DNA of 64,000 nucleotides from Antrihabitans stalactiti. GTDB taxonomy: Bacteria > Actinomycetota > Actinomycetes > Mycobacteriales > Mycobacteriaceae. Where the stretch lies: assembly GCF_012932915.1 (NCBI RefSeq), contig NZ_VCQU01000001.1:992001-1056000 (forward strand), given 5' to 3'. Numbering within the stretch: position 1 is the first letter of the stretch; every line of letters starts with the position of its first letter. This document shows positions 1 through 64,000 of this stretch, in pieces. Position numbers and translations under genes: made by a program. The notes beneath the pieces were generated by a model, which had not been told where the DNA came from, ran no database searches, and saw nothing but the letters and a program-made list of their open reading frames with translations.

Positions 1-210
1 AGACGTACCAGCGAAGATCACGTCTTCCATTTTTCCGCCGCGAAGCGCTTTTGCACCCTGCTCCCCCATTACCCAGGAGAGGGCATCCACGACGTTGCTC
101 TTCCCGGATCCATTCGGGCCGACGACGCAGGTGATTCCCGGTTCGAAGCGAAGAGTCGTCGCCGAAGCGAAGGACTTGAAGCCCTTGAGCGTCAGACTCT
201 TGAGATGCAT
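1..210 (-). CDS. smc: Chromosome partition protein Smc, N-terminal fragment (continues past the window edge)
   Basis: Seventy codons of the Smc N-terminus are visible. Smc is an ATP-driven condensin that organises and segregates the chromosome. The sequence starts [15 protein letters not shown], the typical Smc opening, and contains the Walker A loop [13 protein letters not shown] at about residues 32-44, then the [21 protein letters not shown] stretch that follows it in the family. The ATG at 210 is the first in frame and matches the usual Smc start. The rest of the gene lies left of the window. The acylphosphatase gene that sits next to smc in mycobacteria is here about 7 kb away, so genes have been inserted between them. 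Confidence 0.97.
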
Positions 211-459
211 AGTCGTGCCAGATTACCGGGTCGCAGACTTTCGCCTTACACGAGCCGATTCGGTCGTCGGTATATGCGACAGGTGTGTCTTGCGAGTCGC
301 CGTGCTCGGTGCCACACTGCTGGTCTCGAGCGACGGGAACAAGCGCTCTACTCGCTTGTGACAAGGGACACGAAAGGTATGGCAGTAAACTGGGCAGTCC
401 TGGCCACAAAGTACGATCGGACCTGTCCTTGACTGAAACATCGGTCGCCTGAGATTGTT

Positions 460-475
460 ACCGATCAAGATCGGT
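460..475. promoter_or_regulatory. Inverted repeat in the smc / prenyl-synthase divergent intergenic region
   Basis: The stretch 211-533 separates the divergent smc and polyprenyl synthase genes. It holds no convincing gene. A near-perfect dyad with 7-bp arms (ACCGATC, AA, GATCGGT) lies at 460-475, about 60-75 bp upstream of the leader ORF. Its size and spacing would suit a repressor dimer site. No T-run follows it, so it is unlikely to be a terminator. Function is inferred only from symmetry and position. Confidence 0.3.
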
Positions 476-533
476 TCGCTCGCGACAGATCACAGTTGCT
501 CGACCTAAACCGAATCTGCCGAGGGGAACCGAG

Positions 534-602
534 ATGAATCGATTCGATGCAATCGATACAGGCGCCACTCGCGTGGACCATGCATGGTGGTCAATGCCGT
601 GA
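534..602 (+). CDS. Possible 22-codon leader peptide overlapping the prenyl synthase start
   Basis: ATG at 534 is preceded by a strong purine-rich ribosome-binding sequence (GAGGGG at 521-526, 7 nt spacing), much better than anything in front of the next gene. The frame encodes MNRFDAIDTGATRVDHAWWSMP and stops with TGA at 600-602. That stop overlaps an in-frame GTG (599-601) of the polyprenyl synthase, a GTGA arrangement typical of translational coupling. The peptide has adjacent Trp codons near its end. No homologue is recognised. It may be a coupling or leader ORF, or chance. Confidence 0.4.
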   Translation: MNRFDAIDTGATRVDHAWWSMP

Positions 603-1612
603 CAGTCGTCGACCCTGCGGCAGATACCGAAGCGCACGGATTTGCAGAATTTCGGCATACGCTCGCTGATGCCCTCACGGTCGAGTACGAACAGATCCTC
701 GGCCGTTTCGGCCTGCAAGATCACGCCCCCAGCCTCTATTCGGGGCGCTACTTCCGCTCTCGCCTCGCCCATCAAGTAGCAGGCGGCGATAGCCAAACAC
801 TTCTCGACCGGTGCAAAGCACTCGAAATGATGCACACCGCGACGCTCGTTCACGACGACGTCATCGACAAAGCGGTCCTTCGTAGGAACCTTCCGACCAT
901 TGCGCATCTGCAGGGTCCGGACGAGGCGCTGTTGATCGGAAATATGATTGCTACCCGAGCAATCACAATTGTCGCGTCGGCAAGCGAACCGATGACAACG
1001 GATTTTCTCGATGCATACGACCGTGTGAATACCGCGCAGGAGCGAGAGCTGCGCTACCGCGGTGTCCTTGATAAAACCGAAGAGCAGTACTACCAGATTT
1101 GCCGCGGCAAGACGTCCGCGATGCTCGAACTCGCTTTCCTGATCGGTGCTGCGGAAAACGGCCCCGACGACGGCCACGAACATCTGCTGCTCGCGATCCG
1201 CGAAGTCGGGATCGCCTTCCAGGTCATCGACGATGTCGAAGACCTCGTCGCCTGGTTGGAGGGCGCCGAAATCGACCGCTCGAAGCGAGCGCAGTTCGAC
1301 ATCGAACTCGGGAACTACACACTTCCAGTGATCGTCGCGCTCGACGCCGCGTCCGGCGACAAAACGGAGCGCTCGCTCGACGACGTCGACAAGCAGACGT
1401 GGCTCGACGCGATCGAGACCACGTTCAAAGTCGCGTTCCGGCATCTTGAAACGGCAGAAGCCGAGGTCGACCGCGCGCGCAAGAAGGCCGAGACTCCGCT
1501 CGTCGTGCAACGCGTGGACGCCTGGTCGAAGCGGGTATCGGACGCGTTGCACACGAAAAAGCTGGACTCGGTGGTCCGCGACTTCATGCACGACGGCGAA
1601 GACGACGACTGA
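584..1612 (+). CDS. Polyprenyl (isoprenyl) diphosphate synthase family protein
   Basis: This is an all-helical trans-prenyltransferase that would elongate an allylic diphosphate with isopentenyl diphosphate. The first Asp-rich motif is HDDVID with the aspartates at about 91-95, followed by the expected RR. The second is FQVIDDVED (DDxxD at 216-220). GKTSAML (175-181) and GNYTLPV also fit the family. The usual GGKRxRP motif is replaced by GRYFRSR at 54-60, so the conserved Lys is an Arg; product length cannot be predicted. The ATG at 584 lacks a good ribosome-binding site, and GTG at 599, coupled to the leader ORF, is a plausible alternative start. It converges on the flotillin gene with only 4 bp between the stop codons. 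Confidence 0.85.
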   Translation: MVVNAVTVVDPAADTEAHGFAEFRHTLADALTVEYEQILGRFGLQDHAPSLYSGRYFRSRLAHQVAGGDSQTLLDRCKALEMMHTATLVHDDVIDKAVLRRNLPTIAHLQGPDEALLIGNMIATRAITIVASASEPMTTDFLDAYDRVNTAQERELRYRGVLDKTEEQYYQICRGKTSAMLELAFLIGAAENGPDDGHEHLLLAIREVGIAFQVIDDVEDLVAWLEGAEIDRSKRAQFDIELGNYTLPVIVALDAASGDKTERSLDDVDKQTWLDAIETTFKVAFRHLETAEAEVDRARKKAETPLVVQRVDAWSKRVSDALHTKKLDSVVRDFMHDGEDDD

Positions 1613-1616
1613 CCCG

Positions 1617-2744
1617 TCAGCCTTTGAGCTCGGGCACCCTCCGCTCCCCGTCCGGAGAGCCTGCAGCCTGCTGCCCTAGACCGCTGCGCAACGAGTCGAA
1701 GATGGCGAGACCCTGCCCGACCAGTCCCGTCGCGATCTCACCGAGACCGTCCGCACCATTGAGGACCGTGAGGTTCGCGCCCGACAGTCCCTGCGCGGCC
1801 TGCTTCACGATCTCGGGTAGCTGGTCGATCAGCATCCGGTCCAGCGCAACCCGGTTGTGCGACGCCGCTGCCTCGGCCTGAATCTTCATCTTCTCGGCAT
1901 CGGCCTGCGCCAAGATCCGCACTCGTTCAGCCTCTGCTTCAGCGGGCTTGACCACCTCCGACACCAACTGTTGCTGTCGAAGTTCAGCGGCGCGTTCAGC
2001 CAGCTCGGTCTGCATCGCCAGGACCTCGCGCTGGGCCTGCGCCTGGGCGAGCGGTCCGGCCTGGGACGCTTCCGCCTGTGCCTTGTCGACCTCGGCCTTG
2101 TACTGCGCCTGCACGATCGCGGTCTTTCGTGCGAATTCCGCTTGATTGCGCTGCGACTCCTGTTCGGCCTCTGCGGCTGCCTGCGCTGCCCGCGAGTGGG
2201 CGATCTGCGCCTGCTGCTGAATCGCCGCGTTGTGCGGCGCCGACATCGCCAAGATGTAGCCGAGGTTGCCGTCGTCGATGGATTGGATCTGCAGGGCGTC
2301 GACGGTCAAGCCGATCTTGGCCATCTCCTCTTTGGAACCATCCAGCACCTCGGTCGCCAACTTCTGGCGCTCGGTGATGATCTGCTCGACCGTCATCGAC
2401 CCGATGATCGAACGCAGGTGGCCGGCGAAGATCCGCCCCGTCAGGACGCCCATCTGGTTCTGGTCCGACAGGAAGCGCTGGCCCGCGGCGACGATGCTCT
2501 CGGTGTCGTTGCCGACCTTGAACGCAATGACCGATCTGACGTTGAGCGTGATTCCTTGCTGGGTAACGCATTTCTCTTCGACTTCGGATTCACACATTGC
2601 CAACGTAAGAAATCGGACTTTACGGAAAAACGGCATAATAAAGGCGCCATGGCCAGTGACCACCCGGAATGGCGCATTGTCATTTCTGCGACCCCCGGAG
2701 ATCAACATAGCCTCGTCTGGCGCAGGCACTCGATAACCAAACAT
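1617..2744 (-). CDS. SPFH-domain / flotillin-like protein
   Basis: This is a membrane-associated SPFH (band 7) scaffold protein of the flotillin type, expected to oligomerise on the inner face of the membrane. The N-terminal half is the SPFH domain (about residues 1-180). The second half is an Ala/Gln/Glu-rich coiled coil of the kind found in flotillins, with repeated AEAE/QAQAQ/ADAEKMKIQAEA runs at about 190-330. The ATG at 2744 follows an AAGGAG ribosome-binding site 6 nt away and gives MFGYRVPAPDEA; an upstream in-frame ATG at 2780 lacks such a site. The NfeD-like gene ends 36 bp upstream, so the two form an SPFH-NfeD unit. No clear transmembrane helix is seen, so membrane attachment would be by the SPFH head. 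Confidence 0.88.
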   Translation of the reverse strand: MFGYRVPAPDEAMLISGGRRNDNAPFRVVTGHGAFIMPFFRKVRFLTLAMCESEVEEKCVTQQGITLNVRSVIAFKVGNDTESIVAAGQRFLSDQNQMGVLTGRIFAGHLRSIIGSMTVEQIITERQKLATEVLDGSKEEMAKIGLTVDALQIQSIDDGNLGYILAMSAPHNAAIQQQAQIAHSRAAQAAAEAEQESQRNQAEFARKTAIVQAQYKAEVDKAQAEASQAGPLAQAQAQREVLAMQTELAERAAELRQQQLVSEVVKPAEAEAERVRILAQADAEKMKIQAEAAASHNRVALDRMLIDQLPEIVKQAAQGLSGANLTVLNGADGLGEIATGLVGQGLAIFDSLRSGLGQQAAGSPDGERRVPELKG

Positions 2745-2780
2745 TGTGGACTCCTTGAGAAAGGGTTTACTGGCGACCAT

Positions 2781-3023
2781 TTACTGCTGTACAAGCAATC
2801 GCGGCCACGGTTCGACATGTACCGTCCGCGGTCCTGTGACCTCGATCACAAGGACCTCCTGGCCTCGGGGCAGCGGATCGTCCGACCAGGCAAGATAGGT
2901 TTCCTTCGACCCCCGAACAGTGAGCAGCACTTCTCCGGCACCCGCACGGCCACGGGTTGCCACTATCAGCGCACCGGTGCGGCCCAGTGGCGCAGAATCG
3001 CTCACAGTCGAATGCTCCTCCAC
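2781..3023 (-). CDS. Small NfeD-like (OB-fold) protein paired with flotillin
   Basis: This 80-residue soluble protein lies directly upstream of the flotillin gene on the same strand. Its core (ALIVATRGRAGAGEVLLTVR, then QEVLVIEV) has the alternating beta pattern of the small OB-fold NfeD C-terminal domain that usually accompanies SPFH proteins. It lacks the transmembrane and protease parts of full-length NfeD. The start is taken as GTG at 3023 (MEEHSTVS). The family call rests on pattern and gene pairing rather than on a diagnostic residue. Confidence 0.65.
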   Translation of the reverse strand: MEEHSTVSDSAPLGRTGALIVATRGRAGAGEVLLTVRGSKETYLAWSDDPLPRGQEVLVIEVTGPRTVHVEPWPRLLVQQ

Positions 3024-3086
3024 ATATTTGTCCGCGCAAAGCGAGTAACCTCGGCAAACGAAATGTAACTGCGCTCGGGAGGGCTC

Positions 3087-3620
3087 GTGCGAATTTTGCG
3101 TGTCGCTTTTCCGCGCAGCCGCAGGGCGTCGCTGCTACTACTCGCGATCGGCATCGCGGGGTGTGGCGGAAATGGCGATTCGAGCGTTGCCGTTTCGGCC
3201 GCGCCGGCAGCCGCGACGCATTTGACTCTCGGCCCCTGCAACTCCGCGGCCGACAGCGAGGTCGTCACGGCAACCGGCGTGTCGACCCTCACCCGTGTGG
3301 TCACGAGCCCGATCGGTTGCCAGTGGGAAGCCGGTCCGGCGAGCAACCTGACGGTCGTACGGACGTGGTGGTATCGAGGCACCTCGATCGAAGTCGAGCG
3401 TTCGCATGATCTAGCAGCCCGACAGCAGGTCGCCGATGTGAAAGTCGGGTCACTGAACGGCTTTTCCGCGCGCGTCGGCGCAGATCGATGCGAGGTCTAT
3501 CTCGCCGACGTGCCGGACGTCGTTTCTTGGTCGGTCGAGTTCGCCGGACCACCGCACGCCGACGCATGCGATGCCGCCACCGGCCTCGCCCAGCTCAGCG
3601 TCGACCGAGGAGCACAATGA
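3087..3620 (+). CDS. DUF3558-type secreted lipoprotein (first of a tandem pair)
   Basis: This is a predicted surface lipoprotein of the actinobacterial DUF3558 type. A signal peptide (RASLLLLAIGIAGC) ends in a lipobox whose Cys is about residue 26. The mature part has the family pattern of a Pro-Cys near the start (LGPC), a central GCQW, and a late Cys in HADAC. GTG at 3087 follows a GGGAGGG ribosome-binding site. The stop overlaps the ATG of the next gene (ATGA at 3617-3620), so both are probably translated together. It is divergent from the NfeD/flotillin pair, with about 60 bp between the starts. Confidence 0.8.
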   Translation: MRILRVAFPRSRRASLLLLAIGIAGCGGNGDSSVAVSAAPAAATHLTLGPCNSAADSEVVTATGVSTLTRVVTSPIGCQWEAGPASNLTVVRTWWYRGTSIEVERSHDLAARQQVADVKVGSLNGFSARVGADRCEVYLADVPDVVSWSVEFAGPPHADACDAATGLAQLSVDRGAQ

Positions 3621-4132
3621 CCGCGCGGAAGCTGGCCGCGTTGCTGTGCGCGTGCGTCGCAGCAGGCAGCGTGATAGCGGCCTGCGATTCGACCAGCAAC
3701 GGCCGACCGACCGCCGAGCCGGCCTCGACAAGCATCAGCTACCCCTGCGGCTTCCTACGAGTCGAGGACCTCACCGCGCTGACCGGCGCGACATCCGGAC
3801 AACGAACCGCGGATGGCGCGATCTGTGTGTGGCAACTCGAGGGGCCGTACGGCACTACCGACGTCGATTTCGCCTGGTTCGAAACCGGCACGCTGGAACG
3901 CGAACGATCGACCGACAGTATGCTCGGGTATGCCGTGACCGATACGTCCGTCGCCTATCATCACGCAATTACCGTGCAGCAGAAGGACAATCGGGACGCG
4001 TGCGGAGTCGACGCCGAGTCCGATCCCGGGGTGGTCGAATGGTGGGTCGAATTCCGAAACGCCGGACCGCACCCCGACCCCTGCGCGCAGGCACACGCGC
4101 TGGCAACGAAGACGTTCGATAAAGAGCCATAA
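3617..4132 (+). CDS. DUF3558-type secreted lipoprotein (second of a tandem pair)
   Basis: This is a paralogue of the preceding gene, 171 aa from the ATG at 3617, which overlaps the upstream stop. A signal peptide ends in a lipobox (VIAAC). The mature protein shares the layout YPCGFL, ICVWQ, VVEWWVEF and a late PDPCAQA with its neighbour (LGPC, GCQW, VVSWSVEF, ADAC), consistent with tandem duplication. The longer open frame starting upstream is antisense or overlap noise. Function is unknown; DUF3558 proteins are common cell-envelope lipoproteins in mycolata. Confidence 0.8.
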   Translation: MTARKLAALLCACVAAGSVIAACDSTSNGRPTAEPASTSISYPCGFLRVEDLTALTGATSGQRTADGAICVWQLEGPYGTTDVDFAWFETGTLERERSTDSMLGYAVTDTSVAYHHAITVQQKDNRDACGVDAESDPGVVEWWVEFRNAGPHPDPCAQAHALATKTFDKEP

Positions 4133-4238
4133 AAAAGTCCCTCAATAGGGGAGGAAAATTGTCCGGATCAGACACCTCCGGCGATAGAATTCTGCAGTTC
4201 ACCCAATAGCGTCGGGGCTGATCGAGCAGGAGTAAGTC

Positions 4239-4709
4239 ATGAATCGCAAGCCGTTCGGCGCCGGTCTTGTCGCGCTCGCACTAGCTACCACGGTGGTCGC
4301 ATGTTCGAGCGACGACAAGAAGTCAGACGACTGTGTTCGCGCGTCCGACAGCGAGATGGACGCGCTGTTCACCAAATGGAACGACGCTCTCGTCGCAGGC
4401 GACGCCAGCAAAGTGGCTGCCCTCTATCGCCCCGACGCGGTCCTCCTGCCTACTTTGTCGCAGCCGATTGCCGACACCCCCGCCGAGATCACCGAGTACT
4501 TCGTCAACCTCATCAAAGCGAAGCCGGTCGCGCGAATGGTGGAGAGCCACAAGGAGTCCTACTGCAACGTCGCGTACAACGTCGGCCTCTGGACCATCAA
4601 CGCGAACGGCGCGGACGTGCAGGCGCGGGTCACCTGGGTCTACAACTACCAAGACGGCAATTGGGCGATCGCCCACCATCATTCGTCTGTAGACCCGACG
4701 CCGGCGTAG
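4239..4709 (+). CDS. SnoaL-like / DUF4440 lipoprotein
   Basis: This is a predicted lipoprotein with a signal peptide and lipobox TTVVAC at about residues 17-22. The mature domain has the cystatin-like alpha+beta fold of the SnoaL/NTF2-like group: an N-terminal helix (MDALFTKWNDALVAGDASKVAALYRPDAVLLPT), the ITEYF segment, and a final strand pair RVTWVYNYQDGNWAIAHHHSS. Such domains bind small molecules or assemble as cage proteins. The ATG at 4239 is preceded by GCAGGAG. Intergenic 4133-4238 shows only a weak CCCT/AGGG dyad. It converges on the DUF350 gene 3 bp away. Confidence 0.78.
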   Translation: MNRKPFGAGLVALALATTVVACSSDDKKSDDCVRASDSEMDALFTKWNDALVAGDASKVAALYRPDAVLLPTLSQPIADTPAEITEYFVNLIKAKPVARMVESHKESYCNVAYNVGLWTINANGADVQARVTWVYNYQDGNWAIAHHHSSVDPTPA

Positions 4710-4712
4710 GCG

Positions 4713-5168
4713 CTACAGGATCGCGACCGCCACGACCAAACCGAGCCCGAAGTGTGCTGCGGCAACGACCAGCACTTCGGGCTTGTAGGTCGGCGACGTG
4801 ACGACGGCACCGATGTCCACACCCGACACAAGCTCGACCGCGCGCACCGAAATCACCTGGGCGACAATGCCGACGAGCCCGTACACCAGCGACGCAACCA
4901 GACCCTCCGACAACTTGCCCGAGGATGCATAGATCGCCAGGACAACGATGAAAGCCATGCTCAGCGTTCCCGACGCGAGGATCACGATCGCGTTCGGATT
5001 GCCCTGTCGGACAATGTCGCGAAGCTTGCCCGGGGTGGTCAAGTCGATCGCGTAGAAGCCGACGACCATCAGCACGAGACCGACGATCGCGTACAGCACG
5101 ATCGCACCGACACCCCTGCCGAGTGAATTCCAGTAGCCCGACTCGAATGCCAGGGTGGTGACGGTCAT
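4713..5168 (-). CDS. DUF350 (YjfL-like) integral membrane protein
   Basis: This membrane protein of about 150 aa has four hydrophobic segments, at about residues 20-40, 55-80, 88-112 and 125-150, arranged as two similar two-helix units. This is the DUF350 layout seen in E. coli YjfL. The sequence GFYAIDLTTPGKL between the first helices is typical. ATG at 5168 is preferred over the ATG two codons upstream because it sits 8 nt after GGAG. It is downstream of the ATP-grasp gene with 20 bp between, in a DUF1190-like / ATP-grasp / DUF350 order that mirrors E. coli yjfM, yjfC and yjfL. Its role is unknown, probably envelope-related. Confidence 0.8.
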   Translation of the reverse strand: MTVTTLAFESGYWNSLGRGVGAIVLYAIVGLVLMVVGFYAIDLTTPGKLRDIVRQGNPNAIVILASGTLSMAFIVVLAIYASSGKLSEGLVASLVYGLVGIVAQVISVRAVELVSGVDIGAVVTSPTYKPEVLVVAAAHFGLGLVVAVAIL

Positions 5169-5188
5169 GTGCATGTCTCCGTTCGTTC

Positions 5189-6355
5189 TTACTGTTGCGG
5201 GATGCGATGTGGGACGAAGGCCGCGCCGTCGTCGGTGACGAGTCCGGACGTCTCGCGGATGCCGAGCCCGGCGGCGTCGTCGCCGACGATCCAGGCACCG
5301 AGGGCAGGCCGCATGTCGTCGAACTCCGGTAGTGGGTCGAGCAATTGGTAGACGAAGCCCTCTTCGCCGTAGATCCCGCCGGTCGCGGTTTCCATGCCGG
5401 CACCGACGATCGTGATGTTCGCGCCTTCACGACCCAGCTTCGGCTTGCGAACGAACTCCGTGAGTTCGTGCGGCTCATCGAGATAGGCGGGCAGCAGGTT
5501 GGGATGCCCCGGGTACATCTCCCACAACACCGCCAAGATCGCCTTGTTGCTCAGCAAGGTTTTCCAGAGGGGTTCGATCCACATCGTCGCAGGAAGACTC
5601 GCAACGACCTGCTTGCCGAACTCGTCGTCGAGTATCCACTCCCAGGGGTAGAGCTTGAAAATCGACGCCACAGGCGCCTCTTCGAGGTCGACGAAGCGCC
5701 GCAACATCGAGTCGTATCCGATATCTTCGATCGCCAGCGCGATCGTGTCGAAACCGGCTTCGGCCGCAGTCTCCTGCATGTACGCCGTCGTCACATTGTC
5801 TTCACCCGACGCATCCGCGGACGACCACGAGAAATGCAACACCGAACTCGGCAGCACATCACGCAGCTCAGTCCAGCGTTCAACGAGCTTCTCGTGCAAC
5901 GAATTCCACTGATCGTCGCCCTCGTACACATCGGTCAGCCAGTGCCACTGCAGTATTCCGGCCTCGAGCAGCGTCGTCGGCGTATCGGCGTTGTACTCCA
6001 ACAACTTCGCCGGGCGTCGACCGTCGTAGCGGAGGTCGAAACGACCGTAGACATGTGGGTCGGACCGCTTCCACGAGTCCGCGATCGGCTGCCAACTCCA
6101 TTCGGGCAGACCGAAATCGCGGTAGCGCTCGGTGAGGACGATGTTCTCCACCGCATGCAGGCACATCGAGTGCAGCAACTCGACATCTGCTTCCAGCGCC
6201 AGGATTTCGTCCATGTCGAACTCGTAGCGCACCGACTCGTCCCAGTACGGTCGTGCCGATCCCTGCGCATCGCGCGCAGGCGCGCCATAGACCAATCCTT
6301 GCGACTCGACGATCTGCTGCCACCCCGGCCGTGGCGTACTTCTTACTCTGCGCAT
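5189..6355 (-). CDS. Glutathionylspermidine-synthase-family ATP-grasp ligase (YjfC/YgiC-like)
   Basis: This is an ATP-grasp C-N ligase resembling the synthetase half of glutathionylspermidine synthase. The N-terminal half carries the pre-ATP-grasp region with GRFDLRYDGRRPAKLLEYNADTPTTLLE at about 105-132, a family hallmark that shapes the substrate site. The C-terminal half has MWIEPLWKTLLSNKAILAVL and the conserved VRKPKLGREGANI (ATP-binding Lys and Arg) near residue 310. The amidase half of the E. coli bifunctional enzyme is absent. Mycolata do not make glutathione, so the substrate must differ. Its start codon follows the TAG of the upstream gene directly (TAGATG), indicating coupled translation with the DUF1190-like protein. 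Confidence 0.87.
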   Translation of the reverse strand: MRRVRSTPRPGWQQIVESQGLVYGAPARDAQGSARPYWDESVRYEFDMDEILALEADVELLHSMCLHAVENIVLTERYRDFGLPEWSWQPIADSWKRSDPHVYGRFDLRYDGRRPAKLLEYNADTPTTLLEAGILQWHWLTDVYEGDDQWNSLHEKLVERWTELRDVLPSSVLHFSWSSADASGEDNVTTAYMQETAAEAGFDTIALAIEDIGYDSMLRRFVDLEEAPVASIFKLYPWEWILDDEFGKQVVASLPATMWIEPLWKTLLSNKAILAVLWEMYPGHPNLLPAYLDEPHELTEFVRKPKLGREGANITIVGAGMETATGGIYGEEGFVYQLLDPLPEFDDMRPALGAWIVGDDAAGLGIRETSGLVTDDGAAFVPHRIPQQ

Positions 6356-7204
6356 CTAGGAACCACTGCTGCCGCCGATCTTCGAACCCAGGCCGCCACG
6401 TTGCACGGTGGTACCAGATTTCGTTGTGATGGTCGCACCCTTCGGCTTCACGGTCGAGGCATTCGAGATCTTCTGGCCGATGTCACCGCTGCCACCGTAG
6501 TAATAGCGATACTGCCGCCCGCTGTAGATGAAGATGCCGCTCGAGTTCGGCGAACCACTGCAGTTGGAATCAGGAACGACGATCTCCTTGCCGTCCTCCA
6601 CCTCGACGCACCGAGCAGTCACATCGTCTGACGAGAATGCCCAATATCCAAGGGCCACTACGCCTACTACGCCGACAACGGCACCGGCACCGATCAGCCG
6701 GCGCTTCGTCTTCTTGCGTTTCTGTGCATCCAATTCGGCTTGGTGTGCAGCCTCGGCGGCACGTCGAGCCGCCTTGTCCCGCTCCCTCGCTTCCGCGACG
6801 GTCGGCGGACGCGGACGGGTCGTCCCCGGATCCTGTCGGCGGATTCGGCCGCCCGGCGGTGGGAGTGGTGGCGGTGGGGTGGCATCGAAGGTCGGCGGCT
6901 GCCAGCCCCCAGGCGGGGGCTGCCACTCGGGGACCACAGGTTCTGCAGGCGGTTCCGGCTCAGGCGCAGGTGGTTCCGGCTCAGGTGGCGGCGGCGGAGG
7001 CGTCGTCGGTCCTTGATTGGGTCGAAGCGGCGGCGGGGGTGGCGTTGTCGGTCCCTGGTTGGGCCGTAACGGCGGCGGCACCGATGACGTCGGCCCTTGA
7101 TTCGGCCGCAGCGGCGGCGGTGTCGGCGGCCGGGTCGGACCTTGATTCGGCCTCAGTGGGGGCGGCGTGCCCGCGTTGTCGTCGCTATCGCCGTTGTCCG
7201 CCAA
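6356..7204 (-). CDS. DUF1190-like membrane protein with proline-rich decapeptide repeats
   Basis: This 282-aa protein has a Pro-rich N-terminus in which PPLRPNQGPT occurs four times (about residues 15-72), then a PEPEPP segment and a charged helix (about 140-175). A single transmembrane helix (LIGAGAVVGVVGVVALGYWAF) follows. The C-terminal domain has two Cys residues, a YRYYYGG motif, and a Ser/Gly-rich end GGLGSKIGGSSGS. The C-terminal part resembles DUF1190 (YgiB/YjfM) proteins, which accompany YgiC/YjfC ligases. TTG at 7204 is chosen because GAGGAG lies 7 nt upstream and it falls 1 nt after the acylphosphatase stop. The upstream ATG of this frame would overlap acyP heavily. The family assignment is moderate. 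Confidence 0.7.
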   Translation of the reverse strand: MADNGDSDDNAGTPPPLRPNQGPTRPPTPPPLRPNQGPTSSVPPPLRPNQGPTTPPPPPLRPNQGPTTPPPPPPEPEPPAPEPEPPAEPVVPEWQPPPGGWQPPTFDATPPPPLPPPGGRIRRQDPGTTRPRPPTVAEARERDKAARRAAEAAHQAELDAQKRKKTKRRLIGAGAVVGVVGVVALGYWAFSSDDVTARCVEVEDGKEIVVPDSNCSGSPNSSGIFIYSGRQYRYYYGGSGDIGQKISNASTVKPKGATITTKSGTTVQRGGLGSKIGGSSGS

Positions 7205-7205
7205 A

Positions 7206-7496
7206 CTACCGCTCCTCGAATCCCTGATATTCGCCGTTCGCGCTGCCCCAGCTTTCCACAACCAAGTCCACTCGGCCCGGCGTATCGCCTGATCGGAGCA
7301 GCGCGAGTAGCCTCCCACACTGTTCGCGCGAGCCCTCCGCGACAACGTGGACACGCCCGTCTCGCGTATTCGTCGCCCGTCCGGTTAGTCCCAATTCAAG
7401 CGCACGCGAGCGGGTCCACCATCGGAACCCCACCCCTTGTACGTGGCCGTGCACCCACGCTATGAGCCTGATTCTCATTGTGTCGGAGGCTGCCAT
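7206..7496 (-). CDS. acyP: Acylphosphatase
   Basis: This small enzyme hydrolyses acyl phosphates. The motif [24 protein letters not shown] (about 16-39) contains the catalytic Arg of the VQGVGFR phosphate loop, and [15 protein letters not shown] holds the catalytic Asn. The length (96 aa) is normal. A second ATG at 7478 ([11 protein letters not shown]) could be the true start. In mycobacteria acyP lies between smc and an osmC gene; here it still follows osmC by 7 bp but is separated from smc. Its stop is 1 nt from the TTG start of the DUF1190-like gene. Confidence 0.93.
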
Positions 7497-7503
7497 GGGA
7501 GGG

Positions 7504-7950
7504 CTAGCCCTCGATGTCGAACGACAGGGTCACCTTCGTGCCTGCCTTCAATGTGCGACCGACCGTGCAGGCCTTGTCGATCGCGCGCTCGACCGTCGTC
7601 AACAGGCGCGTTCGAGCTTCCTCGTCGAGTTCGCTGAGATCGAGTTCGAGCACCTCGTCGAGCTGTGGGTAGGTCTCCGTTGTGCGATCCGCCGGACCGG
7701 AAACCCTGATCGTGACGTCGTAGTTGTCGCCGAGCCGACGGGACAGCGGGAAGTCCGAACTCAGGCCCGAGCACGCGGCGAGCGCAATCTTCATCAACTC
7801 TCCAGGCGTGAAGACCCCTTCGACGGTGTCCGAACCCACGAAGACTTCTGCGCCGCGCGAACTTCGGCCGGTGTAGCGGCGTGTGCCGGTGCGCTCGACC
7901 CACAGAGTCGTCGGTGTCTGATCAGGAGCAGCTGAGCTCGTTTCCGCCAT
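7504..7950 (-). CDS. OsmC/Ohr-family peroxide-reducing protein
   Basis: OsmC-family proteins reduce organic or inorganic peroxides through a Cys pair. Both conserved cysteines are present: [13 protein letters not shown] in the first half and [15 protein letters not shown] near the end. The start [11 protein letters not shown] at 7950 gives 148 aa, normal for the family; the longer open frame runs into the divergent hydrolase gene. It probably shares a transcript with acyP. The 50 bp to the divergent dienelactone hydrolase must contain both promoters. Confidence 0.9.
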
Positions 7951-8000
7951 ACGACGATCCTGCCATTCGACGCCGTCAGATTTGCGGCAGGATGGCGAGC

Positions 8001-8723
8001 ATGCCGAATACCACCTTCCGCGTTGGCAACGAAGAACTACGGGCGTACCTGGCACTGCCGGAGGGTGACGGACCGTGGCCCGGCGTTGTCGTCCTGCACG
8101 AAGGCGGTCTCGGCCTCAACGGCGACATCGCAAGGCAGGCCGACCGGTTCGCCGAGCACGGCTACGTCGCGCTGGCACCCGATCTGTATTCGACGGGTCC
8201 CCGGATCATGTGCATCCAGCGCGCCACGCGGGATATGTTCAGCCGCCGCGGCAAGTCCTGGACCTACATCGAAGCTGCTCGAGCAGAACTCGCGGCCCGT
8301 CCGGACGCGACGGGGCGCGTCGGCGTCGCCGGATTCTGCCAAGGCGGCGGGTTTGCGGTGGTTGCTGCAGCGAAGTTCGACTTCGCCGCTGCCGCCGTGA
8401 ATTACGGCGACCTACCGCGGACGCTGCCGGACGACCTGACGGGCGCGTGCCCCATCATCGCCAACTATGGCAAGAAGGACCTGTACCTGCGCGGCACGGC
8501 GGACAAGCTGGAGCGCGCGCTGACCGAGTTGGGCATCCCCCACGACGTCAAGGAATATCCCGACGCCGGACACGGCTTCATGACCGACCTCAATGCCCTG
8601 GCGCCGCTGGACATCGCGTTGAAGATCACGCCCATCAGGTACGGCGTCGGCAGGCACAACGCCGACGACGGCTGGAAGCGGACGTTCGCCTTCTTCGACG
8701 AACATGTGAAGTCAGCGCACTGA
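8001..8723 (+). CDS. Dienelactone hydrolase family protein
   Basis: This is an alpha/beta hydrolase with a Cys nucleophile in the GFCQGGG elbow (about 112-118), YGKKD carrying the likely acid, and the catalytic His in YPDAGHGF near residue 190. The N-terminal LALPEGDGPWPGVVVLHEGGLG is the usual family opening. ATG at 8001 has an AGGA 8 nt upstream; an in-frame ATG three codons earlier is possible. The last 12 nt overlap the end of the convergent idi gene. The specific substrate is not known. Confidence 0.88.
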   Translation: MPNTTFRVGNEELRAYLALPEGDGPWPGVVVLHEGGLGLNGDIARQADRFAEHGYVALAPDLYSTGPRIMCIQRATRDMFSRRGKSWTYIEAARAELAARPDATGRVGVAGFCQGGGFAVVAAAKFDFAAAAVNYGDLPRTLPDDLTGACPIIANYGKKDLYLRGTADKLERALTELGIPHDVKEYPDAGHGFMTDLNALAPLDIALKITPIRYGVGRHNADDGWKRTFAFFDEHVKSAH

Positions 8724-9260
8724 CCACTCGCCGACAAGCGCGGTGATCGCAGGAGTCGCCGCCCCGAGGACCGTTCCGAACCAGCCGGAAAACTCAGCGG
8801 TCGCTCGTCGACTCGCCAGGTCCGCGGCATCGACGAACGCAGTCTCGTCCACCTCGTCGGGGTTGGCCGCCAGCTTTTTCGTCACGCGCCCGACGAACAG
8901 GTGGTTGTACTCGTGCTCGACCAAACCCGACACCTCGTCGACGTGCCGGTAGGTCACCGTTCCTGCGCTGAGCAGGCTCGTCGGCGCAACTCCGAGTTCC
9001 TCGACGACGCGACGGGTCGCCGCCGAGAGCGGCGGCTCGCCGGGATACGGATGCCCGCAGCAGGCGTTGGACCACACTCCTGGCCAGTGATACTTGCCGA
9101 GAGCCCTGCGCTGTAACAACATTCGGCCGTCGTCGTCGAACAAAAACACCGAGAACGCGCGATGGAGCTTCCCCGGCGCCTCGTGGGCGGCGAGCTTCTC
9201 GGCGACACCGATGGTCGTGCCGTCGGTGTCGACGAGCTCGAGCAGGATCTCACCGGTCAT
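8712..9260 (-). CDS. idi: Isopentenyl-diphosphate delta-isomerase, type I
   Basis: This enzyme interconverts isopentenyl and dimethylallyl diphosphate for isoprenoid synthesis. It has the Nudix-like type I signature: LHRAFSVFLFDDDGRMLLQRRA, the catalytic Cys in WSNACCGHPYPGE at about 66-78, AATRRVVEELG, and YRHVDEVSGLVEHEYNHLFVG with the metal-binding Glu pair. Length (182 aa) is normal. A prenyl diphosphate synthase lies 7 kb to the left, but they are not co-transcribed. It lies downstream of kdpE across palindrome B1 at 9285-9332. Confidence 0.95.
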   Translation of the reverse strand: MTGEILLELVDTDGTTIGVAEKLAAHEAPGKLHRAFSVFLFDDDGRMLLQRRALGKYHWPGVWSNACCGHPYPGEPPLSAATRRVVEELGVAPTSLLSAGTVTYRHVDEVSGLVEHEYNHLFVGRVTKKLAANPDEVDETAFVDAADLASRRATAEFSGWFGTVLGAATPAITALVGEWSVR

Positions 9261-9284
9261 CGTTCGATCGTAAAGCGTCCCCCC

Positions 9285-9332
9285 AACCGTGCGCGCGTTT
9301 CACCCCTGGAGGGGTGAAACGCGCGCACGGTT
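9285..9332. repeat. Palindromic element family B, copy 1
   Basis: This is a perfect 23-bp inverted repeat with a 2-bp centre. The arm begins AACCGTGCGCGCG, continues TTTCACCCCT, has GG at the centre, and its complement follows. The kdpE stop codon (9331-9333) falls at its edge. A diverged copy sharing the TTTCACCCCTGGAGGGGT core is at 62671-62720. It could fold as a very stable hairpin between kdpE and idi, but no T-run follows. See findings. Confidence 0.8.
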
Positions 9333-10011
9333 ACTCCTGAAATCGGTAGCCCATTCCGGCTTCGGTCAGCAGATGCTTCGGGTGCGCGGGGTCGTCCTCG
9401 AGCTTGCGGCGCAATTGCGCGAGATACACACGGAGATAGTGGGTCTCGGTCGCATACGCCGGACCCCACACCTCGCGCAGCAGCTCTTTGCGCCCGACAA
9501 GCTTGCCGCGGTTGCGGACCAACATCTCGAGCATGCCCCATTCGGTCGGGGTGAGGTGCACCTCCGCGCCGTCCTTGAGCACGCGCTTCGCGGCGAGGTC
9601 GACGGTGAAGGATGCCGTAACGACCACTGGCTCATCGGTTTCCGCTGCCGCTGCCCCGCGTCGGACCGCGGCGCGAAGTCGCGCGAGGAACTCGTCCATG
9701 CCGAACGGCTTGATGACGTAATCGTCGGCTCCCGCGTCGAGCGCCTCGACCTTGTCAGCGGAATCGGTTCTCGCAGAAAGAACGATGACGGGCGCCGTCG
9801 ACCAGCCGCGCAGACCCGCGAGCACTTCGATGCCGTCGATGTCGGGCAAACCCAGATCGAGCACGATCACGTCGGGGTGAGTATCGGCTGCGGCTCGCAG
9901 TGCCGCTGCACCCGTGGCCGCTGTCGTGACGTCGTATCCACGGACCGACAGGTTGATTCGCAGCGCGCGCAGGATCTGTGGCTCGTCGTCGATGACGAGC
10001 ACCCGTGTCAT
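9331..10011 (-). CDS. kdpE: KdpE response regulator
   Basis: This is an OmpR-type response regulator controlling the K+ pump operon. The receiver domain has VIDDEP acidic residues, the phosphoacceptor Asp in VIVLDLGLPDIDG near residue 52, and the Lys in YVIKPF. The C-terminal winged helix includes VHLTPTEWGMLEMLVRNRGKLVGRKELLREVWGPAYATETHYLRVYLAQLRRKLE, a very KdpE-like stretch. The ATG at 10011 overlaps the kdpD stop (4 bp), so both are made together. It lies opposite the kdpFABC operon. Confidence 0.96.
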   Translation of the reverse strand: MTRVLVIDDEPQILRALRINLSVRGYDVTTAATGAAALRAAADTHPDVIVLDLGLPDIDGIEVLAGLRGWSTAPVIVLSARTDSADKVEALDAGADDYVIKPFGMDEFLARLRAAVRRGAAAAETDEPVVVTASFTVDLAAKRVLKDGAEVHLTPTEWGMLEMLVRNRGKLVGRKELLREVWGPAYATETHYLRVYLAQLRRKLEDDPAHPKHLLTEAGMGYRFQE

Positions 10012-12512
10012 AGCGAAATCTCCTTCGGCGCGGCAAGTTCGACCACGATCGTAAGCCCACCGCCCGGCGTGTCGGTTGCCGAGATCGTCCCGCCCATCGC
10101 TTCGACGAAACCACGCGCGACCGAGAGACCCAGCCCGACCCCGCTGGTGTTGTCGCGATCGCCGAGCCGCTGGAACGCGTCGAACAATTGATCCTCGGAG
10201 CCGCGCGCAATTCCCGGCCCCTCGTCGGCAACCGTGATCACCACCCGGTCCCCCACTTGCGCGGCCTTGACTCGAACAATGCTGTTCGGCGCGTACCGCA
10301 ACGCGTTGTCCACGACGTTGGCGACGACTCGCTCCAACAGTCCGGCATCGGCCATGGCGACGGCGTCGCCGACGTCGACCTCGACGGCGTTGCTCGCTCC
10401 GACGAGTGCGCGGTGCACCACTTCGTCGAGGTAGACACGGCGCAACCGCGGTCGAACAACGCCTGCCGCCAATCGTGAGGAGTCGAGCAGATTTCCGACG
10501 AGCGCGGTCAGCTGATCGACCGATTCTTCGACCGTCGCGAGCAGTTCCGCGGTATCGGACGGCGAGAACTCGACGTCGTCGGACCGTAGGCTCGACACTG
10601 CGGCCTTCGCTGCCGCCAGCGGTGTCCGTAGGTCGTGACTCACGGCGGCGAGCAGCGATCGACGCAGGCGGTCCGCTTCGGCCAAAGCCGTTGCCTTGCT
10701 TGCCTCCTCCGCGAGTTGCCGCTGACGAATCAACCCCACTGCTTGATTGGCGACCACCGCGAGCACTCGCCGGTCCCGGCCCTGCGGCATCTCCCCCGCC
10801 AGGAGTAACCAGTAGTCGCCGTCTTCGACTTCCAGTGCGGTGTCCGCTGATTCGGCAGACTCGGGCGGTTCGGTACCGACCGCGGCGACGACGCCTGTCG
10901 ACCCTTGGACCAGACTGACTGCTCGCTGCGAATACGTTTCGCGTACTCGTTCCAGCAGCGCTGGCAGGTCGGCACCACGCAGCACCGAACCGGCAAACAG
11001 CGCAAGCAGTTCCGCGTCCCGGGACGCCTGCTGCGCCTCGCGTGTTCGTCGCGCAGCCCGGTCGACGAGTGCGGCGACGGCGACCGCCACCATCAGCATG
11101 ACCACGACGGTGACGAAACTGTCCGGCTCGGCAATGGTCAGGCTGAAGCGAGGATCAGCGAAGAAGTAATTCAGCAACAGACCCGAGATGAGCGCCGAGA
11201 CCGCCGCTGGCGCAATGCCGCCCAGCAGTGCGACGAACAAGACGCCGACGAAAAAGATGGCGCTCTCGCCGCCAAGGTCGAGATACCGGTCGAGAAGCAG
11301 ATACGCCACCGCGCAAGCGATGGACGGAACCGCAACGGCAGCAATCCAAGACAGCGCCCGGCGGCGGTTCGGCGTTGTTGCACCGAAGCGAAACCCCCGC
11401 GTCGCCTCTTCGTGGGTGACCATGTGGACGTCGATCTTTTCCGACTGCTGGACCGTAGTCGCGCCAATCCCTTCGTCGAAGATCCGTGCCCAGCGCGATC
11501 GTCGCGACGTCCCGAGAACCAGTTGCGTGGCATTCATTTCACGCGCGAACTCGAGCAAGGTGGTCGGAACGTCATCGCCGACGATGCTGTGCAAGCTCGC
11601 CCCGAGGCTCGTCGCCAGTTCGCGGACCTTCCCCATCTGCGGCGCTGAGACGCCCGAAAGTCCGTCGCCACGGACCACATGCACGACGACCAGTTCAGCG
11701 CTGGATTTCGAAGCAATCCTGCAGGCCCTTCGGACCAGCGTTTCCGATTCGGGTCCGCCGGTTACCGCGACGACGACGCGCTCGCGCGCCTCCCAGGTGT
11801 CCGTAATGTGGTTCTCTGCACGATATTTCGCCAGCGCGGCGTCGACCTGATCGGCGAGCCACAGCAGCGCAATCTCACGCAAGGCCGTGAGATTTCCACG
11901 CCGGAAGTAGTTGCTCAGCGCGGCGTCGACCTTCTCCGGTCCGTACACGTTTCCGTGGGAAAGTCTACGCCGCAATGCTTCTGGCGTGATGTCGACGAGC
12001 TCGACTTGCGCTGCACCACGGACGATTGCGTCGGGCACCGTCTCGCGCTGCACGATTCCGGTGATCTGCTCGACGACGTCGTTGAGGCTTTCGAGGTGCT
12101 GCACGTTGACGGTCGAGATCACCGTGATCCCGGCATCGAGGATCTCCTCGACATCCTCCCAGCGCTTGTGATTCTTGCTGCCAGGCGTATTCGTATGTGC
12201 GAGTTCGTCGACCAACACCACAGCCGGATGTCGCCGCAGGACCGCCTCGACGTCCAGCTCGGCAAACTGCGACCCTCGATACTCGACCGTCCGCGGCGGG
12301 ATCGCCTCGATGCCGTCGAGCAGCTCGGCAGTGTGCCGGCGGCCGTGTGTTTCCACCACTGCCGCAACCACATCCGTGCCACGGCCGAGGCGTCGATGCG
12401 CCTCGCCGAGCATCGCGTAGGTCTTGCCTACGCCGGGCGCTGCTCCAAGGTATATCCGCAGCTCACCCCGCTTTGTGTGTTCGTGGCCTGCACTCACTCC
12501 CCCATCATCCAT
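10008..12512 (-). CDS. kdpD: KdpD sensor histidine kinase
   Basis: This is the membrane sensor kinase for K+ limitation or turgor. The order is: an N-terminal KdpD domain with Walker-like GAAPGVGKTYAMLGEAHRR, a universal-stress-protein domain (about 245-365), four membrane helices (about 395-490), a GAF-like region, then the kinase core with the phosphoacceptor His in SHDLRTPLAAAKAAVSSL and ATP-binding N, G1 and G2 boxes (VVDNALRYAP, DEGPGIA, GVGLGLSVARGFVEAMGG). The usual length is about 850 aa. ATG at 12512 (MDDGGVSAGHEH) is used; the ATG six codons upstream and a nearby GTG are alternatives. It is divergent from the pump operon. Confidence 0.96.
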   Translation of the reverse strand: MDDGGVSAGHEHTKRGELRIYLGAAPGVGKTYAMLGEAHRRLGRGTDVVAAVVETHGRRHTAELLDGIEAIPPRTVEYRGSQFAELDVEAVLRRHPAVVLVDELAHTNTPGSKNHKRWEDVEEILDAGITVISTVNVQHLESLNDVVEQITGIVQRETVPDAIVRGAAQVELVDITPEALRRRLSHGNVYGPEKVDAALSNYFRRGNLTALREIALLWLADQVDAALAKYRAENHITDTWEARERVVVAVTGGPESETLVRRACRIASKSSAELVVVHVVRGDGLSGVSAPQMGKVRELATSLGASLHSIVGDDVPTTLLEFAREMNATQLVLGTSRRSRWARIFDEGIGATTVQQSEKIDVHMVTHEEATRGFRFGATTPNRRRALSWIAAVAVPSIACAVAYLLLDRYLDLGGESAIFFVGVLFVALLGGIAPAAVSALISGLLLNYFFADPRFSLTIAEPDSFVTVVVMLMVAVAVAALVDRAARRTREAQQASRDAELLALFAGSVLRGADLPALLERVRETYSQRAVSLVQGSTGVVAAVGTEPPESAESADTALEVEDGDYWLLLAGEMPQGRDRRVLAVVANQAVGLIRQRQLAEEASKATALAEADRLRRSLLAAVSHDLRTPLAAAKAAVSSLRSDDVEFSPSDTAELLATVEESVDQLTALVGNLLDSSRLAAGVVRPRLRRVYLDEVVHRALVGASNAVEVDVGDAVAMADAGLLERVVANVVDNALRYAPNSIVRVKAAQVGDRVVITVADEGPGIARGSEDQLFDAFQRLGDRDNTSGVGLGLSVARGFVEAMGGTISATDTPGGGLTIVVELAAPKEISL

Positions 12513-12552
12513 CCGCCATCGAACAAGCATCGCTCAATAGGCCGTAAACGAA

Positions 12553-12607
12553 CCGTCAAGACGGACCACCGAAGCGCTAAGGACCCGTCAACGTCGGCTG
12601 CTGACGG
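12553..12607. promoter_or_regulatory. Clustered CCGTC(A) dyads in the kdpD-kdpF control region
   Basis: The 171-bp gap between kdpD and the first gene of the pump operon contains CCGTC-AA-GACGG at 12553-12564, and a second dyad of CCGTCA (12585-12590) facing TGACGG (12602-12607). Repeated half-sites in this position make a reasonable candidate KdpE operator. The spacing is not matched to any known KdpE box, and no clear -10 or -35 is claimed. Confidence 0.3.
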
Positions 12608-12683
12608 CTCCGAGCGAGCTTGACTCATTTCGTGCCACACACGGTGCCGATGAGCGGTGCCATGAATCGAGCGAAGGAACAAG

Positions 12684-12767
12684 ATGTCTGTGCTTGTGTA
12701 CATCGCGCTGACGGTCGCGATATTCGGCCTGCTCGGCCTGGTCGCGCGTGCGGTGGAGCGGCTGTGA
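12684..12767 (+). CDS. 27-aa membrane peptide leading the kdp operon
   Basis: This tiny ORF encodes [20 protein letters not shown] followed by ARAVERL: one transmembrane helix with a basic C-terminus. GAAGGAACAAG in front of the ATG is a fair ribosome-binding site. Its TGA overlaps the GTG of kdpF (GTGA), so kdpF translation is probably coupled to it. It differs from kdpF, which follows separately. I recall similar short peptides ending in a charged ERL motif ahead of kdpF in other bacteria, but cannot confirm that here. A role in pump assembly is speculative. Confidence 0.6.
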
Positions 12768-12853
12768 ACCTCGACAACATCGTCGGTCTGGCGCTGTCCG
12801 TGCTCCTTGCGGTGTTTCTTGTTGCGGCCCTGCTATTTCCCGAGAGGTTCTAG
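12764..12853 (+). CDS. kdpF: KdpF, small K+-ATPase stabilising subunit
   Basis: The 29-aa peptide [20 protein letters not shown] then AALLFPERF is a single hydrophobic helix ending in the LLxPERF signature of KdpF. KdpF stabilises the KdpABC complex in the membrane. The GTG start overlaps the stop of the preceding peptide, and its TAG overlaps the GTG of kdpA by one base, so the operon is tightly coupled. Confidence 0.92.
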
Positions 12854-14523
12854 TGAGTACGACCACTGCGGGGATCATCTTCATCGGGTCCCTCGTTCTC
12901 GCCCTCGCAGCCGTGCATGTGCCGCTCGGCGACTATATGTATCGCGTCTACGACGGCGACAAGCATTCGCGTTTCGAGATTACGATCTATCGGCTGATCG
13001 GCGCCGACCCCCGGACCGAGCAGACCTGGCCGGTGTACGCCCGGAGCATGCTCGCGTTCTCCGCGGTCAGCATCCTGTTTCTGTTCGGCTTCCAACTGCT
13101 GCAACCGCATTTGCCGCTGCACCTGAACGACCCCGGTACCGAGGTCACGCCTCACCTCGCCTGGAACACGGCTGTCAGCTTCGTGACGAACACGAACTGG
13201 CAGGCCTACTCCGGTGAATCGACGATGGGCCACCTCGTGCAGATGGCAGGCCTGTCGGTCCAGAACTTCGTGTCGGCGGCAGTCGGCATGTCCGTTGCGA
13301 TAACGCTGGTGCGTGGCTTCGCTCGTCGGCACACCGGCGACCTCGGCAACTTCTGGGTCGACCTCGTCCGCGGGACGATCCGGATCCTGCTGCCGATCGC
13401 CTTCATCGGCGCGATCATTCTCCTCGCCGGCGGTGTGATCCAGAACTTTCACCTGCACACCCAGGTGGCGGACACGTTGTCGGGCGGGCAGCAGACCATC
13501 ACAGGCGGTCCGGTTGCCAGCCAGGAAGCTATCAAGGAACTCGGTACCAACGGCGGCGGGTTCTACAACGTGAACTCGGCGCATCCGTTCGAGAACCCGA
13601 CGACGTGGACGAACTGGCTCGAGATCTTCCTGCTGCTGGTCATCAGCTTCTCGTTGCCGCGCACGTTCGGGCGCATGGTGGGCAGCACCAAGCAGGGGTT
13701 CGCGATCGCAGCCGTGATGGGCATCATTGCTTTCCTCAGCGTGACGGTCATGAGCCTCGTGCAACTCCAGCATCACGGAACCGTTCCGACGGCGATAGGC
13801 GCCTCGATGGAAGGCGTCGAACAGCGATTCGGCGTCGCCAACTCGGCCGTCTTCGCAGCGTCGACCACCCTGACCTCGACTGGAGCCGTCGACTCGTTCC
13901 ACGACTCCTATACCAGCCTCGGTGGCCTGGTCACGATGTTCAACATGCAGTTGGGCGAGGTCGCGCCCGGTGGCACTGGCTCGGGTCTCTACGGCATGCT
14001 CATCCTCGCGATCATCACGGTCTTCGTCGCCGGCCTCATGGTCGGCCGCACGCCGGAGTACCTCGGGAAGAAGATCACGCCACGCGAAATCAAGCTCGCC
14101 GCTTCGTATTTCCTGATCTCGCCGCTGATCGTCCTGCTCGGCACGGCCGTCGCGATGGCGCTGCCGGGGCAACGCGCGGGGATGCTCAACAGCGGTCCGC
14201 ACGGACTGTCCGAGGTCCTGTACGCGTTCACCTCGGCGGCGAACAACAACGGTTCGGCTTTCGCCGGCATCACTGTGAACACCGAGTGGTACAACACCGC
14301 ACTCGGCCTCGCGATGGTCTTCGGACGCTTCCTACCGATGATCTTCGTGCTCGCGCTGGCCGGCTCGTTGGCCAAACAAGGATCCACTCCCGATTCGATC
14401 GGCACGCTCCCGACTTACCGGCCGCAATTCATCGGCATGGTCGTCGGCGTGACGGTCATCTTGGTCGCTTTGACATTCCTCCCCGCGCTCGCGCTCGGGC
14501 CGTTGGCAGAAGGTATTCACTGA
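12853..14523 (+). CDS. kdpA: KdpA, K+-translocating subunit of the Kdp ATPase
   Basis: This is the channel-like subunit that binds and transports K+. It is 556 aa with about 10 hydrophobic segments. The four selectivity-filter-like loops are visible: [43 protein letters not shown], and [13 protein letters not shown]. The GTG start at 12853 ([12 protein letters not shown]) overlaps the kdpF stop, and a long upstream frame extension is not coding. The stop TGA overlaps the ATG of kdpB (TGATG). Confidence 0.97.
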
Positions 14524-16583
14524 TGTTCGTGGCGGCGTTTCCGGACGCAATTCGCAAGCTCGACCCGCGCACCTTGTGGCGCAACCCGGTCATGTTCATC
14601 GTCGAGATCGGTGCCGTTTGGGCGAGCGTCCTCGCAATCAAGGATCCTTCCTGGTTCGCGTGGATGATCGTGTTCTGGCTCTGGCTGACCGTGATCTTCG
14701 CCAACATGGCAGAAGCCGTCGCCGAGGGGCGCGGCAAGGCTCAGGCTGACACATTGCGTAAGGCCAAAACCGACACGGTCGCCCGCCTGCTCAACGGGTG
14801 GCAGCCTGGCGGCACCGGCATCGAAGAGGCCGTTCCAGCGCCGCAGCTGCAGCAGGGCGACTACGTCGTCGTCGAGGCAGGCCAGATCATCCCGGGCGAC
14901 GGCGATGTCGTGGAAGGCATTGCGTCGGTTGACGAATCGGCAATCACCGGCGAATCGGCTCCGGTCATCCGCGAATCCGGCGGTGACCGCTCGGCCGTCA
15001 CAGGCGGCACGCAAGTGCTCTCGGACCGCATCGTCGTCAAGATCACCCAGAAGCCGGGCCAAAGCTTCATCGACCGCATGATCGCGTTGGTCGAGGGTGC
15101 AAACCGGCAGAAGACGCCCAACGAGATCGCGCTGAACATCCTGCTTGCCGCGCTGACGATCATTTTCGTCTTTGCAGTCGCGACGCTGCAGCCGCTGGCC
15201 ATCTTCGCCAAGGCGAACAACCCCGGCGTTCCAGACACCGCAGCTCTCGACGGTAACGGAGTGACCGGAATCGTCATGGTGTCACTGCTGGTGTGCTTGA
15301 TCCCGACCACCATCGGCGCCCTGCTGTCCGCGATCGGCATCGCCGGCATGGACCGGCTCGTGCAACGCAATGTGCTTGCCATGTCGGGGCGCGCGGTCGA
15401 AGCGGCAGGCGATGTGAACACACTGCTGCTCGACAAGACCGGAACGATCACGCTCGGCAATCGACAGGCGTCGGATTTCATTCCTGTGGAAAGTATTTCA
15501 GGCGACGAACTCGCTGATGCAGCACAAATGTCGAGCCTGGCCGACGAGACGCCGGAAGGCCGCTCGATCGTCGTGTTCGCCAAGCGCGAGTTCGGCCTCC
15601 GCGAGCGCACGCCAGGCGAGCTGTCCCACGCGAAGTGGGTCGAATTCAGCGCGCAAACGAGGATGTCAGGCGTCGACCTCGGCAGCGGGCACCGACTCCG
15701 GAAAGGCGCTGCCACCGCGGTCGCAGATTGGGTCCGTGCCGAGGGTGGCATCGTTCCCCCGCAGCTCGGCCAGATAGTCGACGGCGTCTCTGCGTCCGGC
15801 GGTACCCCGCTCGTCGTCGGTCAGGTGCTCGGCGGGAAGGCGTCGGTCCTCGGCGTCATCCACCTCAAGGACGTCGTCAAGGCAGGCATGCGCGAACGCT
15901 TCGACGAGATGCGTCGCATGGGCATTCGCACGGTCATGATCACCGGCGACAACCCCTTGACTGCCAAAGCAATTGCCGATGAAGCAGGGGTCGACGACTT
16001 CCTCGCCGAGGCGACGCCGGAGGACAAACTGGCATTGATCAAGAAGGAGCAGGCAGGCGGCAAGCTCGTCGCGATGACTGGTGACGGCACCAACGACGCA
16101 CCCGCGCTCGCGCAGGCCGACGTCGGCGTCGCCATGAACACCGGGACGTCGGCAGCGAAGGAGGCCGGCAACATGGTCGACCTCGATTCCGACCCGACCA
16201 AGCTGATCGAGATCGTCGAGATCGGCAAGCAACTGCTCATCACCCGGGGTGCGCTGACGACGTTTTCGATCGCCAACGACATCGCCAAGTACTTCGCGAT
16301 CATTCCCGCGATGTTCGTGGCGTTGTTCCCCGGCCTCGACCTGCTCAACATCATGCGGCTGCACAGTCCGCAATCGGCAATTCTGTCGGCGGTGATCTTC
16401 AACGCGATCATCATCGTCGCGCTGATTCCGTTGTCGCTACGTGGTGTGAAATACCGGCCCGCCAGCGCGTCGAAATTGCTCAGTCGCAATCTGTCGGTCT
16501 ACGGACTCGGCGGCATCATCGCACCGTTCGTCGGAATCAAGCTCGTCGACTTGATCATTCAATTCCTACCTGGGATGTCCTGA
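14523..16583 (+). CDS. kdpB: KdpB, catalytic P-type ATPase subunit
   Basis: This is the ATP-hydrolysing subunit of the K+ pump. The 686-aa product has the actuator TGESAP loop at about 142-147, the phosphorylation motif [16 protein letters not shown] with the Asp at about 304, the nucleotide-binding KGAATAV and [14 protein letters not shown], and the hinge [25 protein letters not shown]. The membrane Lys/Asp region near the end fits KdpB. The start overlaps the kdpA stop; kdpC begins one base after its stop. Confidence 0.97.
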
Positions 16584-16584
16584 C

Positions 16585-17403
16585 ATGCGTACCTCTATCT
16601 GGATTCGCCAGCACTTGGCTGCATTTCGCGCTCTGCTCGTGCTGACCGTCATCACCGGAATCGCCTACCCGCTCGCAGTTTTCGCGGTCGCGCAGCTGCC
16701 CGGCCTGCACGACAAGGCCGAAGGATCGATAGTGGAGGTGAACGGGAAGACCGTCGGCAGCACGCTGATCGGGCAGTCGTTCACCGACAGTTCGGGCACG
16801 CCGCGCAAGCAGTACTTTCAGAGCCGTCCGTCCGCCGCTGGCGACGGCTACGACCCGACGTCGACCAGCGCCAGCAACCTCGGACCGGAGAACCTGAGCC
16901 TGCTGAACACGGTGTGTGCGCGCGGTCTCGCCATCGGAAAGCTAGAGAGCGTCGACGGTTCCCGTCCGTTCTGCACCGCTGATGGGGTCGGGGCGGTGCT
17001 GTCGGTAACTCCGACGAAGGTGGTCAGCGTGAACGAGCCGTGCCCCGCCACGCCGTTCATCGATACCTACGACGGTGTGAAGGTGGAATGCGCAGTCGAC
17101 GGCGAGGACTACTCCGCCGGTCGGATCGTGCCGATCCGTGGCAACGCTCCGGCGGACCCGATGGTCCCGGCAGACGCGGTCACGGCGAGCGGCAGCGGGC
17201 TCGACCCACACATTTCGCCCGCATACGCCGAGCTGCAGGCCAAGCGCGTCGCCGCTGCGCGCGGGATCTCGGTCGACCAGGTCCGCGACGCTATCCGCCA
17301 CAACACGCAAGGTCGCGCCTTTGGCTTCATCGGCGAGCCGACCGTCAATGTGCTGCTGTTGAACATCGAGCTCGACCGGGACTACCCCTACACCCCCTCG
17401 TGA
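16585..17403 (+). CDS. kdpC: KdpC, K+-ATPase accessory subunit with an enlarged middle region
   Basis: This is the single-span subunit that increases pump ATP affinity. The N-terminal helix (LLVLTVITGIAYPLAVFAVAQL), then GSTLIGQSF, YFQSRPSAAGDGYDPTSTSASNLGP, and the C-terminal DPHISPAYAELQAKRVAAARG / GRAFGFIGEPTVNVLLLNIELD are typical. At 272 aa it is about 60-80 residues longer than E. coli KdpC. The extra material (about 110-195) contains three Cys residues and likely forms an external insert. The last codons (Pro-Ser-stop) are inside palindrome A1. Confidence 0.95.
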   Translation: MRTSIWIRQHLAAFRALLVLTVITGIAYPLAVFAVAQLPGLHDKAEGSIVEVNGKTVGSTLIGQSFTDSSGTPRKQYFQSRPSAAGDGYDPTSTSASNLGPENLSLLNTVCARGLAIGKLESVDGSRPFCTADGVGAVLSVTPTKVVSVNEPCPATPFIDTYDGVKVECAVDGEDYSAGRIVPIRGNAPADPMVPADAVTASGSGLDPHISPAYAELQAKRVAAARGISVDQVRDAIRHNTQGRAFGFIGEPTVNVLLLNIELDRDYPYTPS

Positions 17404-17444
17404 GTCTTTTTGGAGTCCCTGGACTCCAAAAAGACTCACGAGGG
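17395..17444. repeat. Palindromic element family A, copy 1
   Basis: This is a perfect 50-bp inverted repeat: 24-bp arms beginning CCCTCGTGAGTC then TTTTTGGAGTCC, with CT at the centre. It sits between the convergent kdpC and glycosyltransferase genes and contains both stop codons (17401-17403 and 17436-17438), each read as CCC TCG TGA. Copies at 22978 and 36956. The A/T run lies inside the stem, so it is not a standard intrinsic terminator. Confidence 0.9.
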
Positions 17445-18734
17445 TGGGGCTATGACTCTCGCTGCTTCCATCCGATCAGCGATGGTCTGCACTGCCGACA
17501 GGCCGGCAATCTCGGCTTGGATCTCGCGGGCCCGCTCGCGATAGGCAGGCGTTCCCAGGATCTCCTGGACTGCCGCTCTGATGGCAGCGGGCTTCGGCCG
17601 ACCGGTCTTCATGTTGATGCCGGTTCCCGACCATGCCACCCGCTGCGCAACCTCCGGCTTGTCTTCGCTGTCGCCCGCGACGATCAACGGGACGCCGTGG
17701 GCGAGCGCGAACTGCGCGCCGCCATAGCCGCCATTGGTTACCATGACATCGACCTTCGGCAGCAGCAGCGAGTACGGAACGAATTCCGTGACAAGGGCAT
17801 TCGCCGGGAGGTCGCCGGGTAGGTCCGTAATAGGCCTGCCGCCCGTCGCCACGACAACCAGGACGTCTTCGTCGGCAAGCGCTCGAATCGTCGGTACGAC
17901 GACGCGGTTGAGGTCGAAATTGTCGATCGTTCCTTGCGTGACATGAACGACTGGCTTGCCTGAATCGAGTTCGTGCCACCACTCCGGCGGGGTGAACTCG
18001 GCGGAATCGGCAGTGGGCAGAATCGGCCCGACGAATTCGAAGCCCTCGGGCAGATCGGTCCGCGGGTACTCGAAACTGGGCGCGGTGAGTTGCAGGAAGC
18101 CGTCACCCAGCTTCGGACCGTCCATGAAGAACACGGGGAGGTCGACGCCGAGGTCGCGCAGCTTTCGTTCGAAGATCTTCTGACTCGAACCGAAGACGAC
18201 CTTCTGGACCAGGAAACGCAACGCGCGGTCGCGGACTCGGCCGAGGACCGTGGTGGACGGCAGCAACCCCGGACCGAACGGCGGCACATCGTCACTCGAC
18301 AAAATCAACGGCAGCACACCGCAGAAGATCACCGGTGGACGTGCCGCGGCCGGGTCGCGCAGCATCGCGAATGCCCCGCCGAACGCGGTCTCGGCGAGAA
18401 CCGCGTCGACATCGCCGTCCGCCAGGAGTTCGAGCAAAACGTGTGCCTGCCCGGTCAATCCGCCGGCAAAGATGTTGTCGACATCGAATTTCAGCTTCGC
18501 GATGCCCTTCTTCTTTGCACGTCCTGGAAAAGCGCCGTCCACGTCGCGGTCGTCGTAATCGCTTTCTTCAGGCAAGGCAACGGGCTCGATACCCGCCCCG
18601 GCGATCGCGTCGTAGAAACGCGAGCCGGTGAGCAGACGGACCCGATGGCCACGACGAACGAGTTCGGCGCCGATCGTGATCATCGGAGCAACGTGCCCGT
18701 ACACGGGCGAGCTGCACAGGACGAAATTGGCCAT
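17436..18734 (-). CDS. MGT/UGT-type glycosyltransferase (GT1 family)
   Basis: This is a GT-B fold glycosyltransferase of the macrolide/UDP-glucuronosyl type. The N-terminal acceptor half opens with FVLCSSPVYGHVAPMITIGAELVRRGHRVRLLTG. The C-terminal half has HVTQGTIDNFD, EFVPYSLLLPKVDVMVTNGGYGGAQFALAHGVPLIVAG and EDKPEVAQRVAWSGTG, the nucleotide-sugar binding pattern, although the usual HGG is NGG here. The start at 18734 (MANFVLCSSP) gives 432 aa, the normal size. It lies 32 bp downstream of a mycolyltransferase gene. Acceptor and sugar are unknown. The end of the gene is within palindrome A1. Confidence 0.85.
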   Translation of the reverse strand: MANFVLCSSPVYGHVAPMITIGAELVRRGHRVRLLTGSRFYDAIAGAGIEPVALPEESDYDDRDVDGAFPGRAKKKGIAKLKFDVDNIFAGGLTGQAHVLLELLADGDVDAVLAETAFGGAFAMLRDPAAARPPVIFCGVLPLILSSDDVPPFGPGLLPSTTVLGRVRDRALRFLVQKVVFGSSQKIFERKLRDLGVDLPVFFMDGPKLGDGFLQLTAPSFEYPRTDLPEGFEFVGPILPTADSAEFTPPEWWHELDSGKPVVHVTQGTIDNFDLNRVVVPTIRALADEDVLVVVATGGRPITDLPGDLPANALVTEFVPYSLLLPKVDVMVTNGGYGGAQFALAHGVPLIVAGDSEDKPEVAQRVAWSGTGINMKTGRPKPAAIRAAVQEILGTPAYRERAREIQAEIAGLSAVQTIADRMEAARVIAPPS

Positions 18735-18766
18735 GGCAAAGGGTACGTGCGGACGACCGATCCGGT

Positions 18767-19774
18767 TCACTCGCCGAGTGCGGGCCCGAGAACCGTCCAC
18801 GACGAACGCAAAGCGTCCTGCCAGTACAGCCAGGAATGCGTGCCTGCGGGGCGGAAATCGAAGGTCGCTGGAATCCCGAGTGCGGCGAGACGGTCGGCGA
18901 AAAGGTGGCTGCAGAAGTTGGAGGCAGCTTCGATGCCCCCGCCCACAACGATCTGGTCGGGCAGCGGTGGCGCGTCGGGTGGCTTCTTCGCATCGAGCGC
19001 CTCGTAGGGACCAGGCACGCCGCTCCCGCTGTACACAAATATCGCGACTCCGCGCAGTCGGTCGGCGTTGATGTACGGATCATGACGGATCCATTCGGGA
19101 TCGCCGACCGGCCCCCACATGTTCACGGTGTTGCCGCGCCCGACCCCTTCGACGATGGCACGGACGACGTTCTGGCCGATGGGATCGCTCGTCTTCGCAC
19201 AGCCGCTGAAGGACGCGACCGCCGTGTAGAGACCGGGTGCCTGGACCGCGAAATCGAGTACCGAGCCCCCCGACATCGATAGACCACCGATCGCGCTTAC
19301 GCCGTTCGTACCCAACGCCGAATCGACGACGGAGGGAAGTTCTTTGGTCATGAACGTCTGCCATTTGTTACGACCGAGCACGGGATCGTCGTGTCGCCAG
19401 TCGGTGTAATAGCTCAGGTAACCGCCGGTCGGTATGACAACGTTGACATTCTTGTCTGCAAAGAAGCTCGCAATGTCGGTCTGGCGCAGCCAGTTCGCCC
19501 CGTCCTCGCCGGCGCCTGCTCCGTTCAGCAAATACAGCGTCGGACGCGGCTGGGAAGTATCGGCGGGGCGCAGCACCTGGAGCGGAATGACCTTGTCCAT
19601 CGACGGCGAGTAGACGTCGACTTCCCATCGCGTGTCGCTGACCTTGTCGATGTGATCCAATCGCCCGGTCGCAGACGCGGATTCGGGGTCGCCACTCGCG
19701 ATCGGCGAAACGGAGAAAGCCAGGATGACGGCTGCGATGAGCACGGTAAGGCGCACAAGGTTATCCGGTCTCAT
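18767..19774 (-). CDS. Mycolyltransferase (Ag85-like alpha/beta hydrolase), secreted
   Basis: This is a secreted esterase-fold enzyme of the antigen 85 type, which moves mycolic acids between trehalose and cell-wall acceptors. A signal sequence (VRLTVLIAAVILAFSVSPIASG) is followed by YLLNGAGAGEDGANWLRQTD, VVIPTGGYLSYYTDW, the nucleophile elbow IGGLSMSGGSVLDFA (catalytic Ser), FSGCAK, and a late GTHSWLYWQD with the catalytic His. This supports a mycolate-producing host. ATG at 19774 is used; 19786 or GTG 19792 are alternatives. It is followed by the glycosyltransferase. Confidence 0.88.
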   Translation of the reverse strand: MRPDNLVRLTVLIAAVILAFSVSPIASGDPESASATGRLDHIDKVSDTRWEVDVYSPSMDKVIPLQVLRPADTSQPRPTLYLLNGAGAGEDGANWLRQTDIASFFADKNVNVVIPTGGYLSYYTDWRHDDPVLGRNKWQTFMTKELPSVVDSALGTNGVSAIGGLSMSGGSVLDFAVQAPGLYTAVASFSGCAKTSDPIGQNVVRAIVEGVGRGNTVNMWGPVGDPEWIRHDPYINADRLRGVAIFVYSGSGVPGPYEALDAKKPPDAPPLPDQIVVGGGIEAASNFCSHLFADRLAALGIPATFDFRPAGTHSWLYWQDALRSSWTVLGPALGE

Positions 19775-19842
19775 TGCGCGCAACATTCCCACAACGTCTG
19801 ACGGTTCGCAAACCGATCGACGCTCCGCTGACTCCGCAGGAA

Positions 19843-20427
19843 TCAGTAGTGCTTGCTGTACTTGATGAAGGCGACTCCGTCGGTGAATACGCGACTGGAC
19901 GTCACGCGGAACCGCAGCGGGTCGGGAAACGCCGGACCGTGCCCGAACAACGGCCGGCCCGCGCCCAACACGATCGGGTAGAGCTTGAGCATGATTTGAT
20001 CGATCTCAGGCAACAGGTGGCTCGCAAGTTCGCCGCCGCCGCACAGCCAGATGCCGAGCCCGCGCGTTTCAGCCTTGAGCGCACGGACCTTCCCCAACAC
20101 ATCGGAACCGATCAGTTCCAAGCCTGGGTCAGGGCTTTCGGTCATCGTCGTCGACACGACGTACTGGCGCAGGTGCGAGTACGGGCTCGTCGTACCGGTA
20201 CGGACGCCGAAATCGTGCGTCTTGCGTCCCATCAGGACGGTGTCGAACGTGTTGTTCTCGTTGTCTATGCCCAGTGCCTCACGCACTTTCGAAGGCAAGG
20301 TCTCCGGGTACTGCGCAGTGATAGCGGGACCGTGATCGCCGCCGACTGGAAAGAAATCGACAGAGCCGTCTTCGGCTGCGATGAACCCGTCGATCGTGGA
20401 TGCAACGTAATACGTGAGCTTGCGCAT
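19843..20427 (-). CDS. RibD C-terminal / dihydrofolate-reductase-like protein
   Basis: This 194-aa protein has a DHFR-like fold of the RibD C-terminal group. Key stretches are MRKLTYYVASTIDGFIA, FDTVLMGRKTHDFG, LRQYVVSTTM, and GLGIWLCGGGELASHLLPEIDQIMLKLYPIVLGAGRPLF, the NADPH-site pattern. ATG at 20427 follows a strong AAGGAGG. Such stand-alone proteins are often oxidoreductases of unknown substrate; a role in riboflavin synthesis is not implied. It lies between mutM and the mycolyltransferase, both on the same strand. Confidence 0.88.
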   Translation of the reverse strand: MRKLTYYVASTIDGFIAAEDGSVDFFPVGGDHGPAITAQYPETLPSKVREALGIDNENNTFDTVLMGRKTHDFGVRTGTTSPYSHLRQYVVSTTMTESPDPGLELIGSDVLGKVRALKAETRGLGIWLCGGGELASHLLPEIDQIMLKLYPIVLGAGRPLFGHGPAFPDPLRFRVTSSRVFTDGVAFIKYSKHY

Positions 20428-20461
20428 CGAAACCTCCTTCAACCGAACACGACGTTAGCCG

Positions 20462-21325
20462 CTAACCGGCCCCACGCGGGCGAGGTTGGCATCGCGGGCA
20501 TGAGAACGACGAGCGATTCATGAATTTCTCGCGCCGCATCGGCGCTCCGCACCGCAGACACGGCTCGTCTTGACGACCGTACGCCGCGAGTGAGCGGGAG
20601 AAGTAGCCCGACTGGCCGTTGACGTTGACGTACAACGAGTCGAACGATGTTCCGCCTTGGGCAAGGGCTTCGCGCATGACGTTCCCGACGTCGCCGAGCA
20701 AGCCGCGCAGCCGGGGTCGCGTGAGCGCGTCGGTTGTGCGAGCGCCGTGAATCTTGGCCCGCCACAAGGCTTCGTCGGCGTATATGTTGCCGACGCCGGA
20801 CACGACAGTCTGATCGAGCAGCGCCCGTTTGATCTCGGTTCGCTTGGCGCGCAGCACGTCGACACGTGACTCGACGTCGAACAGCGGGTCGAGCGGATCG
20901 CGCGCGATATGGCTGACCGGCTCCGGAACGATCGAACCGTCGACCTCCACAAGTGGGGCGACCGCCCAGCCGCCGAAGGTCCGTTGGTCGACGAATCGAA
21001 GCTGAAAGCCGTTGTCCAGCACCGCAACCACGCGAGCGTGCTTTTCGCGCTCGACATCGGGCGACTGCACAAGCATCTGACCGCTCATCCCCAGGTGCAC
21101 GACGAGCGAATCGTCGGATCCCCCGAGGGTCAGCCAGAGAAACTTGCCGCGACGATTGGCGCTGTCGATTCGGCGGCCAGCCAGGCGGGCGATCAGATCG
21201 GAGGGTCCGGGCACGTGCCGCCGGATTGCCCGCGGATGCAGGACCTCGATCGATTCGAATGTGGCACCGACGACGTGCGCGTCCAGGCCGCGTCGAACGA
21301 CTTCGACCTCAGGTAGTTCAGGCAT
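20462..21325 (-). CDS. mutM: Formamidopyrimidine-DNA glycosylase (Fpg)
   Basis: This base-excision repair enzyme removes oxidised purines such as 8-oxoguanine. The N-terminus [13 protein letters not shown] gives the catalytic Pro and Glu, HLGMSGQML and [13 protein letters not shown] are helix-two-turn-helix elements, and the C-terminal zinc finger is [10 protein letters not shown] then [10 protein letters not shown]. The length (287 aa) is normal. It lies 21 bp after rnc, as in mycobacteria. Confidence 0.97.
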
Positions 21326-21346
21326 GTCGAAGCGGTCGGATCAGCG

Positions 21347-22075
21347 CTACTGCGCGTCCGGCGACAGTGCCGCCCACGCGGAACTGGCTGCCTTCTGTTC
21401 GGCTTCCTTCTTCGAGCGACCGACTCCGACGCCGAGCGACTTCCCGGCGACGACGACCGTCGCGGTGAACTCTTTGTCGTGATCGGGACCCGTCGACGTG
21501 ATTTCGTACGACGGTGCGCCACTGCCCAGCTCTGCGGTGAGTTCCTGCAGGCTGGTTTTCCAGTCGAGACCGGCGCCCATCTTGGGAGCGCGCTCGAGCA
21601 GTTCGTTGAAGAGGTCGAGTACGACCTTGCGTGCGATGTCGATGCCGTGCTGCAGGTGGACCGCGCCGAGCAACGATTCCATGCCGTCGGCAAGGATGCT
21701 CGCCTTGTCGCGACCACCCGTTTGCTCTTCGCCCTTGCCGAGCAACAGGTGCACACCGAGACCACCGGGGCCGAGGTTGCGCGCGACTTCGGCCAGCGCG
21801 TTCATGTTGACGACGCTGGCGCGTAGCTTCGCCAGCTCACCCTCGGACTTCTCCGGATGAGCGAGGTACAGCCGCTCGGTCACGCTCAGCCCTAGGACGG
21901 AGTCGCCGAGAAACTCGAGTCGCTCGTTCGTCGGCAGACCGCCGTTTTCGTACGCATACGAACGGTGCGTCAATGCCAGACGAAGAAGGTCGTCGTCGAG
22001 GTGTACGCCCAAAGCGGCGAGGAGACCTTCAAGGTCGTCCTCGCCTGCCTGGTATCCGTCGTTGTTGCTCGTCAC
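21347..22075 (-). CDS. rnc: Ribonuclease III
   Basis: This double-strand-specific RNase processes rRNA precursors. The RNase III signature [14 protein letters not shown] is at about 46-59, the second acidic cluster is in [11 protein letters not shown], and the C-terminal double-stranded-RNA-binding domain includes [22 protein letters not shown] and [20 protein letters not shown] at 22075 ([11 protein letters not shown]) gives 242 aa, normal for the family; the longer frame would run through the rpmF end. It is in the rpmF-rnc-mutM order. Confidence 0.96.
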
Positions 22076-22095
22076 AAGCTGCCCGCGTCGAAGAA

Positions 22096-22278
22096 CTAGA
22101 CGACCGACGTAACCTGTCGGCCCTTGTAGGTGCCGCAATTCGGGCACGCGGTGTGGGGCAGCGTCTTCTCACCACAACCACGGTTCGGGCACGTGATGAG
22201 CGTGGGAGCAGTGGTCTTCCACTGGCTACGCCGCGACCTCGTGTTGGAACGCGACATTCTCCGCTTCGGAACGGCCAC
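22096..22278 (-). CDS. rpmF: 50S ribosomal protein L32, zinc-binding type
   Basis: L32 is 60 aa and starts [20 protein letters not shown]. The zinc-ribbon cysteines are intact (CPNRGCG and CPNCG), so this is the Zn-containing form. It is 2 bp after yceD and 20 bp ahead of rnc, a conserved actinobacterial arrangement. Confidence 0.98.
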
Positions 22279-22280
22279 GA

Positions 22281-22889
22281 CTAATTCTCCTTGACTTCTT
22301 GATCAACAAGTTCGGTATCGGCGGGTTCTGCACTGATCTTCTCGGCGAGCCCAGCCCAGCGAGGGTCCAGTATCTCATGGCTGTGGCCGGAACCGGCAAT
22401 CGCCAGGCGAACACCACATTCGGCGCACAACCCCAGGCAATCGGGACTGCACAACGGCTGCAACGGCAACTCGAGTCCGACGACGTCGATCACGACAGGT
22501 TCCAGATCGATGTGATCGTCGACAACCCGGTAGATCTCGTCTTCCTCGGTCGTCTGTTCGGTCGTGCTGTCCGGGTAAGCGAACAGCTCCGTCAGCCGCA
22601 GGTCGATCCTGTCGTCGAACGGCTCGAGACAACGCGAGCACTCGCCGACGACGTCCGCCCGGACCGATCCAGTAACGAGAACGCCTTCGGAAACCGCTTC
22701 GAGCCGAAGATCCAACTCGACGTCGGTCCCCTGCTCAATGGCGATCAGGTCGAGCCCGATCCGCGACTCGGCAACGATCGTGCGGGAAATCTCGCGCATC
22801 GAACCGGCCCGACGACCGAGCGTGCGGGTATCGAGCACAAACCCCGCATCCGTCATTCGACGGTTCGATCGGCTGACATGGGCTGGCAT
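22281..22889 (-). CDS. YceD/DUF177 family protein
   Basis: This is a DUF177 protein, conserved upstream of rpmF and in some bacteria linked to 23S rRNA metabolism. It shows [30 protein letters not shown], the CSRCLEPF motif, LFAYPDS, and a C-terminal cluster [16 protein letters not shown]. The start is uncertain: MPAHVSR at 22889 is used, with 22898 (MCVM) and 22856 (MTDAG) also possible. Translation further upstream would read into palindrome A2, which is not plausible. rpmF follows after 2 bp. Confidence 0.9.
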
Positions 22890-22977
22890 GACACACATAC
22901 TTTCGACGCTCGGGCGGTTTGGACAACCACTCCACGATACGCGAAGGCCGGTGAGGCGCCAAAACGACGACCAACCG

Positions 22978-23021
22978 TCGTGAGTCTTTTTGGAGTCCCT
23001 GGACTCCAAAAAGACTCACGA
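22978..23021. repeat. Palindromic element family A, copy 2
   Basis: This is a 44-bp perfect inverted repeat with the same TCGTGAGTC / TTTTTGGAGTCC arm and CT centre as copy 1. The outermost three bases are changed on the left side (CCG for CCC), so the perfect stem is shorter. It lies between sepIVA and yceD on the same strand, where it would form on the shared transcript or end it. Confidence 0.88.
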
Positions 23022-23029
23022 GGGGGCTG

Positions 23030-23800
23030 TTAGCGGCGTTCCGCCGAGCGACGGCCCGGCTTGTATTCGGACGCGTAGTCGGGGACGCCGGTGCCGGTGC
23101 GCAGCTGCTGACGGCCACGACCGACGGAACGAATCGTCCCGCTCAGGAACTCTTCGAACTCGGCGAGCTTCGTGTCGACGTACAGATCGCTCTCGGCACG
23201 AAGGCGGTCCGACTCGGCATGTGCCGAATCGATGACGCGAGCCGATTCGGCGTGGGCCGCCTGCACGACCTCTGCCTGTGAGATGAGGCGGTCCTGCTCG
23301 GCCTTACCCTCGGCGACGGCGAGATCGTAGGACGCCTTGCCTGCTTCGATCATGCGATCCGCCTCGCCGCGAGCCCGCGAGGTGAGCGACTCGTACTCAC
23401 GCTTGCCGCTCATGACCGTCTGGTCCGCCTGCGCGTGCGCATCCGCGACCAACTGCTCGGCGTGCGAGCGCGCCTCGGCAACCATGCGGTCTGCCTGCGC
23501 TTTTGCGTCGGCCAAAATGCGGTCGGCGTCGTCTCGTGCCGATTCGACGGTGTGGAGGGCCTCGGCATTTGCGCCGTTGACCGTCTTGTCCGCCGCGTTT
23601 CGCGCATCGGTGACCAGCTTGTCGCGATGATCCAGCACGTCCTGCGCGTCGTCGAGCTCGCCAGGCAGCGCCTCACGAACGTCGTCGAGCAGGTCTAGGA
23701 CATCGCCTCGCGGGACCACACAACTACGAGTCGGTGGAATACCGCGCGCCTCTTCGACGATCGCAACCAACTCGTCGAGTGCCTCGAATACCCGGTACAC
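23030..23800 (-). CDS. sepIVA: SepIVA / DivIVA-domain coiled-coil cell-division protein
   Basis: This is a coiled-coil protein like mycobacterial SepIVA (Rv2927c), involved in septation and polar membrane organisation. The opening YRVFEALDELVAIVEEARG and the RGDVLDLLDDVREALPGELDDAQDVLD segment match it closely. A long Ala/Glu/Asp-rich coiled coil (about 60-215) follows, then LAEFEEFLSGTIRSVGRGRQQLRTG. GTG at 23800 is chosen because homology begins exactly there; the upstream ATG adds ten unrelated residues. coaD lies upstream, with 105 bp of featureless sequence between (23801-23905). Confidence 0.9.
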   Translation of the reverse strand: MYRVFEALDELVAIVEEARGIPPTRSCVVPRGDVLDLLDDVREALPGELDDAQDVLDHRDKLVTDARNAADKTVNGANAEALHTVESARDDADRILADAKAQADRMVAEARSHAEQLVADAHAQADQTVMSGKREYESLTSRARGEADRMIEAGKASYDLAVAEGKAEQDRLISQAEVVQAAHAESARVIDSAHAESDRLRAESDLYVDTKLAEFEEFLSGTIRSVGRGRQQLRTGTGVPDYASEYKPGRRSAERR

Positions 23801-23905
23801 AGCAGACCCCAATTCCTCGATTGCACACACGATCGGAATCCAGTTTGCCCGCCGCGCGGTTCACCACGCCGTTGTACACGCCGTGGTTAGGCAAGTGTTA
23901 TCCGC

Positions 23906-24394
23906 TCAGCCTTGTGCGCGTTCCGCAATGCGCGCCATCAATCGCTCGTGAACTGCATCCGGCAGCATGCCCGACACGTCTCCCCCGAACGTAGCCACCT
24001 CTTTGACAAGCGAACTCGACAGGTAGCTGTAGGTGGGATTCGTGGCGAGGAACAAGGTGTCGATGCCCGACAGCTTCTGGTTCATCTGTGCCATCTGGAG
24101 CTCGTAGTCGAAGTCGTTCGCTCCGCGCAGACCCTTGACGATGGCCGTCATGCCCTGCGCCTTGGCGAAATCGACCAGCAGGCCGTGCCACGACTCGACG
24201 CGGACGTTTCCGAGCTGCTTCGTCGAATCCCGAAGCATCTCGATGCGCTCGTCGATGCTGAACAAGCCCTTTTTCGACTTGTTGATCATGACCGTGACGA
24301 GGATGTCGTCGAACTGCGCGGAAGCCCGGGAGATGACATCCAAGTGACCGTTGGTCACGGGGTCGAACGATCCTGGGCACACGGCGCCTGTCAT
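23906..24394 (-). CDS. coaD: Phosphopantetheine adenylyltransferase
   Basis: This enzyme makes dephospho-CoA from 4'-phosphopantetheine. The motif [16 protein letters not shown] (TNGH nucleotidyl-transfer motif) is at about 6-21, [11 protein letters not shown] and [19 protein letters not shown] follow, and [20 protein letters not shown] is the C-terminal signature. ATG at 24394 ([10 protein letters not shown]) gives 162 aa, typical of the family. Confidence 0.97.
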
Positions 24395-24439
24395 GGCTTC
24401 AGACGCTATCAGGGTGAACACTCCCCCGATTCGTCGCGC

Positions 24440-25045
24440 TCAGCCGCGCGTAAGGACGCCGAGAATGCGTTGCGCACGAGTGCTCATGTCTGCGGCCGTC
24501 TGGTCTGGGTTGTCGAGCCACCACGACACGATTGCGGAAACACTGTTCATCCAGACGCGCGTCAACACGGACAGATCTCGAGGGTCGGACAAATCGCCAC
24601 CGGCGAATGCCGAACCGACGCCGGCTGCGGCCTGCTCCGCGACGAAACTTCGGTACCGGCGGGCGATCCGGGCGGCCTCGGTGTCCGGTGGCGCGCTGCG
24701 GTCGTAGAGCACGTTCCAATCGTGTGGACGCGATTCCAGTGCGACGAAGATCGCATCGAGGACTGCCGCCGCAGCGGTACGGAAGTCAGGTCCTGCCGAT
24801 CTCATCGCTTCGCGGATTCCGGCGGACAACGCCGCCCCTGCGCGTTCCACGCAAGCGCCGTACAGACCCTCTTTTGATGAAAAATACTGGTATACAAGCG
24901 GTTTCGAAACACCGGCGCGAGCTGCCACGTCTGCGACAAGAACTGCGGCGTAGCCCAGCGTGCCGAATTCGACGGCAGCGGCGTCCAGGATCTGCGCTTC
25001 TCGCTCGCTGCGCGGCATACCCCGACTGCCTGACCTGCGTGCCAC
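24440..25045 (-). CDS. TetR family transcriptional regulator
   Basis: The N-terminal helix-turn-helix is at about residues 15-60 (REAQILDAAAVEFGTLGYAAVLVADVAARAGVSKPLVYQYFSSKEGLYGACV). The C-terminal helical domain would bind a ligand. The likely start is GTG 25045, 7 nt after AGGAGG. It is divergent from the lipocalin-like gene at 25146, and a TGACT/AGTCA dyad lies between them, so it probably controls itself and that gene. Confidence 0.9.
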   Translation of the reverse strand: MARRSGSRGMPRSEREAQILDAAAVEFGTLGYAAVLVADVAARAGVSKPLVYQYFSSKEGLYGACVERAGAALSAGIREAMRSAGPDFRTAAAAVLDAIFVALESRPHDWNVLYDRSAPPDTEAARIARRYRSFVAEQAAAGVGSAFAGGDLSDPRDLSVLTRVWMNSVSAIVSWWLDNPDQTAADMSTRAQRILGVLTRG

Positions 25046-25074
25046 CAAAGCACCTCCTAGCTAGATCGAGGATA

Positions 25075-25088
25075 TGACTCCAAAGTCA
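25075..25088. promoter_or_regulatory. Candidate TetR operator
   Basis: TGACT-CCAA-AGTCA is a perfect 5-bp-arm dyad midway between the divergent tetR and the 25146 gene. On the minus strand a TTGACT (complement of 25084-25089) overlaps it and could serve as a -35 box for tetR, so binding would block that promoter. This is inferred from position and symmetry. Confidence 0.4.
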
Positions 25089-25145
25089 ATTCTTCCTGAT
25101 ACCCTGCGTTACGTATACATCGGCGTGTGCGGAAGGAAAAGCACA

Positions 25146-26162
25146 ATGAATGTGAAGAATGTCGTTCTCCGGACCGCCCAACGCGGAGCGTCCGGTTCAT
25201 ACGCGCTACGCGGCACCCCGTTCGATCCCGCAACCCCGTTCCATCCCCCGCGCGGGCGCTACGTCACCGTGCACTACGGGCTGATGCTTCCGAACCTGCC
25301 TGCGCCGCTGAACTTCATCGACGTGATCGCCGTCGTCGGCCAACCGAGCATCAAGCTGTGGCGCAACGACCACCTCGTGGAAACGACCGCGTCCGACACC
25401 GCAAACCTGCTCATCGGTGCCGGGGTGCAGTTTCCCGGTCAGTTCCGCGGCTATCAGGTCGACCGCGATCTTGAGTTGGCTCCGGACTCGAGCGTGGTCC
25501 GGTTCGGCGACGACTTCCGACTCGAAGGTATCTACCCGGACTTCACCGTCACGTACCGAAACCCCGAGTTCGATCTCGACCTCGCCGTACGCGCCACCGA
25601 CAAAGTCGCCCACTTCGCCAAACTGCGCGGCGGACTCTACGACCACTGGTCACTGCTGTGCCAGTACGAAGGCACGGTCACCTACCGCGGCGAACGCTCG
25701 GACATATCCGGTCTCAATACCCTCGAATACGCCCGTGGCGTCGACATCCCGCTACCCTTCACGTTCTTCACCTACCAGATCATCAACATCGACGACTCGA
25801 CTCAGGTTCTGCTGGTCGAGGTGCGCGGCCCGCTCGGCCTTCCCGTGCAGCAAGCCGTTTACGTGCGCTCGCTCACCGATCACGGCAGCACATACGAGAA
25901 CGATTTCCAGTTCGACGTGCACCGCCTCGAACCCACGGTTCGCCGCACGCCGAACGGTCTGTCCATGCACCTGGCGACGCAATTCAGTTGGAGCGTCGAC
26001 GACGAGGACGGCAACGAACTCATCGAGATTCACGGAACCACCAATGACGATTACGTCTATGGCATGGCCGGCGGCTACGTCGGCAGCTACCAGTACACCG
26101 GCAGATTCCGTGGCGAACCCGTCGCAGGCACCGGCTACATCGAATACATCGGCAACCACTGA
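25146..26162 (+). CDS. Conserved lipocalin-like (CrtC-type) protein of mycolata
   Basis: This 338-aa protein has no signal peptide and an all-beta pattern: YVTVHYGLMLPNLPAPLNFIDVIAVVGQP, GVQFPGQFRGYQVDRDL, RLEGIYPDFTVTYRNPEFDLDL, and a mirrored second half ending GSYQYTGRFRGEPVAGTGYIEYIG. Paired half-barrels of this kind resemble AttH/CrtC hydroxyneurosporene-hydratase-like proteins; I believe it belongs to a DUF (possibly DUF6670) but cannot confirm it. ATG 25146 follows GGAAGG. The TetR gene is divergent. Its TGA directly abuts the rsmD stop (TGATCA at 26160-26165). Confidence 0.7.
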   Translation: MNVKNVVLRTAQRGASGSYALRGTPFDPATPFHPPRGRYVTVHYGLMLPNLPAPLNFIDVIAVVGQPSIKLWRNDHLVETTASDTANLLIGAGVQFPGQFRGYQVDRDLELAPDSSVVRFGDDFRLEGIYPDFTVTYRNPEFDLDLAVRATDKVAHFAKLRGGLYDHWSLLCQYEGTVTYRGERSDISGLNTLEYARGVDIPLPFTFFTYQIINIDDSTQVLLVEVRGPLGLPVQQAVYVRSLTDHGSTYENDFQFDVHRLEPTVRRTPNGLSMHLATQFSWSVDDEDGNELIEIHGTTNDDYVYGMAGGYVGSYQYTGRFRGEPVAGTGYIEYIGNH

Positions 26163-26735
26163 TCAGCCGACCGGTTCGACGCCCTCCCGGTAGGCGAGGT
26201 CGATTCTCGTTTCGCCGTACTTTCGGGCCGGCAACGCGAGAAACCCTTCAGGCCAGCGCGTTTCGGGCGATCGGATCGAGCGTTCGATGACGGCGATCCC
26301 TTCGTCGGCGAGCCAGCCGTTCGCGTCCAGTGCGGACAGATCGTTCTCGACTACATCAGCCGGCACGTCGTAAGGCGGGTCGGCGAACACCAGATCGTAC
26401 GGCTGCTCGGGCGGGTGACGCAGGACCGACGCAACCGTTGCGGTCACGACTCGCGCGCCCTCGACCCCGATATCGGCGATGTTGCTCTTGATGATCGCCG
26501 CCGCACGACCGTCGGATTCGACGAGCAACGCATGGACCGCGCCGCGTGAGAGTGCCTCGAGCCCGACCGCTCCCGAACCCGCGTACAGATCGAGGACCCG
26601 TGTCCCCGCGAAATCGATGCGGCTGGCCAGGGTGTTGAACAGCGCCTCTCGCACTCGGTCCGATGTAGGCCGGGTACCAGCGGGAGGCACACGCAACTTT
26701 CTGCCTCCCGCACTGCCGGCGATGATGCGAGTCAA
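26163..26735 (-). CDS. rsmD: 16S rRNA (guanine966-N2)-methyltransferase
   Basis: This SAM-dependent methyltransferase modifies G966 of 16S rRNA. The N-terminus MTRIIAGSAGGRKLRVPPAGTRPTSDRVREALFNTL, the SAM motif VLDLYAGSGAVGLEALSRG, and the catalytic FADPPYD motif (about 115-121) are all present. The length (190 aa) is normal. It is 24 bp downstream of pyc, the order found in mycobacteria (Rv2966c/Rv2967c). Confidence 0.95.
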   Translation of the reverse strand: MTRIIAGSAGGRKLRVPPAGTRPTSDRVREALFNTLASRIDFAGTRVLDLYAGSGAVGLEALSRGAVHALLVESDGRAAAIIKSNIADIGVEGARVVTATVASVLRHPPEQPYDLVFADPPYDVPADVVENDLSALDANGWLADEGIAVIERSIRSPETRWPEGFLALPARKYGETRIDLAYREGVEPVG

Positions 26736-26759
26736 GACGGGCGCCTACTCCGGGCTGAA

Positions 26760-29700
26760 TTATTCTGGGCTGGTTTCCTCACCGACAGTCACCACCGCGA
26801 GGAGATCGCCACCCTCGACCTGCTGGACCTTGGAAATCGCGACCCGACTGACCGTTCCACTGCGCGGCGCAGTGATCGCAGCCTCCATCTTCATAGCTTC
26901 GATGGTTGCGACCGCATCGCCCGCCTTGATCTTGTCACCCACCGCAATCGAAAGCGTGACGACGCCGGCGAACGGCGCAGGAATATGCGCCGGGTTGGTC
27001 TTGTCCGCCTTCTCCGCAGCAGGAACCTCGGACTCGATCGACCGGTCGCGCACCGACACCGGACGCAACTGGCCGTTGATGATGCACATGACGGTCCGCA
27101 TGCCCCGCTCGTCGGGCTCGGAGATCGCCTCCAGCCCGATCAGCAGCTCGACACCCTGCGAGAGCTCGACCCGGTGTTCCTCGCCACGACGCAGTCCGTA
27201 GAAGAACTGATTGGCCGAGAGTCCCGACGTGTCGCCGTACTTCTCGCGGTGCGCCTCGAATTCCTTTGTGGGACCCGGGAACAGAAGACGATTGAGCGTG
27301 GCCTGCCGCTCCTTCGACGTACCGGCCAACCCTGCGTCGTCCGCAGCGGTCAACGGTGTCACCGGCTTTGCCTCCGAGCGCCCTTCCAGTGCCCGCGTGC
27401 GGAACGGTTCCGGCCAGCCGCCCGCAGGCGTGCCCAGCTCGCCGCGCAAGAAGCCGATCACCGAATCCGGGATGTCGTAGGCGCCGGGGTTGGCCGCGAA
27501 ATCGTCGACGTCGACACCGGTTCCCACGAGCGCGAGCGCAAGATCACCGACGACCTTCGACGACGGCGTCACCTTCACCAACCGACCCAGCAGCCGGTCA
27601 GCTGCGGCGTACTTCGCCTCGACCTCCTCGAACCGGTCGCCGAGCCCGAGCGCGATCGCCTGCTGGCGAAGGTTGGACAGCTGACCACCCGGAATCTCGT
27701 GGGTGTACACCCGACCGGTCGGCGCGGGAAGCCCGGATTCGAAGGGCGCGTACACCTTCCGCAGCGCCTCCCAGTACGGCTCCAAGTCGCAGACGGCTTG
27801 CAGATTCAGCCCGGTGTCGCGTTCGGTATGCGCAGCGGCGGCCACGATCGCCGACAGCGCGGGCTGGCTCGTCGTGCCCGCCATCGCCGCGCTCGCACCG
27901 TCGACCGCGTCCGCTCCCGCCTGCCACGCAGCGAAGTACGTGGCGAGCTGACCACCCGGAGTGTCGTGCGTGTGCACGTGCACCGGGAGGTCGAAGTTAC
28001 TACGCAACGCCGTGACCAGCGTGGTTGCCGCAGGCGCCCGCAGTAGTCCGGCCATGTCCTTGATCGCGAGCACGTGCGCGCCCGCGTCGACGATCTGCTC
28101 GGCCAGCTTCAGGTAGTAGTCCAGCGTGTACAGATTCTCCGCCGGATTGGCAAGGTCACCGGTGTAGCTCATCGCCACTTCGGCTATGGCAGTACCGGTT
28201 TCGCGAACCGCGTCGATCGCCGGGCGCATCTGGTCGACGTTGTTCAGCGCGTCGAAGATCCTGAAGATGTCGATACCGGTATCGGTCGCCTCGGAAACGA
28301 ATGCGCGCGTGACCTTTTCTGGATACGGCGTGTAGCCGACCGTGTTGCGGCCGCGGAGCAACATCTGCAGGCAGATGTTCGGCACCGCTTCACGCAGGGC
28401 TGCGAGACGCTCCCATGGGTCTTCGTGCAGGAACCGAAGGGCCACATCGTAGGTCGCGCCGCCCCATGCCTCGATGGACAGCAACTCCGGCGTCAGATGC
28501 GCGACGTGCCCGGCGACGCCGAGCAGGCCTGTCGTCCGGACCCGGGTCGCCAGCAACGACTGGTGTGCGTCACGGAACGTCGTGTCGGTGACACCGAGAG
28601 CCTTCTGCTCGCGCAGTGCCTTCGCGAAGCCTTCCGGGCCCAACTCGAGCAACCGCTGCCGCGAACCGTTCGGCGGGGCGACCGTGAGGTCGATGGCGGG
28701 CAGCTTGTCTTTCGGATAGACCTTCGACGGCCGAGTGCCGTGCGGCTTGTTGACCGTGACGTCTGCAAGGTAGTTCAGAATCTTCGTGCCACGGTCTGCC
28801 GAACCACGTTGGGTCAGCAGCTGTGGCCGCTCCTCGATGAACGACGTGGTGACGTTTCCGGCCCCGAAGTCCTCGTCGTCGAGAACCGCCTGTAGGAACG
28901 GGATGTTCGTCGATACTCCGCGGATGCGGAACTCCGCCAACGCGCGCCGCGCCCTGGCAACAGCTGTCGGGAAGTCCCGGCCACGACAGGTCAGTTTGAC
29001 CAGCATCGAGTCGAAGTACGCCGCGACATCGGCGCCCAAGTTCGCGCCGCCGTCGAGCCGGATTCCGGCACCACCGGGCGACCGGTACGCGGTGATGCGG
29101 CCGGTGTCGGGCCGGAACCCGTTCGCGGGATCCTCGGTCGTGATGCGGCACTGCAAAGCCGCGCCGCGCAAAACGATCGCGTCCTGGGTCAGCCCCAGGT
29201 CGGCGAGCGACTCCCCCGACGCGATGCGAAGCTGCGACTGAACGAGATCGACATCGGTGACCTCCTCGGTCACTGTGTGCTCCACCTGGATTCGTGGATT
29301 CATCTCGATGAAGACGTGGTTGCCGCGCTTGTCGAGCAGGAACTCGACAGTCCCTGCGCAGGTGTAGCCGATCTGCTTAGCGAAAGCGACCGCATCGGCG
29401 CAGATCTTTGCCCGCACCTCGGACGGCAGATTCGGAGCAGGCGCCAACTCGATGACCTTCTGGTGGCGGCGCTGCACCGAGCAGTCGCGCTCGTAGAGGT
29501 GAATCACGTTGCCCTGCTGGTCTGCCAGGATCTGCACTTCGATGTGGCGCGGATCGATGACCGCCTGCTCGAGGAAGACGGTGGGATCACCGAAAGCCGA
29601 TTCGGCTTCGCGCGCCGCAGCCTCGATCGACTCCTTCAGTTGTTCACGTTCGGCCACGCGCCGCATGCCGCGACCGCCACCACCGGCGACCGCTTTGACG

Positions 29701-30167
29701 AACAACGGGAACGTCATGTCCTCGGCAGCGGCAAGCAGCTCGTCGACATCTGCAGACGGCTCCGACGACGCGAGCACCGGAAGGCCGGCTGCCTTCGCTG
29801 CGGCAATGGCGCGCGCCTTGTTGCCGGTCAGCTCGAGAATCTCCGCCGACGGCCCGACGAAGGTGATGCCTTCGGCCGCACATGCTGCGGCGAGGTCCGG
29901 GTTCTCGGAAAGAAAACCGTATCCGGGGTACACCGCGTCTGCCCCGGAACTCTTTGCCGCAGAGACGATCTCCGAGATCGACAGGTACGCCCGCACCGGG
30001 TGACCCGTCTCGCCGATCTGGTAGCTCTCGTCGGCCTTCAGCCTGTGCAGCGAGTTTCGATCCTCGTACGGAAAGACAGCGACCGTACCCGCACCGAGTT
30101 CGTACGAGGCGCGAAACGCACGGATAGCAATTTCGCCGCGATTGGCTACCAAAACTTTGGAGAACAT
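26760..30167 (-). CDS. pyc: Pyruvate carboxylase
   Basis: This biotin enzyme makes oxaloacetate from pyruvate and bicarbonate. Domains in order: biotin carboxylase (about 1-455; VLVANRGEIAIRAFRAS, GGGGRGMR ATP loop, EMNPRIQVEHTVTEEVT), carboxyltransferase (about 530-800; DTTFRDAHQSLLATRVRT, HTHDTPGG metal site), and the C-terminal biotin carrier with EAMKMEA at about 1093-1099. The length (1135 aa) is normal for the single-chain enzyme. The start MFSKVLVANRG is clear. The 88 bp to recG hold nothing obvious. Confidence 0.97.
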   Translation of the reverse strand: MFSKVLVANRGEIAIRAFRASYELGAGTVAVFPYEDRNSLHRLKADESYQIGETGHPVRAYLSISEIVSAAKSSGADAVYPGYGFLSENPDLAAACAAEGITFVGPSAEILELTGNKARAIAAAKAAGLPVLASSEPSADVDELLAAAEDMTFPLFVKAVAGGGGRGMRRVAEREQLKESIEAAAREAESAFGDPTVFLEQAVIDPRHIEVQILADQQGNVIHLYERDCSVQRRHQKVIELAPAPNLPSEVRAKICADAVAFAKQIGYTCAGTVEFLLDKRGNHVFIEMNPRIQVEHTVTEEVTDVDLVQSQLRIASGESLADLGLTQDAIVLRGAALQCRITTEDPANGFRPDTGRITAYRSPGGAGIRLDGGANLGADVAAYFDSMLVKLTCRGRDFPTAVARARRALAEFRIRGVSTNIPFLQAVLDDEDFGAGNVTTSFIEERPQLLTQRGSADRGTKILNYLADVTVNKPHGTRPSKVYPKDKLPAIDLTVAPPNGSRQRLLELGPEGFAKALREQKALGVTDTTFRDAHQSLLATRVRTTGLLGVAGHVAHLTPELLSIEAWGGATYDVALRFLHEDPWERLAALREAVPNICLQMLLRGRNTVGYTPYPEKVTRAFVSEATDTGIDIFRIFDALNNVDQMRPAIDAVRETGTAIAEVAMSYTGDLANPAENLYTLDYYLKLAEQIVDAGAHVLAIKDMAGLLRAPAATTLVTALRSNFDLPVHVHTHDTPGGQLATYFAAWQAGADAVDGASAAMAGTTSQPALSAIVAAAAHTERDTGLNLQAVCDLEPYWEALRKVYAPFESGLPAPTGRVYTHEIPGGQLSNLRQQAIALGLGDRFEEVEAKYAAADRLLGRLVKVTPSSKVVGDLALALVGTGVDVDDFAANPGAYDIPDSVIGFLRGELGTPAGGWPEPFRTRALEGRSEAKPVTPLTAADDAGLAGTSKERQATLNRLLFPGPTKEFEAHREKYGDTSGLSANQFFYGLRRGEEHRVELSQGVELLIGLEAISEPDERGMRTVMCIINGQLRPVSVRDRSIESEVPAAEKADKTNPAHIPAPFAGVVTLSIAVGDKIKAGDAVATIEAMKMEAAITAPRSGTVSRVAISKVQQVEGGDLLAVVTVGEETSPE

Positions 30168-30255
30168 CGCCTTAACCTACCGGCTCAGAAATCTCTGCTT
30201 GCGACCTGTCCGCTCACAAATCGACAGCAATCGCAGTGAGGCCGACCAGTGGGGT

Positions 30256-32487
30256 TCACGACTTCTCCAAGTACTCCAAGCGCTGCTCATCCAGCGCGGA
30301 CCGCATCATCGCCGCCAGTCCGGGATGACGTTCCAACCCCGGGTCGTCGGCGACCACCTCGCGTGCGAATTCTTGCGCTGCCGAGATGACTTCGAGGTCG
30401 TCCAGCAATGACAACAATCGCAAGGTGGTCACGGTGCCGGACTGTGCCGCACCCAAGATGTCGCCTTCTCGGCGCTGCCGCAGATCGAGCACCGCGAGTT
30501 CGAAGCCGTCGTTGGTCGCCGCGACTGCGCGCAGCCGCTCGAACGCCGGACCCACCGGATTCGCCTCACTCAGCAAGATGCACAGACCTTTGTGCCCGCC
30601 ACGCCCGATCCGACCCCGTAGCTGATGTAGCTGACTCACGCCGAACCGGTCGGCATCGACGATCACCATGACCGTCGCATTCGGCACATCGACACCCACT
30701 TCGACGACCGTCGTGCAGACGATGACGTCCAGGGCGCCGTCGTTGAAGCCGCGCATCACGGCGTCCTTCTCGTCGGTCGGCAACCGACCGTGCAGCAGAC
30801 CGACCCGGACGCCGCGCAACGCGCCGTGCTTCAGTTCCTCGTACATGTCGAGCGCGCTGTGCGTCGTCGGCGGTTCTTTGTCTCCGGTCTTTTCGTCCCC
30901 GATCCGGGAACAGACCACGTATGCCTGTCGCCCTGCGGCGACCTCTTCGTTGATGCGCGCCCATGCCCGGTCCACCCAGGCGGGCTTGTCTTTCGCAGGA
31001 ACCACCGAGGTGACGATCGGCGATCGCCCCCGCGGCAGTTCGCGCAGCGTCGACGTCTCCAGATCGCCGAGGGTCGTCATTGCGATGGTCCGCGGGATCG
31101 GCGTCGCGGTCATCACCAGCAGGTGCGGACTGAAGCCGCTCTTCGCCTTGGAGCGAAGGGCGTCGCGCTGCTCGACACCGAAGCGGTGTTGCTCGTCGAC
31201 CACCACCATGCCGAGATCGAAGAACTCCACGTTGTCCTGAATGAGCGCATGCGTGCCGATGACGATGCCCGCATCACCCGTGACGGCGGCGAGCAATGCG
31301 GCACGTTTCGCGGCGGTCGGCATCGATCCGGTCAGCAACACGATGCGCGTCGACTCGTCGGCGGCGCCGAGTTCCCCGCCGGCTCCGAGCGGACCTAGCA
31401 TGGCGCGTAGCGACCGATAGTGCTGCGCAGCAAGAACTTCCGTAGGCGCGAGCAGGGCGCACTGTTGCCCGGCATCGACGACCTGCAGCATCGCACGCAG
31501 TGCGACTACAGTCTTTCCGGACCCGACCTCACCTTGCAGCAGCCGGCTCATCGGGTGCGGCTGCGACAGATCCGCCGAGATCTCGTCGGCCACTTCGTGC
31601 TGGCCTTCCGTGAGCTCGAACGGCAGCCGATCCTCGAACGCCGCGGCAATGCCATCGGACCGCGGTGGGCACGACTTGGCCGCGCGCGCCGACATCTCGT
31701 TGCGCCGCTGCGCGAGCACCAGTTGGAGCGCCGCCGCCTCGTCGAAACGCAGCCGGCTGCGCGCCTTCTCGACATCGGCCTCGGACTCCGGAAAGTGGAT
31801 CAGGTGCAGCGCTTCGTCCAGCCCGATCAGGCTGTGCTCGTTGCGAATCCGCGACGGCAGCGGATCTTCGACGGTATCGAGCTGGTCGAAGATCTGCCGG
31901 ACGCAATGCGCGATGTCCCAGCTCTCGATCTTGCTCGTCGCCGGATACACCGGGAGGAGCTTGCGGTCGAAGATCGACATGTCGACGCCCTGGCCGGGCG
32001 CGAGCGCGCTGCGAGCGATTCCAGCGAGGTCGCCACCGCCGCGGACGCGGTCGATCTGGACCGCCGTGTGGTCGGCGACGTCGGGCAAGATCAGATAGCT
32101 CGGGTGATTCAGCGACCATCGTTCCCGGAAGTACTTCACCGTGCCGGAGAACATTGCACGCCTACCGGCTTGGACCGCATGTTTGACCTTGTGGGCGTTG
32201 AAGAACGTCGCGTCGACCTTCTGCGATTCCGACTGCAGCACGACCTTCAGCATCCAACCGGGCCGATTCTTCATTTTCACCATGTCGGCTTTGACGATGT
32301 CGCCGACGATGGTGATGTGCTGACCGTCCGGCGGGTCGCTCTCGGTCAGCGGTTGCCCCTGCGTCGCATAGCGATTCGGGTAATGCCGCAACAAGTCCTC
32401 GACCGTTGTGATGCCGAATGCTTCGGCGAGCGGTGTCGCCGCTTTGGCGCCGAGGAGCAGGTCCAGACGATCAGCCAGCACAGCCAT
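30256..32487 (-). CDS. recG: ATP-dependent DNA helicase RecG
   Basis: This branch-migration helicase rescues stalled replication forks. The N-terminal wedge/OB domain (about 1-230) is followed by the helicase core: Walker A GEVGSGKTVVALRAML, ALLAPTEVLAAQHYRSL, VVDEQHRFGVEQRDALR, VMTATPIPRTIAM, then GLLHGRLPTDEKDAVM and RGRIGRGGHKGLCIL. 743 aa is within family range. It starts 8 bp after the DAK2 gene stop, so they share an operon, as in mycobacteria. Confidence 0.97.
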   Translation of the reverse strand: MAVLADRLDLLLGAKAATPLAEAFGITTVEDLLRHYPNRYATQGQPLTESDPPDGQHITIVGDIVKADMVKMKNRPGWMLKVVLQSESQKVDATFFNAHKVKHAVQAGRRAMFSGTVKYFRERWSLNHPSYLILPDVADHTAVQIDRVRGGGDLAGIARSALAPGQGVDMSIFDRKLLPVYPATSKIESWDIAHCVRQIFDQLDTVEDPLPSRIRNEHSLIGLDEALHLIHFPESEADVEKARSRLRFDEAAALQLVLAQRRNEMSARAAKSCPPRSDGIAAAFEDRLPFELTEGQHEVADEISADLSQPHPMSRLLQGEVGSGKTVVALRAMLQVVDAGQQCALLAPTEVLAAQHYRSLRAMLGPLGAGGELGAADESTRIVLLTGSMPTAAKRAALLAAVTGDAGIVIGTHALIQDNVEFFDLGMVVVDEQHRFGVEQRDALRSKAKSGFSPHLLVMTATPIPRTIAMTTLGDLETSTLRELPRGRSPIVTSVVPAKDKPAWVDRAWARINEEVAAGRQAYVVCSRIGDEKTGDKEPPTTHSALDMYEELKHGALRGVRVGLLHGRLPTDEKDAVMRGFNDGALDVIVCTTVVEVGVDVPNATVMVIVDADRFGVSQLHQLRGRIGRGGHKGLCILLSEANPVGPAFERLRAVAATNDGFELAVLDLRQRREGDILGAAQSGTVTTLRLLSLLDDLEVISAAQEFAREVVADDPGLERHPGLAAMMRSALDEQRLEYLEKS

Positions 32488-32495
32488 CCCAACCC

Positions 32496-34124
32496 CTACT
32501 CGACGCCGAGTTGAAGGAGATCACCCTGCTGATCTCCGGAATAGATCATGACTTCGACGCCCTGGTGGTTCTTTTCCACATGCGCGGCAAGATGATTCAC
32601 GAGCTCGACGGTCGCGTGCGCCCCGACCAGCATCGTCACGAGCTCGCCGCCGAGGCCGAGAACACGGTCTAGCAGCTGGGTCCCGGCAAGTTGAACATCG
32701 CGCTCGATCACAACGACCTCGTGACCGATCAAACCGAGACCGTCGCCCGCCTCACACGTGCCGACGAGCGTGAGAGCGCGACCGGGGGCGACTCGCAGCG
32801 AGCCCCAGCGCGTGCTCGACGCCGCTTCCGACATGGCGAATGCATCATCGACGGCGATCCGCATCGAGTCGTGCACGGCGACCGCCGCGAGGCCTTGCAC
32901 CATCGATGACGTCGGAAGCAGCAACACGTCCTTGGACGCATCACGTGCGGCGACACCGACCGCCACCAACTCCTGGGCGGACAACGCGCCGTTCGGCAAC
33001 ACGAGGACCTCACGGTTGTCCATCGCTCGGATTGCGGCAAGCAGCGTGGGCGCGCTGATCGGTTGATCGCAGCGCAGGACGGTCACGCCTTCGCTTTCGT
33101 ACAACTGCGCTGCGCCGTCGCCCTCGACAACCGCGAGGAGGCCGCGGTCGGCCAACCCGGCCAGTGGCTTCGGGAGGGACCGCTGGGCGTCGGCGCGGTC
33201 GAGTGCGAAGCAGTTGACGCGAACTTGATGAATGCGACCGGACGCAATTCCCGCCTCGATCGCAGCACCTGCATCGCGGCAGTGGACGTGTGCGGACCAG
33301 CACGCGCCGCCGTCGCTGACGATGATCACCGAGTCGCCGATTTCGCCGAGCCGCTTGCGCAGAGCCGATATCCGCAGCTCGTCGGTGTCGCTGAGCAGAT
33401 ACATCACTTCGTAGTCCTGCACGACCGTCGGGTCCAGACTTCGAGCGTCGTCGACGGGAGCGGCGTCGTGCGACCGAACGAAGCGTGGCCGGTGCGGCGC
33501 CTCGCCCGTGATCACCGTCACGAGTGCGTCGAGCAGAACGACCAGCCCGAGACCGCCCGCATCGACCGCGCCCGCCTCCGCGAGCACTGCGAGCTGGCCG
33601 GGCGTCCGCTCCAGGGCGTCGACAGCAGCGTCCGCGGCGGCAGTGGCGATTTCGGCAATCGAGGCGTCGGCCTCGCATCGACGCGCGGCTGCGCCCGCCT
33701 GGTCGAGCACGGTGACGATCGTTCCTTCGACCGGCACACTGACGGCGCTGCGCACAAGGACGGCGGCAGCATCGAGGGCGTCCCGCAGCGCGGTGGCGTC
33801 GAGCGGACCGTTCACAGTCGAGTCGGCGATACCGCGCATGACCTGCGAAAGAATGATTCCGGAATTGCCGCGCGCGCCCGTGGTCGCGCCTCTGGCCATT
33901 GCCGTCGCAACATCATGAGCGCTCGTCGCGTCCGGTGTGAGTGCCTCGACAGCCGCGACCGCGGAGCGCATGGTGAACAGGAGGTTGGTACCCGTGTCGG
34001 AATCGGGGATCGGGAACACGTTGAGGTCGTTGATCTCCTCGCAGTGCGCGACGAGCCCGTCCACACATGCGTGTGCCCATCGTGTGACGGCGGCACCGTC
34101 CAGCGCATTCAGGGCCTCGACCAC
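32496..34124 (-). CDS. DAK2-domain (FakA-like) protein
   Basis: The N-terminal DAK2 kinase domain (about 1-200) has NDLNVFPIPDSDTGTNLLFTM with the Mg-binding Asp triad, and ARGNSGIILSQVMRG. The C-terminal half, with VMYLLSDTD and RQ-rich linkers, resembles FakA/DegV-type proteins that phosphorylate fatty acids with a fatty-acid-binding partner. No FakB/DegV gene is next to it here. The GTG start at 34124 is within a GCGAGGTGG context. recG follows; rpmB is divergent across 189 bp (34125-34313), which should contain both promoters. Confidence 0.87.
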   Translation of the reverse strand: MVEALNALDGAAVTRWAHACVDGLVAHCEEINDLNVFPIPDSDTGTNLLFTMRSAVAAVEALTPDATSAHDVATAMARGATTGARGNSGIILSQVMRGIADSTVNGPLDATALRDALDAAAVLVRSAVSVPVEGTIVTVLDQAGAAARRCEADASIAEIATAAADAAVDALERTPGQLAVLAEAGAVDAGGLGLVVLLDALVTVITGEAPHRPRFVRSHDAAPVDDARSLDPTVVQDYEVMYLLSDTDELRISALRKRLGEIGDSVIIVSDGGACWSAHVHCRDAGAAIEAGIASGRIHQVRVNCFALDRADAQRSLPKPLAGLADRGLLAVVEGDGAAQLYESEGVTVLRCDQPISAPTLLAAIRAMDNREVLVLPNGALSAQELVAVGVAARDASKDVLLLPTSSMVQGLAAVAVHDSMRIAVDDAFAMSEAASSTRWGSLRVAPGRALTLVGTCEAGDGLGLIGHEVVVIERDVQLAGTQLLDRVLGLGGELVTMLVGAHATVELVNHLAAHVEKNHQGVEVMIYSGDQQGDLLQLGVE

Positions 34125-34313
34125 CTCGCCACATTAACGAAGCCGACCGACGGCCGCCGCGTGCGTTCGCCGGTTTGGTGGATCCGGCGGCGTGCGGCTA
34201 CTCTTGCAGGGTTGCCTCGCGCAGGGTGGGAGTTGGTTCCCCGGTGCTCGCAGGCCACCTAGGCTCGATCCAAGACACGCTAGATCCATCCAAGATATGA
34301 GGAGTTCGCGACT

Positions 34314-34505
34314 ATGGCTGCCGTCTGTGACGTTTGCGCCAAGGGCCCCGGCTTCGGTAAGTCGGTCTCGCACTCGCACCGGCGCACAAACCGTCGCTGG
34401 AACCCGAACATTCAGACTGTTCGCGCCCAGGTTGCCCCAGGCAACACCAAGCGACTGAATGTGTGCACATCCTGCTTGAAGGCGGGCAAGGTCGTTCGCG
34501 GCTGA
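34314..34505 (+). CDS. rpmB: 50S ribosomal protein L28, zinc-binding type
   Basis: The 63-aa product starts [20 protein letters not shown]. Both CxxC pairs (CDVC and CTSC) are present, so this is the Zn-containing form, unlike the Cys-free paralogue used under zinc starvation in many actinobacteria. ATG 34314 follows ATGAGGAG about 10 nt upstream. A hairpin follows at 34530. Confidence 0.97.
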
Positions 34506-34529
34506 CCCGTTCTTTTCGCTCGATCCCTG

Positions 34530-34555
34530 TGGCCTGACGCTTTCGCGTCAGGCCA
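34530..34555 (+). terminator. Hairpin terminator after rpmB
   Basis: GGCCTGACGC-TTTC-GCGTCAGGCC is a perfect 10-bp stem, extended by one T:A pair, 24 bp after the rpmB stop. There is no long T-run (ATAGTTGT follows), so it may be a weak or U-less terminator as is common in actinobacteria. Confidence 0.65.
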
Positions 34556-34582
34556 TAGTTGTCTTCGGTCCATAGTTGTCCC

Positions 34583-35056
34583 ATGTGGCAGATCCGCGAA
34601 CTGACCGCCGACCTCATCAGAAGCGCCGCCGAATGCCACATCGCATCGTGGCAGGAGTCCTATCGCGGCATAGTCCCGGACCACGTTCTCGACGCATTCG
34701 ACATCGACGAACGCGCCGCGATGTGGGAGCGCCGACTTGCCGACCATCCCCACGCAACACAGGTTGCGGTCGAAGATGGCGCAGTCATCGGTTTCGCCAC
34801 TGCCAGTCCGCACGAATTGCATGCGTTGTATGTCCGCCGCTATCGGCACGGTTCCGGCGTCGCGGATGAATTGATCGGTGCCGCGATCGGTGCTCGACCG
34901 TGTTCGTTGTGGGTGTTCGAGGCCAATCCGCGCGCGCAAGCGTTCTATCGGAAACACGGATTCGTACCCGCTGGGGAGCGGAAGATAGAGCCGTTCAGCG
35001 GAGCTATGGAGATCCGAATGGTCCGATTCAACGACGACGATAAGCTTGAGCAGTGA
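34583..35056 (+). CDS. GNAT family N-acetyltransferase
   Basis: This 157-aa protein has the GNAT fold: AAECHIASWQESYRGIVPDHVL, VAVEDGAVIGFATAS, the acetyl-CoA region LHALYVRRYRHGSGVADELIGAAI, and the closing LWVFEANPRAQAFYRKHGFVPAGE. The RYRHGSG loop replaces the usual Q/RxxGxG/A. ATG 34583 (MWQIRELTADL) is preferred over an ATG eight codons upstream. Its stop overlaps the GTG start of the enoyl-CoA hydratase (GTGA), so they are co-translated. The substrate is unknown. Confidence 0.85.
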   Translation: MWQIRELTADLIRSAAECHIASWQESYRGIVPDHVLDAFDIDERAAMWERRLADHPHATQVAVEDGAVIGFATASPHELHALYVRRYRHGSGVADELIGAAIGARPCSLWVFEANPRAQAFYRKHGFVPAGERKIEPFSGAMEIRMVRFNDDDKLEQ

Positions 35057-35838
35057 CGACCACCGAAACCCGAGAGTACGTGCAGATCTCCGACGGAATC
35101 TTGCAGATCACCATCTCGACGGCTGCCAAAGGCACCTCGCTCGATTTCGCGGGAATCAACCAAGGCACGGCGGCGCTGCAGGCGATCGACGCCAGCATCG
35201 GTGCGGTGTTGCTGGTGGGGGCAGGTGGCAATTTCTGTGCAGGCGGTGACGTCCGTGCGTTCTCCCAGGCGCCGGAGCGGGGGGCGTATGTCGGCGGATT
35301 AGCGGCCGACCTGCACGCCTTCGTTCGCGCTTTGGAGGCCGCACCGGTGCCGGTCGTCGTCGGAGTCCACGGCTGGGCCGCCGGTGCCGGCATGAGCCTG
35401 GTCTGCGCCGCCGATATCGCGATCGGCGGTCCAGGCACTCGCTTGAAGCCGGCGTACACCGGAATCGGGTTCACACCGGACGGCGGTATGTCGTGGACCT
35501 TGCCACGCATCGTCGGCGTGTCCCGGGCAAAAGAGATCATCCTGACGAACGCGACCGTGACCGGCGAGGAAGCCGTGCAGCTCGGCATCCTGAGCCGGAT
35601 CGTCGAAGACGCAGAAGTCGGTGCGGAGGCTGCCAAGGTTGCGCGTGCTATCAGTGCGGGGCCACGGTCCGCGTATGCCGGCATCAGAACGCTGCTCGCG
35701 GCGTCGCCCGACAGCACATTGTCCGAGCAACTCGACCTCGAGGCGGAGGCTATTTCACGGTCCGCCGACAGCCCGACCGGGCGCGAGGGAGTCGATGCAT
35801 TCGTCGAAAAGCGTGAGCCACATTGGCAACTGAGTTGA
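35053..35838 (+). CDS. Enoyl-CoA hydratase/isomerase family protein
   Basis: This crotonase-fold enzyme has the CoA-binding oxyanion motifs VGAGGNFCAGGDVRAFSQ and HGWAAGAGMSLVCAADIAIGG at about 55-72 and 105-125, and the active-site region TPDGGMSWTLPRIVG. The second catalytic acid lies near GFTPDGG, fitting the family broadly without fixing hydratase or isomerase activity. The GTG start overlaps the GNAT stop, and the end overlaps the start of the SARP-FHA gene by 16 nt. Confidence 0.9.
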   Translation: MTTTETREYVQISDGILQITISTAAKGTSLDFAGINQGTAALQAIDASIGAVLLVGAGGNFCAGGDVRAFSQAPERGAYVGGLAADLHAFVRALEAAPVPVVVGVHGWAAGAGMSLVCAADIAIGGPGTRLKPAYTGIGFTPDGGMSWTLPRIVGVSRAKEIILTNATVTGEEAVQLGILSRIVEDAEVGAEAAKVARAISAGPRSAYAGIRTLLAASPDSTLSEQLDLEAEAISRSADSPTGREGVDAFVEKREPHWQLS

Positions 35839-36950
35839 CCCCCCAACGCCTGGGGTTCGAAGTACTCGGGCCCGTGCAGGTCACGATCGACGACGTCCCG
35901 CAGAACCTCGGAGGCGTCAAGCCCCGTGCCGTGCTGGCGAAGCTCATCACTCAGCGCAACCAGGTCGTGTCGGCGGAAGCGCTCGCGGACGCCGCATGGG
36001 ACGGCAACCCGCCTGCCATGTTTCGCAACCACTTGCAGGTGGCGATTGCCAAGCTGCGCAAGGTGTTACAGACGGCGGGGTTCGACCCGATGCGCGTGCT
36101 CGCTACTGCGCCGCCCGGGTACCGCCTCGTCGTCGAGGAACAGCAATGCGACGCTGCGCGGTTTGCGGCGCTGAAGAACACCGGTCATCAGCACGCCGCC
36201 GCAGGACGTTACGAGGACGCTAGTGCGGCGTTCAGCGCCGCGCTCGCCGAGTGGAAGGGTCCGGCGCTGGCGGACCTACGCGGTCTTCGTTTCGCCGACG
36301 ACTACGCCGCACCCATCGACGACGAGCGACTCGCGACGCAGATCGTGCGCGCCGAAGCCGAAATCGCTTGTGGACGGCCGACGTTGGTGCTCAACGAGCT
36401 TTCGTCGCTCGCAGGCATACACCCGCTGCACGAACCGCTGTGGCAGCAGTTGATCGCTGCGCTCTACCTTGCCAATAGACCGTCCGACGCGCTGGAAGCC
36501 TGCCGTCGACTGCGCCGGGCCCTCGACGACGAACTCGCAGTCGACCCGAGCCCCGCGATCCAAGACCTCGAGTTGCGAATCCTTCGCCAAGAGCCGCTGG
36601 AGAGTAAGGCGCCATCGACGTCGCAGGACCTCGGCAAGACCGTTGTGAAGCACCGAAACACCCGTCGGGCACAGCTTCGGGACCGTTCAGGCCAAGTGAC
36701 ACCGATCGGCGACGGCACTCTCCGCATCGGCCGCGCACCGGACAACAACGTCGTTCTCCGCGACGACCAGGTCAGCCGCTACCACGCCGCGATCGTCCAA
36801 AGCCCTGCAGGCATCTTGATCCGCGACCTGTGGTCGTCCAACGGCGTGTACGTCCGCGGCAACCAGGTCTTCGAAAGCGCGATGCTCAACAACGGCGACG
36901 AAATCGAAATCGGCAGCACAACTTTCGTCTTCGAGCTGCTGGAGGCCTAA
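35823..36950 (+). CDS. EmbR-like transcriptional regulator (SARP DNA-binding, BTAD and FHA domains)
   Basis: This resembles mycobacterial EmbR. The N-terminal winged-helix SARP domain (about 10-100) has VLAKLITQRNQVVSAEALADAAW. The BTAD helical repeats (about 105-260) include HEPLWQQLIAALYLANRPSDALEACRRLRRALDDELAVDPSP. The C-terminal FHA domain (about 290-375) has LRIGRAPDNNVVLRDDQVSRYHAAI and DLWSSNGVYVRG, the phosphothreonine pocket, implying control by a Ser/Thr kinase. The TTG start at 35823 overlaps the hydratase end; TTG 35835 is an alternative. No embCAB genes are nearby, so the target is unknown. Confidence 0.88.
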   Translation: MATELTPQRLGFEVLGPVQVTIDDVPQNLGGVKPRAVLAKLITQRNQVVSAEALADAAWDGNPPAMFRNHLQVAIAKLRKVLQTAGFDPMRVLATAPPGYRLVVEEQQCDAARFAALKNTGHQHAAAGRYEDASAAFSAALAEWKGPALADLRGLRFADDYAAPIDDERLATQIVRAEAEIACGRPTLVLNELSSLAGIHPLHEPLWQQLIAALYLANRPSDALEACRRLRRALDDELAVDPSPAIQDLELRILRQEPLESKAPSTSQDLGKTVVKHRNTRRAQLRDRSGQVTPIGDGTLRIGRAPDNNVVLRDDQVSRYHAAIVQSPAGILIRDLWSSNGVYVRGNQVFESAMLNNGDEIEIGSTTFVFELLEA

Positions 36951-36955
36951 CTCAC

Positions 36956-37005
36956 CCCTCGTGAGTCTTTTTGGAGTCTATAGACTCCAAAAAGACTCAC
37001 GAGGG
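36956..37005. repeat. Palindromic element family A, copy 3
   Basis: This is a perfect 50-bp palindrome with the same arms as copy 1. Its innermost pair is changed on both sides: GGAGTC-T-AT-A-GACTCC here versus GGAGTC-C-CT-G-GACTCC in copies 1 and 2. A compensatory C:G to T:A change preserves pairing, which argues for selection on the folded form. It lies between the convergent SARP-FHA and membrane-protein genes and includes the Pro-Ser-stop end of the latter. Confidence 0.9.
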
Positions 37006-37575
37006 TTGTGGCGCTTCGGGTGCGACGAAGTATCCCCAGATCGATATCGCCGAGGAGAATGCCAGGGCGATGAGGACGAAGATGAGGCCGAGGCCTACGT
37101 CCAGACCGCCGACATTCGAGGCGTCCGACAGCTCGTCGGACATGTCGGGCATGTCGAATTCCACCGACGTCACCGGTGACCGCAACGCAGTGACCAGCGC
37201 CAAGGCGAGCGCGACGACCGACACCGCGGCCGCGCCACCCATCAGCTTCTTCGTTCCGCCGCGAATCGCTTGCGCCGCACCGAGAACGCCGGACAGCACC
37301 AAGGCGAACGGTGCTGCCGCCGCAGCGAGCAGCCCGGCAGAATTCCAGTCGTAGAACCCGAGCGAGATCGTCAGCTCGGACGCCTTGAGCATGTCTATGT
37401 CGTCGTCGCTGAAATCGGAGTCGAAACTGCTACCGATGTCCGCGCCATCGATCGTCGACGTGAAGATCGGCAGCAGCGTCGAGAAGAACCCGAGGATGCC
37501 CACGACGGCGAGCGCGATCGCGAGGATGCGCAAGACCGGCACCGTCGACCGTGGAGGCGCAATCGAATAGGTCAT
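36997..37575 (-). CDS. Four-helix membrane protein (tandem paralogue 1)
   Basis: This 192-aa protein has four hydrophobic segments, at about 14-36, 78-102, 112-135 and 162-185. The outside loop 38-75 is rich in Asp/Ser, followed by LTISLGFYDWNSAG. No Pro/Gln-rich N-terminus is present, unlike its paralogue upstream. The two share the layout of a first helix, an acidic loop, a GFYD motif and three more helices. Function is unknown. The last residues (PQPS, stop) come from palindrome A3. Confidence 0.7.
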   Translation of the reverse strand: MTYSIAPPRSTVPVLRILAIALAVVGILGFFSTLLPIFTSTIDGADIGSSFDSDFSDDDIDMLKASELTISLGFYDWNSAGLLAAAAAPFALVLSGVLGAAQAIRGGTKKLMGGAAAVSVVALALALVTALRSPVTSVEFDMPDMSDELSDASNVGGLDVGLGLIFVLIALAFSSAISIWGYFVAPEAPQPS

Positions 37576-37578
37576 CGG

Positions 37579-38463
37579 TTACCACCGCGGCTGTTGCGGC
37601 GGACCCTGCTGCCACTGCTGTTCGGGTGAAAACTGCTGCGCAGGAGTGAACGGCGGCTGCTGTGCAGGCGGTTGCTGGAACGGAGCAGGCTTCGGAGGTT
37701 TGTCCTGTGCGAGGAACAAGACCACACCACCGGCAGCGGCGATGATGCCGAGCACGAACGACAGGATCAGCCCGATGCCGGGCGAGATCGACAGGACCGA
37801 GCCGATCAGGCTGTCCAGACTCTTTCCGTCCGTTGAGTCTTCGAATTCGCGTGCCAGCCCGCCGGTGAGCTCGATTCCCGGGAGCGGATCGCTGAACATC
37901 AGTGCCAACGAAATCAACGTCGCGGAAAGCGCCAGTAAGGCAGGCAATCCCGTGGGGCGCGTACGCACATTGCTGATCACCGGAATTGCGGACAACCCCG
38001 CGAGCAACAACAGGATCGGAATCGCAACGGCAATCGTGGGCGCATTGAACGGAATGGTGTCGTAGAAACCCATCCCGATTTTGACCGAGCCGCTCGGAAT
38101 GTCTTCGGAGTCACTGATTTTCGACGGCGTCACGGTGGTCGTATAGAGCGAGAACAACGACGCGACCAGTCCCAGAATGCCAGCTACCGCCACAGCGACT
38201 GCGGCGATGCGATGCAACGGCCACGCACTCGGACCCTGCGGTACCTGCGGGTATGGCTGCTGCGCAAACTGCTGCGGCGGCCCGAACTGCTGCGATGGCG
38301 GCCCGAACTGCTGCTGGGGCGGGTATTGCTGCGGCTGTTGCTCGATTTGCGGTTGCCAGCCGCTCGGCGGAGATTGGTGAATCTCGGTTTGCGAGTTCGA
38401 CCCATAGAACTGCGTAGCGTCCTGCGACGGAACGGCAGAATGCGGCTGCTCCCCTTGCGTCAT
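37579..38463 (-). CDS. Pro/Gln-rich N-terminus membrane protein (tandem paralogue 2)
   Basis: The first about 95 residues are Gln/Pro-rich (PQQYPPQQQFGPPSQQFGPP repeats), likely disordered and cytosolic. Four helices follow with KIGMGFYDTIPFNAP after an acidic loop, matching LGFYDWNSAG in the downstream paralogue. The C-terminus is again Gln/Pro-rich. ATG at 38463 (MTQGEQPHSAV) is chosen. The gap to the next gene is 3 bp, so they form an operon. Such Pro/Gln-rich tails are common in actinobacterial septal and envelope membrane proteins; function is unknown. Confidence 0.72.
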   Translation of the reverse strand: MTQGEQPHSAVPSQDATQFYGSNSQTEIHQSPPSGWQPQIEQQPQQYPPQQQFGPPSQQFGPPQQFAQQPYPQVPQGPSAWPLHRIAAVAVAVAGILGLVASLFSLYTTTVTPSKISDSEDIPSGSVKIGMGFYDTIPFNAPTIAVAIPILLLLAGLSAIPVISNVRTRPTGLPALLALSATLISLALMFSDPLPGIELTGGLAREFEDSTDGKSLDSLIGSVLSISPGIGLILSFVLGIIAAAGGVVLFLAQDKPPKPAPFQQPPAQQPPFTPAQQFSPEQQWQQGPPQQPRW

Positions 38464-38502
38464 GTCATCTCCATGTGCGTCCACCCACCCGGGTGTCCGA
38501 CA

Positions 38503-39378
38503 CTACCGAGCGCGTGCCGCGTTAGCCAACACGAAGTCGCACACGGCGTCGGTGAAAGCGTCGTTGTCATCGGCGGCCGCAGTATGGGCCGCGCCGGACA
38601 ATTCGACGAACTCCGCATGCGGCACGAGCGCCCGGAATTCGTCGACATTGCTTTCGCTCACGACGTCGGAAAGCTTTCCGCGCACAAGCAATACGGGAAT
38701 CGTCAGCTCCCTCGCCGCCGCCTCCAACTCGAGCACGGCGTCTTCCATGATCTCGCCGCGGTCGGCGATCATTTCGGGATCCCAATGCCAGTACCAACGG
38801 CCGTCTTCGCGCCGACGAAGGTTTCGCGCCAATCCATCCGTAGCGGAGGGGCGGGGTCGATGCGGTAGGTAGGCGGCGATCGCATCGGCTGCCTCATCGA
38901 GCGTGGCGAAGCCCTCGTGGTGGGCGCGAAGAAAATCGATCACCCGGGAGACTCCCGCTTCTTCCGGTCGCGGGACGACGTCGACGAGCACGATTCCGGT
39001 GAGCCGGTCCGGGCCGACGCGAGTCGACATGATGAGAGAGGTCAAGCCGCCCATGCTGGCACCGACCACGATGGCAGGTGCGCCGAGCTGGTCGAGGACC
39101 GCTTCGACGTCGGCCGCCAACGTCGCGCGCCGGTAGTCGCCGTCGGGCGCCCACTCGCTTTCGCCGTGCCCTCGCGCGTCGAGAGCAACGACTCGCAGAC
39201 CGTTCGCGGCCAGCGCAGCGCCGGTCGATTTCCAGGAATGACGCGTCTGACCACCGCCGTGCAGCATGAGCACCAGCGGTGCGTCGGTAGCGCCCCACGC
39301 GTCGCCGACCAGCTCGATCCCACCCGTACCGCGGAACGTCACACGGACCGGCGTTGCGACATCGTTGCCTACGCTCAT
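38503..39378 (-). CDS. Alpha/beta hydrolase
   Basis: This 291-aa alpha/beta hydrolase shows LVLMLHGGGQTRHSW (oxyanion), VVALDARGHGES, the nucleophile elbow IVVGASMGGLTSLIMS with Ser at about 118, and a final His in LSGAAHTAAADDND. ATG 39378 is used (an upstream TTG is in frame). It belongs to the broad epoxide-hydrolase/esterase superfamily; no specific substrate is visible. ung lies upstream on the same strand. Confidence 0.87.
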   Translation of the reverse strand: MSVGNDVATPVRVTFRGTGGIELVGDAWGATDAPLVLMLHGGGQTRHSWKSTGAALAANGLRVVALDARGHGESEWAPDGDYRRATLAADVEAVLDQLGAPAIVVGASMGGLTSLIMSTRVGPDRLTGIVLVDVVPRPEEAGVSRVIDFLRAHHEGFATLDEAADAIAAYLPHRPRPSATDGLARNLRRREDGRWYWHWDPEMIADRGEIMEDAVLELEAAARELTIPVLLVRGKLSDVVSESNVDEFRALVPHAEFVELSGAAHTAAADDNDAFTDAVCDFVLANAARAR

Positions 39379-39389
39379 CAATCGAGCAT

Positions 39390-39406
39390 GTCATACGGCG
39401 TATAAC
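39390..39406. promoter_or_regulatory. ATACG-CGTAT dyad upstream of the hydrolase
   Basis: GTCATACG-G-CGTATAAC is a short inverted repeat (ATACG/CGTAT core plus outer pairs) in the 32-bp gap between ung and the hydrolase gene. It could be an operator. It also contains TATAC/TATAA-like text that might form a -10. Weak evidence. Confidence 0.25.
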
Positions 39407-39410
39407 AACG

Positions 39411-40088
39411 CTAGGGCAGCTGCCAATCGATCGGTTCGGCGCCGAGTTCGTCCAACAATTCGTTGGCCCGCGAGAACGGCCGCGACCCGAAGAAGCCCCG
39501 CGACGCCGACAGCGGTGACGGGTGCGCCGACTCGATCGAAGGAACGTCGCCGAGCAATGACTTGAGCGTCGACGCGTCGCGCCCCCATAGGATTGCGACG
39601 AGCGGATCCGGCCGATCGACGAGTGCACGGATCGCTTGTTCGGTGACGGCCTCCCAGCCTTTACCTCGGTGCGACGCGGGCGTCCCGGGCTGAACGGTCA
39701 GCACTCGGTTGAGCAGGAGAACACCGCGTTGCGCCCATGTCGTGAGGTCGCCGTTCGACGGTCGCGGGAAACCGAGGTCCTTGATGTACTCGGAATAGAT
39801 GTTCTCCAGACTCCGCGGCAGCGGCCGCACCTCTGGCGCGACCGAAAAGCTCAGCCCGACAGCATGTCCCGGTGTTGGATACGGATCTTGCCCGACGATC
39901 AGGACGCGCACGTCGTCGAACGGCTGGGTGAACGCGCGCAAGACGTTCCCTCCCGCGGGGAGATAGCCGCGACCGGAAGCGTTCTCGGCCCGAAGGAACT
40001 CACCCATGGCGCTGATCTGATCGGCGACCGGAGCCAGCGCCCTCGCCCACCCTGCCTCGACGACCTGATCGAGTGGCTTGCCCGGCAT
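39411..40088 (-). CDS. ung: Uracil-DNA glycosylase
   Basis: This enzyme removes uracil from DNA. It has the catalytic [17 protein letters not shown] motif (Asp at about 68), [16 protein letters not shown], and the Leu-loop [21 protein letters not shown]. 225 aa is the normal size. A conserved neighbour of thiL. Confidence 0.97.
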
Positions 40089-40128
40089 CAGCCGAGTCCA
40101 CCTGTGTTGAAAGCCATGCAGTTCCCTC

Positions 40129-40578
40129 TCACGCGAGCGCTTTACCTAAGCAATGGGACGATCCGGTGTGACTGTAATAGCCGAACTTCTCGATCTCGAC
40201 GTACCCGGCCGACCGATAGAGCGCCAACGCCTCCGGCTGCGCACTGCCCGTCTCGAGCACTAGCCGCGCCCGCCCGGCCGCGCGTGCGGTCGCCTCCAAC
40301 TCAGCCAACAGCCGCCGAGCGACGCCGCGGCGCTGATGGGGCGGCCGTACATACATCCGCTTGAGCTCGGCATCCTCGCCACGGGACCGCCAACCACCCA
40401 TGCCGACGGCGGTCTCCCCGATCTTGGCAACCAGGAACACCCCCGCCGGGGCGCGGAACTGGCCGGCGACCAAAGGCGTCTCGTCCGGTCCGCCGTAGCG
40501 GCGCTGATATTCGGCCTGCAGCTCTGTGTTCAGCTCGACAACCGTCGGGTCGTCGAGATCTGCCACGTCGAACGTCAC
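40129..40578 (-). CDS. GNAT family N-acetyltransferase
   Basis: Acetyl-CoA binding motif [25 protein letters not shown] is at about 77-101, preceded by the core strands [16 protein letters not shown] and ELKRMYV, and followed by [31 protein letters not shown] 40578 ([10 protein letters not shown]) overlaps the thiL stop as GTGA, which makes it more likely than the ATG at 40614 inside thiL. Substrate unknown. Confidence 0.87.
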
Positions 40579-41525
40579 TTCCCGAAGCTCCGCCAACCCA
40601 CGCTCCCCTGCCACTCCTTGCCGTCGACGGTGACGCCGCCGCCCTCGCCGACCGTACCGATCGCAACCCAGCCCTCGGGGACGACGGCGTCGCCGGGGAA
40701 CGTGGCCGCGAGCGCATGATCTTCACCGCCGGTCAGGAGCCATGCCAGCTCGTCGACACCGAGATCCACTGCAGCAGAATTCAATACAGCATCTCCGGTG
40801 AGGGCTGCCGACGAGACATCGATCGAAACACCTGAGGCGCTTGCGATGTGGCCCAGATCGGCGAGCAAGCCGTCCGACACATCCGTCATGGCGGTCGCGC
40901 CAGCACCGGCAGCGACGGGGCCTTGCGAGTACGGCGGCATCGGAACACGATGGGCAGCAAGCAATTCCGGTGCACCGTCGCGATCGGCAGCCAGCAGCGC
41001 CAAGCCGCCGGCCGAACGACCCAGCCGCCCACACACTGCGACGACGTCGCCGACGCGTGCACCCGACAGCAAGACCGGCGAGCGTCCCTCCAGATCGCCG
41101 AGTGCCATGACCGAAATCACCAACTGATCCGATTCGACCAGGTCGCCGCCGACAATCGCGGCACCGACCACGGCCGCTTCGGCCCACAGGCCCTCGGTGA
41201 GCCCGTCAGTCACCGTCAACGGCGTGGATGGTGGGCAGCCCAATGCGACGAGATATGCCGTCGGGCGGGCACCCATCGCCGCGATATCGGCACCGTTCTG
41301 CGCGATGGCTTTTCGACCGATCTGCTCAGGTGTCGACCACTCGAGCCGAAAGTGCTTGCCCTCCACCAACATATCGGTCGTTGCAACGACGCGGCCGTCC
41401 GGCGCCGCCACCACAGCAGCGTCGTCGCCCGGACCGACGAGCGTGGTCGCCGGCTGGACCCTGCCCTGGGTCGCGCGGTCGATCACGGTGAATTCACCCG
41501 CTTCGCCGACCGTCTCGTCTCGCAT
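40575..41525 (-). CDS. thiL: Thiamine-monophosphate kinase
   Basis: This enzyme phosphorylates thiamine phosphate to thiamine diphosphate. PurM-type features are GPGDDAAVVAAPDGRVVATTDMLVEGKHF (Mg-binding Asp residues), IGRKAIAQNGADIAAMGARP, VGGDLVESDQLVISV, and the later TDVSDGLLADLGHIA. The length of 316 aa is normal. It is coupled to the downstream GNAT gene and divergent from the Lrp-domain gene. Confidence 0.95.
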   Translation of the reverse strand: MRDETVGEAGEFTVIDRATQGRVQPATTLVGPGDDAAVVAAPDGRVVATTDMLVEGKHFRLEWSTPEQIGRKAIAQNGADIAAMGARPTAYLVALGCPPSTPLTVTDGLTEGLWAEAAVVGAAIVGGDLVESDQLVISVMALGDLEGRSPVLLSGARVGDVVAVCGRLGRSAGGLALLAADRDGAPELLAAHRVPMPPYSQGPVAAGAGATAMTDVSDGLLADLGHIASASGVSIDVSSAALTGDAVLNSAAVDLGVDELAWLLTGGEDHALAATFPGDAVVPEGWVAIGTVGEGGGVTVDGKEWQGSVGWRSFGK

Positions 41526-41564
41526 GCTTGGGAAGGATAGTTGCTGCTGCGGTACCGTCTACCA

Positions 41565-41795
41565 GTGGTCGAGGCATTCATATTGGTCCAAACCGACGTC
41601 GGCAAGGCGAGTCAGGTCGCCGGCAAAATCGCGCTGTTGCCGGGTATCCGGACTGCGGAAGACGTGGTCGGTCCCTATGACGTCATCGCTCGTGCCAGCG
41701 CGGATTCCGATTCTGCCCTCGCCGAAGTCGTCACGGCTGTGCAAGCGATCGACGGGATCACGCGCACACTGAACTGCACGGTGGCGGGTTCGTGA
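41565..41795 (+). CDS. Stand-alone Lrp/AsnC ligand-binding (RAM) domain protein
   Basis: At 76 aa it consists only of the RAM/ACT-like domain: VEAFILVQTDVGKASQVAGKIA, LPGIRTAEDVVGPYDVIARA, and a final helix. There is no helix-turn-helix, so it cannot bind DNA by itself. GTG at 41565 is chosen by homology; further upstream is the thiL promoter side. Its stop overlaps the GTG start of the DUF3515 gene. Confidence 0.85.
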   Translation: MVEAFILVQTDVGKASQVAGKIALLPGIRTAEDVVGPYDVIARASADSDSALAEVVTAVQAIDGITRTLNCTVAGS

Positions 41796-42367
41796 CCGAG
41801 ACCGCCGACGAAGACGAGAAGCGAGCCAAGCACCGCTATCCACCCGCGTTGATCGCCTCGGCCGTCGCGTTGCCGGTCGCCTTGGTGGTCGGCGTCGTCG
41901 TCGCTGCGGTGATTGCGAACAAGTCCCCAGCCAAAGAGCCCGTCGTCCTCGGCACCGTGCCTGCGCCGAAGGCCACCAGCCAGGAATGCCAGGCCCTGAT
42001 CGCCGCGCTCCCGAACGAGCTCGGCGACTATTCGAATGCTGAGCTGTCAGCGGATGCACCGCCAGCCACCAAAGCGTGGCAATCGGCGGACGGAGGCGAA
42101 CCGATCGTCGCTCGCTGCGGCCTCGACCGTCCGCTGGAATTCACCGTGGGCGCGGCATTGCAGGACGTCAACATGGTGACCTGGTTCAAAATCGACGGCG
42201 CAGCTCAACAGCTGAATGCCAGCACGTGGTTCGCCGTCGACCGTGCCGTCTATGTTGCGCTCACTCTGCCCAACGGCACGGGCCCGACACCGGTCCAACT
42301 GGTATCCGAGGCGATCAAAAAGGCGTTGCCGGCGGTCACTCCCGACCCCGCTCCCCTGCCGAACTGA
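41792..42367 (+). CDS. DUF3515 family membrane-anchored protein
   Basis: This has an N-terminal cytosolic stretch, one transmembrane helix (IASAVALPVALVVGVVVAAVIA, about 20-43), and an extracytoplasmic domain with ECQALIAALPNELGDYSNAEL and CGLDRPLEFTVGAALQDVNMVTWF; two Cys residues could pair. It fits DUF3515 (Rv2980-like) by gene order and pattern. The GTG start overlaps the previous stop (GTGA). Function is unknown. Confidence 0.83.
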   Translation: MTETADEDEKRAKHRYPPALIASAVALPVALVVGVVVAAVIANKSPAKEPVVLGTVPAPKATSQECQALIAALPNELGDYSNAELSADAPPATKAWQSADGGEPIVARCGLDRPLEFTVGAALQDVNMVTWFKIDGAAQQLNASTWFAVDRAVYVALTLPNGTGPTPVQLVSEAIKKALPAVTPDPAPLPN

Positions 42368-42403
42368 CGTCCCGCTCCTAGGCCGCTCGCGCCGCAAGGC
42401 ACA

Positions 42404-42441
42404 TTGTTCGACGCAGACGCAATTGCGCCTGCGTCGAACAA
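42404..42441. repeat. Palindromic element family C, copy 1
   Basis: This is a 38-bp inverted repeat TTGTTCGACGCAG...CTGCGTCGAACAA centred on GCAATTGC, with a single mismatch (A42417/C42428). It lies between the convergent DUF3515 and ddl genes. A related copy is at 62603-62642. Confidence 0.85.
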
Positions 42442-42469
42442 AAGGGTCTGCGGGGCCCCAGTCGCGGTA

Positions 42470-43531
42470 TCAGCGAAGGCCGGTACCGCGCGCCAGCGCA
42501 GTGTCGATGAGCGTGGAGACCAGCGTCGAGTAGTCGATGCCTGCGGCTTCCCACATCTGCGGATACATGCTGATCGACGTGAATCCTGGCATCGTGTTGA
42601 TCTCGTTGATCACCGGTCCGTCGGCGGTGACGAAGAAGTCGACTCGTGCGAGCCCCTGGCAGTCGAGCGCTGCGAAGGCGCGCACTGCGAGCGCGCGGAC
42701 TTCCTCGCTGACCGCATCGTCGAGCTTCGCTGGCACGTCGAACTCGCAGACGTCATCGAGATATTTCGTGTCGAAGTCGTAGAAGGCGCCGTCGTCACCT
42801 GACGAATCAGGCATCCGGATCTCGGCTACGACGCTCGCCTCGACGCGACCGTCGGGAAATTCGAGCACGCCGCATTCGACTTCGCGCCCGTGAATTGCTG
42901 CTTCGACTATCACCTTGGGGTCGTGCTTACGCGCTTCGGCAATCGCAGCATCCAAGTCGGACCAGGACGCCACCCGCGAGATGCCGATGGACGAGCCACC
43001 CCGAGCAGGTTTGACGAACACCGGAAGGCCGAGTCGGTCCTTTTCCTGTTCCGTCAACGTCGGCGTATTGCGCCGGAGCACCACCTGATCGCCGATCGGA
43101 AGCCCCTCGGCGGCAAGCAGTTTCTTCGTGAATTCCTTGTCCATGCCCGCAGCGCTCGCCAGCACGCCCGGACCGACATAGGGGACGTCGGCAAGTTCGA
43201 GCAGCCCCTGGACGGTGCCATCCTCGCCATACGCACCGTGCAGGATCGGGAAGACGACGTCGACGGACTCGGCGAGCAGTGCGGGGTCCGCGGTCAACGC
43301 AAGCGCAGGACCAGAGGAGTCGACGCTGGGCAACTTGCGGTCCCGGATGGCAAGCGAGTGCGGATCTGCATCGCCGACCACCCACGCGCCTTCCTTGGTG
43401 ATGCCGATCGGCACAGCCTCGAATCGCTCCGGATCCAAATGCCGCAGCACACTGCCTGCAGAAACGCAGGAAACGGCGTTCTCGTTGCTTCGGCCGCCGA
43501 ACAGCACGGCTACCTTGATCCGGTTGGTCAC
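42470..43531 (-). CDS. ddl: D-alanine--D-alanine ligase
   Basis: This peptidoglycan precursor ligase has [21 protein letters not shown] (substrate loop), [49 protein letters not shown], and [20 protein letters not shown]. At 353 aa it is normal. The SNEH seen in mycobacterial Ddl is SNEN here; this position also varies in other Ddl proteins. Convergent with DUF3515; gpsA lies directly upstream, as in M. tuberculosis. Confidence 0.96.
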
Positions 43532-43580
43532 GACACAAACGGTACCGCCGGGGGCGGTGGAGCAACGACTCGACGCCGCG

Positions 43581-44579
43581 CTACTCCGGCTTGATGCGTC
43601 GGCCCAACAGCATGCCGATCGCTTCTTCGACTTCCATGCCTTCGTGACAGATGCGGTGCACAGCCTCTGTCAGCGGCATCTCGACGTCGTAGCTCTCCGA
43701 CAATGCCCGCACCGACGTGCAGGACTTCACGCCTTCGGCGACTTGGCCGTGCGCCGCTTTCTGTGCTCGCTCCATCGAGCCGCCCTCGCCGAGCACGTGA
43801 CCGAAGGACCTGTTGCGTGACAAAGGCGACATACAGGTGGCGACGAGGTCGCCGACCCCGGCGAGACCGGCCAAGGTGGCAGGCTTGGCGCCGAGCGCGA
43901 CGCCGAGCCTGGTGATCTCGGCCAGCCCGCGAGTGATCATGCTCGCAATCGTGTTGTCGCCCATTCCCATTCCCGACGCGATTCCACAGGCGATGGCAAT
44001 CACGTTCTTGCAGGCGCCCCCGACTTCACAGCCGATCACGTCGGAGTTGGTGTAAGGGCGGAAGTATTTTGTCGCACAGGCCTTTTGAACTGCGATAGCG
44101 CGCGCGGAATCGCTGCACGCGATCACCGTTGCGGCGGGCTGGCGGGCCGCGATCTCTCTGGCGAGGTTCGGACCGGACAGCACGGCGATGCGCTCGGGCT
44201 CGGCCCCCGAGACCGCGGCGATCACCTGGCTCATCCGAAGCAGCGTGCCGCTCTCGACACCCTTGGCGAGGCTGAGCAGGGTCGCGTCTTTGGGGATGGA
44301 GTCCTTCCACTCAGCGAGGTTCTGCCGCAGCGTCTGCGACGGCACGGCCAGAACCACGATCGACGAGTCGGCCAGCGCAACGAGTGGATCGGTGGTCGCA
44401 GTAACTGTCGCGGGCAGCCCGAAGCCGCGCAGGTAGAAAGGGTTTTCGTGCTCGTTGGTGATCGTGTCGGCAACCTCGCCACGGCGAGCCCACATCGTGA
44501 CGTCGGTACCGGCCTCCGCCAGCACTTTGGTAAAGGCGGTCCCCCAGGAACCCGCGCCGAGTACAGCCACCTTCGTCAT
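43581..44579 (-). CDS. gpsA: Glycerol-3-phosphate dehydrogenase (NAD(P)+)
   Basis: This enzyme makes sn-glycerol-3-phosphate for phospholipids. The Rossmann motif [13 protein letters not shown] is at the N-terminus, followed by [49 protein letters not shown] (catalytic Lys), and [23 protein letters not shown] 44579 ([10 protein letters not shown]) has GGAG upstream and gives 332 aa; the longer frame runs into the divergent fbiD. Confidence 0.96.
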
Positions 44580-44648
44580 GCCGCTCGCTCCATTCGACTT
44601 TGAACGCGATTGCCGGACCACAGTATCGCTACTGGCAGGATTGGGTAT

Positions 44649-45329
44649 ATGCACTCGGTTCACGCTCTTATTGCCGTCAAGGATTTGGCGCGGGCAAAGA
44701 GCCGACTTGCCGGTGCGTTCACACCTGCCGACCGCGAACGGCTCGTCCTTGCGATGTTGCACGATTCGCTGGCCGCGGCCCGTCAGGTCGAACCGATCGC
44801 CTCCCTCACGGTCGTGACCCCGGATTCGACAGTCGCACAGTCGGCACACGAATTCGGGGCAGACGTCTATCCGGAGCCGCCTGCCGATTCGACCGACGAC
44901 GCGCAGCGGTTGAACGACGCTCTGTCGCACGCAGCGGCAAATTTACGAGAGCGGCTCGGAGCGGTGGATCTCCTCGCGTTGCAAGCGGACCTCCCCGCGT
45001 TGCGGCCGAGCGAGCTGACTGCGGCAATCGAGGCGGCGCACGAGTATTCCCGCTCCTACATCGTCGATCATCACGGCACTGGTACGTCGGCGTTGTTGCT
45101 GCACGATCCCACCACCGCGCTGGAGCCGAAGTTCGGTGCCGCGTCAGCGCTGCGGCACGCCGAAACCGGCGCCCACCCGCTCGCGGGAGACTGGCCAGGG
45201 CTACGCCTCGACGTCGACACCGTCGAAGACCTGCGACTGGCAGCCAAGCTAGGCCTCGGCGTCGCAACGCGGGAATTGTTGACCGAACTCGGCTGGCCCG
45301 ATCCCGATTCTCGAGAAAGTTCATCTTGA
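44649..45329 (+). CDS. fbiD: Phosphoenolpyruvate guanylyltransferase (F420 biosynthesis)
   Basis: FbiD activates phosphoenolpyruvate with GTP to start coenzyme F420 side-chain synthesis. The nucleotidyltransferase pattern includes [46 protein letters not shown] (metal site), [10 protein letters not shown], and [18 protein letters not shown] 44649 ([12 protein letters not shown]) gives 226 aa. It lies divergent from gpsA and ahead of ppk, as Rv2983 does. An F420-type oxidoreductase is nearby (52243). Confidence 0.92.
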
Positions 45330-45353
45330 TTCGATCCGACAAACTTCTCCCAC

Positions 45354-47558
45354 GTGGGTGAAGTGGTGGATGATCGTGACGTGAGCACTCCGGAGAAAAT
45401 CGGTCAGCAACTGGAAAACGGCCGGACAGGGGACGCGCCACCGTCGATCCCGACAGCGCCGCCTGCCGCCACGCAGGCAATCGACGTCAACACCGTCGGC
45501 CTACCTGAAGATCGCTACCTCAATCGTGAATTGAGTTGGCTGGACTTCAATTCGCGCGTCCTCGCGCTCGCCGAAGATGCGTCGCTTCCGCTGTTGGAAC
45601 GCGCGAAATTTCTCGCCATTTTCGCCTCGAATCTGGACGAGTTCTACATGGTCCGTGTGGCAGGCCTCAAGCGCCGCGACGAGACCGGACTGTCGGTGCG
45701 GTCTGCCGACGGGCTGTCTCCGCGAGAGCAATTGAAGATCATCAACAGTCGGACCCAGGAGATCTCGAACAAACACGCGCGCGTGTTCATGGAACAGATC
45801 CTTCCCGAATTGGCTGCCGAGGGAATCGCGATCATCCGCTGGTCGGATCTGAACGATCAAGAGCGCGAACGGTTGTCGGCGTACTTCCACGAGCAGGTCT
45901 TCCCGGTATTGACCCCGCTTGCGGTCGATCCAGCGCACCCGTTCCCCTACATCAGCGGACTGAGCCTCAACCTCGCAGTCACCGTGAAGGACTACAACAC
46001 CGGCGGTGAGCACTTCGCGCGCGTCAAGGTCCCCGACAACGTCGAACGATTCGTCCGCGTCAAGCGCGGCGAAGGGCCGACCGCCATCGCCGCGTTCCTG
46101 CCGATGGAAGAGTTGATCTCCGCTCACCTCAATGTCCTCTTTCCGGGCATGGAAATCGCTGAGAGCCATGCTTTCCGGATCACGCGTAACGCCGACTTCG
46201 AAGTCGAAGAAGATCGCGACGAGGATCTCTTGCAGGCACTGGAACGTGAGCTCGCGCGCCGCCGGTTCGGCTCGCCCGTGCGGCTCGAGATCGCTGACGA
46301 CATGACCGAGCACATGCTCGAAGTCCTGCTGCGCGAACTCGATGTCGATCCGGGCGACGTCATCCAGGTCAGCGGACTGCTCGACCTCTCATGCCTGTGG
46401 CAGGTCTACGGCGTCGACCGACCTTCGCTCAAAGACAAGCCCTTCGTGCCTGCAACGCATCCCGCATTCGGCGAGCGCGAGACGCCGAAGAGCATCTTCG
46501 CCATGCTGCGCGAAGGCGATGTGCTCGTTCACCATCCATACGATTCGTTCTCCACCAGCGTGCAGCGATTCATCGAACAGGCCGCCGCCGACCCGCAGGT
46601 GCTCGCTATCAAGCAGACCCTCTACCGCACCTCCGGTGACTCCCCGATCGTCAACGCGCTCATCGACGCCGCCGAGGCGGGCAAGCAGGTGGTCGCGCTC
46701 GTCGAGATCAAGGCACGATTCGACGAGCAGGCAAACATCAAGTGGGCCAGAGCACTCGAGCAAGCAGGCGTGCACGTCGTCTACGGCCTCGTCGGCCTCA
46801 AGACGCACTGCAAGACCTGTCTTGTCGTACGGCGTGAGGGCGCGACAATCCGCCGGTACTGCCACATCGGCACCGGCAACTACAACCCGAAAACTGCGCG
46901 ACTCTACGAGGACGTCGGGTTGTTCAGCGCCGCACCGGAAATCGGCGCGGACCTCACCGACCTGTTCAACTCGCTGACCGGATATTCGCGCAAGGAGCAA
47001 TACCGCAACCTTCTCGTTGCGCCGTACGGTGTTCGGCGCGGCATCATCGAGCGGATCCATGGCGAGATCGAGCACAAGAAGGCGGGCCGCGACGCCCGTA
47101 TTCGGTTGAAGGCCAACGCACTCGTCGACGAGCAGGTTATCGACGCGCTGTACCGGGCGTCGCAAGCCGGGGTCGAGGTCCAGGTCGTCGTGCGCGGCAT
47201 CTGCGCACTCAAACCCGGCGTCGAGGGGCTGAGCGAGCGCATCGAAGTCCGTTCCATTCTCGGCCGATTCCTGGAGCATTCGCGAGTACTGCACTTCCAG
47301 GGTTCCGACGAATACTGGATCGGCAGTGCGGACATGATGCACCGCAACCTCGACCGCCGAGTGGAAGTGATGGCCCAGGTGAAGGATCCGAGACTCGCCA
47401 CGCAACTGGGCGAGATCTTCGATTCGGCGCTCGACCCGACGACGCGGTGCTGGGTGCTCCAGAGCGACGGGAGCTGGGTTGCCTCACCGGCCAGGGGTGA
47501 GCAGGTCCGTGAGCATCAGGAAGCGATGATGCAGCAGAGGCGATCGACCGCGTCGTAG
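45354..47558 (+). CDS. ppk: Polyphosphate kinase 1
   Basis: This enzyme makes and degrades inorganic polyphosphate. [21 protein letters not shown] starts the N domain, [14 protein letters not shown] and HPYDSF follow, and the catalytic His is in [22 protein letters not shown] with the second at [13 protein letters not shown]. The C-terminal segment [26 protein letters not shown] is typical. 734 aa from GTG 45354; a GTG nine codons later ([10 protein letters not shown]) could be the true start. Confidence 0.96.
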
Positions 47559-47582
47559 GTTATAGGCTCGGGGAGGAAGTCT

Positions 47583-48512
47583 GTGAGTTCAGCGCTCGAA
47601 AGTCCCAGCAAGACCGCGATATTAGCGGCCGGCGCCATTCTGTGGCGACGTCCGCAGAAGGGCACCGAGCTCGAGATCGCACTCATTCATCGCCCGCGGT
47701 ACAACGATTGGTCGTTTCCCAAAGGCAAAGTCGAACAGGGTGAGACGACGATCGTCGCCGCGGTCCGCGAGGTCGCCGAGGAGACGGGGATGACGTGCCT
47801 GCTGGGTCGCCATCTCGACCGAGTGGCCTATCCGGTACCGGGTAGTCGACGGCGCAAGCGGGTCGACTATTGGGCGGCCGAATCGATCGGTGGCGAATTC
47901 GAGCCGAACCGAGAAGTCGATGTGCTGCGCTGGGTTCCGGTTTCGCAGGTGCTCGACAATATTTCGTATCCCATCGATCGCAGGGTGATGCGTAGGTTCA
48001 TGGCGCGGCCGGTGGATACCAAGACGGTCCTCGTTGTTCGGCACGCCAAAGCCGGGCGCAGCTCGCGCTACAAGGGCGACGACACGCTGCGACCGCTCGA
48101 CAAGTCGGGCGAACTCCAAGCGCTCGCACTTGTGCCGCAAATGCTCGCTTTCGGCGCGACGCATATACATTCGGCAGACCGCGTCCGATGCACACAAACG
48201 GTCGAACCGCTGGCGCACATGCTCGATGCGAATATTCGACTCGAGCCGACCTTGTCGGAAGAGAGTTATGCGTCCGATCCTGGCGCGGGGCGAAACCGCG
48301 CGCGCAAGATCGCCGGAAAGAATGGCATCCGTGTAATTTGCAGTCAGGGCAAGGTAATACCCGATTTGTTGAAGTGGTGGGCCGACCAGGACGGCGTGCG
48401 ATTGCCGCCGGCCCGAAATCGGAAAGCCAGTATGTGGGTCCTGTCGTTGCACGATGGTCGCCTCGTAGCCGTCGACCACATCGACACGCCACTCCCACCG
48501 AAACTTACCTAG
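47583..48512 (+). CDS. mutT1: MutT1-type Nudix hydrolase fused to a histidine phosphatase domain
   Basis: This cleans 8-oxo-(d)GTP from the nucleotide pool. The Nudix box GKVEQGETTIVAAVREVAEETG is at about 44-65. A C-terminal histidine-phosphatase-like domain begins VLVVRHAKAGRSSRYKG (about 145-160). This two-domain layout is that of mycobacterial MutT1. GTG 47583 follows GGGAGGAAG. It lies 24 bp after ppk, same strand, as in M. tuberculosis. Confidence 0.94.
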   Translation: MSSALESPSKTAILAAGAILWRRPQKGTELEIALIHRPRYNDWSFPKGKVEQGETTIVAAVREVAEETGMTCLLGRHLDRVAYPVPGSRRRKRVDYWAAESIGGEFEPNREVDVLRWVPVSQVLDNISYPIDRRVMRRFMARPVDTKTVLVVRHAKAGRSSRYKGDDTLRPLDKSGELQALALVPQMLAFGATHIHSADRVRCTQTVEPLAHMLDANIRLEPTLSEESYASDPGAGRNRARKIAGKNGIRVICSQGKVIPDLLKWWADQDGVRLPPARNRKASMWVLSLHDGRLVAVDHIDTPLPPKLT

Positions 48513-48524
48513 CCGTCGAACAGG

Positions 48525-48560
48525 AATACGCCCTCCCTGCAATTGCAGGGAGGGCGTATT
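48525..48560. terminator. Perfect 36-bp palindrome between mutT1 and hupB
   Basis: The arms AATACGCCCTCCCTGC and complement surround the AATT centre with no mismatch. It sits between the convergent mutT1 and hupB stops and would form the same hairpin in both transcripts, so a bidirectional terminator is likely. Its GCAATTGC core is shared with family C palindromes. Confidence 0.65.
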
Positions 48561-48585
48561 GCCGTATTCGGAACCCTTTTGGGGG

Positions 48586-49248
48586 CTACTTCTTTGCTGC
48601 GCGCTTTGCCGGAGCCTTCTTGGCGGGCGCGGCTGTCTTCTTGGCGGCCGTCGTCTTGGCCGGTGCCTTGGCGGCGACGGTCTTCTTGGCCGCTGTGGCC
48701 TTCGCAGGCGCCTTGGCTGGAGTTGCCTTGCGAGCAGTGGTCTTTGCGGGCGCCTTCTTTGCGGCAGTCGTCTTGGCTGCAGTCTTGGCAGGCGCCTTGG
48801 CAGCGGTCTTCTTGGCCGCTGTGGCCTTCGTAGCGGCCTTGGCAGGCGCAGCCTTGGCTGCGGTCGTCTTACGGGCCGTGGTCTTCGCGGGGGCCTTCTT
48901 GGCTGCACCCCTCGTTGCCGGCACGGACGCCGCTCCGCGCTTGACGGCAGGGCCGCTGGACGGCAGCTTCTGCTTTCCGGCAATTACGGCCTTGAATTGC
49001 GCGCCGGGACGGAACGCGGGAACCGAAGTGGGCTTTACCTTTACGGTCTCGCCCGTCCGGGGATTACGAGCAACTCTGGCCGCGCGCTTGCGTTGTTCGA
49101 ATACGCCGAATCCGGTGATCGTGACGCTCTGACCCTTGTGCACTGCGCGCACAATGATGTCCACAACGTTCTCGACTGCCTCGGTTGCCGTACGCCGATC
49201 CGCCCCAAGCTTCTCGGTCAGAACGTCGATGAGTTCCGCCTTGTTCAT
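48586..49248 (-). CDS. hupB: DNA-binding protein HU with Lys/Ala-rich tail
   Basis: HupB compacts DNA. The N-terminal HU fold is about residues 1-92 ([49 protein letters not shown]). The C-terminal about 110 residues are repeats of [13 protein letters not shown] type, a eukaryotic H1-like tail as in mycobacterial HupB. ATG 49248 follows GGAGGAATTTC. Between this start and the leuD stop lies 137 bp (49249-49385) that should hold the promoter. Confidence 0.97.
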
Positions 49249-49385
49249 TGAAATTCCTCCGCAAACTAATGGGTCCATCGTTGGACCGACTGGTTATACG
49301 GTAAACAACAAAACCACAAGAGTCTATGTGCCAGGGCATTTTTCATTAAAAATGACCTGTTTCGCAAAGCTACCGATCAAACGAT

Positions 49386-50015
49386 TCAGCCTTCGAAGTC
49401 GGTGCTCTCAGGTGTCGAAACTCGCGCCGGAAGTGTCGTGGGTTTCCAAGACGGCCTTGACTTTTCGAACTCAGAAATGGCTTCTACCTGCCGAAACGTC
49501 AATCCGATGTCGTCCAAACCCTCCAGCAGACGCCATCGCGTGTAGTCGTCAATGTCAAAGGGCAGCACCGTTGTTCCGGCCGAAACTGTTCGCTCACGAA
49601 GGTCCACAACTAATTCCAGACCGGGCTGACTTTCGAGGAGTTTCCAGAGCAGTTCGACGTCGGATTGCTCCATCAACGCCGCCAGAAGGCCCGCTTTGCC
49701 CGCGTTGCCGCGGAAGATGTCGCCGAATCGAGACGAGATGACGACCCGAAATCCGAAGTCCGACAGCGCCCAAACTGCGTGCTCCCGTGAGGATCCGGTG
49801 CCGAAGTCTGGACCAGCGACCAGAACGCTGCCTTTGTCGTACGGCGGGACGTTGAGAATGAAGTTCGAGTCGTTGCGCCAGGCGGCGAACAGGCCGTCCT
49901 CGAAACCCGTACGGCTCACCCGCTTTAGGAATACAGCGGGGATGATCTGGTCGGTGTCGACGTTCGAACGGCGCAGCGGGACACCAATTCCCCTATGCAA
50001 GGTAAAGGATTCCAT
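49386..50015 (-). CDS. leuD: 3-isopropylmalate dehydratase small subunit
   Basis: This subunit of the leucine pathway isomerase shows [45 protein letters not shown], and [19 protein letters not shown]. 209 aa is a usual size. It follows leuC on the same strand with 29 bp between. Confidence 0.97.
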
Positions 50016-50044
50016 CGGTAACTCCTATCAGTCCAGGGCGTTGG

Positions 50045-51469
50045 TCAGTCGAGATCGGCGGGCGAAGAGAGCGTTCCGCGCACTGCGGTCGCGGCAGCAA
50101 CGAGCGGCGAAACCAGGTGCGTGCGCCCGCCTTTGCCTTGGCGGCCTTCGAAGTTTCGATTCGAAGTCGATGCACACCGTTGGCCTGGGGACAGCTGGTC
50201 CGGGTTCATGCCGAGGCACATCGAGCAGCCGGCCTGGCGCCATTCCGCCCCCGCCCCGGTGAATATCGCACCGAGACCCTCTTTCTCGGCCTGCGCGCGC
50301 ACGCGCATCGAGCCTGGTACCACCAGCATGCGAACACCGTCGGCGACGCGTCGACCCTTCAAGACGCTCGCAACGGCGCGCAGATCTTCGATCCGGCCGT
50401 TGGTGCACGAACCTACGAAGACGGTGTCGACCGCGATGTCGCGCAGCGGCGTTCCCGGCTGCAAGTCCATGTACCGCAAGGCCTTTTCGGTCGCCGAGCG
50501 CTCGCCCTCGTCGACGATCAGCTCCGGGTCAGGAACCGAGTCGGCAAGCGGTGCACCCTGTCCGGGGTTGGTTCCCCACGTCACGAACGGGGTCAAGGCG
50601 GCGGCGTCGATGTGGACTTCGGCGTCGAAAACGGCGTCCTCGTCGGTCACCAATTCGCTCCAAGCCGCCACTGCCGCATCCCATTCCGCACCTGCCGGGG
50701 CATGCGGCCTGCCCTTCAGGAAGGCGTACGTCGTCTCGTCCGGCGCAATCATTCCGGCGCGGGCACCCGCCTCGATCGACATGTTGCAGATCGTCATCCG
50801 CGCTTCCATCGACATATTGCGAATTGCCGATCCGCGGTATTCGAGGACGTAGCCCTGCCCACCACCGGTCCCAATCTTCGCAATTACGGCAAGAATCAGA
50901 TCTTTACTCGTCACGCCCGGACCTAATTCGCCGTCCACAGTGATCGCCATTGTTTTGAACGGGCGCAATGACAATGTCTGCGTCGCCAGCACATGCTCGA
51001 CCTCGCTCGTGCCGATTCCCATCGCCAGAGCACCGAATGCGCCGTGCGTCGAGGTGTGACTGTCGCCGCAGACGACCGTCGTCCCCGGCTGCGTCAGCCC
51101 CAGTTGCGGGCCGACGACGTGCACGATGCCCTGATCGAGATCGCCCATCGGATGCAGCCTGACACCGAACTCCTCGCAATTACGACGAAGCGTTTCGACC
51201 TGAGTTCGCGAGACCGGGTCCGCGATCGGCTTGTCGATATCGATCGTCGGGACGTTGTGGTCCTCGGTCGCGATGGTGAGGTCCGGCCGGCGCACCGGGC
51301 GGCCGGCAAGCCGGAGACCGTCGAACGCCTGCGGACTTGTCACCTCGTGCACGAGGTGCAGGTCGATGTAGATGAGGTCCGGCTCCTGCGCGTCGCCGGT
51401 ACCCGAACCTTTGGCAACAACGTGTGAGTCCCAAACCTTTTCCGCCAGTGTGCGGGGCTTGTCAGCCAT
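50045..51469 (-). CDS. leuC: 3-isopropylmalate dehydratase large subunit
   Basis: This Fe-S aconitase-family subunit has [52 protein letters not shown] (cluster Cys) and [12 protein letters not shown] (two more cluster Cys), 474 aa from ATG 51469. It converts 2- to 3-isopropylmalate with LeuD. The IclR gene is divergent, 62 bp away. Confidence 0.97.
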
Positions 51470-51531
51470 CTTCTCCACCTCATCGAGTCTGTTTGCTACG
51501 ATCCCAGTATGCGAGACGCTAGTATCGGTAC

Positions 51532-52233
51532 ATGAGACAGCATAGCGGCATCGGAGTCTTGGACAAAGCCGTCGCGGTCCTGCACGCGGTCGCCGAGGGG
51601 CCATGCAATCTGAGTGAGCTCTGCAACAAGACGGGGATGCCGCGCGCAACTGCGCATCGCCTGGCGGTGGGCCTCGAGGTGCACCGCCTCCTTGCGCGCG
51701 ACGCCGACGGTCTGTGGCGACCGGGTCCGGCGCTGTCCGAGCTTGCGGCAAGCGCGAACGACACCCTCGTCGACGCCGCTGGAGCGGTACTCCCCCGACT
51801 CCGCGAAATCACCGGCGAGAGCGTGCAGTTGTACCGCCGCGAGGGGTCTATTCGGGTCTGCGTCGCGTCGATGGAGCCGCCAACGGGGCTGCGCGACACA
51901 GTCCTGGTCGGGGCCCGTCTTCCCATGACCGCCGGCTCCGGCGCCAAAGTCTTACTCGCGTGGGCGGATACAGCGACCCAACGGATGATTCTGCCCGAAA
52001 CCACCTTCAGCGAACGCACGCTGTTGGAGATCCGCCGCCGCGGCTGGGCACAGAGCGCGGGTGAGCGTGAGCCCGGCGTCGCGAGCGTGTCGGCCCCGGT
52101 GCGCGATTCGAGCGGGAACGTCATTGCTGCCGTGTCGGTTTCGGGACCGATCGACCGGATGGGCCGGCGGCCCGGCGCACGGTGGGCGGCAGACCTGTTG
52201 GCTGCGGCGGAGGCGCTCCACAAGCGGTTGTAG
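51532..52233 (+). CDS. IclR family regulator, likely controlling leuCD
   Basis: The winged HTH is at about 8-65 ([41 protein letters not shown]). The C-terminal IclR effector domain follows, with GAGS-like [13 protein letters not shown] and [21 protein letters not shown]. Its divergent position next to leuC matches the C. glutamicum LtbR / Streptomyces NdgR type, which control leuCD and leuB. The 62-bp gap 51470-51531 must carry both promoters and any operator. Confidence 0.92.
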
Positions 52234-52242
52234 GGTGGCGCG

Positions 52243-52758
52243 ATGGGCGTCAATCAGCGTGCACAGATCGTCATGTCGGACGACGAGGTTCGCGAATTTC
52301 TCGAACAGAGCCGCGTCGTCACCATCGCCACCAACGGTCCGAGCGGCACTCCGCATCTGGTTGCCATGTGGTACGCCCTCATCGACGGTGAGATCTGGTT
52401 CGAAACCAAGGCGAAATCGCAGAAGGTCGTGAACTTGCGACGCGACGACCGCATCACCTGCCACGTCGAGGCCGGCTACAGCTACGACCAACTCCGAGGC
52501 GTGTCGATCGAAGGGCACGCCGAGGTGATCGAAGATCAGGACCTCATCTTCGAAGTCGGAAAAGGTGTGTGGGAGCGCTACACCGGGCCCTACACCGAGG
52601 AGATGCGCCCTGCCGTCGAAGCAATGATCAGCAAACGGGTGGCAGTTCGAGTGCGCCCGCACCGGGTACGGTCCTGGGATCACCGGAAGCTGGGCTACCC
52701 CGACATGCCGGTGAGCGGAACGACAGCTCAGTACATCGAACAACCGAAATTGTCGTGA
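52243..52758 (+). CDS. PPOX-class flavin/F420-dependent oxidoreductase (Rv2991-like)
   Basis: This split-beta-barrel protein resembles FDOR family members. VREFLEQSRVVTIATNGPSGTPHLVAMWYALIDGEIWFETKAKSQKVVNLRRDDRITCHVEAG is the usual FMN/F420 cofactor core. 171 aa. It starts 9 bp after the IclR stop, so they likely share a transcript. Gene order matches Rv2991 beside the leu genes. The substrate is unknown. Confidence 0.86.
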   Translation: MGVNQRAQIVMSDDEVREFLEQSRVVTIATNGPSGTPHLVAMWYALIDGEIWFETKAKSQKVVNLRRDDRITCHVEAGYSYDQLRGVSIEGHAEVIEDQDLIFEVGKGVWERYTGPYTEEMRPAVEAMISKRVAVRVRPHRVRSWDHRKLGYPDMPVSGTTAQYIEQPKLS

Positions 52759-52816
52759 CCTTTCGAACCGGTCACGCTACGTTCTTCAGATATAAGTCGC
52801 GACGGAAGGGCGGACC

Positions 52817-52984
52817 ATGACGGATTCCGAGAATGACGACGTAAAGCGAAAGTTCCGCGAGGCCCTCGAGAAGAAGAACACCAAGAACGCTCCTACTGCG
52901 GACCACAAAGACGGTCGCTCCAAGATCCACGGCGCCCACGGTCCGGTCGAGCACAAGCGCGAATTCAGGCGCAAGAGCGGGTAA
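52817..52984 (+). CDS. Small DUF5302-like charged protein
   Basis: This 55-aa highly charged protein reads MTDSENDDVKRKFREALEKK, then NTKNAPTADHKDGRSKIHG and PVEHKREFRRKSG. ATG 52817 is preceded by GGAAGGGCGG. It resembles the DUF5302 family of small actinobacterial proteins of unknown role. It is too short for a generic ORF cut-off but has a good ribosome-binding site and is followed by a strong terminator. Confidence 0.8.
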   Translation: MTDSENDDVKRKFREALEKKNTKNAPTADHKDGRSKIHGAHGPVEHKREFRRKSG

Positions 52985-52997
52985 CCGACACGCAGCC

Positions 52998-53033
52998 AAG
53001 ACCCCCCGACCACGCTCATGGTCGGGGGGTCTT
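52998..53033 (+). terminator. Strong hairpin terminator after the DUF5302-like gene
   Basis: A perfect 15-bp stem AAGACCCCCCGACCA, with loop CGCTCA and its complement, ends in TCTTT. It is 14 bp after the stop codon. The best intrinsic-terminator candidate in the window. Confidence 0.85.
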
Positions 53034-53072
53034 TCGCGTAGCGTCGACATCCATCCGAATGGAAGGTTGACC

Positions 53073-54578
53073 ATGTCTTCGCGGCTGATCGGTTCGATCG
53101 CCATGTCCAGCGTCGCGGTCCTCGTAGCCTGCGGGTCGGACGAGTCGGCGTCGCCCGGCGACTTGCCCGCAGACGCGCTCACGGTGGTGAACTCTGCGCC
53201 GTTCGCGCACGGGTCGTGGCAGTGGGATGCCGTAGAACTAGGCAGCGGCAAGATCCTCTATGCGAAGGATGAGAACGAACTCAACTTCCTCGGCTCGACG
53301 ACGAAGTTGTTCACGGCCGGAACATATTTCGACGAGTTCGGTGCAGATTCGACGCTCGAGACCCCCGTCTTTGCCGTCGGCGCGCGCAACGGTGCGACGC
53401 TGCAAGGTGACCTGGTCCTTGTCGGGGCGGGCGATTTCATCCTCGGCAGCCGAGGTGTGCTCGATGGGGATCTGCAGTACATCGATCCTGACGATCACAT
53501 CTATGCCTACGCAATCCCGACCTCGCAACCCGTGAAAGCCGACCCACTCGCCGGACTAGACAAGCTCGCCAAAGAAGTTGTTGCGAAAGGCATTACCTCG
53601 ATCGAGGGCGATGTACTCGTCAACGACAAGCTCTGGGAGCCGGATGAGACCAAAGAAGGCGTGCTGACGTCGATCATGGTCAACGACAACCCCCTCGACA
53701 TCCTCGTCGATCCGGGTGCGAAGGCGGGCGATCCGATCACGATGACCACGCGCCCGCAGACCGGGTTCTACGACGTGGTCAACCAGGCCGTAACGAGCGC
53801 GGCCGGAAGCGAATTCACGGCGACCGCCACACTCGGAGCAGGAAACCGCGTCGTCGTGAGTGGCAACATGCCGATCGGCTCCAAGCAGCTCGACCTGACG
53901 GTCTACGCGCCCGATCCCGCGGCCTATGCCCGAGCTCTGTTCATCGAGGCGCTCCGTCGCGCCGGATTGGCTGTGAATACCCCTTTGGACAAAACCACCG
54001 GCACCCTCCCCTCGGACAGCGCTTACACCGACAAGGTCGCGTCGCTCACGTCCCCACCGACCAGCACCCTCGTCAAACTCGTGACCAAGATCAGTCACAA
54101 CCGAGGCGCGGAGACGCTGCTGTGCCTCCTCGCGAAAAAGGCGGGCTCACGCGACTGCGACGACGGGCTGACGACCATCATCGGCAAGTTCGCCAACGCC
54201 GACATCGAGCCCGGAACCGTCGAGATCTACGACGGCGAAGGCTCGGACCCGGCGTCGGCCACCCCCGCGGCGATGGTTCGGTGGCTCACCTGGATCCAGA
54301 ACCAGCCGTGGGGAGCGAAGCTCAAAGAAGGACTCCCGGACATCAACCATGACGGCAAGATTCTGGTCAAGAGCGGATTGAGTGCGCGTCCCAACGTCGG
54401 AGCGATGCACTCGATGTTCGTCGCCGCCGGTCAAGCTGGTTACATGACCACCGCTAGCGGCAAGGAGGTAGTCGTGGCGTTCTACGCCCTCAACGGCACG
54501 TATGCCACATTCGAAGAAGGGATCGACGCCTTCCCGGCCACTGCGAAGGTGCTTACCGCGATTCAGAAGGCCGAATAA
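53073..54578 (+). CDS. dacB: D-alanyl-D-alanine carboxypeptidase (S13/PBP4-type), lipoprotein
   Basis: This is a low-molecular-weight penicillin-binding protein that trims peptidoglycan. The signal sequence ends in a lipobox SVAVLVAC, so it is lipid-anchored. The three S13 motifs are present: GSTTKLFTAG (SxxK, Ser at about 75), KISHNRGAETLL (SxN), and ILVKSGLS (KSG for KTG). A large insert domain between the first two motifs fits S13. ATG 53073 follows GGAAGG and gives 501 aa. Confidence 0.92.
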   Translation: MSSRLIGSIAMSSVAVLVACGSDESASPGDLPADALTVVNSAPFAHGSWQWDAVELGSGKILYAKDENELNFLGSTTKLFTAGTYFDEFGADSTLETPVFAVGARNGATLQGDLVLVGAGDFILGSRGVLDGDLQYIDPDDHIYAYAIPTSQPVKADPLAGLDKLAKEVVAKGITSIEGDVLVNDKLWEPDETKEGVLTSIMVNDNPLDILVDPGAKAGDPITMTTRPQTGFYDVVNQAVTSAAGSEFTATATLGAGNRVVVSGNMPIGSKQLDLTVYAPDPAAYARALFIEALRRAGLAVNTPLDKTTGTLPSDSAYTDKVASLTSPPTSTLVKLVTKISHNRGAETLLCLLAKKAGSRDCDDGLTTIIGKFANADIEPGTVEIYDGEGSDPASATPAAMVRWLTWIQNQPWGAKLKEGLPDINHDGKILVKSGLSARPNVGAMHSMFVAAGQAGYMTTASGKEVVVAFYALNGTYATFEEGIDAFPATAKVLTAIQKAE

Positions 54579-54591
54579 TGAGAAAGGCTGC

Positions 54592-54607
54592 CTGACCGAT
54601 TGGTCAG
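54592..54607 (+). terminator. Short hairpin after dacB
   Basis: CTGACC-GATT-GGTCAG is a 6-bp stem 14 bp after the dacB stop, before the ribosome-binding site of the next gene. It is small and lacks a T-run; terminator function is uncertain. Confidence 0.35.
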
Positions 54608-54631
54608 AGCGCACTACTGCGAGGGGAATGT

Positions 54632-55090
54632 ATGGGAAAGCGCGTAATGATCTTTGTTTTGGCCGCATCGGCGTTGAGTTCGGCTGCGTGTGGAAGCAGT
54701 GGAGACGCAAAAGATGCGGACCCAATCCCGCCGAGCCAGTCGGTCTCGACGCCGGCAACGGCGTCCTCGACGTTGGCACCGGCGTCCTCGACATCGGCTC
54801 CAGATGCCGTCTCGACCACTGCCGTGTCGACCACTGAAACGCCGCAGGCCGGTACAACAACGAGCGCGATCCCGGACGCTTCGGGAAAGTCCGCGAAATT
54901 CTTGCAGGCCTGCAACGAGGTCCTGCCGTTCATCAAGCAGCTGAGCGAAATCCCTGGCTCTGATATCGCCGGCACGATCGAGGAATTTGTCGTTCACGTT
55001 CAAACGCGTCCTGAATGGCCCAATACAAGCGCAACCGACCAGCGCGACACAATCGCCGGTATTCGTGCCGCCGCTGACGGAGAGTGCTGA
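54632..55090 (+). CDS. Ser/Thr-rich lipoprotein of unknown function
   Basis: This 152-aa protein has a signal peptide and lipobox SSAAC at about 16-20. A long Ser/Thr/Ala/Pro linker follows (about 30-88), and then a compact C-terminal helical region starting SAKFLQACNEVLPFIKQ with a terminal Cys. ATG 54632 has GAGGGG 7 nt upstream. It borders the integrated element; before integration it would have been next to tRNA-Glu. Confidence 0.78.
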   Translation: MGKRVMIFVLAASALSSAACGSSGDAKDADPIPPSQSVSTPATASSTLAPASSTSAPDAVSTTAVSTTETPQAGTTTSAIPDASGKSAKFLQACNEVLPFIKQLSEIPGSDIAGTIEEFVVHVQTRPEWPNTSATDQRDTIAGIRAAADGEC

Positions 55091-55106
55091 GCGACAGCAC
55101 AAAAAG

Positions 55107-55189
55107 AAGCTCCCTGACCGAGATCGGTCAGGGAGCTTTCGTTGTAGCCCCGACGGGATTCGAACCCGCGCTACCGCCTTGAGAGGGCG
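55107..55189. repeat. Left direct repeat (attL-like) with terminator and tRNA-Glu fragment
   Basis: This is identical over 83 bp to 58658-58740. It contains the hairpin AAGCTCCCTGACCGA-GA-complement at 55107-55138 and then the 3' 45 nt of tRNA-Glu (55145-55189, minus strand, anticodon half, T arm and acceptor). Identity ends inside the anticodon stem, where the element sequence starts (55190). Confidence 0.92.
55145..55189 (-). pseudogene. tRNA-Glu 3' fragment
   Basis: This is the copy of the 3' 45 nt of tRNA-Glu(CTC), created by integration. It has the anticodon 3' half, variable region, T arm (GGGTTCGAATCCC in sense) and the acceptor 3' strand, but no 5' half, so it cannot form a tRNA. Confidence 0.9.
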
Positions 55190-55219
55190 TCCAAAGGTGC
55201 TGGCAGAGCCCTCAAAACC

Positions 55220-55990
55220 ATGCTGGCCTGCATGCTATCCGCTTCGTATTCGGATTCACCTGGGGACAAGTACGTCACGGTGATCACCGACCTCACCGGG
55301 ATCATCCGCGACGGCACCGGACCCGCACGCCTGCTGGACATGGTCAAGGGACGGTCCAAGCAGGCGCTCAAGACCTGGCTCGCCGACCGCCCCGAGGCCT
55401 GGCGCGACGCGGTCGAGGTGGTCGCGGTGATGGATCCATTCCATGGGGTGCGCTTGGCCGGCGACGCGCTGGACCAGTGCCGGCGTCTGGTTCAGCAGGC
55501 CGGCCACGGCCACCGGGGACGCAAGGACGACCCGCTCTACAAGTCGCGGCGCACGCTGCACACCGGTGCTGATCTGCTCACCGAGAAACAGAAGACCCGC
55601 CTCTCCGCGCTGTTCGCCGACGACCACCTTGTCGAGGTCGAAGCCACCTGGGGCATCTATCAGCGGATGATCGCCGCCTACCGTGAGCCCGACCGGGCGA
55701 AGGGACGAGAGTTGATGGTCAAGCTCATCGGGTCTGTCAGCGCTGGCGTGCCGAAGGCCCTCACCGAGATCATCACCTGGGCCGCACATTGAAGAAGCGA
55801 GGAGCCGACGTACTGGCCTACTTCGACCGGCCCGGCACCTCCAACGGCCCGACCGAGGCGATCAACGGCCGGCTCGAGCACCTCCGCGGCTCCGCCCTCG
55901 GGTTCCGCAACCTGACGAACTACATCGCCAGATCACTCCTCGAGTCCGGCGGGTTCAGGCCGCAACTACACCCCTCAAGTGGGATGAGCC
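55220..55990 (+). pseudogene. ISL3-family transposase, degenerate
   Basis: The reading YVTVITDLTGIIRDGTGPARLLDMV, LSALFADDHLVEVEATWGIYQRMIAAYREPDRAKG, then in another frame VLAYFDRPGTSNGPTEAINGRLEHLRGSALGFRNLTNYIARSLL, is an ISL3 DDE transposase. Lesions: the N-terminal half is missing; DAVEVVA runs straight into VMDPFH, suggesting a deletion of about 22 residues with the DGFTGFK region; a one-base loss near 55785 shifts the frame after EIIT; and the normal stop after LHP is lost by an added base. It is non-functional. Confidence 0.85.
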
Positions 55991-56005
55991 CTCTATCGTC
56001 GGTCC

Positions 56006-56416
56006 ATGACCACTCGACTGAACCCCTACCTCAGCTTCGCGGGTGATGCCTCGGCCGCTCTGGCGTTCTACCAGGACGTGTTCGGCGGCGATCTCACGAT
56101 CAACCACTTCGGCGACTTCGGCACCGACGACCACGGCATGGGCGACAAGGTCATGCACGGCCAGCTGGAAACAGCGTCTGGCCTCACGCTGATGGCCGCC
56201 GACATGCTGCCGGGCGAGACGTTGCGGCCCGGGAACAACCTCGCGGTCAGCCTCGGCGGGGACGACACCGAGGTGCTGCGCGGCTACTGGCAGGCGCTGT
56301 CGGACGGAGGGACCGTGACGGTCGAGCTGGCCACCCAGCCTTGGGGCGACGAGTTCGGGATGTGCGTCGACCGGTTCGGGACCTCGTGGCTGGTCAACAT
56401 CGCCGGGGGCGGCTGA
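56006..56416 (+). CDS. VOC (PhnB/glyoxalase-like) protein, element cargo
   Basis: This 136-aa protein is of the PhnB-like VOC superfamily: MTTRLNPYLSFAGDASAALAFYQDVFGGDL, MHGQLETASGLTLMAADM, a central GDDTEVLRGYWQALSDGGTV, and QPWGDEFGMCVDRFGTSWLVNI. It is intact. It begins 16 bp after the end of the ISL3 relic and is flanked by ISL3 tails on both sides, so it may have moved with IS copies. Function is unknown. Confidence 0.87.
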   Translation: MTTRLNPYLSFAGDASAALAFYQDVFGGDLTINHFGDFGTDDHGMGDKVMHGQLETASGLTLMAADMLPGETLRPGNNLAVSLGGDDTEVLRGYWQALSDGGTVTVELATQPWGDEFGMCVDRFGTSWLVNIAGGG

Positions 56417-56471
56417 CCTACCCGATCCGCGCTGCGCCCGGTCGGCGATGCCGCGGCCGGCGGCAGTCCCC

Positions 56472-56531
56472 TTGCGCTCGATCCTCGTCACCGGCGGCTT
56501 CAGACGCCACCTACACCCTCGATTGGGATGA
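56472..56531 (+). pseudogene. Second ISL3 transposase 3' tail
   Basis: The codons read LRSILVTGGFRRHLHPRLG then TGA, matching ARSLLESGGFRPQLHP at the end of the first ISL3 relic. The following GATGAGCCCC resembles the sequence after the first relic. The rest of this copy is missing. It shows the VOC gene is bracketed by two IS ends in the same orientation. Confidence 0.65.
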
Positions 56532-56580
56532 GCCCCAATACTTGCGCTCGGCCGGGAAATTCGTACTTTGGAGGCAATTC

Positions 56581-56685
56581 ATGCGCAGGGTTCGGTCGAT
56601 TACGACGACATGGATACACCGCAACGATCCGCCCTTGTTCCGGCTCGGCGACGTACTTCGACTAGTCGAACGTCGGAACCAGTAA
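56581..56685 (+). pseudogene. Excisionase-like fragment 1
   Basis: An ATG-started frame ends WIHRNDPPLFRLGDVLRL then VERRNQ. This matches the wing of the Xis/MerR-like DNA-binding domain (W-I-x-R-G-D-L-P-x-x-R-L-G). Only the C-terminal part is present. A homologous DNA stretch recurs at 57836, just before the integrase. It is likely a relic. Confidence 0.45.
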
Positions 56686-56689
56686 GAAG

Positions 56690-57727
56690 TTAGTCACCGA
56701 TCCGTTTGTAGGTGAGGTCGGCGGTCGTCATTCCGGGGCAATCGCCCTGGTAGTCGGTGGTTGATAGCCCGTGCAAGGAGGGGGTTGGTGAGCCAGCGTC
56801 AGGGGTGACTTCGATGGTGATAATGCTGTCGACGGTTCCTGCGACTGGGCAATTCTGACGTTCGGCACTGTATTTTCGTTCGAAGGTGCCGTCTCGGTAT
56901 GCGAACACCCCGTATCCGGCATCGCCCCGGTCGACAGTGGCCAGGCACAACGATCCATCTCGTGTGCATTGTGTCGTCACACGAATTTCGAGGGTGCTGC
57001 GTTTCCCGATCGGCTGTCCCGGTCCGCTGGCAACCACCCGGGTTTCTTCGTATCGCCCATGCCACTGCAACGCAGGCGAGTCTGTCACCGCCGCAGCTGT
57101 ATCAGTCACCGTCAAGGGTGCAGTTCCGGCTGGAACATCGCCGGTACGAGTGAGCGTGATGTCCGACTGTAACTTCCGTTGGCAGGTCCCGCCACGCAGA
57201 ACGTCAATGGTGCCGGACAGTTTCGCGACCGGACCGGCTGCGGGGTCGTCGGGTGTCAATCGAGTTGTGTGGATGGCAGCCCACTTTTCGTCGGCCGGTT
57301 TACCGGTGGTGTTGAGCGTGCAGCCGACATCTGCTGCGGTAACCGAGCGGAGCCAGGCGCCGTCGGTGAACACAAACTCCATGTGATCTCGGTTGAGGTT
57401 CGTCTTATTATCGGGCGTGCTCGATTGCGCCACCGCGACACACTCGTTTGCGTTGTTTCCTGGGCACTTCGATTGCACGATCCAGGTTAGGGAGAAGGTT
57501 TCCGGCTGTTCGGCCGGCGGCTTGCCATCGATCAGGCGATTCACCCCCTGCACGGAGTAGGTGCCCGAGAAGTCGGACCCGGCGACAACTGTGGTGGACG
57601 GGGACACCGGCTTGGCTTCACTGCCGGAATCGTCCGAACATCCGACACCCGTGACAACGAAAGCCGTTGCAGCAGCACAGGTACCCAACCTTCGGCCGAA
57701 CGTCAACTGATGCCGTGAAGAATTCAT
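56690..57727 (-). CDS. Secreted lipoprotein with duplicated domain, element cargo
   Basis: This 345-aa lipoprotein has a signal peptide ending in TGVGC. The mature part has two similar halves: FSGTYSVQGVN..TFSLTWIVQSKC..ECVAVA and WHGRYEETRVV..STLEIRVTTQC..LCLATV, each followed by a calycin-like strand set (HMEFVFTDGAWLRS / VFAYRDGTFERK). Each half has about three Cys. It is intact. It lies between two xis-like fragments on the opposite strand. No family is recognised; it could be an envelope-binding protein. Confidence 0.75.
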   Translation of the reverse strand: MNSSRHQLTFGRRLGTCAAATAFVVTGVGCSDDSGSEAKPVSPSTTVVAGSDFSGTYSVQGVNRLIDGKPPAEQPETFSLTWIVQSKCPGNNANECVAVAQSSTPDNKTNLNRDHMEFVFTDGAWLRSVTAADVGCTLNTTGKPADEKWAAIHTTRLTPDDPAAGPVAKLSGTIDVLRGGTCQRKLQSDITLTRTGDVPAGTAPLTVTDTAAAVTDSPALQWHGRYEETRVVASGPGQPIGKRSTLEIRVTTQCTRDGSLCLATVDRGDAGYGVFAYRDGTFERKYSAERQNCPVAGTVDSIITIEVTPDAGSPTPSLHGLSTTDYQGDCPGMTTADLTYKRIGD

Positions 57728-57826
57728 CCCAGTGTCCCCTTTGGGTGATATTCCCGACTTGTCAGGAACGGTACGCCGGGGACCGGCCGACCGCGCTCGG
57801 TTTGTGCGCGGAAGATCGAGCTCCCA

Positions 57827-57910
57827 ATGAAATGCTCTTCGATTGTTTGGATTGACCGCGACGATCCGCCGGTGTTCCCACTCGGGGGTGCTGCGGCTTG
57901 CGGAGCGCGT
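57827..57910 (+). pseudogene. Excisionase-like fragment 2
   Basis: The frame reads VWIDRDDPPVFPLGG; a one-base shift would continue VLRLAERVEAHQK into the integrase frame. It parallels fragment 1 (WIHRNDPPLFRLGDVLRLVER). An xis directly upstream of int in the same direction is the usual arrangement in such elements. Relic by frameshift and missing N-terminus. Confidence 0.45.
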
Positions 57911-58657
57911 AGAGGCACATCAGAAGCAGCACAAAGCAATTCGTCCAATCGTTGCGCTCAGGAAGTGTTGTATTCGAGCAGACGTACTGGCATCGCACCG
58001 ACAGCAAAGAGAAGGCGAGTGGGCGCAAGCTTGGCTCGACGGGAAGTTGAGCCACACGCCGTCGACCCGGTACCGCTATCAAGGGATTGTCGACAAACAC
58101 ATCGTCGGCCGCTGGGAGTCGGTCACAATCGGCGCCGTCGAGTTCGTCGACGTGCAGGCATGGCTGACCGAACTCGCTGAGACACAATCCACAGCATCGG
58201 TCACGAGGATTCATCGCGTCATGTCGCGGATCCTCGACCTCGCCGTGCGCGACAAACGGGTCCCAAGTAATCCGGCCCACAAAGCGAGCCTGCCCCGCGT
58301 CGCGCACAAGAAGGGCCGATACCTCACCGCGGCCCAGGTGGAAGAGCTCGCGACGAAAGCCGACAGCTGGGGCGTACTGGTGCTCTTTCTCGCCTACACG
58401 GGCCTTCCACTCCCGTTTCCTCGCCGGCGATCGAGCGGGAAAGCCGTTGCGGTCGAGGGTGGCCCGCGAGCAGTGGTTCGACCAGGCCGTCATCGACGCG
58501 GGCTGTCCTGAAGACTTCACGCCGCACGAGCTGCGGCATACCGCGGCGTCGTTGGCTGTCTCAGCAGGCGCGTCGGTGAAGGGCGTTCATCGCCCTGGAT
58601 ACCGTTCGATTGAATGTGGGCAAAATGTGGGCGGGCGCCGATGTGGCGCAAAAGGAA
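57910..58657 (+). pseudogene. Tyrosine recombinase (integrase), degenerate
   Basis: The N-terminal SAM-like core-binding part is readable (TPSTRYRYQGIVDKHIVGRWESV, QAWLTELAETQSTASVTRIHRVMSRILDLAVRDKRVPSNPA, GRYLTAAQVEELATKADSWGVLVLFLAYTGL). After TGL the catalytic core with the first Arg is deleted. The box II HELRHTAASLAVSAGASVK is in another frame (58520-58580), and the C-terminal Tyr region is lost. It ends against the right repeat, the expected place for a tRNA-integrated element's int. Not functional. Confidence 0.85.
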
Positions 58658-58689
58658 AAGCTCCCTGACCGAGATCGGTCAGGGAGCTT
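58658..58689 (-). terminator. Terminator of tRNA-Glu
   Basis: AAGCTCCCTGACCGA-GA-TCGGTCAGGGAGCTT is a perfect 15-bp stem just downstream of the tRNA 3' end on the minus strand, followed there by TTTCC. It is carried as part of the att repeat; the same hairpin is at 55107-55138. Confidence 0.75.
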
Positions 58690-58740
58690 TCGTTGTAGCC
58701 CCGACGGGATTCGAACCCGCGCTACCGCCTTGAGAGGGCG
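58658..58740. repeat. Right direct repeat (attR-like)
   Basis: This is identical to 55107-55189. It holds the hairpin terminator (58658-58689) and the 3' 45 nt of tRNA-Glu. Together with 58741-58768 it forms an intact tRNA-Glu gene. Confidence 0.92.
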
Positions 58741-58768
58741 GCGTCCTAGGCCGCTAGACGACGGGGCC
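58696..58768 (-). tRNA. tRNA-Glu (anticodon CTC)
   Basis: A full 73-nt cloverleaf: acceptor GGCCCCG / CGGGGCT, anticodon stem CCGCC / GGCGG with loop CTCTCAA (anticodon CTC), and T arm GCGGGTTCGAATCCCGT. The discriminator is A; CCA is not encoded. The 3' part is inside the direct repeat. It is the attachment gene of the element and upstream of tRNA-Gln and gltX in genome order. Confidence 0.95.
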
Positions 58769-58837
58769 AAGAACTTTTTCCATGAAGCTCAGCAAGCTTA
58801 GCTGCCAGTGATTCGGCAACCAAATCCGTTGAACTTG

Positions 58838-58909
58838 CTGGGGTACCAGGACTCGAACCTAGAATGGCGGTACCAGAAACCGCTGTGTTGCCAATTACAC
58901 CATACCCCA
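58838..58909 (-). tRNA. tRNA-Gln (anticodon CTG)
   Basis: A 72-nt cloverleaf: acceptor TGGGGTA / TACCCCA, anticodon stem GCGGT / ACCGC with loop TTCTGGT (anticodon CTG), and T arm TAGGTTCGAGTCCTG. Discriminator G followed by CA. It is 69 bp upstream of tRNA-Glu on the same strand, and the pair lies between gltX and the lipoprotein. Confidence 0.95.
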
Positions 58910-58911
58910 AA

Positions 58912-58927
58912 GGCCCTGTTTCGGGCC
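58912..58927 (-). terminator. Small hairpin after gltX
   Basis: GGCCC-TGTTTC-GGGCC lies between the gltX stop and tRNA-Gln. It could end the gltX transcript but is short and without a T-run; it may instead be read-through leader for the tRNAs. Confidence 0.35.
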
Positions 58928-58980
58928 GAAGAAGAGGGTACCAAACAGCACCCCGGAAACCGCAAACCAGCAGTTCAGAG

Positions 58981-60456
58981 CTACTTTTGTGCGGTCAGTG
59001 CCGCCCGCAACCGCGCGAGAGTGCGCTCCCGGCCGAGCAATTCGAGCGACTCGTACAGCGGCGGGCTGATGTGGCTGCCGGTCACGGCGACGCGGACGGG
59101 CGCAAATGCCTTGCGAGGCTTCAGGCCCAGTTCGTCGATCAGCGTGGCCTTCAGGGCCGTTTCCAGCGGTTCCGGCGTCCACTCCTGGACCGCCTCCAGC
59201 GCCGCGATGGTCGCTTCGAGAACGGGCGTCGCATCCGGACCGAGATTCTTCGCCGCTGCCGCGGGGTCGATCGCGAATTCGTCGTCGGATACGAAGAGGA
59301 ACTTCAGCAGATCCCACGCGTCGGCAAGGACGACAATCCGCGTCTGGACCAACTCGGCGGCCGTCGTGAAGGTCGCGTCGTCGACATCTGCCGGGAGATC
59401 GCCGCGCTCAGTGAGATAGGCACGCAGGCGCGCGGCGAAGTCGGCAGGCTCGAGCAGCCGAATGTGCTCGGCATTGATCGCGTCTGCCTTCTTCTGGTCG
59501 AACCGTGCGGGGTTCGAATTGACCTTCGAGATGTCGAATGCCTCGACCATCTCGGCGAGCGAGAAGACGTCGTGGTCGTCGGCGATGCTCCAGCCCAGCA
59601 GCGCAAGGTAATTCAGCAAGCCCTCGGGGATGAAACCGCGATCGCGGTGGACGAACAGGCTCGACTCGGGATCACGCTTCGACAGCTTTTTGTTGCCTTG
59701 GCCCATCACGAACGGCAGGTGCCCGAATTCTGGCGTGAACTCGGCCACACCAATGCGAATCAGCGCTTCGTACAGCGCGAGCTGCCGGGGCGTCGACGAC
59801 AGCAGGTCCTCACCGCGGAGCACGTGCGTAATCTTCATCGTCGCGTCGTCGAGCGGATTCACCAAGGTGTACAACGGATCTCCCGACCCGCGCGTCAACG
59901 CGAAGTCGGGAACCGTGCCCGCCCTGAACGTGGTCTCGCCGCGGACGAGGTCGTTCCACGTGAGGTCGTGATCGGGCATGCGCAACCGGACCACCGCTGG
60001 GCGGCCTGCATCGCGATAAGCCTGGCGCTGTTCGTCGGTGAGATCGCGGTCGAAGTTGTCGTACCCGAGCTTCGGATCACGCCCGAGCGCCTTGTGCCGC
60101 GCCTCGACTTCCTCAGGGGTGGAGAAGGATTCGTACGCCTCTCCCGCCGCAAGCAACTTCGCCACCACGTCGAGGTGGAGGTCGCGACGCTGCGACTGCC
60201 GGTATGGCTCGTACGGTCCGCCTACCTCCGGACCCTCGTCCCACGTCAGTCCGAGCCAGCGCAACGCAACGAGCAGCGCCGCGAACGACTCTTCGGAATC
60301 GCGTGCTGCATCGGTGTCTTCGATGCGAAACACGAAGGTGCCGCCGTGGTGTCGCGCAAAAGCCCAGTTGAAGAGAGCGGTCCGGACGAGGCCGACGTGC
60401 GGAGTGCCGGTCGGCGATGGGCAGAAACGGACACGTACCGAACTGTCGGTCATCAC
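58981..60456 (-). CDS. gltX: Glutamyl-tRNA synthetase
   Basis: This class I synthetase charges tRNA-Glu (and tRNA-Gln in species with GatCAB). It shows [27 protein letters not shown] (HIGH-like), [31 protein letters not shown], and [12 protein letters not shown] (KMSKS-like KLSKR). 491 aa. Being next to both tRNA-Glu and tRNA-Gln fits. The ATG overlaps the stop of the FAH-family gene by 4 bp. Confidence 0.97.
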
Positions 60457-61232
60457 TGAACTTTCTTGGGAGCGGCGGGATTCGACAACGTGCCGATTCC
60501 TTCGATGGTGACGGAGACGGTCTGACCGGCGACGATCGGGCCGACACCTTCAGGCGTGCCCGTGAGAATGACATCGCCTGGGAGTAAGGTCATTACAGCG
60601 GAGATCCACTCGATGATCTTCGGAATATCGTGCAGCAGAAGCGAAGTGCGACTGTGCTGCTTGACCTCGCCGTCGAGCTCCGTGGTGATTTCGAGATCCG
60701 ATGGGTCGAGCTGTGTTTCGATCCACGGCCCGAGCGGGCAGAAGGTGTCGTAGCTCTTGCCGCGGGTCCACTGACCGTCGTGGCGCTGATGGTCGCGAGC
60801 TGTCACGTCGTTGGCGACGGTGTAGCCGAGTACGACGTCGAGCGCCTTCGCGGCAGGGACGTCCTTGCAGGGCCGACCGATCACGACGGCCAGCTCGCCT
60901 TCGTAGTGCACGTTGTTCGAATTCGGCGGCAGGACGATCGCGGCGTTCGGTCCGATGATCGAAGTATTGGGCTTGAGGAAAATCACCGGATCCTCCGGCG
61001 CTTCGCCGCCCATTTCGGCGACGTGCGCCGCGTAGTTCTTTCCGATGCAGATCACTTTGCTGGCCAGGATCGGAGCGAGCAACCGAACGTCGGCGAGTGG
61101 CCAACTCCGGCCGGTGAACGTAGGAGTGCCGAACGGATGCTCGGCAATCTCCTTGGCGATTCGTTCGTCACCGTCGCCTTCAATGCTGACGAAAGCGACA
61201 CCGTCAGGACTGGCAATTCGACCAAGGCGCAT
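60453..61232 (-). CDS. Fumarylacetoacetate hydrolase family protein
   Basis: This enzyme has the FAH fold: [59 protein letters not shown] (metal-binding Glu), [28 protein letters not shown], and [14 protein letters not shown]. Hydrolase, isomerase or decarboxylase activity on 2-oxo acids is possible. ATG 61232 ([11 protein letters not shown]) gives 259 aa. It is upstream of gltX, as Rv2993c is. Confidence 0.92.
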
Positions 61233-61359
61233 GAAAGGGAGTCTAGCCAGCGGGCGCTGGCGCCCTTTATCCGGTAGAGGACGGCGGTCCGGCGGTGTAC
61301 TCTCGACTCTGAATCCACACAGTGGAATACGGTTCCCAAATAGTGAGACGAGACGGACG

Positions 61360-62556
61360 ATGGTGATGACGCAGGAGGTCGGCACAGCCCGCAGATGGTC
61401 CATGCTCGGTCTCGGCGTCCTTGCCCAGTCGTCGAGTGCGCTGTTCGTCCACGGCACGGCCTTCTTGATTCCCGCGTTGCACGACGACGGGCTGAGTTAC
61501 GCCCGTGCCGGTCTGCTCGTCGCGATGCCCACAGTGGGCATTGTGTTGACGCTGATTGCCTGGGGTTGGGTCGTGGACCGAATCGGCGAGCGTCGTGTGC
61601 TGGTCATGGGCCTCGGTGGCGCGAGCGTGTCGGCGGCGATCGCCGCGACGACGTCGTCGTACCTTGCTCTCGGCGCGTTCCTGCTGCTCGGCGGTATGGC
61701 CGCAGCGAGCACCAACTCGGCGAGCGGTCGCGTCGTCGTCGGCTGGTTCCCCGCCCACCGGCGCGGTTTCGCGATGGGCATCAGGCAGATGGCACAGCCG
61801 CTCGGTGTCGCGATCGGAGCTTTCGTGATCCCCACTGTTGCTGCGGCACATGGCATTGCGGCTGCGCTGGCAGTGCCTGCTGTGTTGTCCGGAATTGCCG
61901 CGGTCGCCTGTTTGGTCGGGATCATCGATCCACCTCGGCCACCCGTCAAAGAGGCAGCAGCCAGCGGATTGCTCGAAAATCCGTACAAAACAAGTTCGAC
62001 TTTGGCGCGCATCCATGCCGTGTCCGTGCTTCTGGTCATACCCCAGGCGACCGTGTGGACCTTCGGTCTCGTGTGGCTGACCCATGACCGCGGTTGGTCG
62101 ATCGGTGCCGCCGGTGCGCTGATCACCGTGACGCAACTGCTCGGCGCAGTTGGCAGGATCGCGGCAGGAGCGTGGTCGGACATGCTCGGTAGCCGGATGC
62201 GACCGTTGCGCTACGTCGCCATCGCCGCTGCCGCAACCATGGGCGCTTTGGCCTTCACCGACGTCGTCGGTTGGTCGATTGCCATCCCGATTCTCGTTGT
62301 GGCATCGGTGGTTACGGTCGCGGACAACGGCTTGGCATTCACCGCCGTCGCCGAAATCGCCGGTCCGTACTGGAGCGGACGTGGCCTCGGCATCCAGAAC
62401 ACCGGCCAGAACCTCGCCGCCTCGGCAATCCCGCCGCTGTTCGGTGCGTTGATCGCGTCGACCGGATTCCCGGCGATGTTCGCCGTCACAGCAGTCATCG
62501 CCGCCGTCGCCGTTCCCCTGGTTCCCAGTGAGCGCGCGCAAAGCCCGACCGCGTAG
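61360..62556 (+). CDS. MFS transporter
   Basis: This 398-aa protein has about 12 hydrophobic segments. A family-typical loop lies between helices 2 and 3 (WVVDRIGERRVLVMG), and GWFPAHRRGFAMGIRQMAQPLG follows helix 4, resembling nitrate/oxalate-type or Rv2994-like MFS proteins. Substrate unknown. ATG 61360; ATG 61366 is also possible. It is convergent on leuB with two palindromes between them. Confidence 0.88.
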   Translation: MVMTQEVGTARRWSMLGLGVLAQSSSALFVHGTAFLIPALHDDGLSYARAGLLVAMPTVGIVLTLIAWGWVVDRIGERRVLVMGLGGASVSAAIAATTSSYLALGAFLLLGGMAAASTNSASGRVVVGWFPAHRRGFAMGIRQMAQPLGVAIGAFVIPTVAAAHGIAAALAVPAVLSGIAAVACLVGIIDPPRPPVKEAAASGLLENPYKTSSTLARIHAVSVLLVIPQATVWTFGLVWLTHDRGWSIGAAGALITVTQLLGAVGRIAAGAWSDMLGSRMRPLRYVAIAAAATMGALAFTDVVGWSIAIPILVVASVVTVADNGLAFTAVAEIAGPYWSGRGLGIQNTGQNLAASAIPPLFGALIASTGFPAMFAVTAVIAAVAVPLVPSERAQSPTA

Positions 62557-62602
62557 CGAGCCGATGTCACTGTGCGTGAGCCAGTGTTCCCCCGCAGAGC
62601 GA

Positions 62603-62642
62603 TTTGTTCGACGCAAGCGCAATTGCGTCTGCGGCGAACAAA
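62603..62642. repeat. Palindromic element family C, copy 2
   Basis: This is a 40-bp inverted repeat TTTGTTCGACGCAAGCGC-AATT-GCGTCTGCGGCGAACAAA with two mismatches and one G:T pair. It shares TTGTTCGACGCA and GCGCAATTGCG with copy 1 at 42404. It lies between the convergent MFS and leuB genes. Confidence 0.82.
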
Positions 62643-62670
62643 ATGCCTTGCGGCATCAAGAATCGCCAAC

Positions 62671-62720
62671 CAACTGTGAGCGAATTTCACCCCTGGAGGG
62701 GTAAGACTCGCGCACAGTTG
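62671..62720. repeat. Palindromic element family B, copy 2
   Basis: An imperfect inverted repeat CAACTGTGAGCGAATTTCAC..GTAAGACTCGCGCACAGTTG around CCCCTGGAGGGG. It shares the TTTCACCCCTGGAGGGGT core with the perfect copy at 9285. Mismatches are spread through the outer arm. It is directly downstream of family C copy 2, in the same intergenic gap. Confidence 0.75.
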
Positions 62721-62731
62721 TTGGTGGCTCT

Positions 62732-63778
62732 TTACAAAGCGGCTGCGATCCGGTCGCCGACGGCGCTGGTGGTGACTGCCGCACCGGGAGTGCGGGATTC
62801 GAGGTCGTGGGCAACCGCGGCCTCGACTCGAGCGGCGCCTTCGGCGTTCCCGAGGTGGTTGAGCAGAAGCGAGAGCGACAGGATTGCCGCCGTCGGGTCT
62901 GCTTTGCCCTGGCCCGCGATGTCCGGTGCACTGCCGTGGACCGGCTCGAACATGCTCGGATTGGTGCCTGTCGCGTCGATGTTTCCGCTTGCGGCCAAGC
63001 CGATTCCGCCCGTGACCGCTGCGGCGAGGTCGGTGATGATGTCGCCGAAAAGGTTGTCGGTGACGATCACATCGAAGCGCGCGGGGTCGGTCACCATGTG
63101 GATCGTCGCGGCGTCGATGTGCTGGTAGGCGACCTCGACGTCGGGGAATTCAGCACCGACTGCGTCGACCGTGCGCTGCCACAGCGAACCGGCGAACGTC
63201 AGGACGTTGGTCTTGTGCACCAAGGTGACGTGCTTGCGCCGTGTCTGCGCCTTCGCAAAGGCATAGCGCACAACGCGTTCCACGCCGAATCGGGTGTTCG
63301 TGCTCACCTCGGTCGCGACCTCGTGCGGCGTACCGACACGAATTGCGCCGCCGGTGCCCGTGTACGGACCTTCTGTCCCTTCGCGGACGACGACGAAGTC
63401 GATCGGCGGATTGCCCGCCAACGGACCGACAACGCCGGGAAACAGCCGCGACGGACGCAGGTTCACGTGATGGTCGAGCGCAAACCTGGCTGCCAGCAAC
63501 AGACCTCGTTCGAGGATTCCGCTCTGGACCGACGGATCACCGATCGCGCCGAGCAGAATCGCGTCGTGCTCCTTCAGTTCGGCAAGCACCGAATCGGGCA
63601 GCAACTCACCGGTCGCGTTGTAGCGGCGGGCACCGAGGTCGTACTCGGTGGTCGCCACGTCGGGGACAACAACACGCAAAGCTTTGAGGGCTTCGGTGAT
63701 GACCTCCGGCCCGATACCGTCGCCTGCGATTACTGCAAGCCGGAGCGGAGCCTGCGGAGCGACCAATGGCCCCGTCAT
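62732..63778 (-). CDS. leuB: 3-isopropylmalate dehydrogenase
   Basis: This leucine pathway enzyme shows [62 protein letters not shown] (catalytic Lys), [28 protein letters not shown], and [19 protein letters not shown]. 348 aa. The ATG overlaps the serA stop (ATGA), so serA and leuB are co-translated. Confidence 0.97.
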
Positions 63779-64000
63779 GACAGATTCACGGTTTCGATCT
63801 TGCTGGCGCCGACCGCCTCGGTAATCGCGGTCTTGACCGATTCGGGAACCTCTTGGTCGACGCGGAGCAGGATGATCGCCTGCGGGCCTTCGGCATCCTG
63901 GCTCAGCTGAGCAGCCTGAATGTCGACATTTGCTTCGCCGAGCAGGGTGCCGATCTTGCCGAGCGCGCCCGGACGGTCCTCGTAGTGCACGACGAGGTTG
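63775..64000 (-). CDS. serA: D-3-phosphoglycerate dehydrogenase, C-terminal ACT domain (continues past the window edge)
   Basis: Only the last about 74 codons are visible, reading [50 protein letters not shown]-like end. This is the regulatory ACT domain of SerA, which binds serine. Its stop overlaps the leuB start. The order serA-leuB is the mycobacterial one (Rv2996c/Rv2995c). Confidence 0.92.

What the first reader, a model, noticed from the sequence alone, without database searches (positions are those of the whole stretch)
17395..37005. Family A palindromes: three near-identical long inverted repeats with a compensatory base-pair change
Copies at 17395-17444, 22978-23021 and 36956-37005 share nearly the whole 44-50 bp. 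Copies 1 and 2 have an inner C:G pair where copy 3 has T:A, so pairing is kept while sequence changes. That is covariation for a folded or cruciform structure. The A/T-run is inside the stem, so a normal intrinsic terminator is unlikely. They may be a mobile palindromic element, a nuclease or RNA-stability signal, or a protein-binding site.
Basis: seen in the sequence. Interest (0 to 1): 0.72.

Follow-up and report, generated by a model that had tools for sequence, protein, structure and literature searches.

The report
Dispersed hairpin repeats at gene ends
The three palindromes are copies of a short DNA hairpin scattered about 180 times through this bacterial genome, where the sampled copies lie mostly just behind the ends of genes, and related bacteria carry their own versions with the same frame but different inner letters, as if a tiny mobile element had become a two-way gene-end signal.

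Summary
Confirmed, and much larger than reported. The window's genome (G000) has 181 copies at up to 3 mismatches; the reversed-pattern control finds 0. In 1.42 Mb sampled, half-site CGTGAGTCTTTT lies inside copies 79 times, elsewhere 0. Of 46 sampled copies 20 lie between convergent genes, 24 tandem, 1 divergent, 0 inside genes, 1 at a contig edge, after re-checking three gene calls.

The frame CGTGAGT-N28-ACTCACG occurs in 34 of 301 family genomes, G000 included, with other, still mostly paired, inner stems. At the one clean orthologous junction 3 of 3 congeners lack the palindrome. PF01797 (REP transposase) is absent from G000 and 8 of 10 other genomes.

In congener G001, and partly in other genera, two small unlike hairpins flank it, often with the stop codon at their foot.

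Best reading: a REP/REPIN-like dispersed palindrome without known transposase, doubling as a U-tract-less two-way gene-end hairpin. Mobility and termination are inferred; an RNA-pairing test was null.

The parts
17395..17444 (.). Family A palindrome, copy 1, between convergent KdpC-domain (+) and glycosyltransferase-like (-) genes; both ORFs stop at the TGA inside the CGTGAG box
22975..23024 (.). Family A palindrome, copy 2, in the tandem (-) junction between the YceD-domain gene and the gene at 23030-23830; not found at the orthologous junction in 3 of 3 congeners
36953..37008 (.). Family A palindrome, copy 3 (TATA centre), between a convergent BTAD/FHA gene (+) and a gene (-) whose stop is the TGA in the box
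9285..9332 (.). Family B palindrome (GTGCGCG box, other inner stem), one of 75 pattern matches in the genome; the corresponding sequence shown for congener G002 has none
16585..17403 (+). KdpC-domain gene (PF02669) ending in palindrome copy 1
17436..18800 (-). Glycosyltransferase-like gene (PF06722) ending in palindrome copy 1
22281..23009 (-). YceD-domain gene (PF02620); this longest ORF starts inside the palindrome, my script puts the start near 22898
23030..23830 (-). Gene whose 3' end lies just beside palindrome copy 2 (only a sub-threshold Pfam match)
35823..36950 (+). BTAD/FHA regulator-like gene ending just before copy 3
36997..37575 (-). Gene with no Pfam match, ending inside palindrome copy 3

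Best explanation
The palindromes belong to a dispersed repeat family of the REP/REPIN type: a hairpin of nearly fixed length (42 nt from CGTGAGT to ACTCACG, 46 nt with the usual outer CT/AG) that has multiplied separately in different lineages of this actinobacterial family and settles at the 3' ends of genes. SHOWN by sequence: copy number, constant box and length, different but mostly paired inner stems in different genera, gene-end location of the sampled copies, presence in some lineages only, no downstream T-tract, no REP-transposase domain in G000. INFERRED: (1) spread by copying and insertion, by an enzyme not identified; (2) once at a gene end the element serves as a two-way end signal: its TGA, or in relatives a stop codon at the foot of a flanking small hairpin, closes the reading frame, and the long hairpin stalls or releases RNA polymerase, or marks the stable 3' end left after Rho termination and exonuclease trimming, for both convergent genes.
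For: 181 copies, reversed control 0; half-site never alone, 0 against 79; 20 convergent, 24 tandem, 1 divergent of 45 flanked copies although divergent gaps hold 39% of intergenic bases (p about 1e-8, or 9e-7 if all three first calls stand); 58 of 62 neighbouring stop codons within -5..+38 nt; tandem copies hug the upstream stop, 40 of 46 in the upstream half, median 13.5 nt against 44 nt to the next start. Other genera with different inner stems: 40 convergent, 9 tandem, 2 divergent, 1 inside of the 52 loci fetched. Exact N28 spacing in 354 of 369 matches in eight relatives when N18-30 was allowed. Cross-genus pairing: 148 cells changed on both sides against 40.7 shuffled, 95.7% of cells paired against 72.3%. 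Absence at the orthologous YceD junction in 3 of 3 congeners. Gene stop codons exactly 14 nt before the box (37) or inside it (31) among 128 stop sides in G001, G062, G081, G275 and two G074 loci. Predicted RNA fold -42.5 kcal/mol for 50 nt.
Against: No RNA data. The wobble test on sense strands of tandem copies gives no sign that RNA pairing is selected (15 G.U against 12 A.C, p=0.70; by copy 11 against 6, p=0.33). 70 of 103 copies have one or more pairs that are not Watson-Crick. No target-site duplication, no mobilising enzyme found, and only one clean orthologous junction could be compared, at 74-80% DNA identity, so insertion is inferred, not seen. The small flanking hairpins are missing in G000 itself (family A 4 of 74 sides, shuffled 7). 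Six of 115 copies in three congeners were called divergent and five inside genes by my simple gene caller; those in G001 were not checked one by one. Hairpins near stops in general are not T-rich here either (5 or more T on 7 of 47, against 2 of 92 sides of family A), so the lack of a T-tract sets the family apart only weakly.
Confidence: 0.55

Rival explanations
1. A purely selfish dispersed repeat. It inserts anywhere; copies in genes and promoters are purged, so mostly gene-end copies remain, with no gene-end function.
For: Lineage-specific amplification and patchy distribution, 34 of 301 genomes; null wobble test; absence at the orthologous junction in congeners.
Against: Purging alone does not readily explain why tandem copies hug the upstream stop rather than spreading over the gap (40 of 46), why stop codons sit at set distances (14 nt, -5 nt), or why different inner stems in other genera choose the same places.
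Confidence: 0.2
2. Bidirectional U-tract-less ('I-shaped') terminators that arose in place and are kept alike within each genome by selection or gene conversion, without any mobile step.
For: Position within 50 nt of the stop and lack of a U-tail fit the I-shaped terminators described for mycobacteria (PMC12288462, passages read); compensatory stem changes.
Against: Terminators are expected to conserve structure, not sequence; here 41 copies in one genome are letter-identical outside the four central bases while three congeners lack the hairpin at the same junction. Another hairpin junction in the same stretch (G000x 128523) keeps a hairpin of changing sequence in 4 of 4 species.
Confidence: 0.12
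3. A DNA-level site: a cruciform or a paired binding site for a nucleoid, gyrase or domain-boundary protein, placed at gene ends because supercoils of convergent genes meet there.
For: Near-perfect two-fold symmetry, constant outer box and constant spacing; no strand bias of mismatches.
Against: A plain binding site needs no inner palindromy, yet inner stems change in pairs; tandem gene ends are used about as often as convergent ones in G000.
Confidence: 0.1

Closest known systems
REPINs (REP doublets forming hairpins; PMC3116915, abstract and passages read)
   Same: Symmetrical element with conserved ends, an inner spacer conserved in length and in capacity to pair, frequent compensatory changes, many copies, extragenic; long-hairpin and clover folds are both discussed there. 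G001's copies (small hairpin - palindrome - small hairpin) have a clover-like anatomy.
   Different: No PF01797 match in G000-G003 nor in 5 of 7 other carriers; G000's copies lack the small hairpins; in G001 the two small stems of a copy are mostly unlike (2 of 36 alike, 9.7 expected), whereas REPINs are described as symmetrical.
GTAG- and CGTC-tagged REPs (PMC3733652, abstract and passages read)
   Same: Small high-copy palindromes, mostly between convergent and unidirectional genes, downstream of coding regions; CGTC REPs also lack a known transposase.
   Different: Those carry an unpaired tag at one end; G000 copies are symmetric with mostly paired CCC/GGG continuations. The term search found no Actino-, Nocardia, Rhodococcus, Streptomyces or Gordonia in that paper's main text.
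I-shaped (U-tract-less) mycobacterial terminators (PMC12288462, passages read)
   Same: Hairpin without poly-U within 50 nt of the stop codon.
   Different: Those are defined by structure, not by a shared repeated sequence; whether RNA polymerase stops here is untested. [quoted passage not shown]
Uptake-sequence inverted-pair terminators of Haemophilus and Actinobacillus (PMC5217627, passages read)
   Same: Repeated sequence in inverted pairs at gene 3' ends.
   Different: Uptake sequences are also common singly (recalled, not from a call); here the half-site is never single in the sample (0 against 79).

Membership tests
REP (GTAG/CGTC) | small palindrome in high copy, extragenic | tested here: met
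   181 copies; 0 of 46 inside a gene by the first gene caller; the second caller's two 'inside' calls rest on weak ORFs
REP (GTAG/CGTC) | unpaired GTAG or CGTC tag at one end | tested here: not met
   G000 flanks: CCC and GGG on the two sides. GTAG near the foot in relatives on 35 of 128 stop sides but 2 of 32 non-stop sides, so it follows the stop codon TAG
REP / REPIN | RAYT (Y1 transposase, PF01797) in the genome | tested here: not met
   0 of 4 in G000-G003, control rings in E. coli; 5 of 7 other carriers none, 2 with one partial match each
REPIN | inverted conserved ends, spacer of set length that pairs, compensatory changes | tested here: met
   354 of 369 exact N28; paired changes
REPIN | each end folds into its own small hairpin | tested here: inconclusive
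   G001 88 of 100 sides (shuffled 9), G000 family A 4 of 74 (7), G000 family B 2 of 34 (1), G003 family C 6 of 18 (2); G062 22 of 36 (3.2), G081 11 of 14 (1.6), G275 7 of 24 (1.8), G292 6 of 26 (3.6), G074 4 of 4 (0.6)
Canonical intrinsic terminator | T-tract right after the stem | tested here: not met
   5 or more T in an 8-nt window within 12 nt of the stem on 2 of 92 sides; other hairpins near stops 7 of 47
I-shaped U-less terminator | hairpin within 50 nt of stop, no U-tail | tested here: met
I-shaped U-less terminator | stops transcription | not testable with these tools
   no RNA data
MITE of a DDE transposon | target-site duplication | tested here: not met
   no direct-repeat excess beyond 2.6 of 46 at the offsets tested
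Uptake sequence | many single copies of the half-site | tested here: not met
   0 against 79

The most novel reading that the evidence does not exclude
A RAYT-independent mobile 'gene-end cassette': a three-armed (clover) hairpin whose two side hairpins are kept unlike so that they cannot fully pair with each other, whose side-hairpin length or loop is tuned so that the host gene's stop codon falls at the hairpin foot, in its loop or in the box in whichever reading frame is needed, and which, between convergent genes, ends translation and transcription for both at once. It spreads in several actinobacterial genera by an unknown enzyme acting on folded single-stranded DNA.
Probability: 0.27. 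Interest if true: 0.82.

Novelty: new variant of a known kind. Interest (0 to 1): 0.58.

Why it matters
REP-type elements tagged GTAG are explained by RAYT transposases; a large, lineage-specific palindrome family in genomes without a detectable RAYT asks what copies it. The elements also sit where mycobacteria and their kin, for which a review gives only 2-4% canonical terminators in M. tuberculosis (PMC12288462), need to end transcripts of convergent genes, so they would give a countable set of natural two-way gene ends on which U-less termination can be tested. A seven-base box at a fixed spacing makes the family easy to search. My searches for the letters (20 of 84 papers listed) and for REP/REPIN, palindromic repeats or two-way terminators in these bacteria (several with capped listings) showed no paper that describes it; the library is open-licence only.

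Tried and rejected
Ordinary intrinsic terminator: rejected, hardly any T-tract, and relatives' stems carry A-runs or none. RAYT-driven REP: PF01797 absent from G000-G003 while the control rings in E. coli. MITE with target duplication: none seen. Uptake sequence: no single half-sites in the sample. Plasmid carriage: no match in the plasmid collection. Phage carriage: one viral contig with the outer boxes but a poorly paired inside, not pursued. Rfam: only two tRNAs in the window. RNA-level selection by G.U versus A.C on the sense strand of tandem copies: null, with low power. GTAG tag as in REPs: attractive in G062 and G001, but nearly confined to stop-codon sides. Autonomous element flanked by two copies: genes between neighbouring copies were only listed by position; no common gene was sought by sequence. 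Unlike side hairpins outside G001: 0 of 18 alike, p=0.048; the narrower test, one GCGGC and one other, 12 of 18, p=0.06. Two literature leads read by passage (PMC8355165 on hairpin clusters; PMC5381666 on compensatory change in terminators) did not bear on this family.

Gene calls outside the window come from my own codon-usage scripts, not from a published caller. Three 'divergent' calls in G000 were checked with Pfam and ORF lists, which moved two to tandem; one of these two rests on taking a 24-codon basic ORF as a real gene. The second caller placed 2 of 46 inside genes, both on weak ORFs. In one search only copies with exact boxes were counted (37 of the 46 family A copies) and copies with more than 5 unpaired positions were dropped. 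One search's gap test uses 46 of 54 tandem copies (gap of 30 nt or more). One search's loci are those fetched from the places listed, not a full set: G292 13 of 36, G062 18 of 18, G081 7 of 9, G275 12 of 71, G074 2 of 11 (assigned by order and sequence of the listing); loci L203, L205, L210 and L212 (other handles) were left out, three called convergent and one tandem. My small-hairpin detector accepts perfect stems only, so perfect pairing of those stems is not itself a result.
Full report
1. WHAT IS THERE. The three inverted repeats are present as described. A search of the whole genome in which the window lies (G000, 6.76 Mb, 26 contigs) with CGTGAGTCTTTTTGGAGTC-N4-GACTCCAAAAAGACTCACG found 181 places at up to 3 mismatches and 0 for the pattern read backwards; 41 places have no mismatch. 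The best named relatives of a neighbouring protein (26760-30167, with pyruvate-carboxylase-type Pfam domains) are Nocardia and Rhodococcus at about 84-87% identity; near records may be left out of that list, and no call names the species. In 1.424 Mb of G000 that I sampled, 46 copies occur; the columns of the 42-nt core are all but invariant except one stem pair and the four central bases, and half-site CGTGAGTCTTTT occurs 79 times inside copies and never elsewhere.

2. COVARIATION. Another variable stem pair, 12/29, is (29 against 16.9, 0 of 5000 shuffles). All 12 pairs outside the seven fixed by the search pattern have some two-sided change, but that count alone is not unusual (shuffled 10.3; 54 of 500 reach 12). 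The seven outer pairs were fixed by the search and say nothing. The rows are related, so these shuffles overstate significance.

3. FAMILY IN RELATIVES. With the strict frame CTCGTGAGT-N18..40-ACTCACGAG 10 of 301 genomes of the family match (G000 93 places, G001 106, G292 13, the rest 1-5), reversed control 0 in all. With CGTGAGT-N28-ACTCACG 34 of 301 genomes in 6 of 30 genera match, up to 137 copies; the reversed control matches 8 places in 7 other genomes. In a class-wide draw 5 of 393 match the strict frame, and the three outside the family are poorly paired inside when read by eye. Length is nearly fixed: allowing N18-30, 354 of 369 matches in eight relatives have exactly N28 (one control match, in G168); G074 is the exception (4 of 11). 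Two of three congeners, G002 and G003, have no match, but G003 has about 50 copies of another family (GTGCGCGGTTGG.GAGTC..., 54 pattern matches of which a few are chance, control 3), and G000 has a second family (GTGCGCGAGT.T.ACCCC and near variants, 75 matches, at least one by chance, control 0), to which window 9285-9332 belongs. G000's family A and G003's family share the inner core GAGTCC..GGACTC.

4. WHERE THEY SIT. Of 46 sampled copies in G000 my first gene caller placed 20 between convergent, 22 between tandem and 3 between divergent genes, none inside a gene, 1 at a contig edge. Pfam and ORF lists show two of the three 'divergent' ones to be tandem, one of them only if a 24-codon ORF is a gene, leaving one real case between an NAD(P)-binding-type and a secretory-lipase gene. 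Divergent gaps hold 39% of intergenic bases, so 1 of 45 is far below chance (p about 1e-8; 3 of 45 gives 9e-7). A second caller gave 19 convergent, 22 tandem, 2 divergent, 2 inside, 1 edge. Of 62 neighbouring stops, 58 lie -5 to +38 nt from the box. Over 115 copies of families A, B and C in G000, G001 and G003: 49 convergent, 54 tandem, 6 divergent, 5 inside, 1 edge; 138 of 152 stops within -9..+40; in 46 tandem gaps of 30 nt or more, 40 copies lie in the upstream half (p=3e-7). In five genomes of other genera, the 52 loci fetched from listed places: 40 convergent, 9 tandem, 2 divergent, 1 inside.

5. GAIN IN ONE LINEAGE. In syntenic stretches of G001-G003 (blocks mostly 65-80% DNA identity) only one family A junction of eight in the 224-kb stretch has both neighbours side by side in all three congeners: window 22975-23024. 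None of the three has a hairpin of 9 bp or more there, and G003 aligns across it with a gap at the palindrome. The junction at G000x 163464 has both neighbours in G002 and G003 but 0.7-0.8 kb apart; G003 carries its own family there. By contrast another hairpin junction keeps a hairpin in 4 of 4 species with altered letters (G000x 128523). No target duplication was seen. PF01797, which covers Y1 transposases (RAYTs among them, recalled), is absent from G000-G003 and from 5 of 7 other carriers.

6. A FULLER FORM IN RELATIVES. In G001 88 of 100 sides of the palindrome carry a small perfect hairpin directly beside the box (shuffled 9), in G000 family A only 4 of 74 (shuffled 7). 76 such hairpins on gene-flanking sides have 23 sequences; in the 13-nt class two stem pairs swap orientation (CG 36/GC 21 and GC 32/CG 25) while the detector, which accepts perfect stems only, fixes the pairing. 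The two small stems of one copy are rarely alike: 2 of 36 against 9.7 expected (p=2e-4); outside G001 0 of 18 against 2.4 (p=0.048). Unlike sides cannot fully pair with one another, which favours three separate arms over one long hairpin, or avoids a long perfect palindrome; the data do not tell which. Stop codons fall at preferred places: exactly 14 nt before the box (the foot of a 13-nt hairpin) 37 times, inside the box 31 times, 12 nt before it 10 times, of 128 stop sides; all three frames occur (51, 48, 29). In G001 a stop trinucleotide stands at the hairpin foot on 42 of 57 stop sides and 8 of 19 other sides.

7. HOW IT PROBABLY WORKS. Shown: a repeated, near-symmetric, strongly folding gene-end element without T-tract. 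Inferred: RNA from either side folds into a 20-25-bp hairpin (-42.5 kcal/mol predicted) close behind the stop codon, and this ends or protects the transcript. The review PMC12288462 (passages read) states that mycobacteria use hairpins without poly-U within 50 bp of the stop and that Rho dominates, and its reference list holds contrary work on the need for a U-tract; so intrinsic ending and protection after Rho are both open. My one test for RNA-level selection was null (15 G.U against 12 A.C; by copy 11 against 6), and a process that copies one arm from the other would also give paired changes; covariation alone therefore does not prove an RNA role.

8. COMPARISON. REPINs (PMC3116915, abstract and passages) match in anatomy: conserved inverted ends, spacer conserved in length and pairing capacity, compensatory changes, long-hairpin and clover folds. 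The RAYT test fails here, and G000's copies fail on the end hairpins. GTAG/CGTC REPs (PMC3733652, abstract and passages) match in gene placement and, for CGTC, in lacking an enzyme, but the unpaired end tag is not met. I therefore call it REP/REPIN-like and not a member. Paper searches (listings seen, several capped) showed no description of it.

9. LIMITS. About 21% of G000 was sampled; gene calls are from my own scripts; relatives are unnamed; no expression data. Confidence is high for the family and its placement, moderate for mobility, and about even for a gene-end role.

Noticed in passing
window 42389-42456 and 62592-62653: Two long imperfect palindromes share the core TTGTTCGACGCA..GCGCAATTGCG (one base or two apart between copies), a second kind of repeated inverted repeat in the window.
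   Followed up: no
window 55107-55138 and 58657-58690: The same perfect hairpin AAGCTCCCTGACCGAGATCGGTCAGGGAGCTT occurs twice 3.5 kb apart, the second next to two tRNA genes (58696-58768 and 58838-58909, minus strand); perhaps a duplicated terminator or an island boundary.
   Followed up: no
window 9285-9332 and G000 genome: Second palindrome family (GTGCGCG box, 40 nt from box to box), 75 pattern matches in G000, in the sample also mostly at gene ends (8 convergent, 8 tandem, 1 inside of 17).
   Followed up: partly
G003 genome, e.g. C1:82871-82910: About 50 copies of a third family, GTGCGCGGTTGG.GAGTC....GACTC.CCAACCGCGCAC, whose inner core equals that of G000's family A although the outer arms differ: arms look modular.
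   Followed up: partly
L215-L229, L251-L282 (G001): Composite form: stop codon, small hairpin, 46-nt palindrome, usually unlike small hairpin.
   Followed up: yes
L201, L207, L294, L303, L326: In other genera a TGA stands in the loop of the small hairpin beside the box (such as GC-TGA-CGC), by reading the listing.
   Followed up: no
L230 29-74 (viral contig IMGVR_UViG_3300044736_000010): Outer boxes CTCGTGAGTG/CACTCACGAG at the right distance but with a poorly paired inside, near the end of the stretch held for a contig classed as viral.
   Followed up: no
G000:C21:250002-250043: A family A copy sits directly behind an ordinary-looking hairpin with a T-rich tail that follows a 24-codon basic ORF.
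   Followed up: partly
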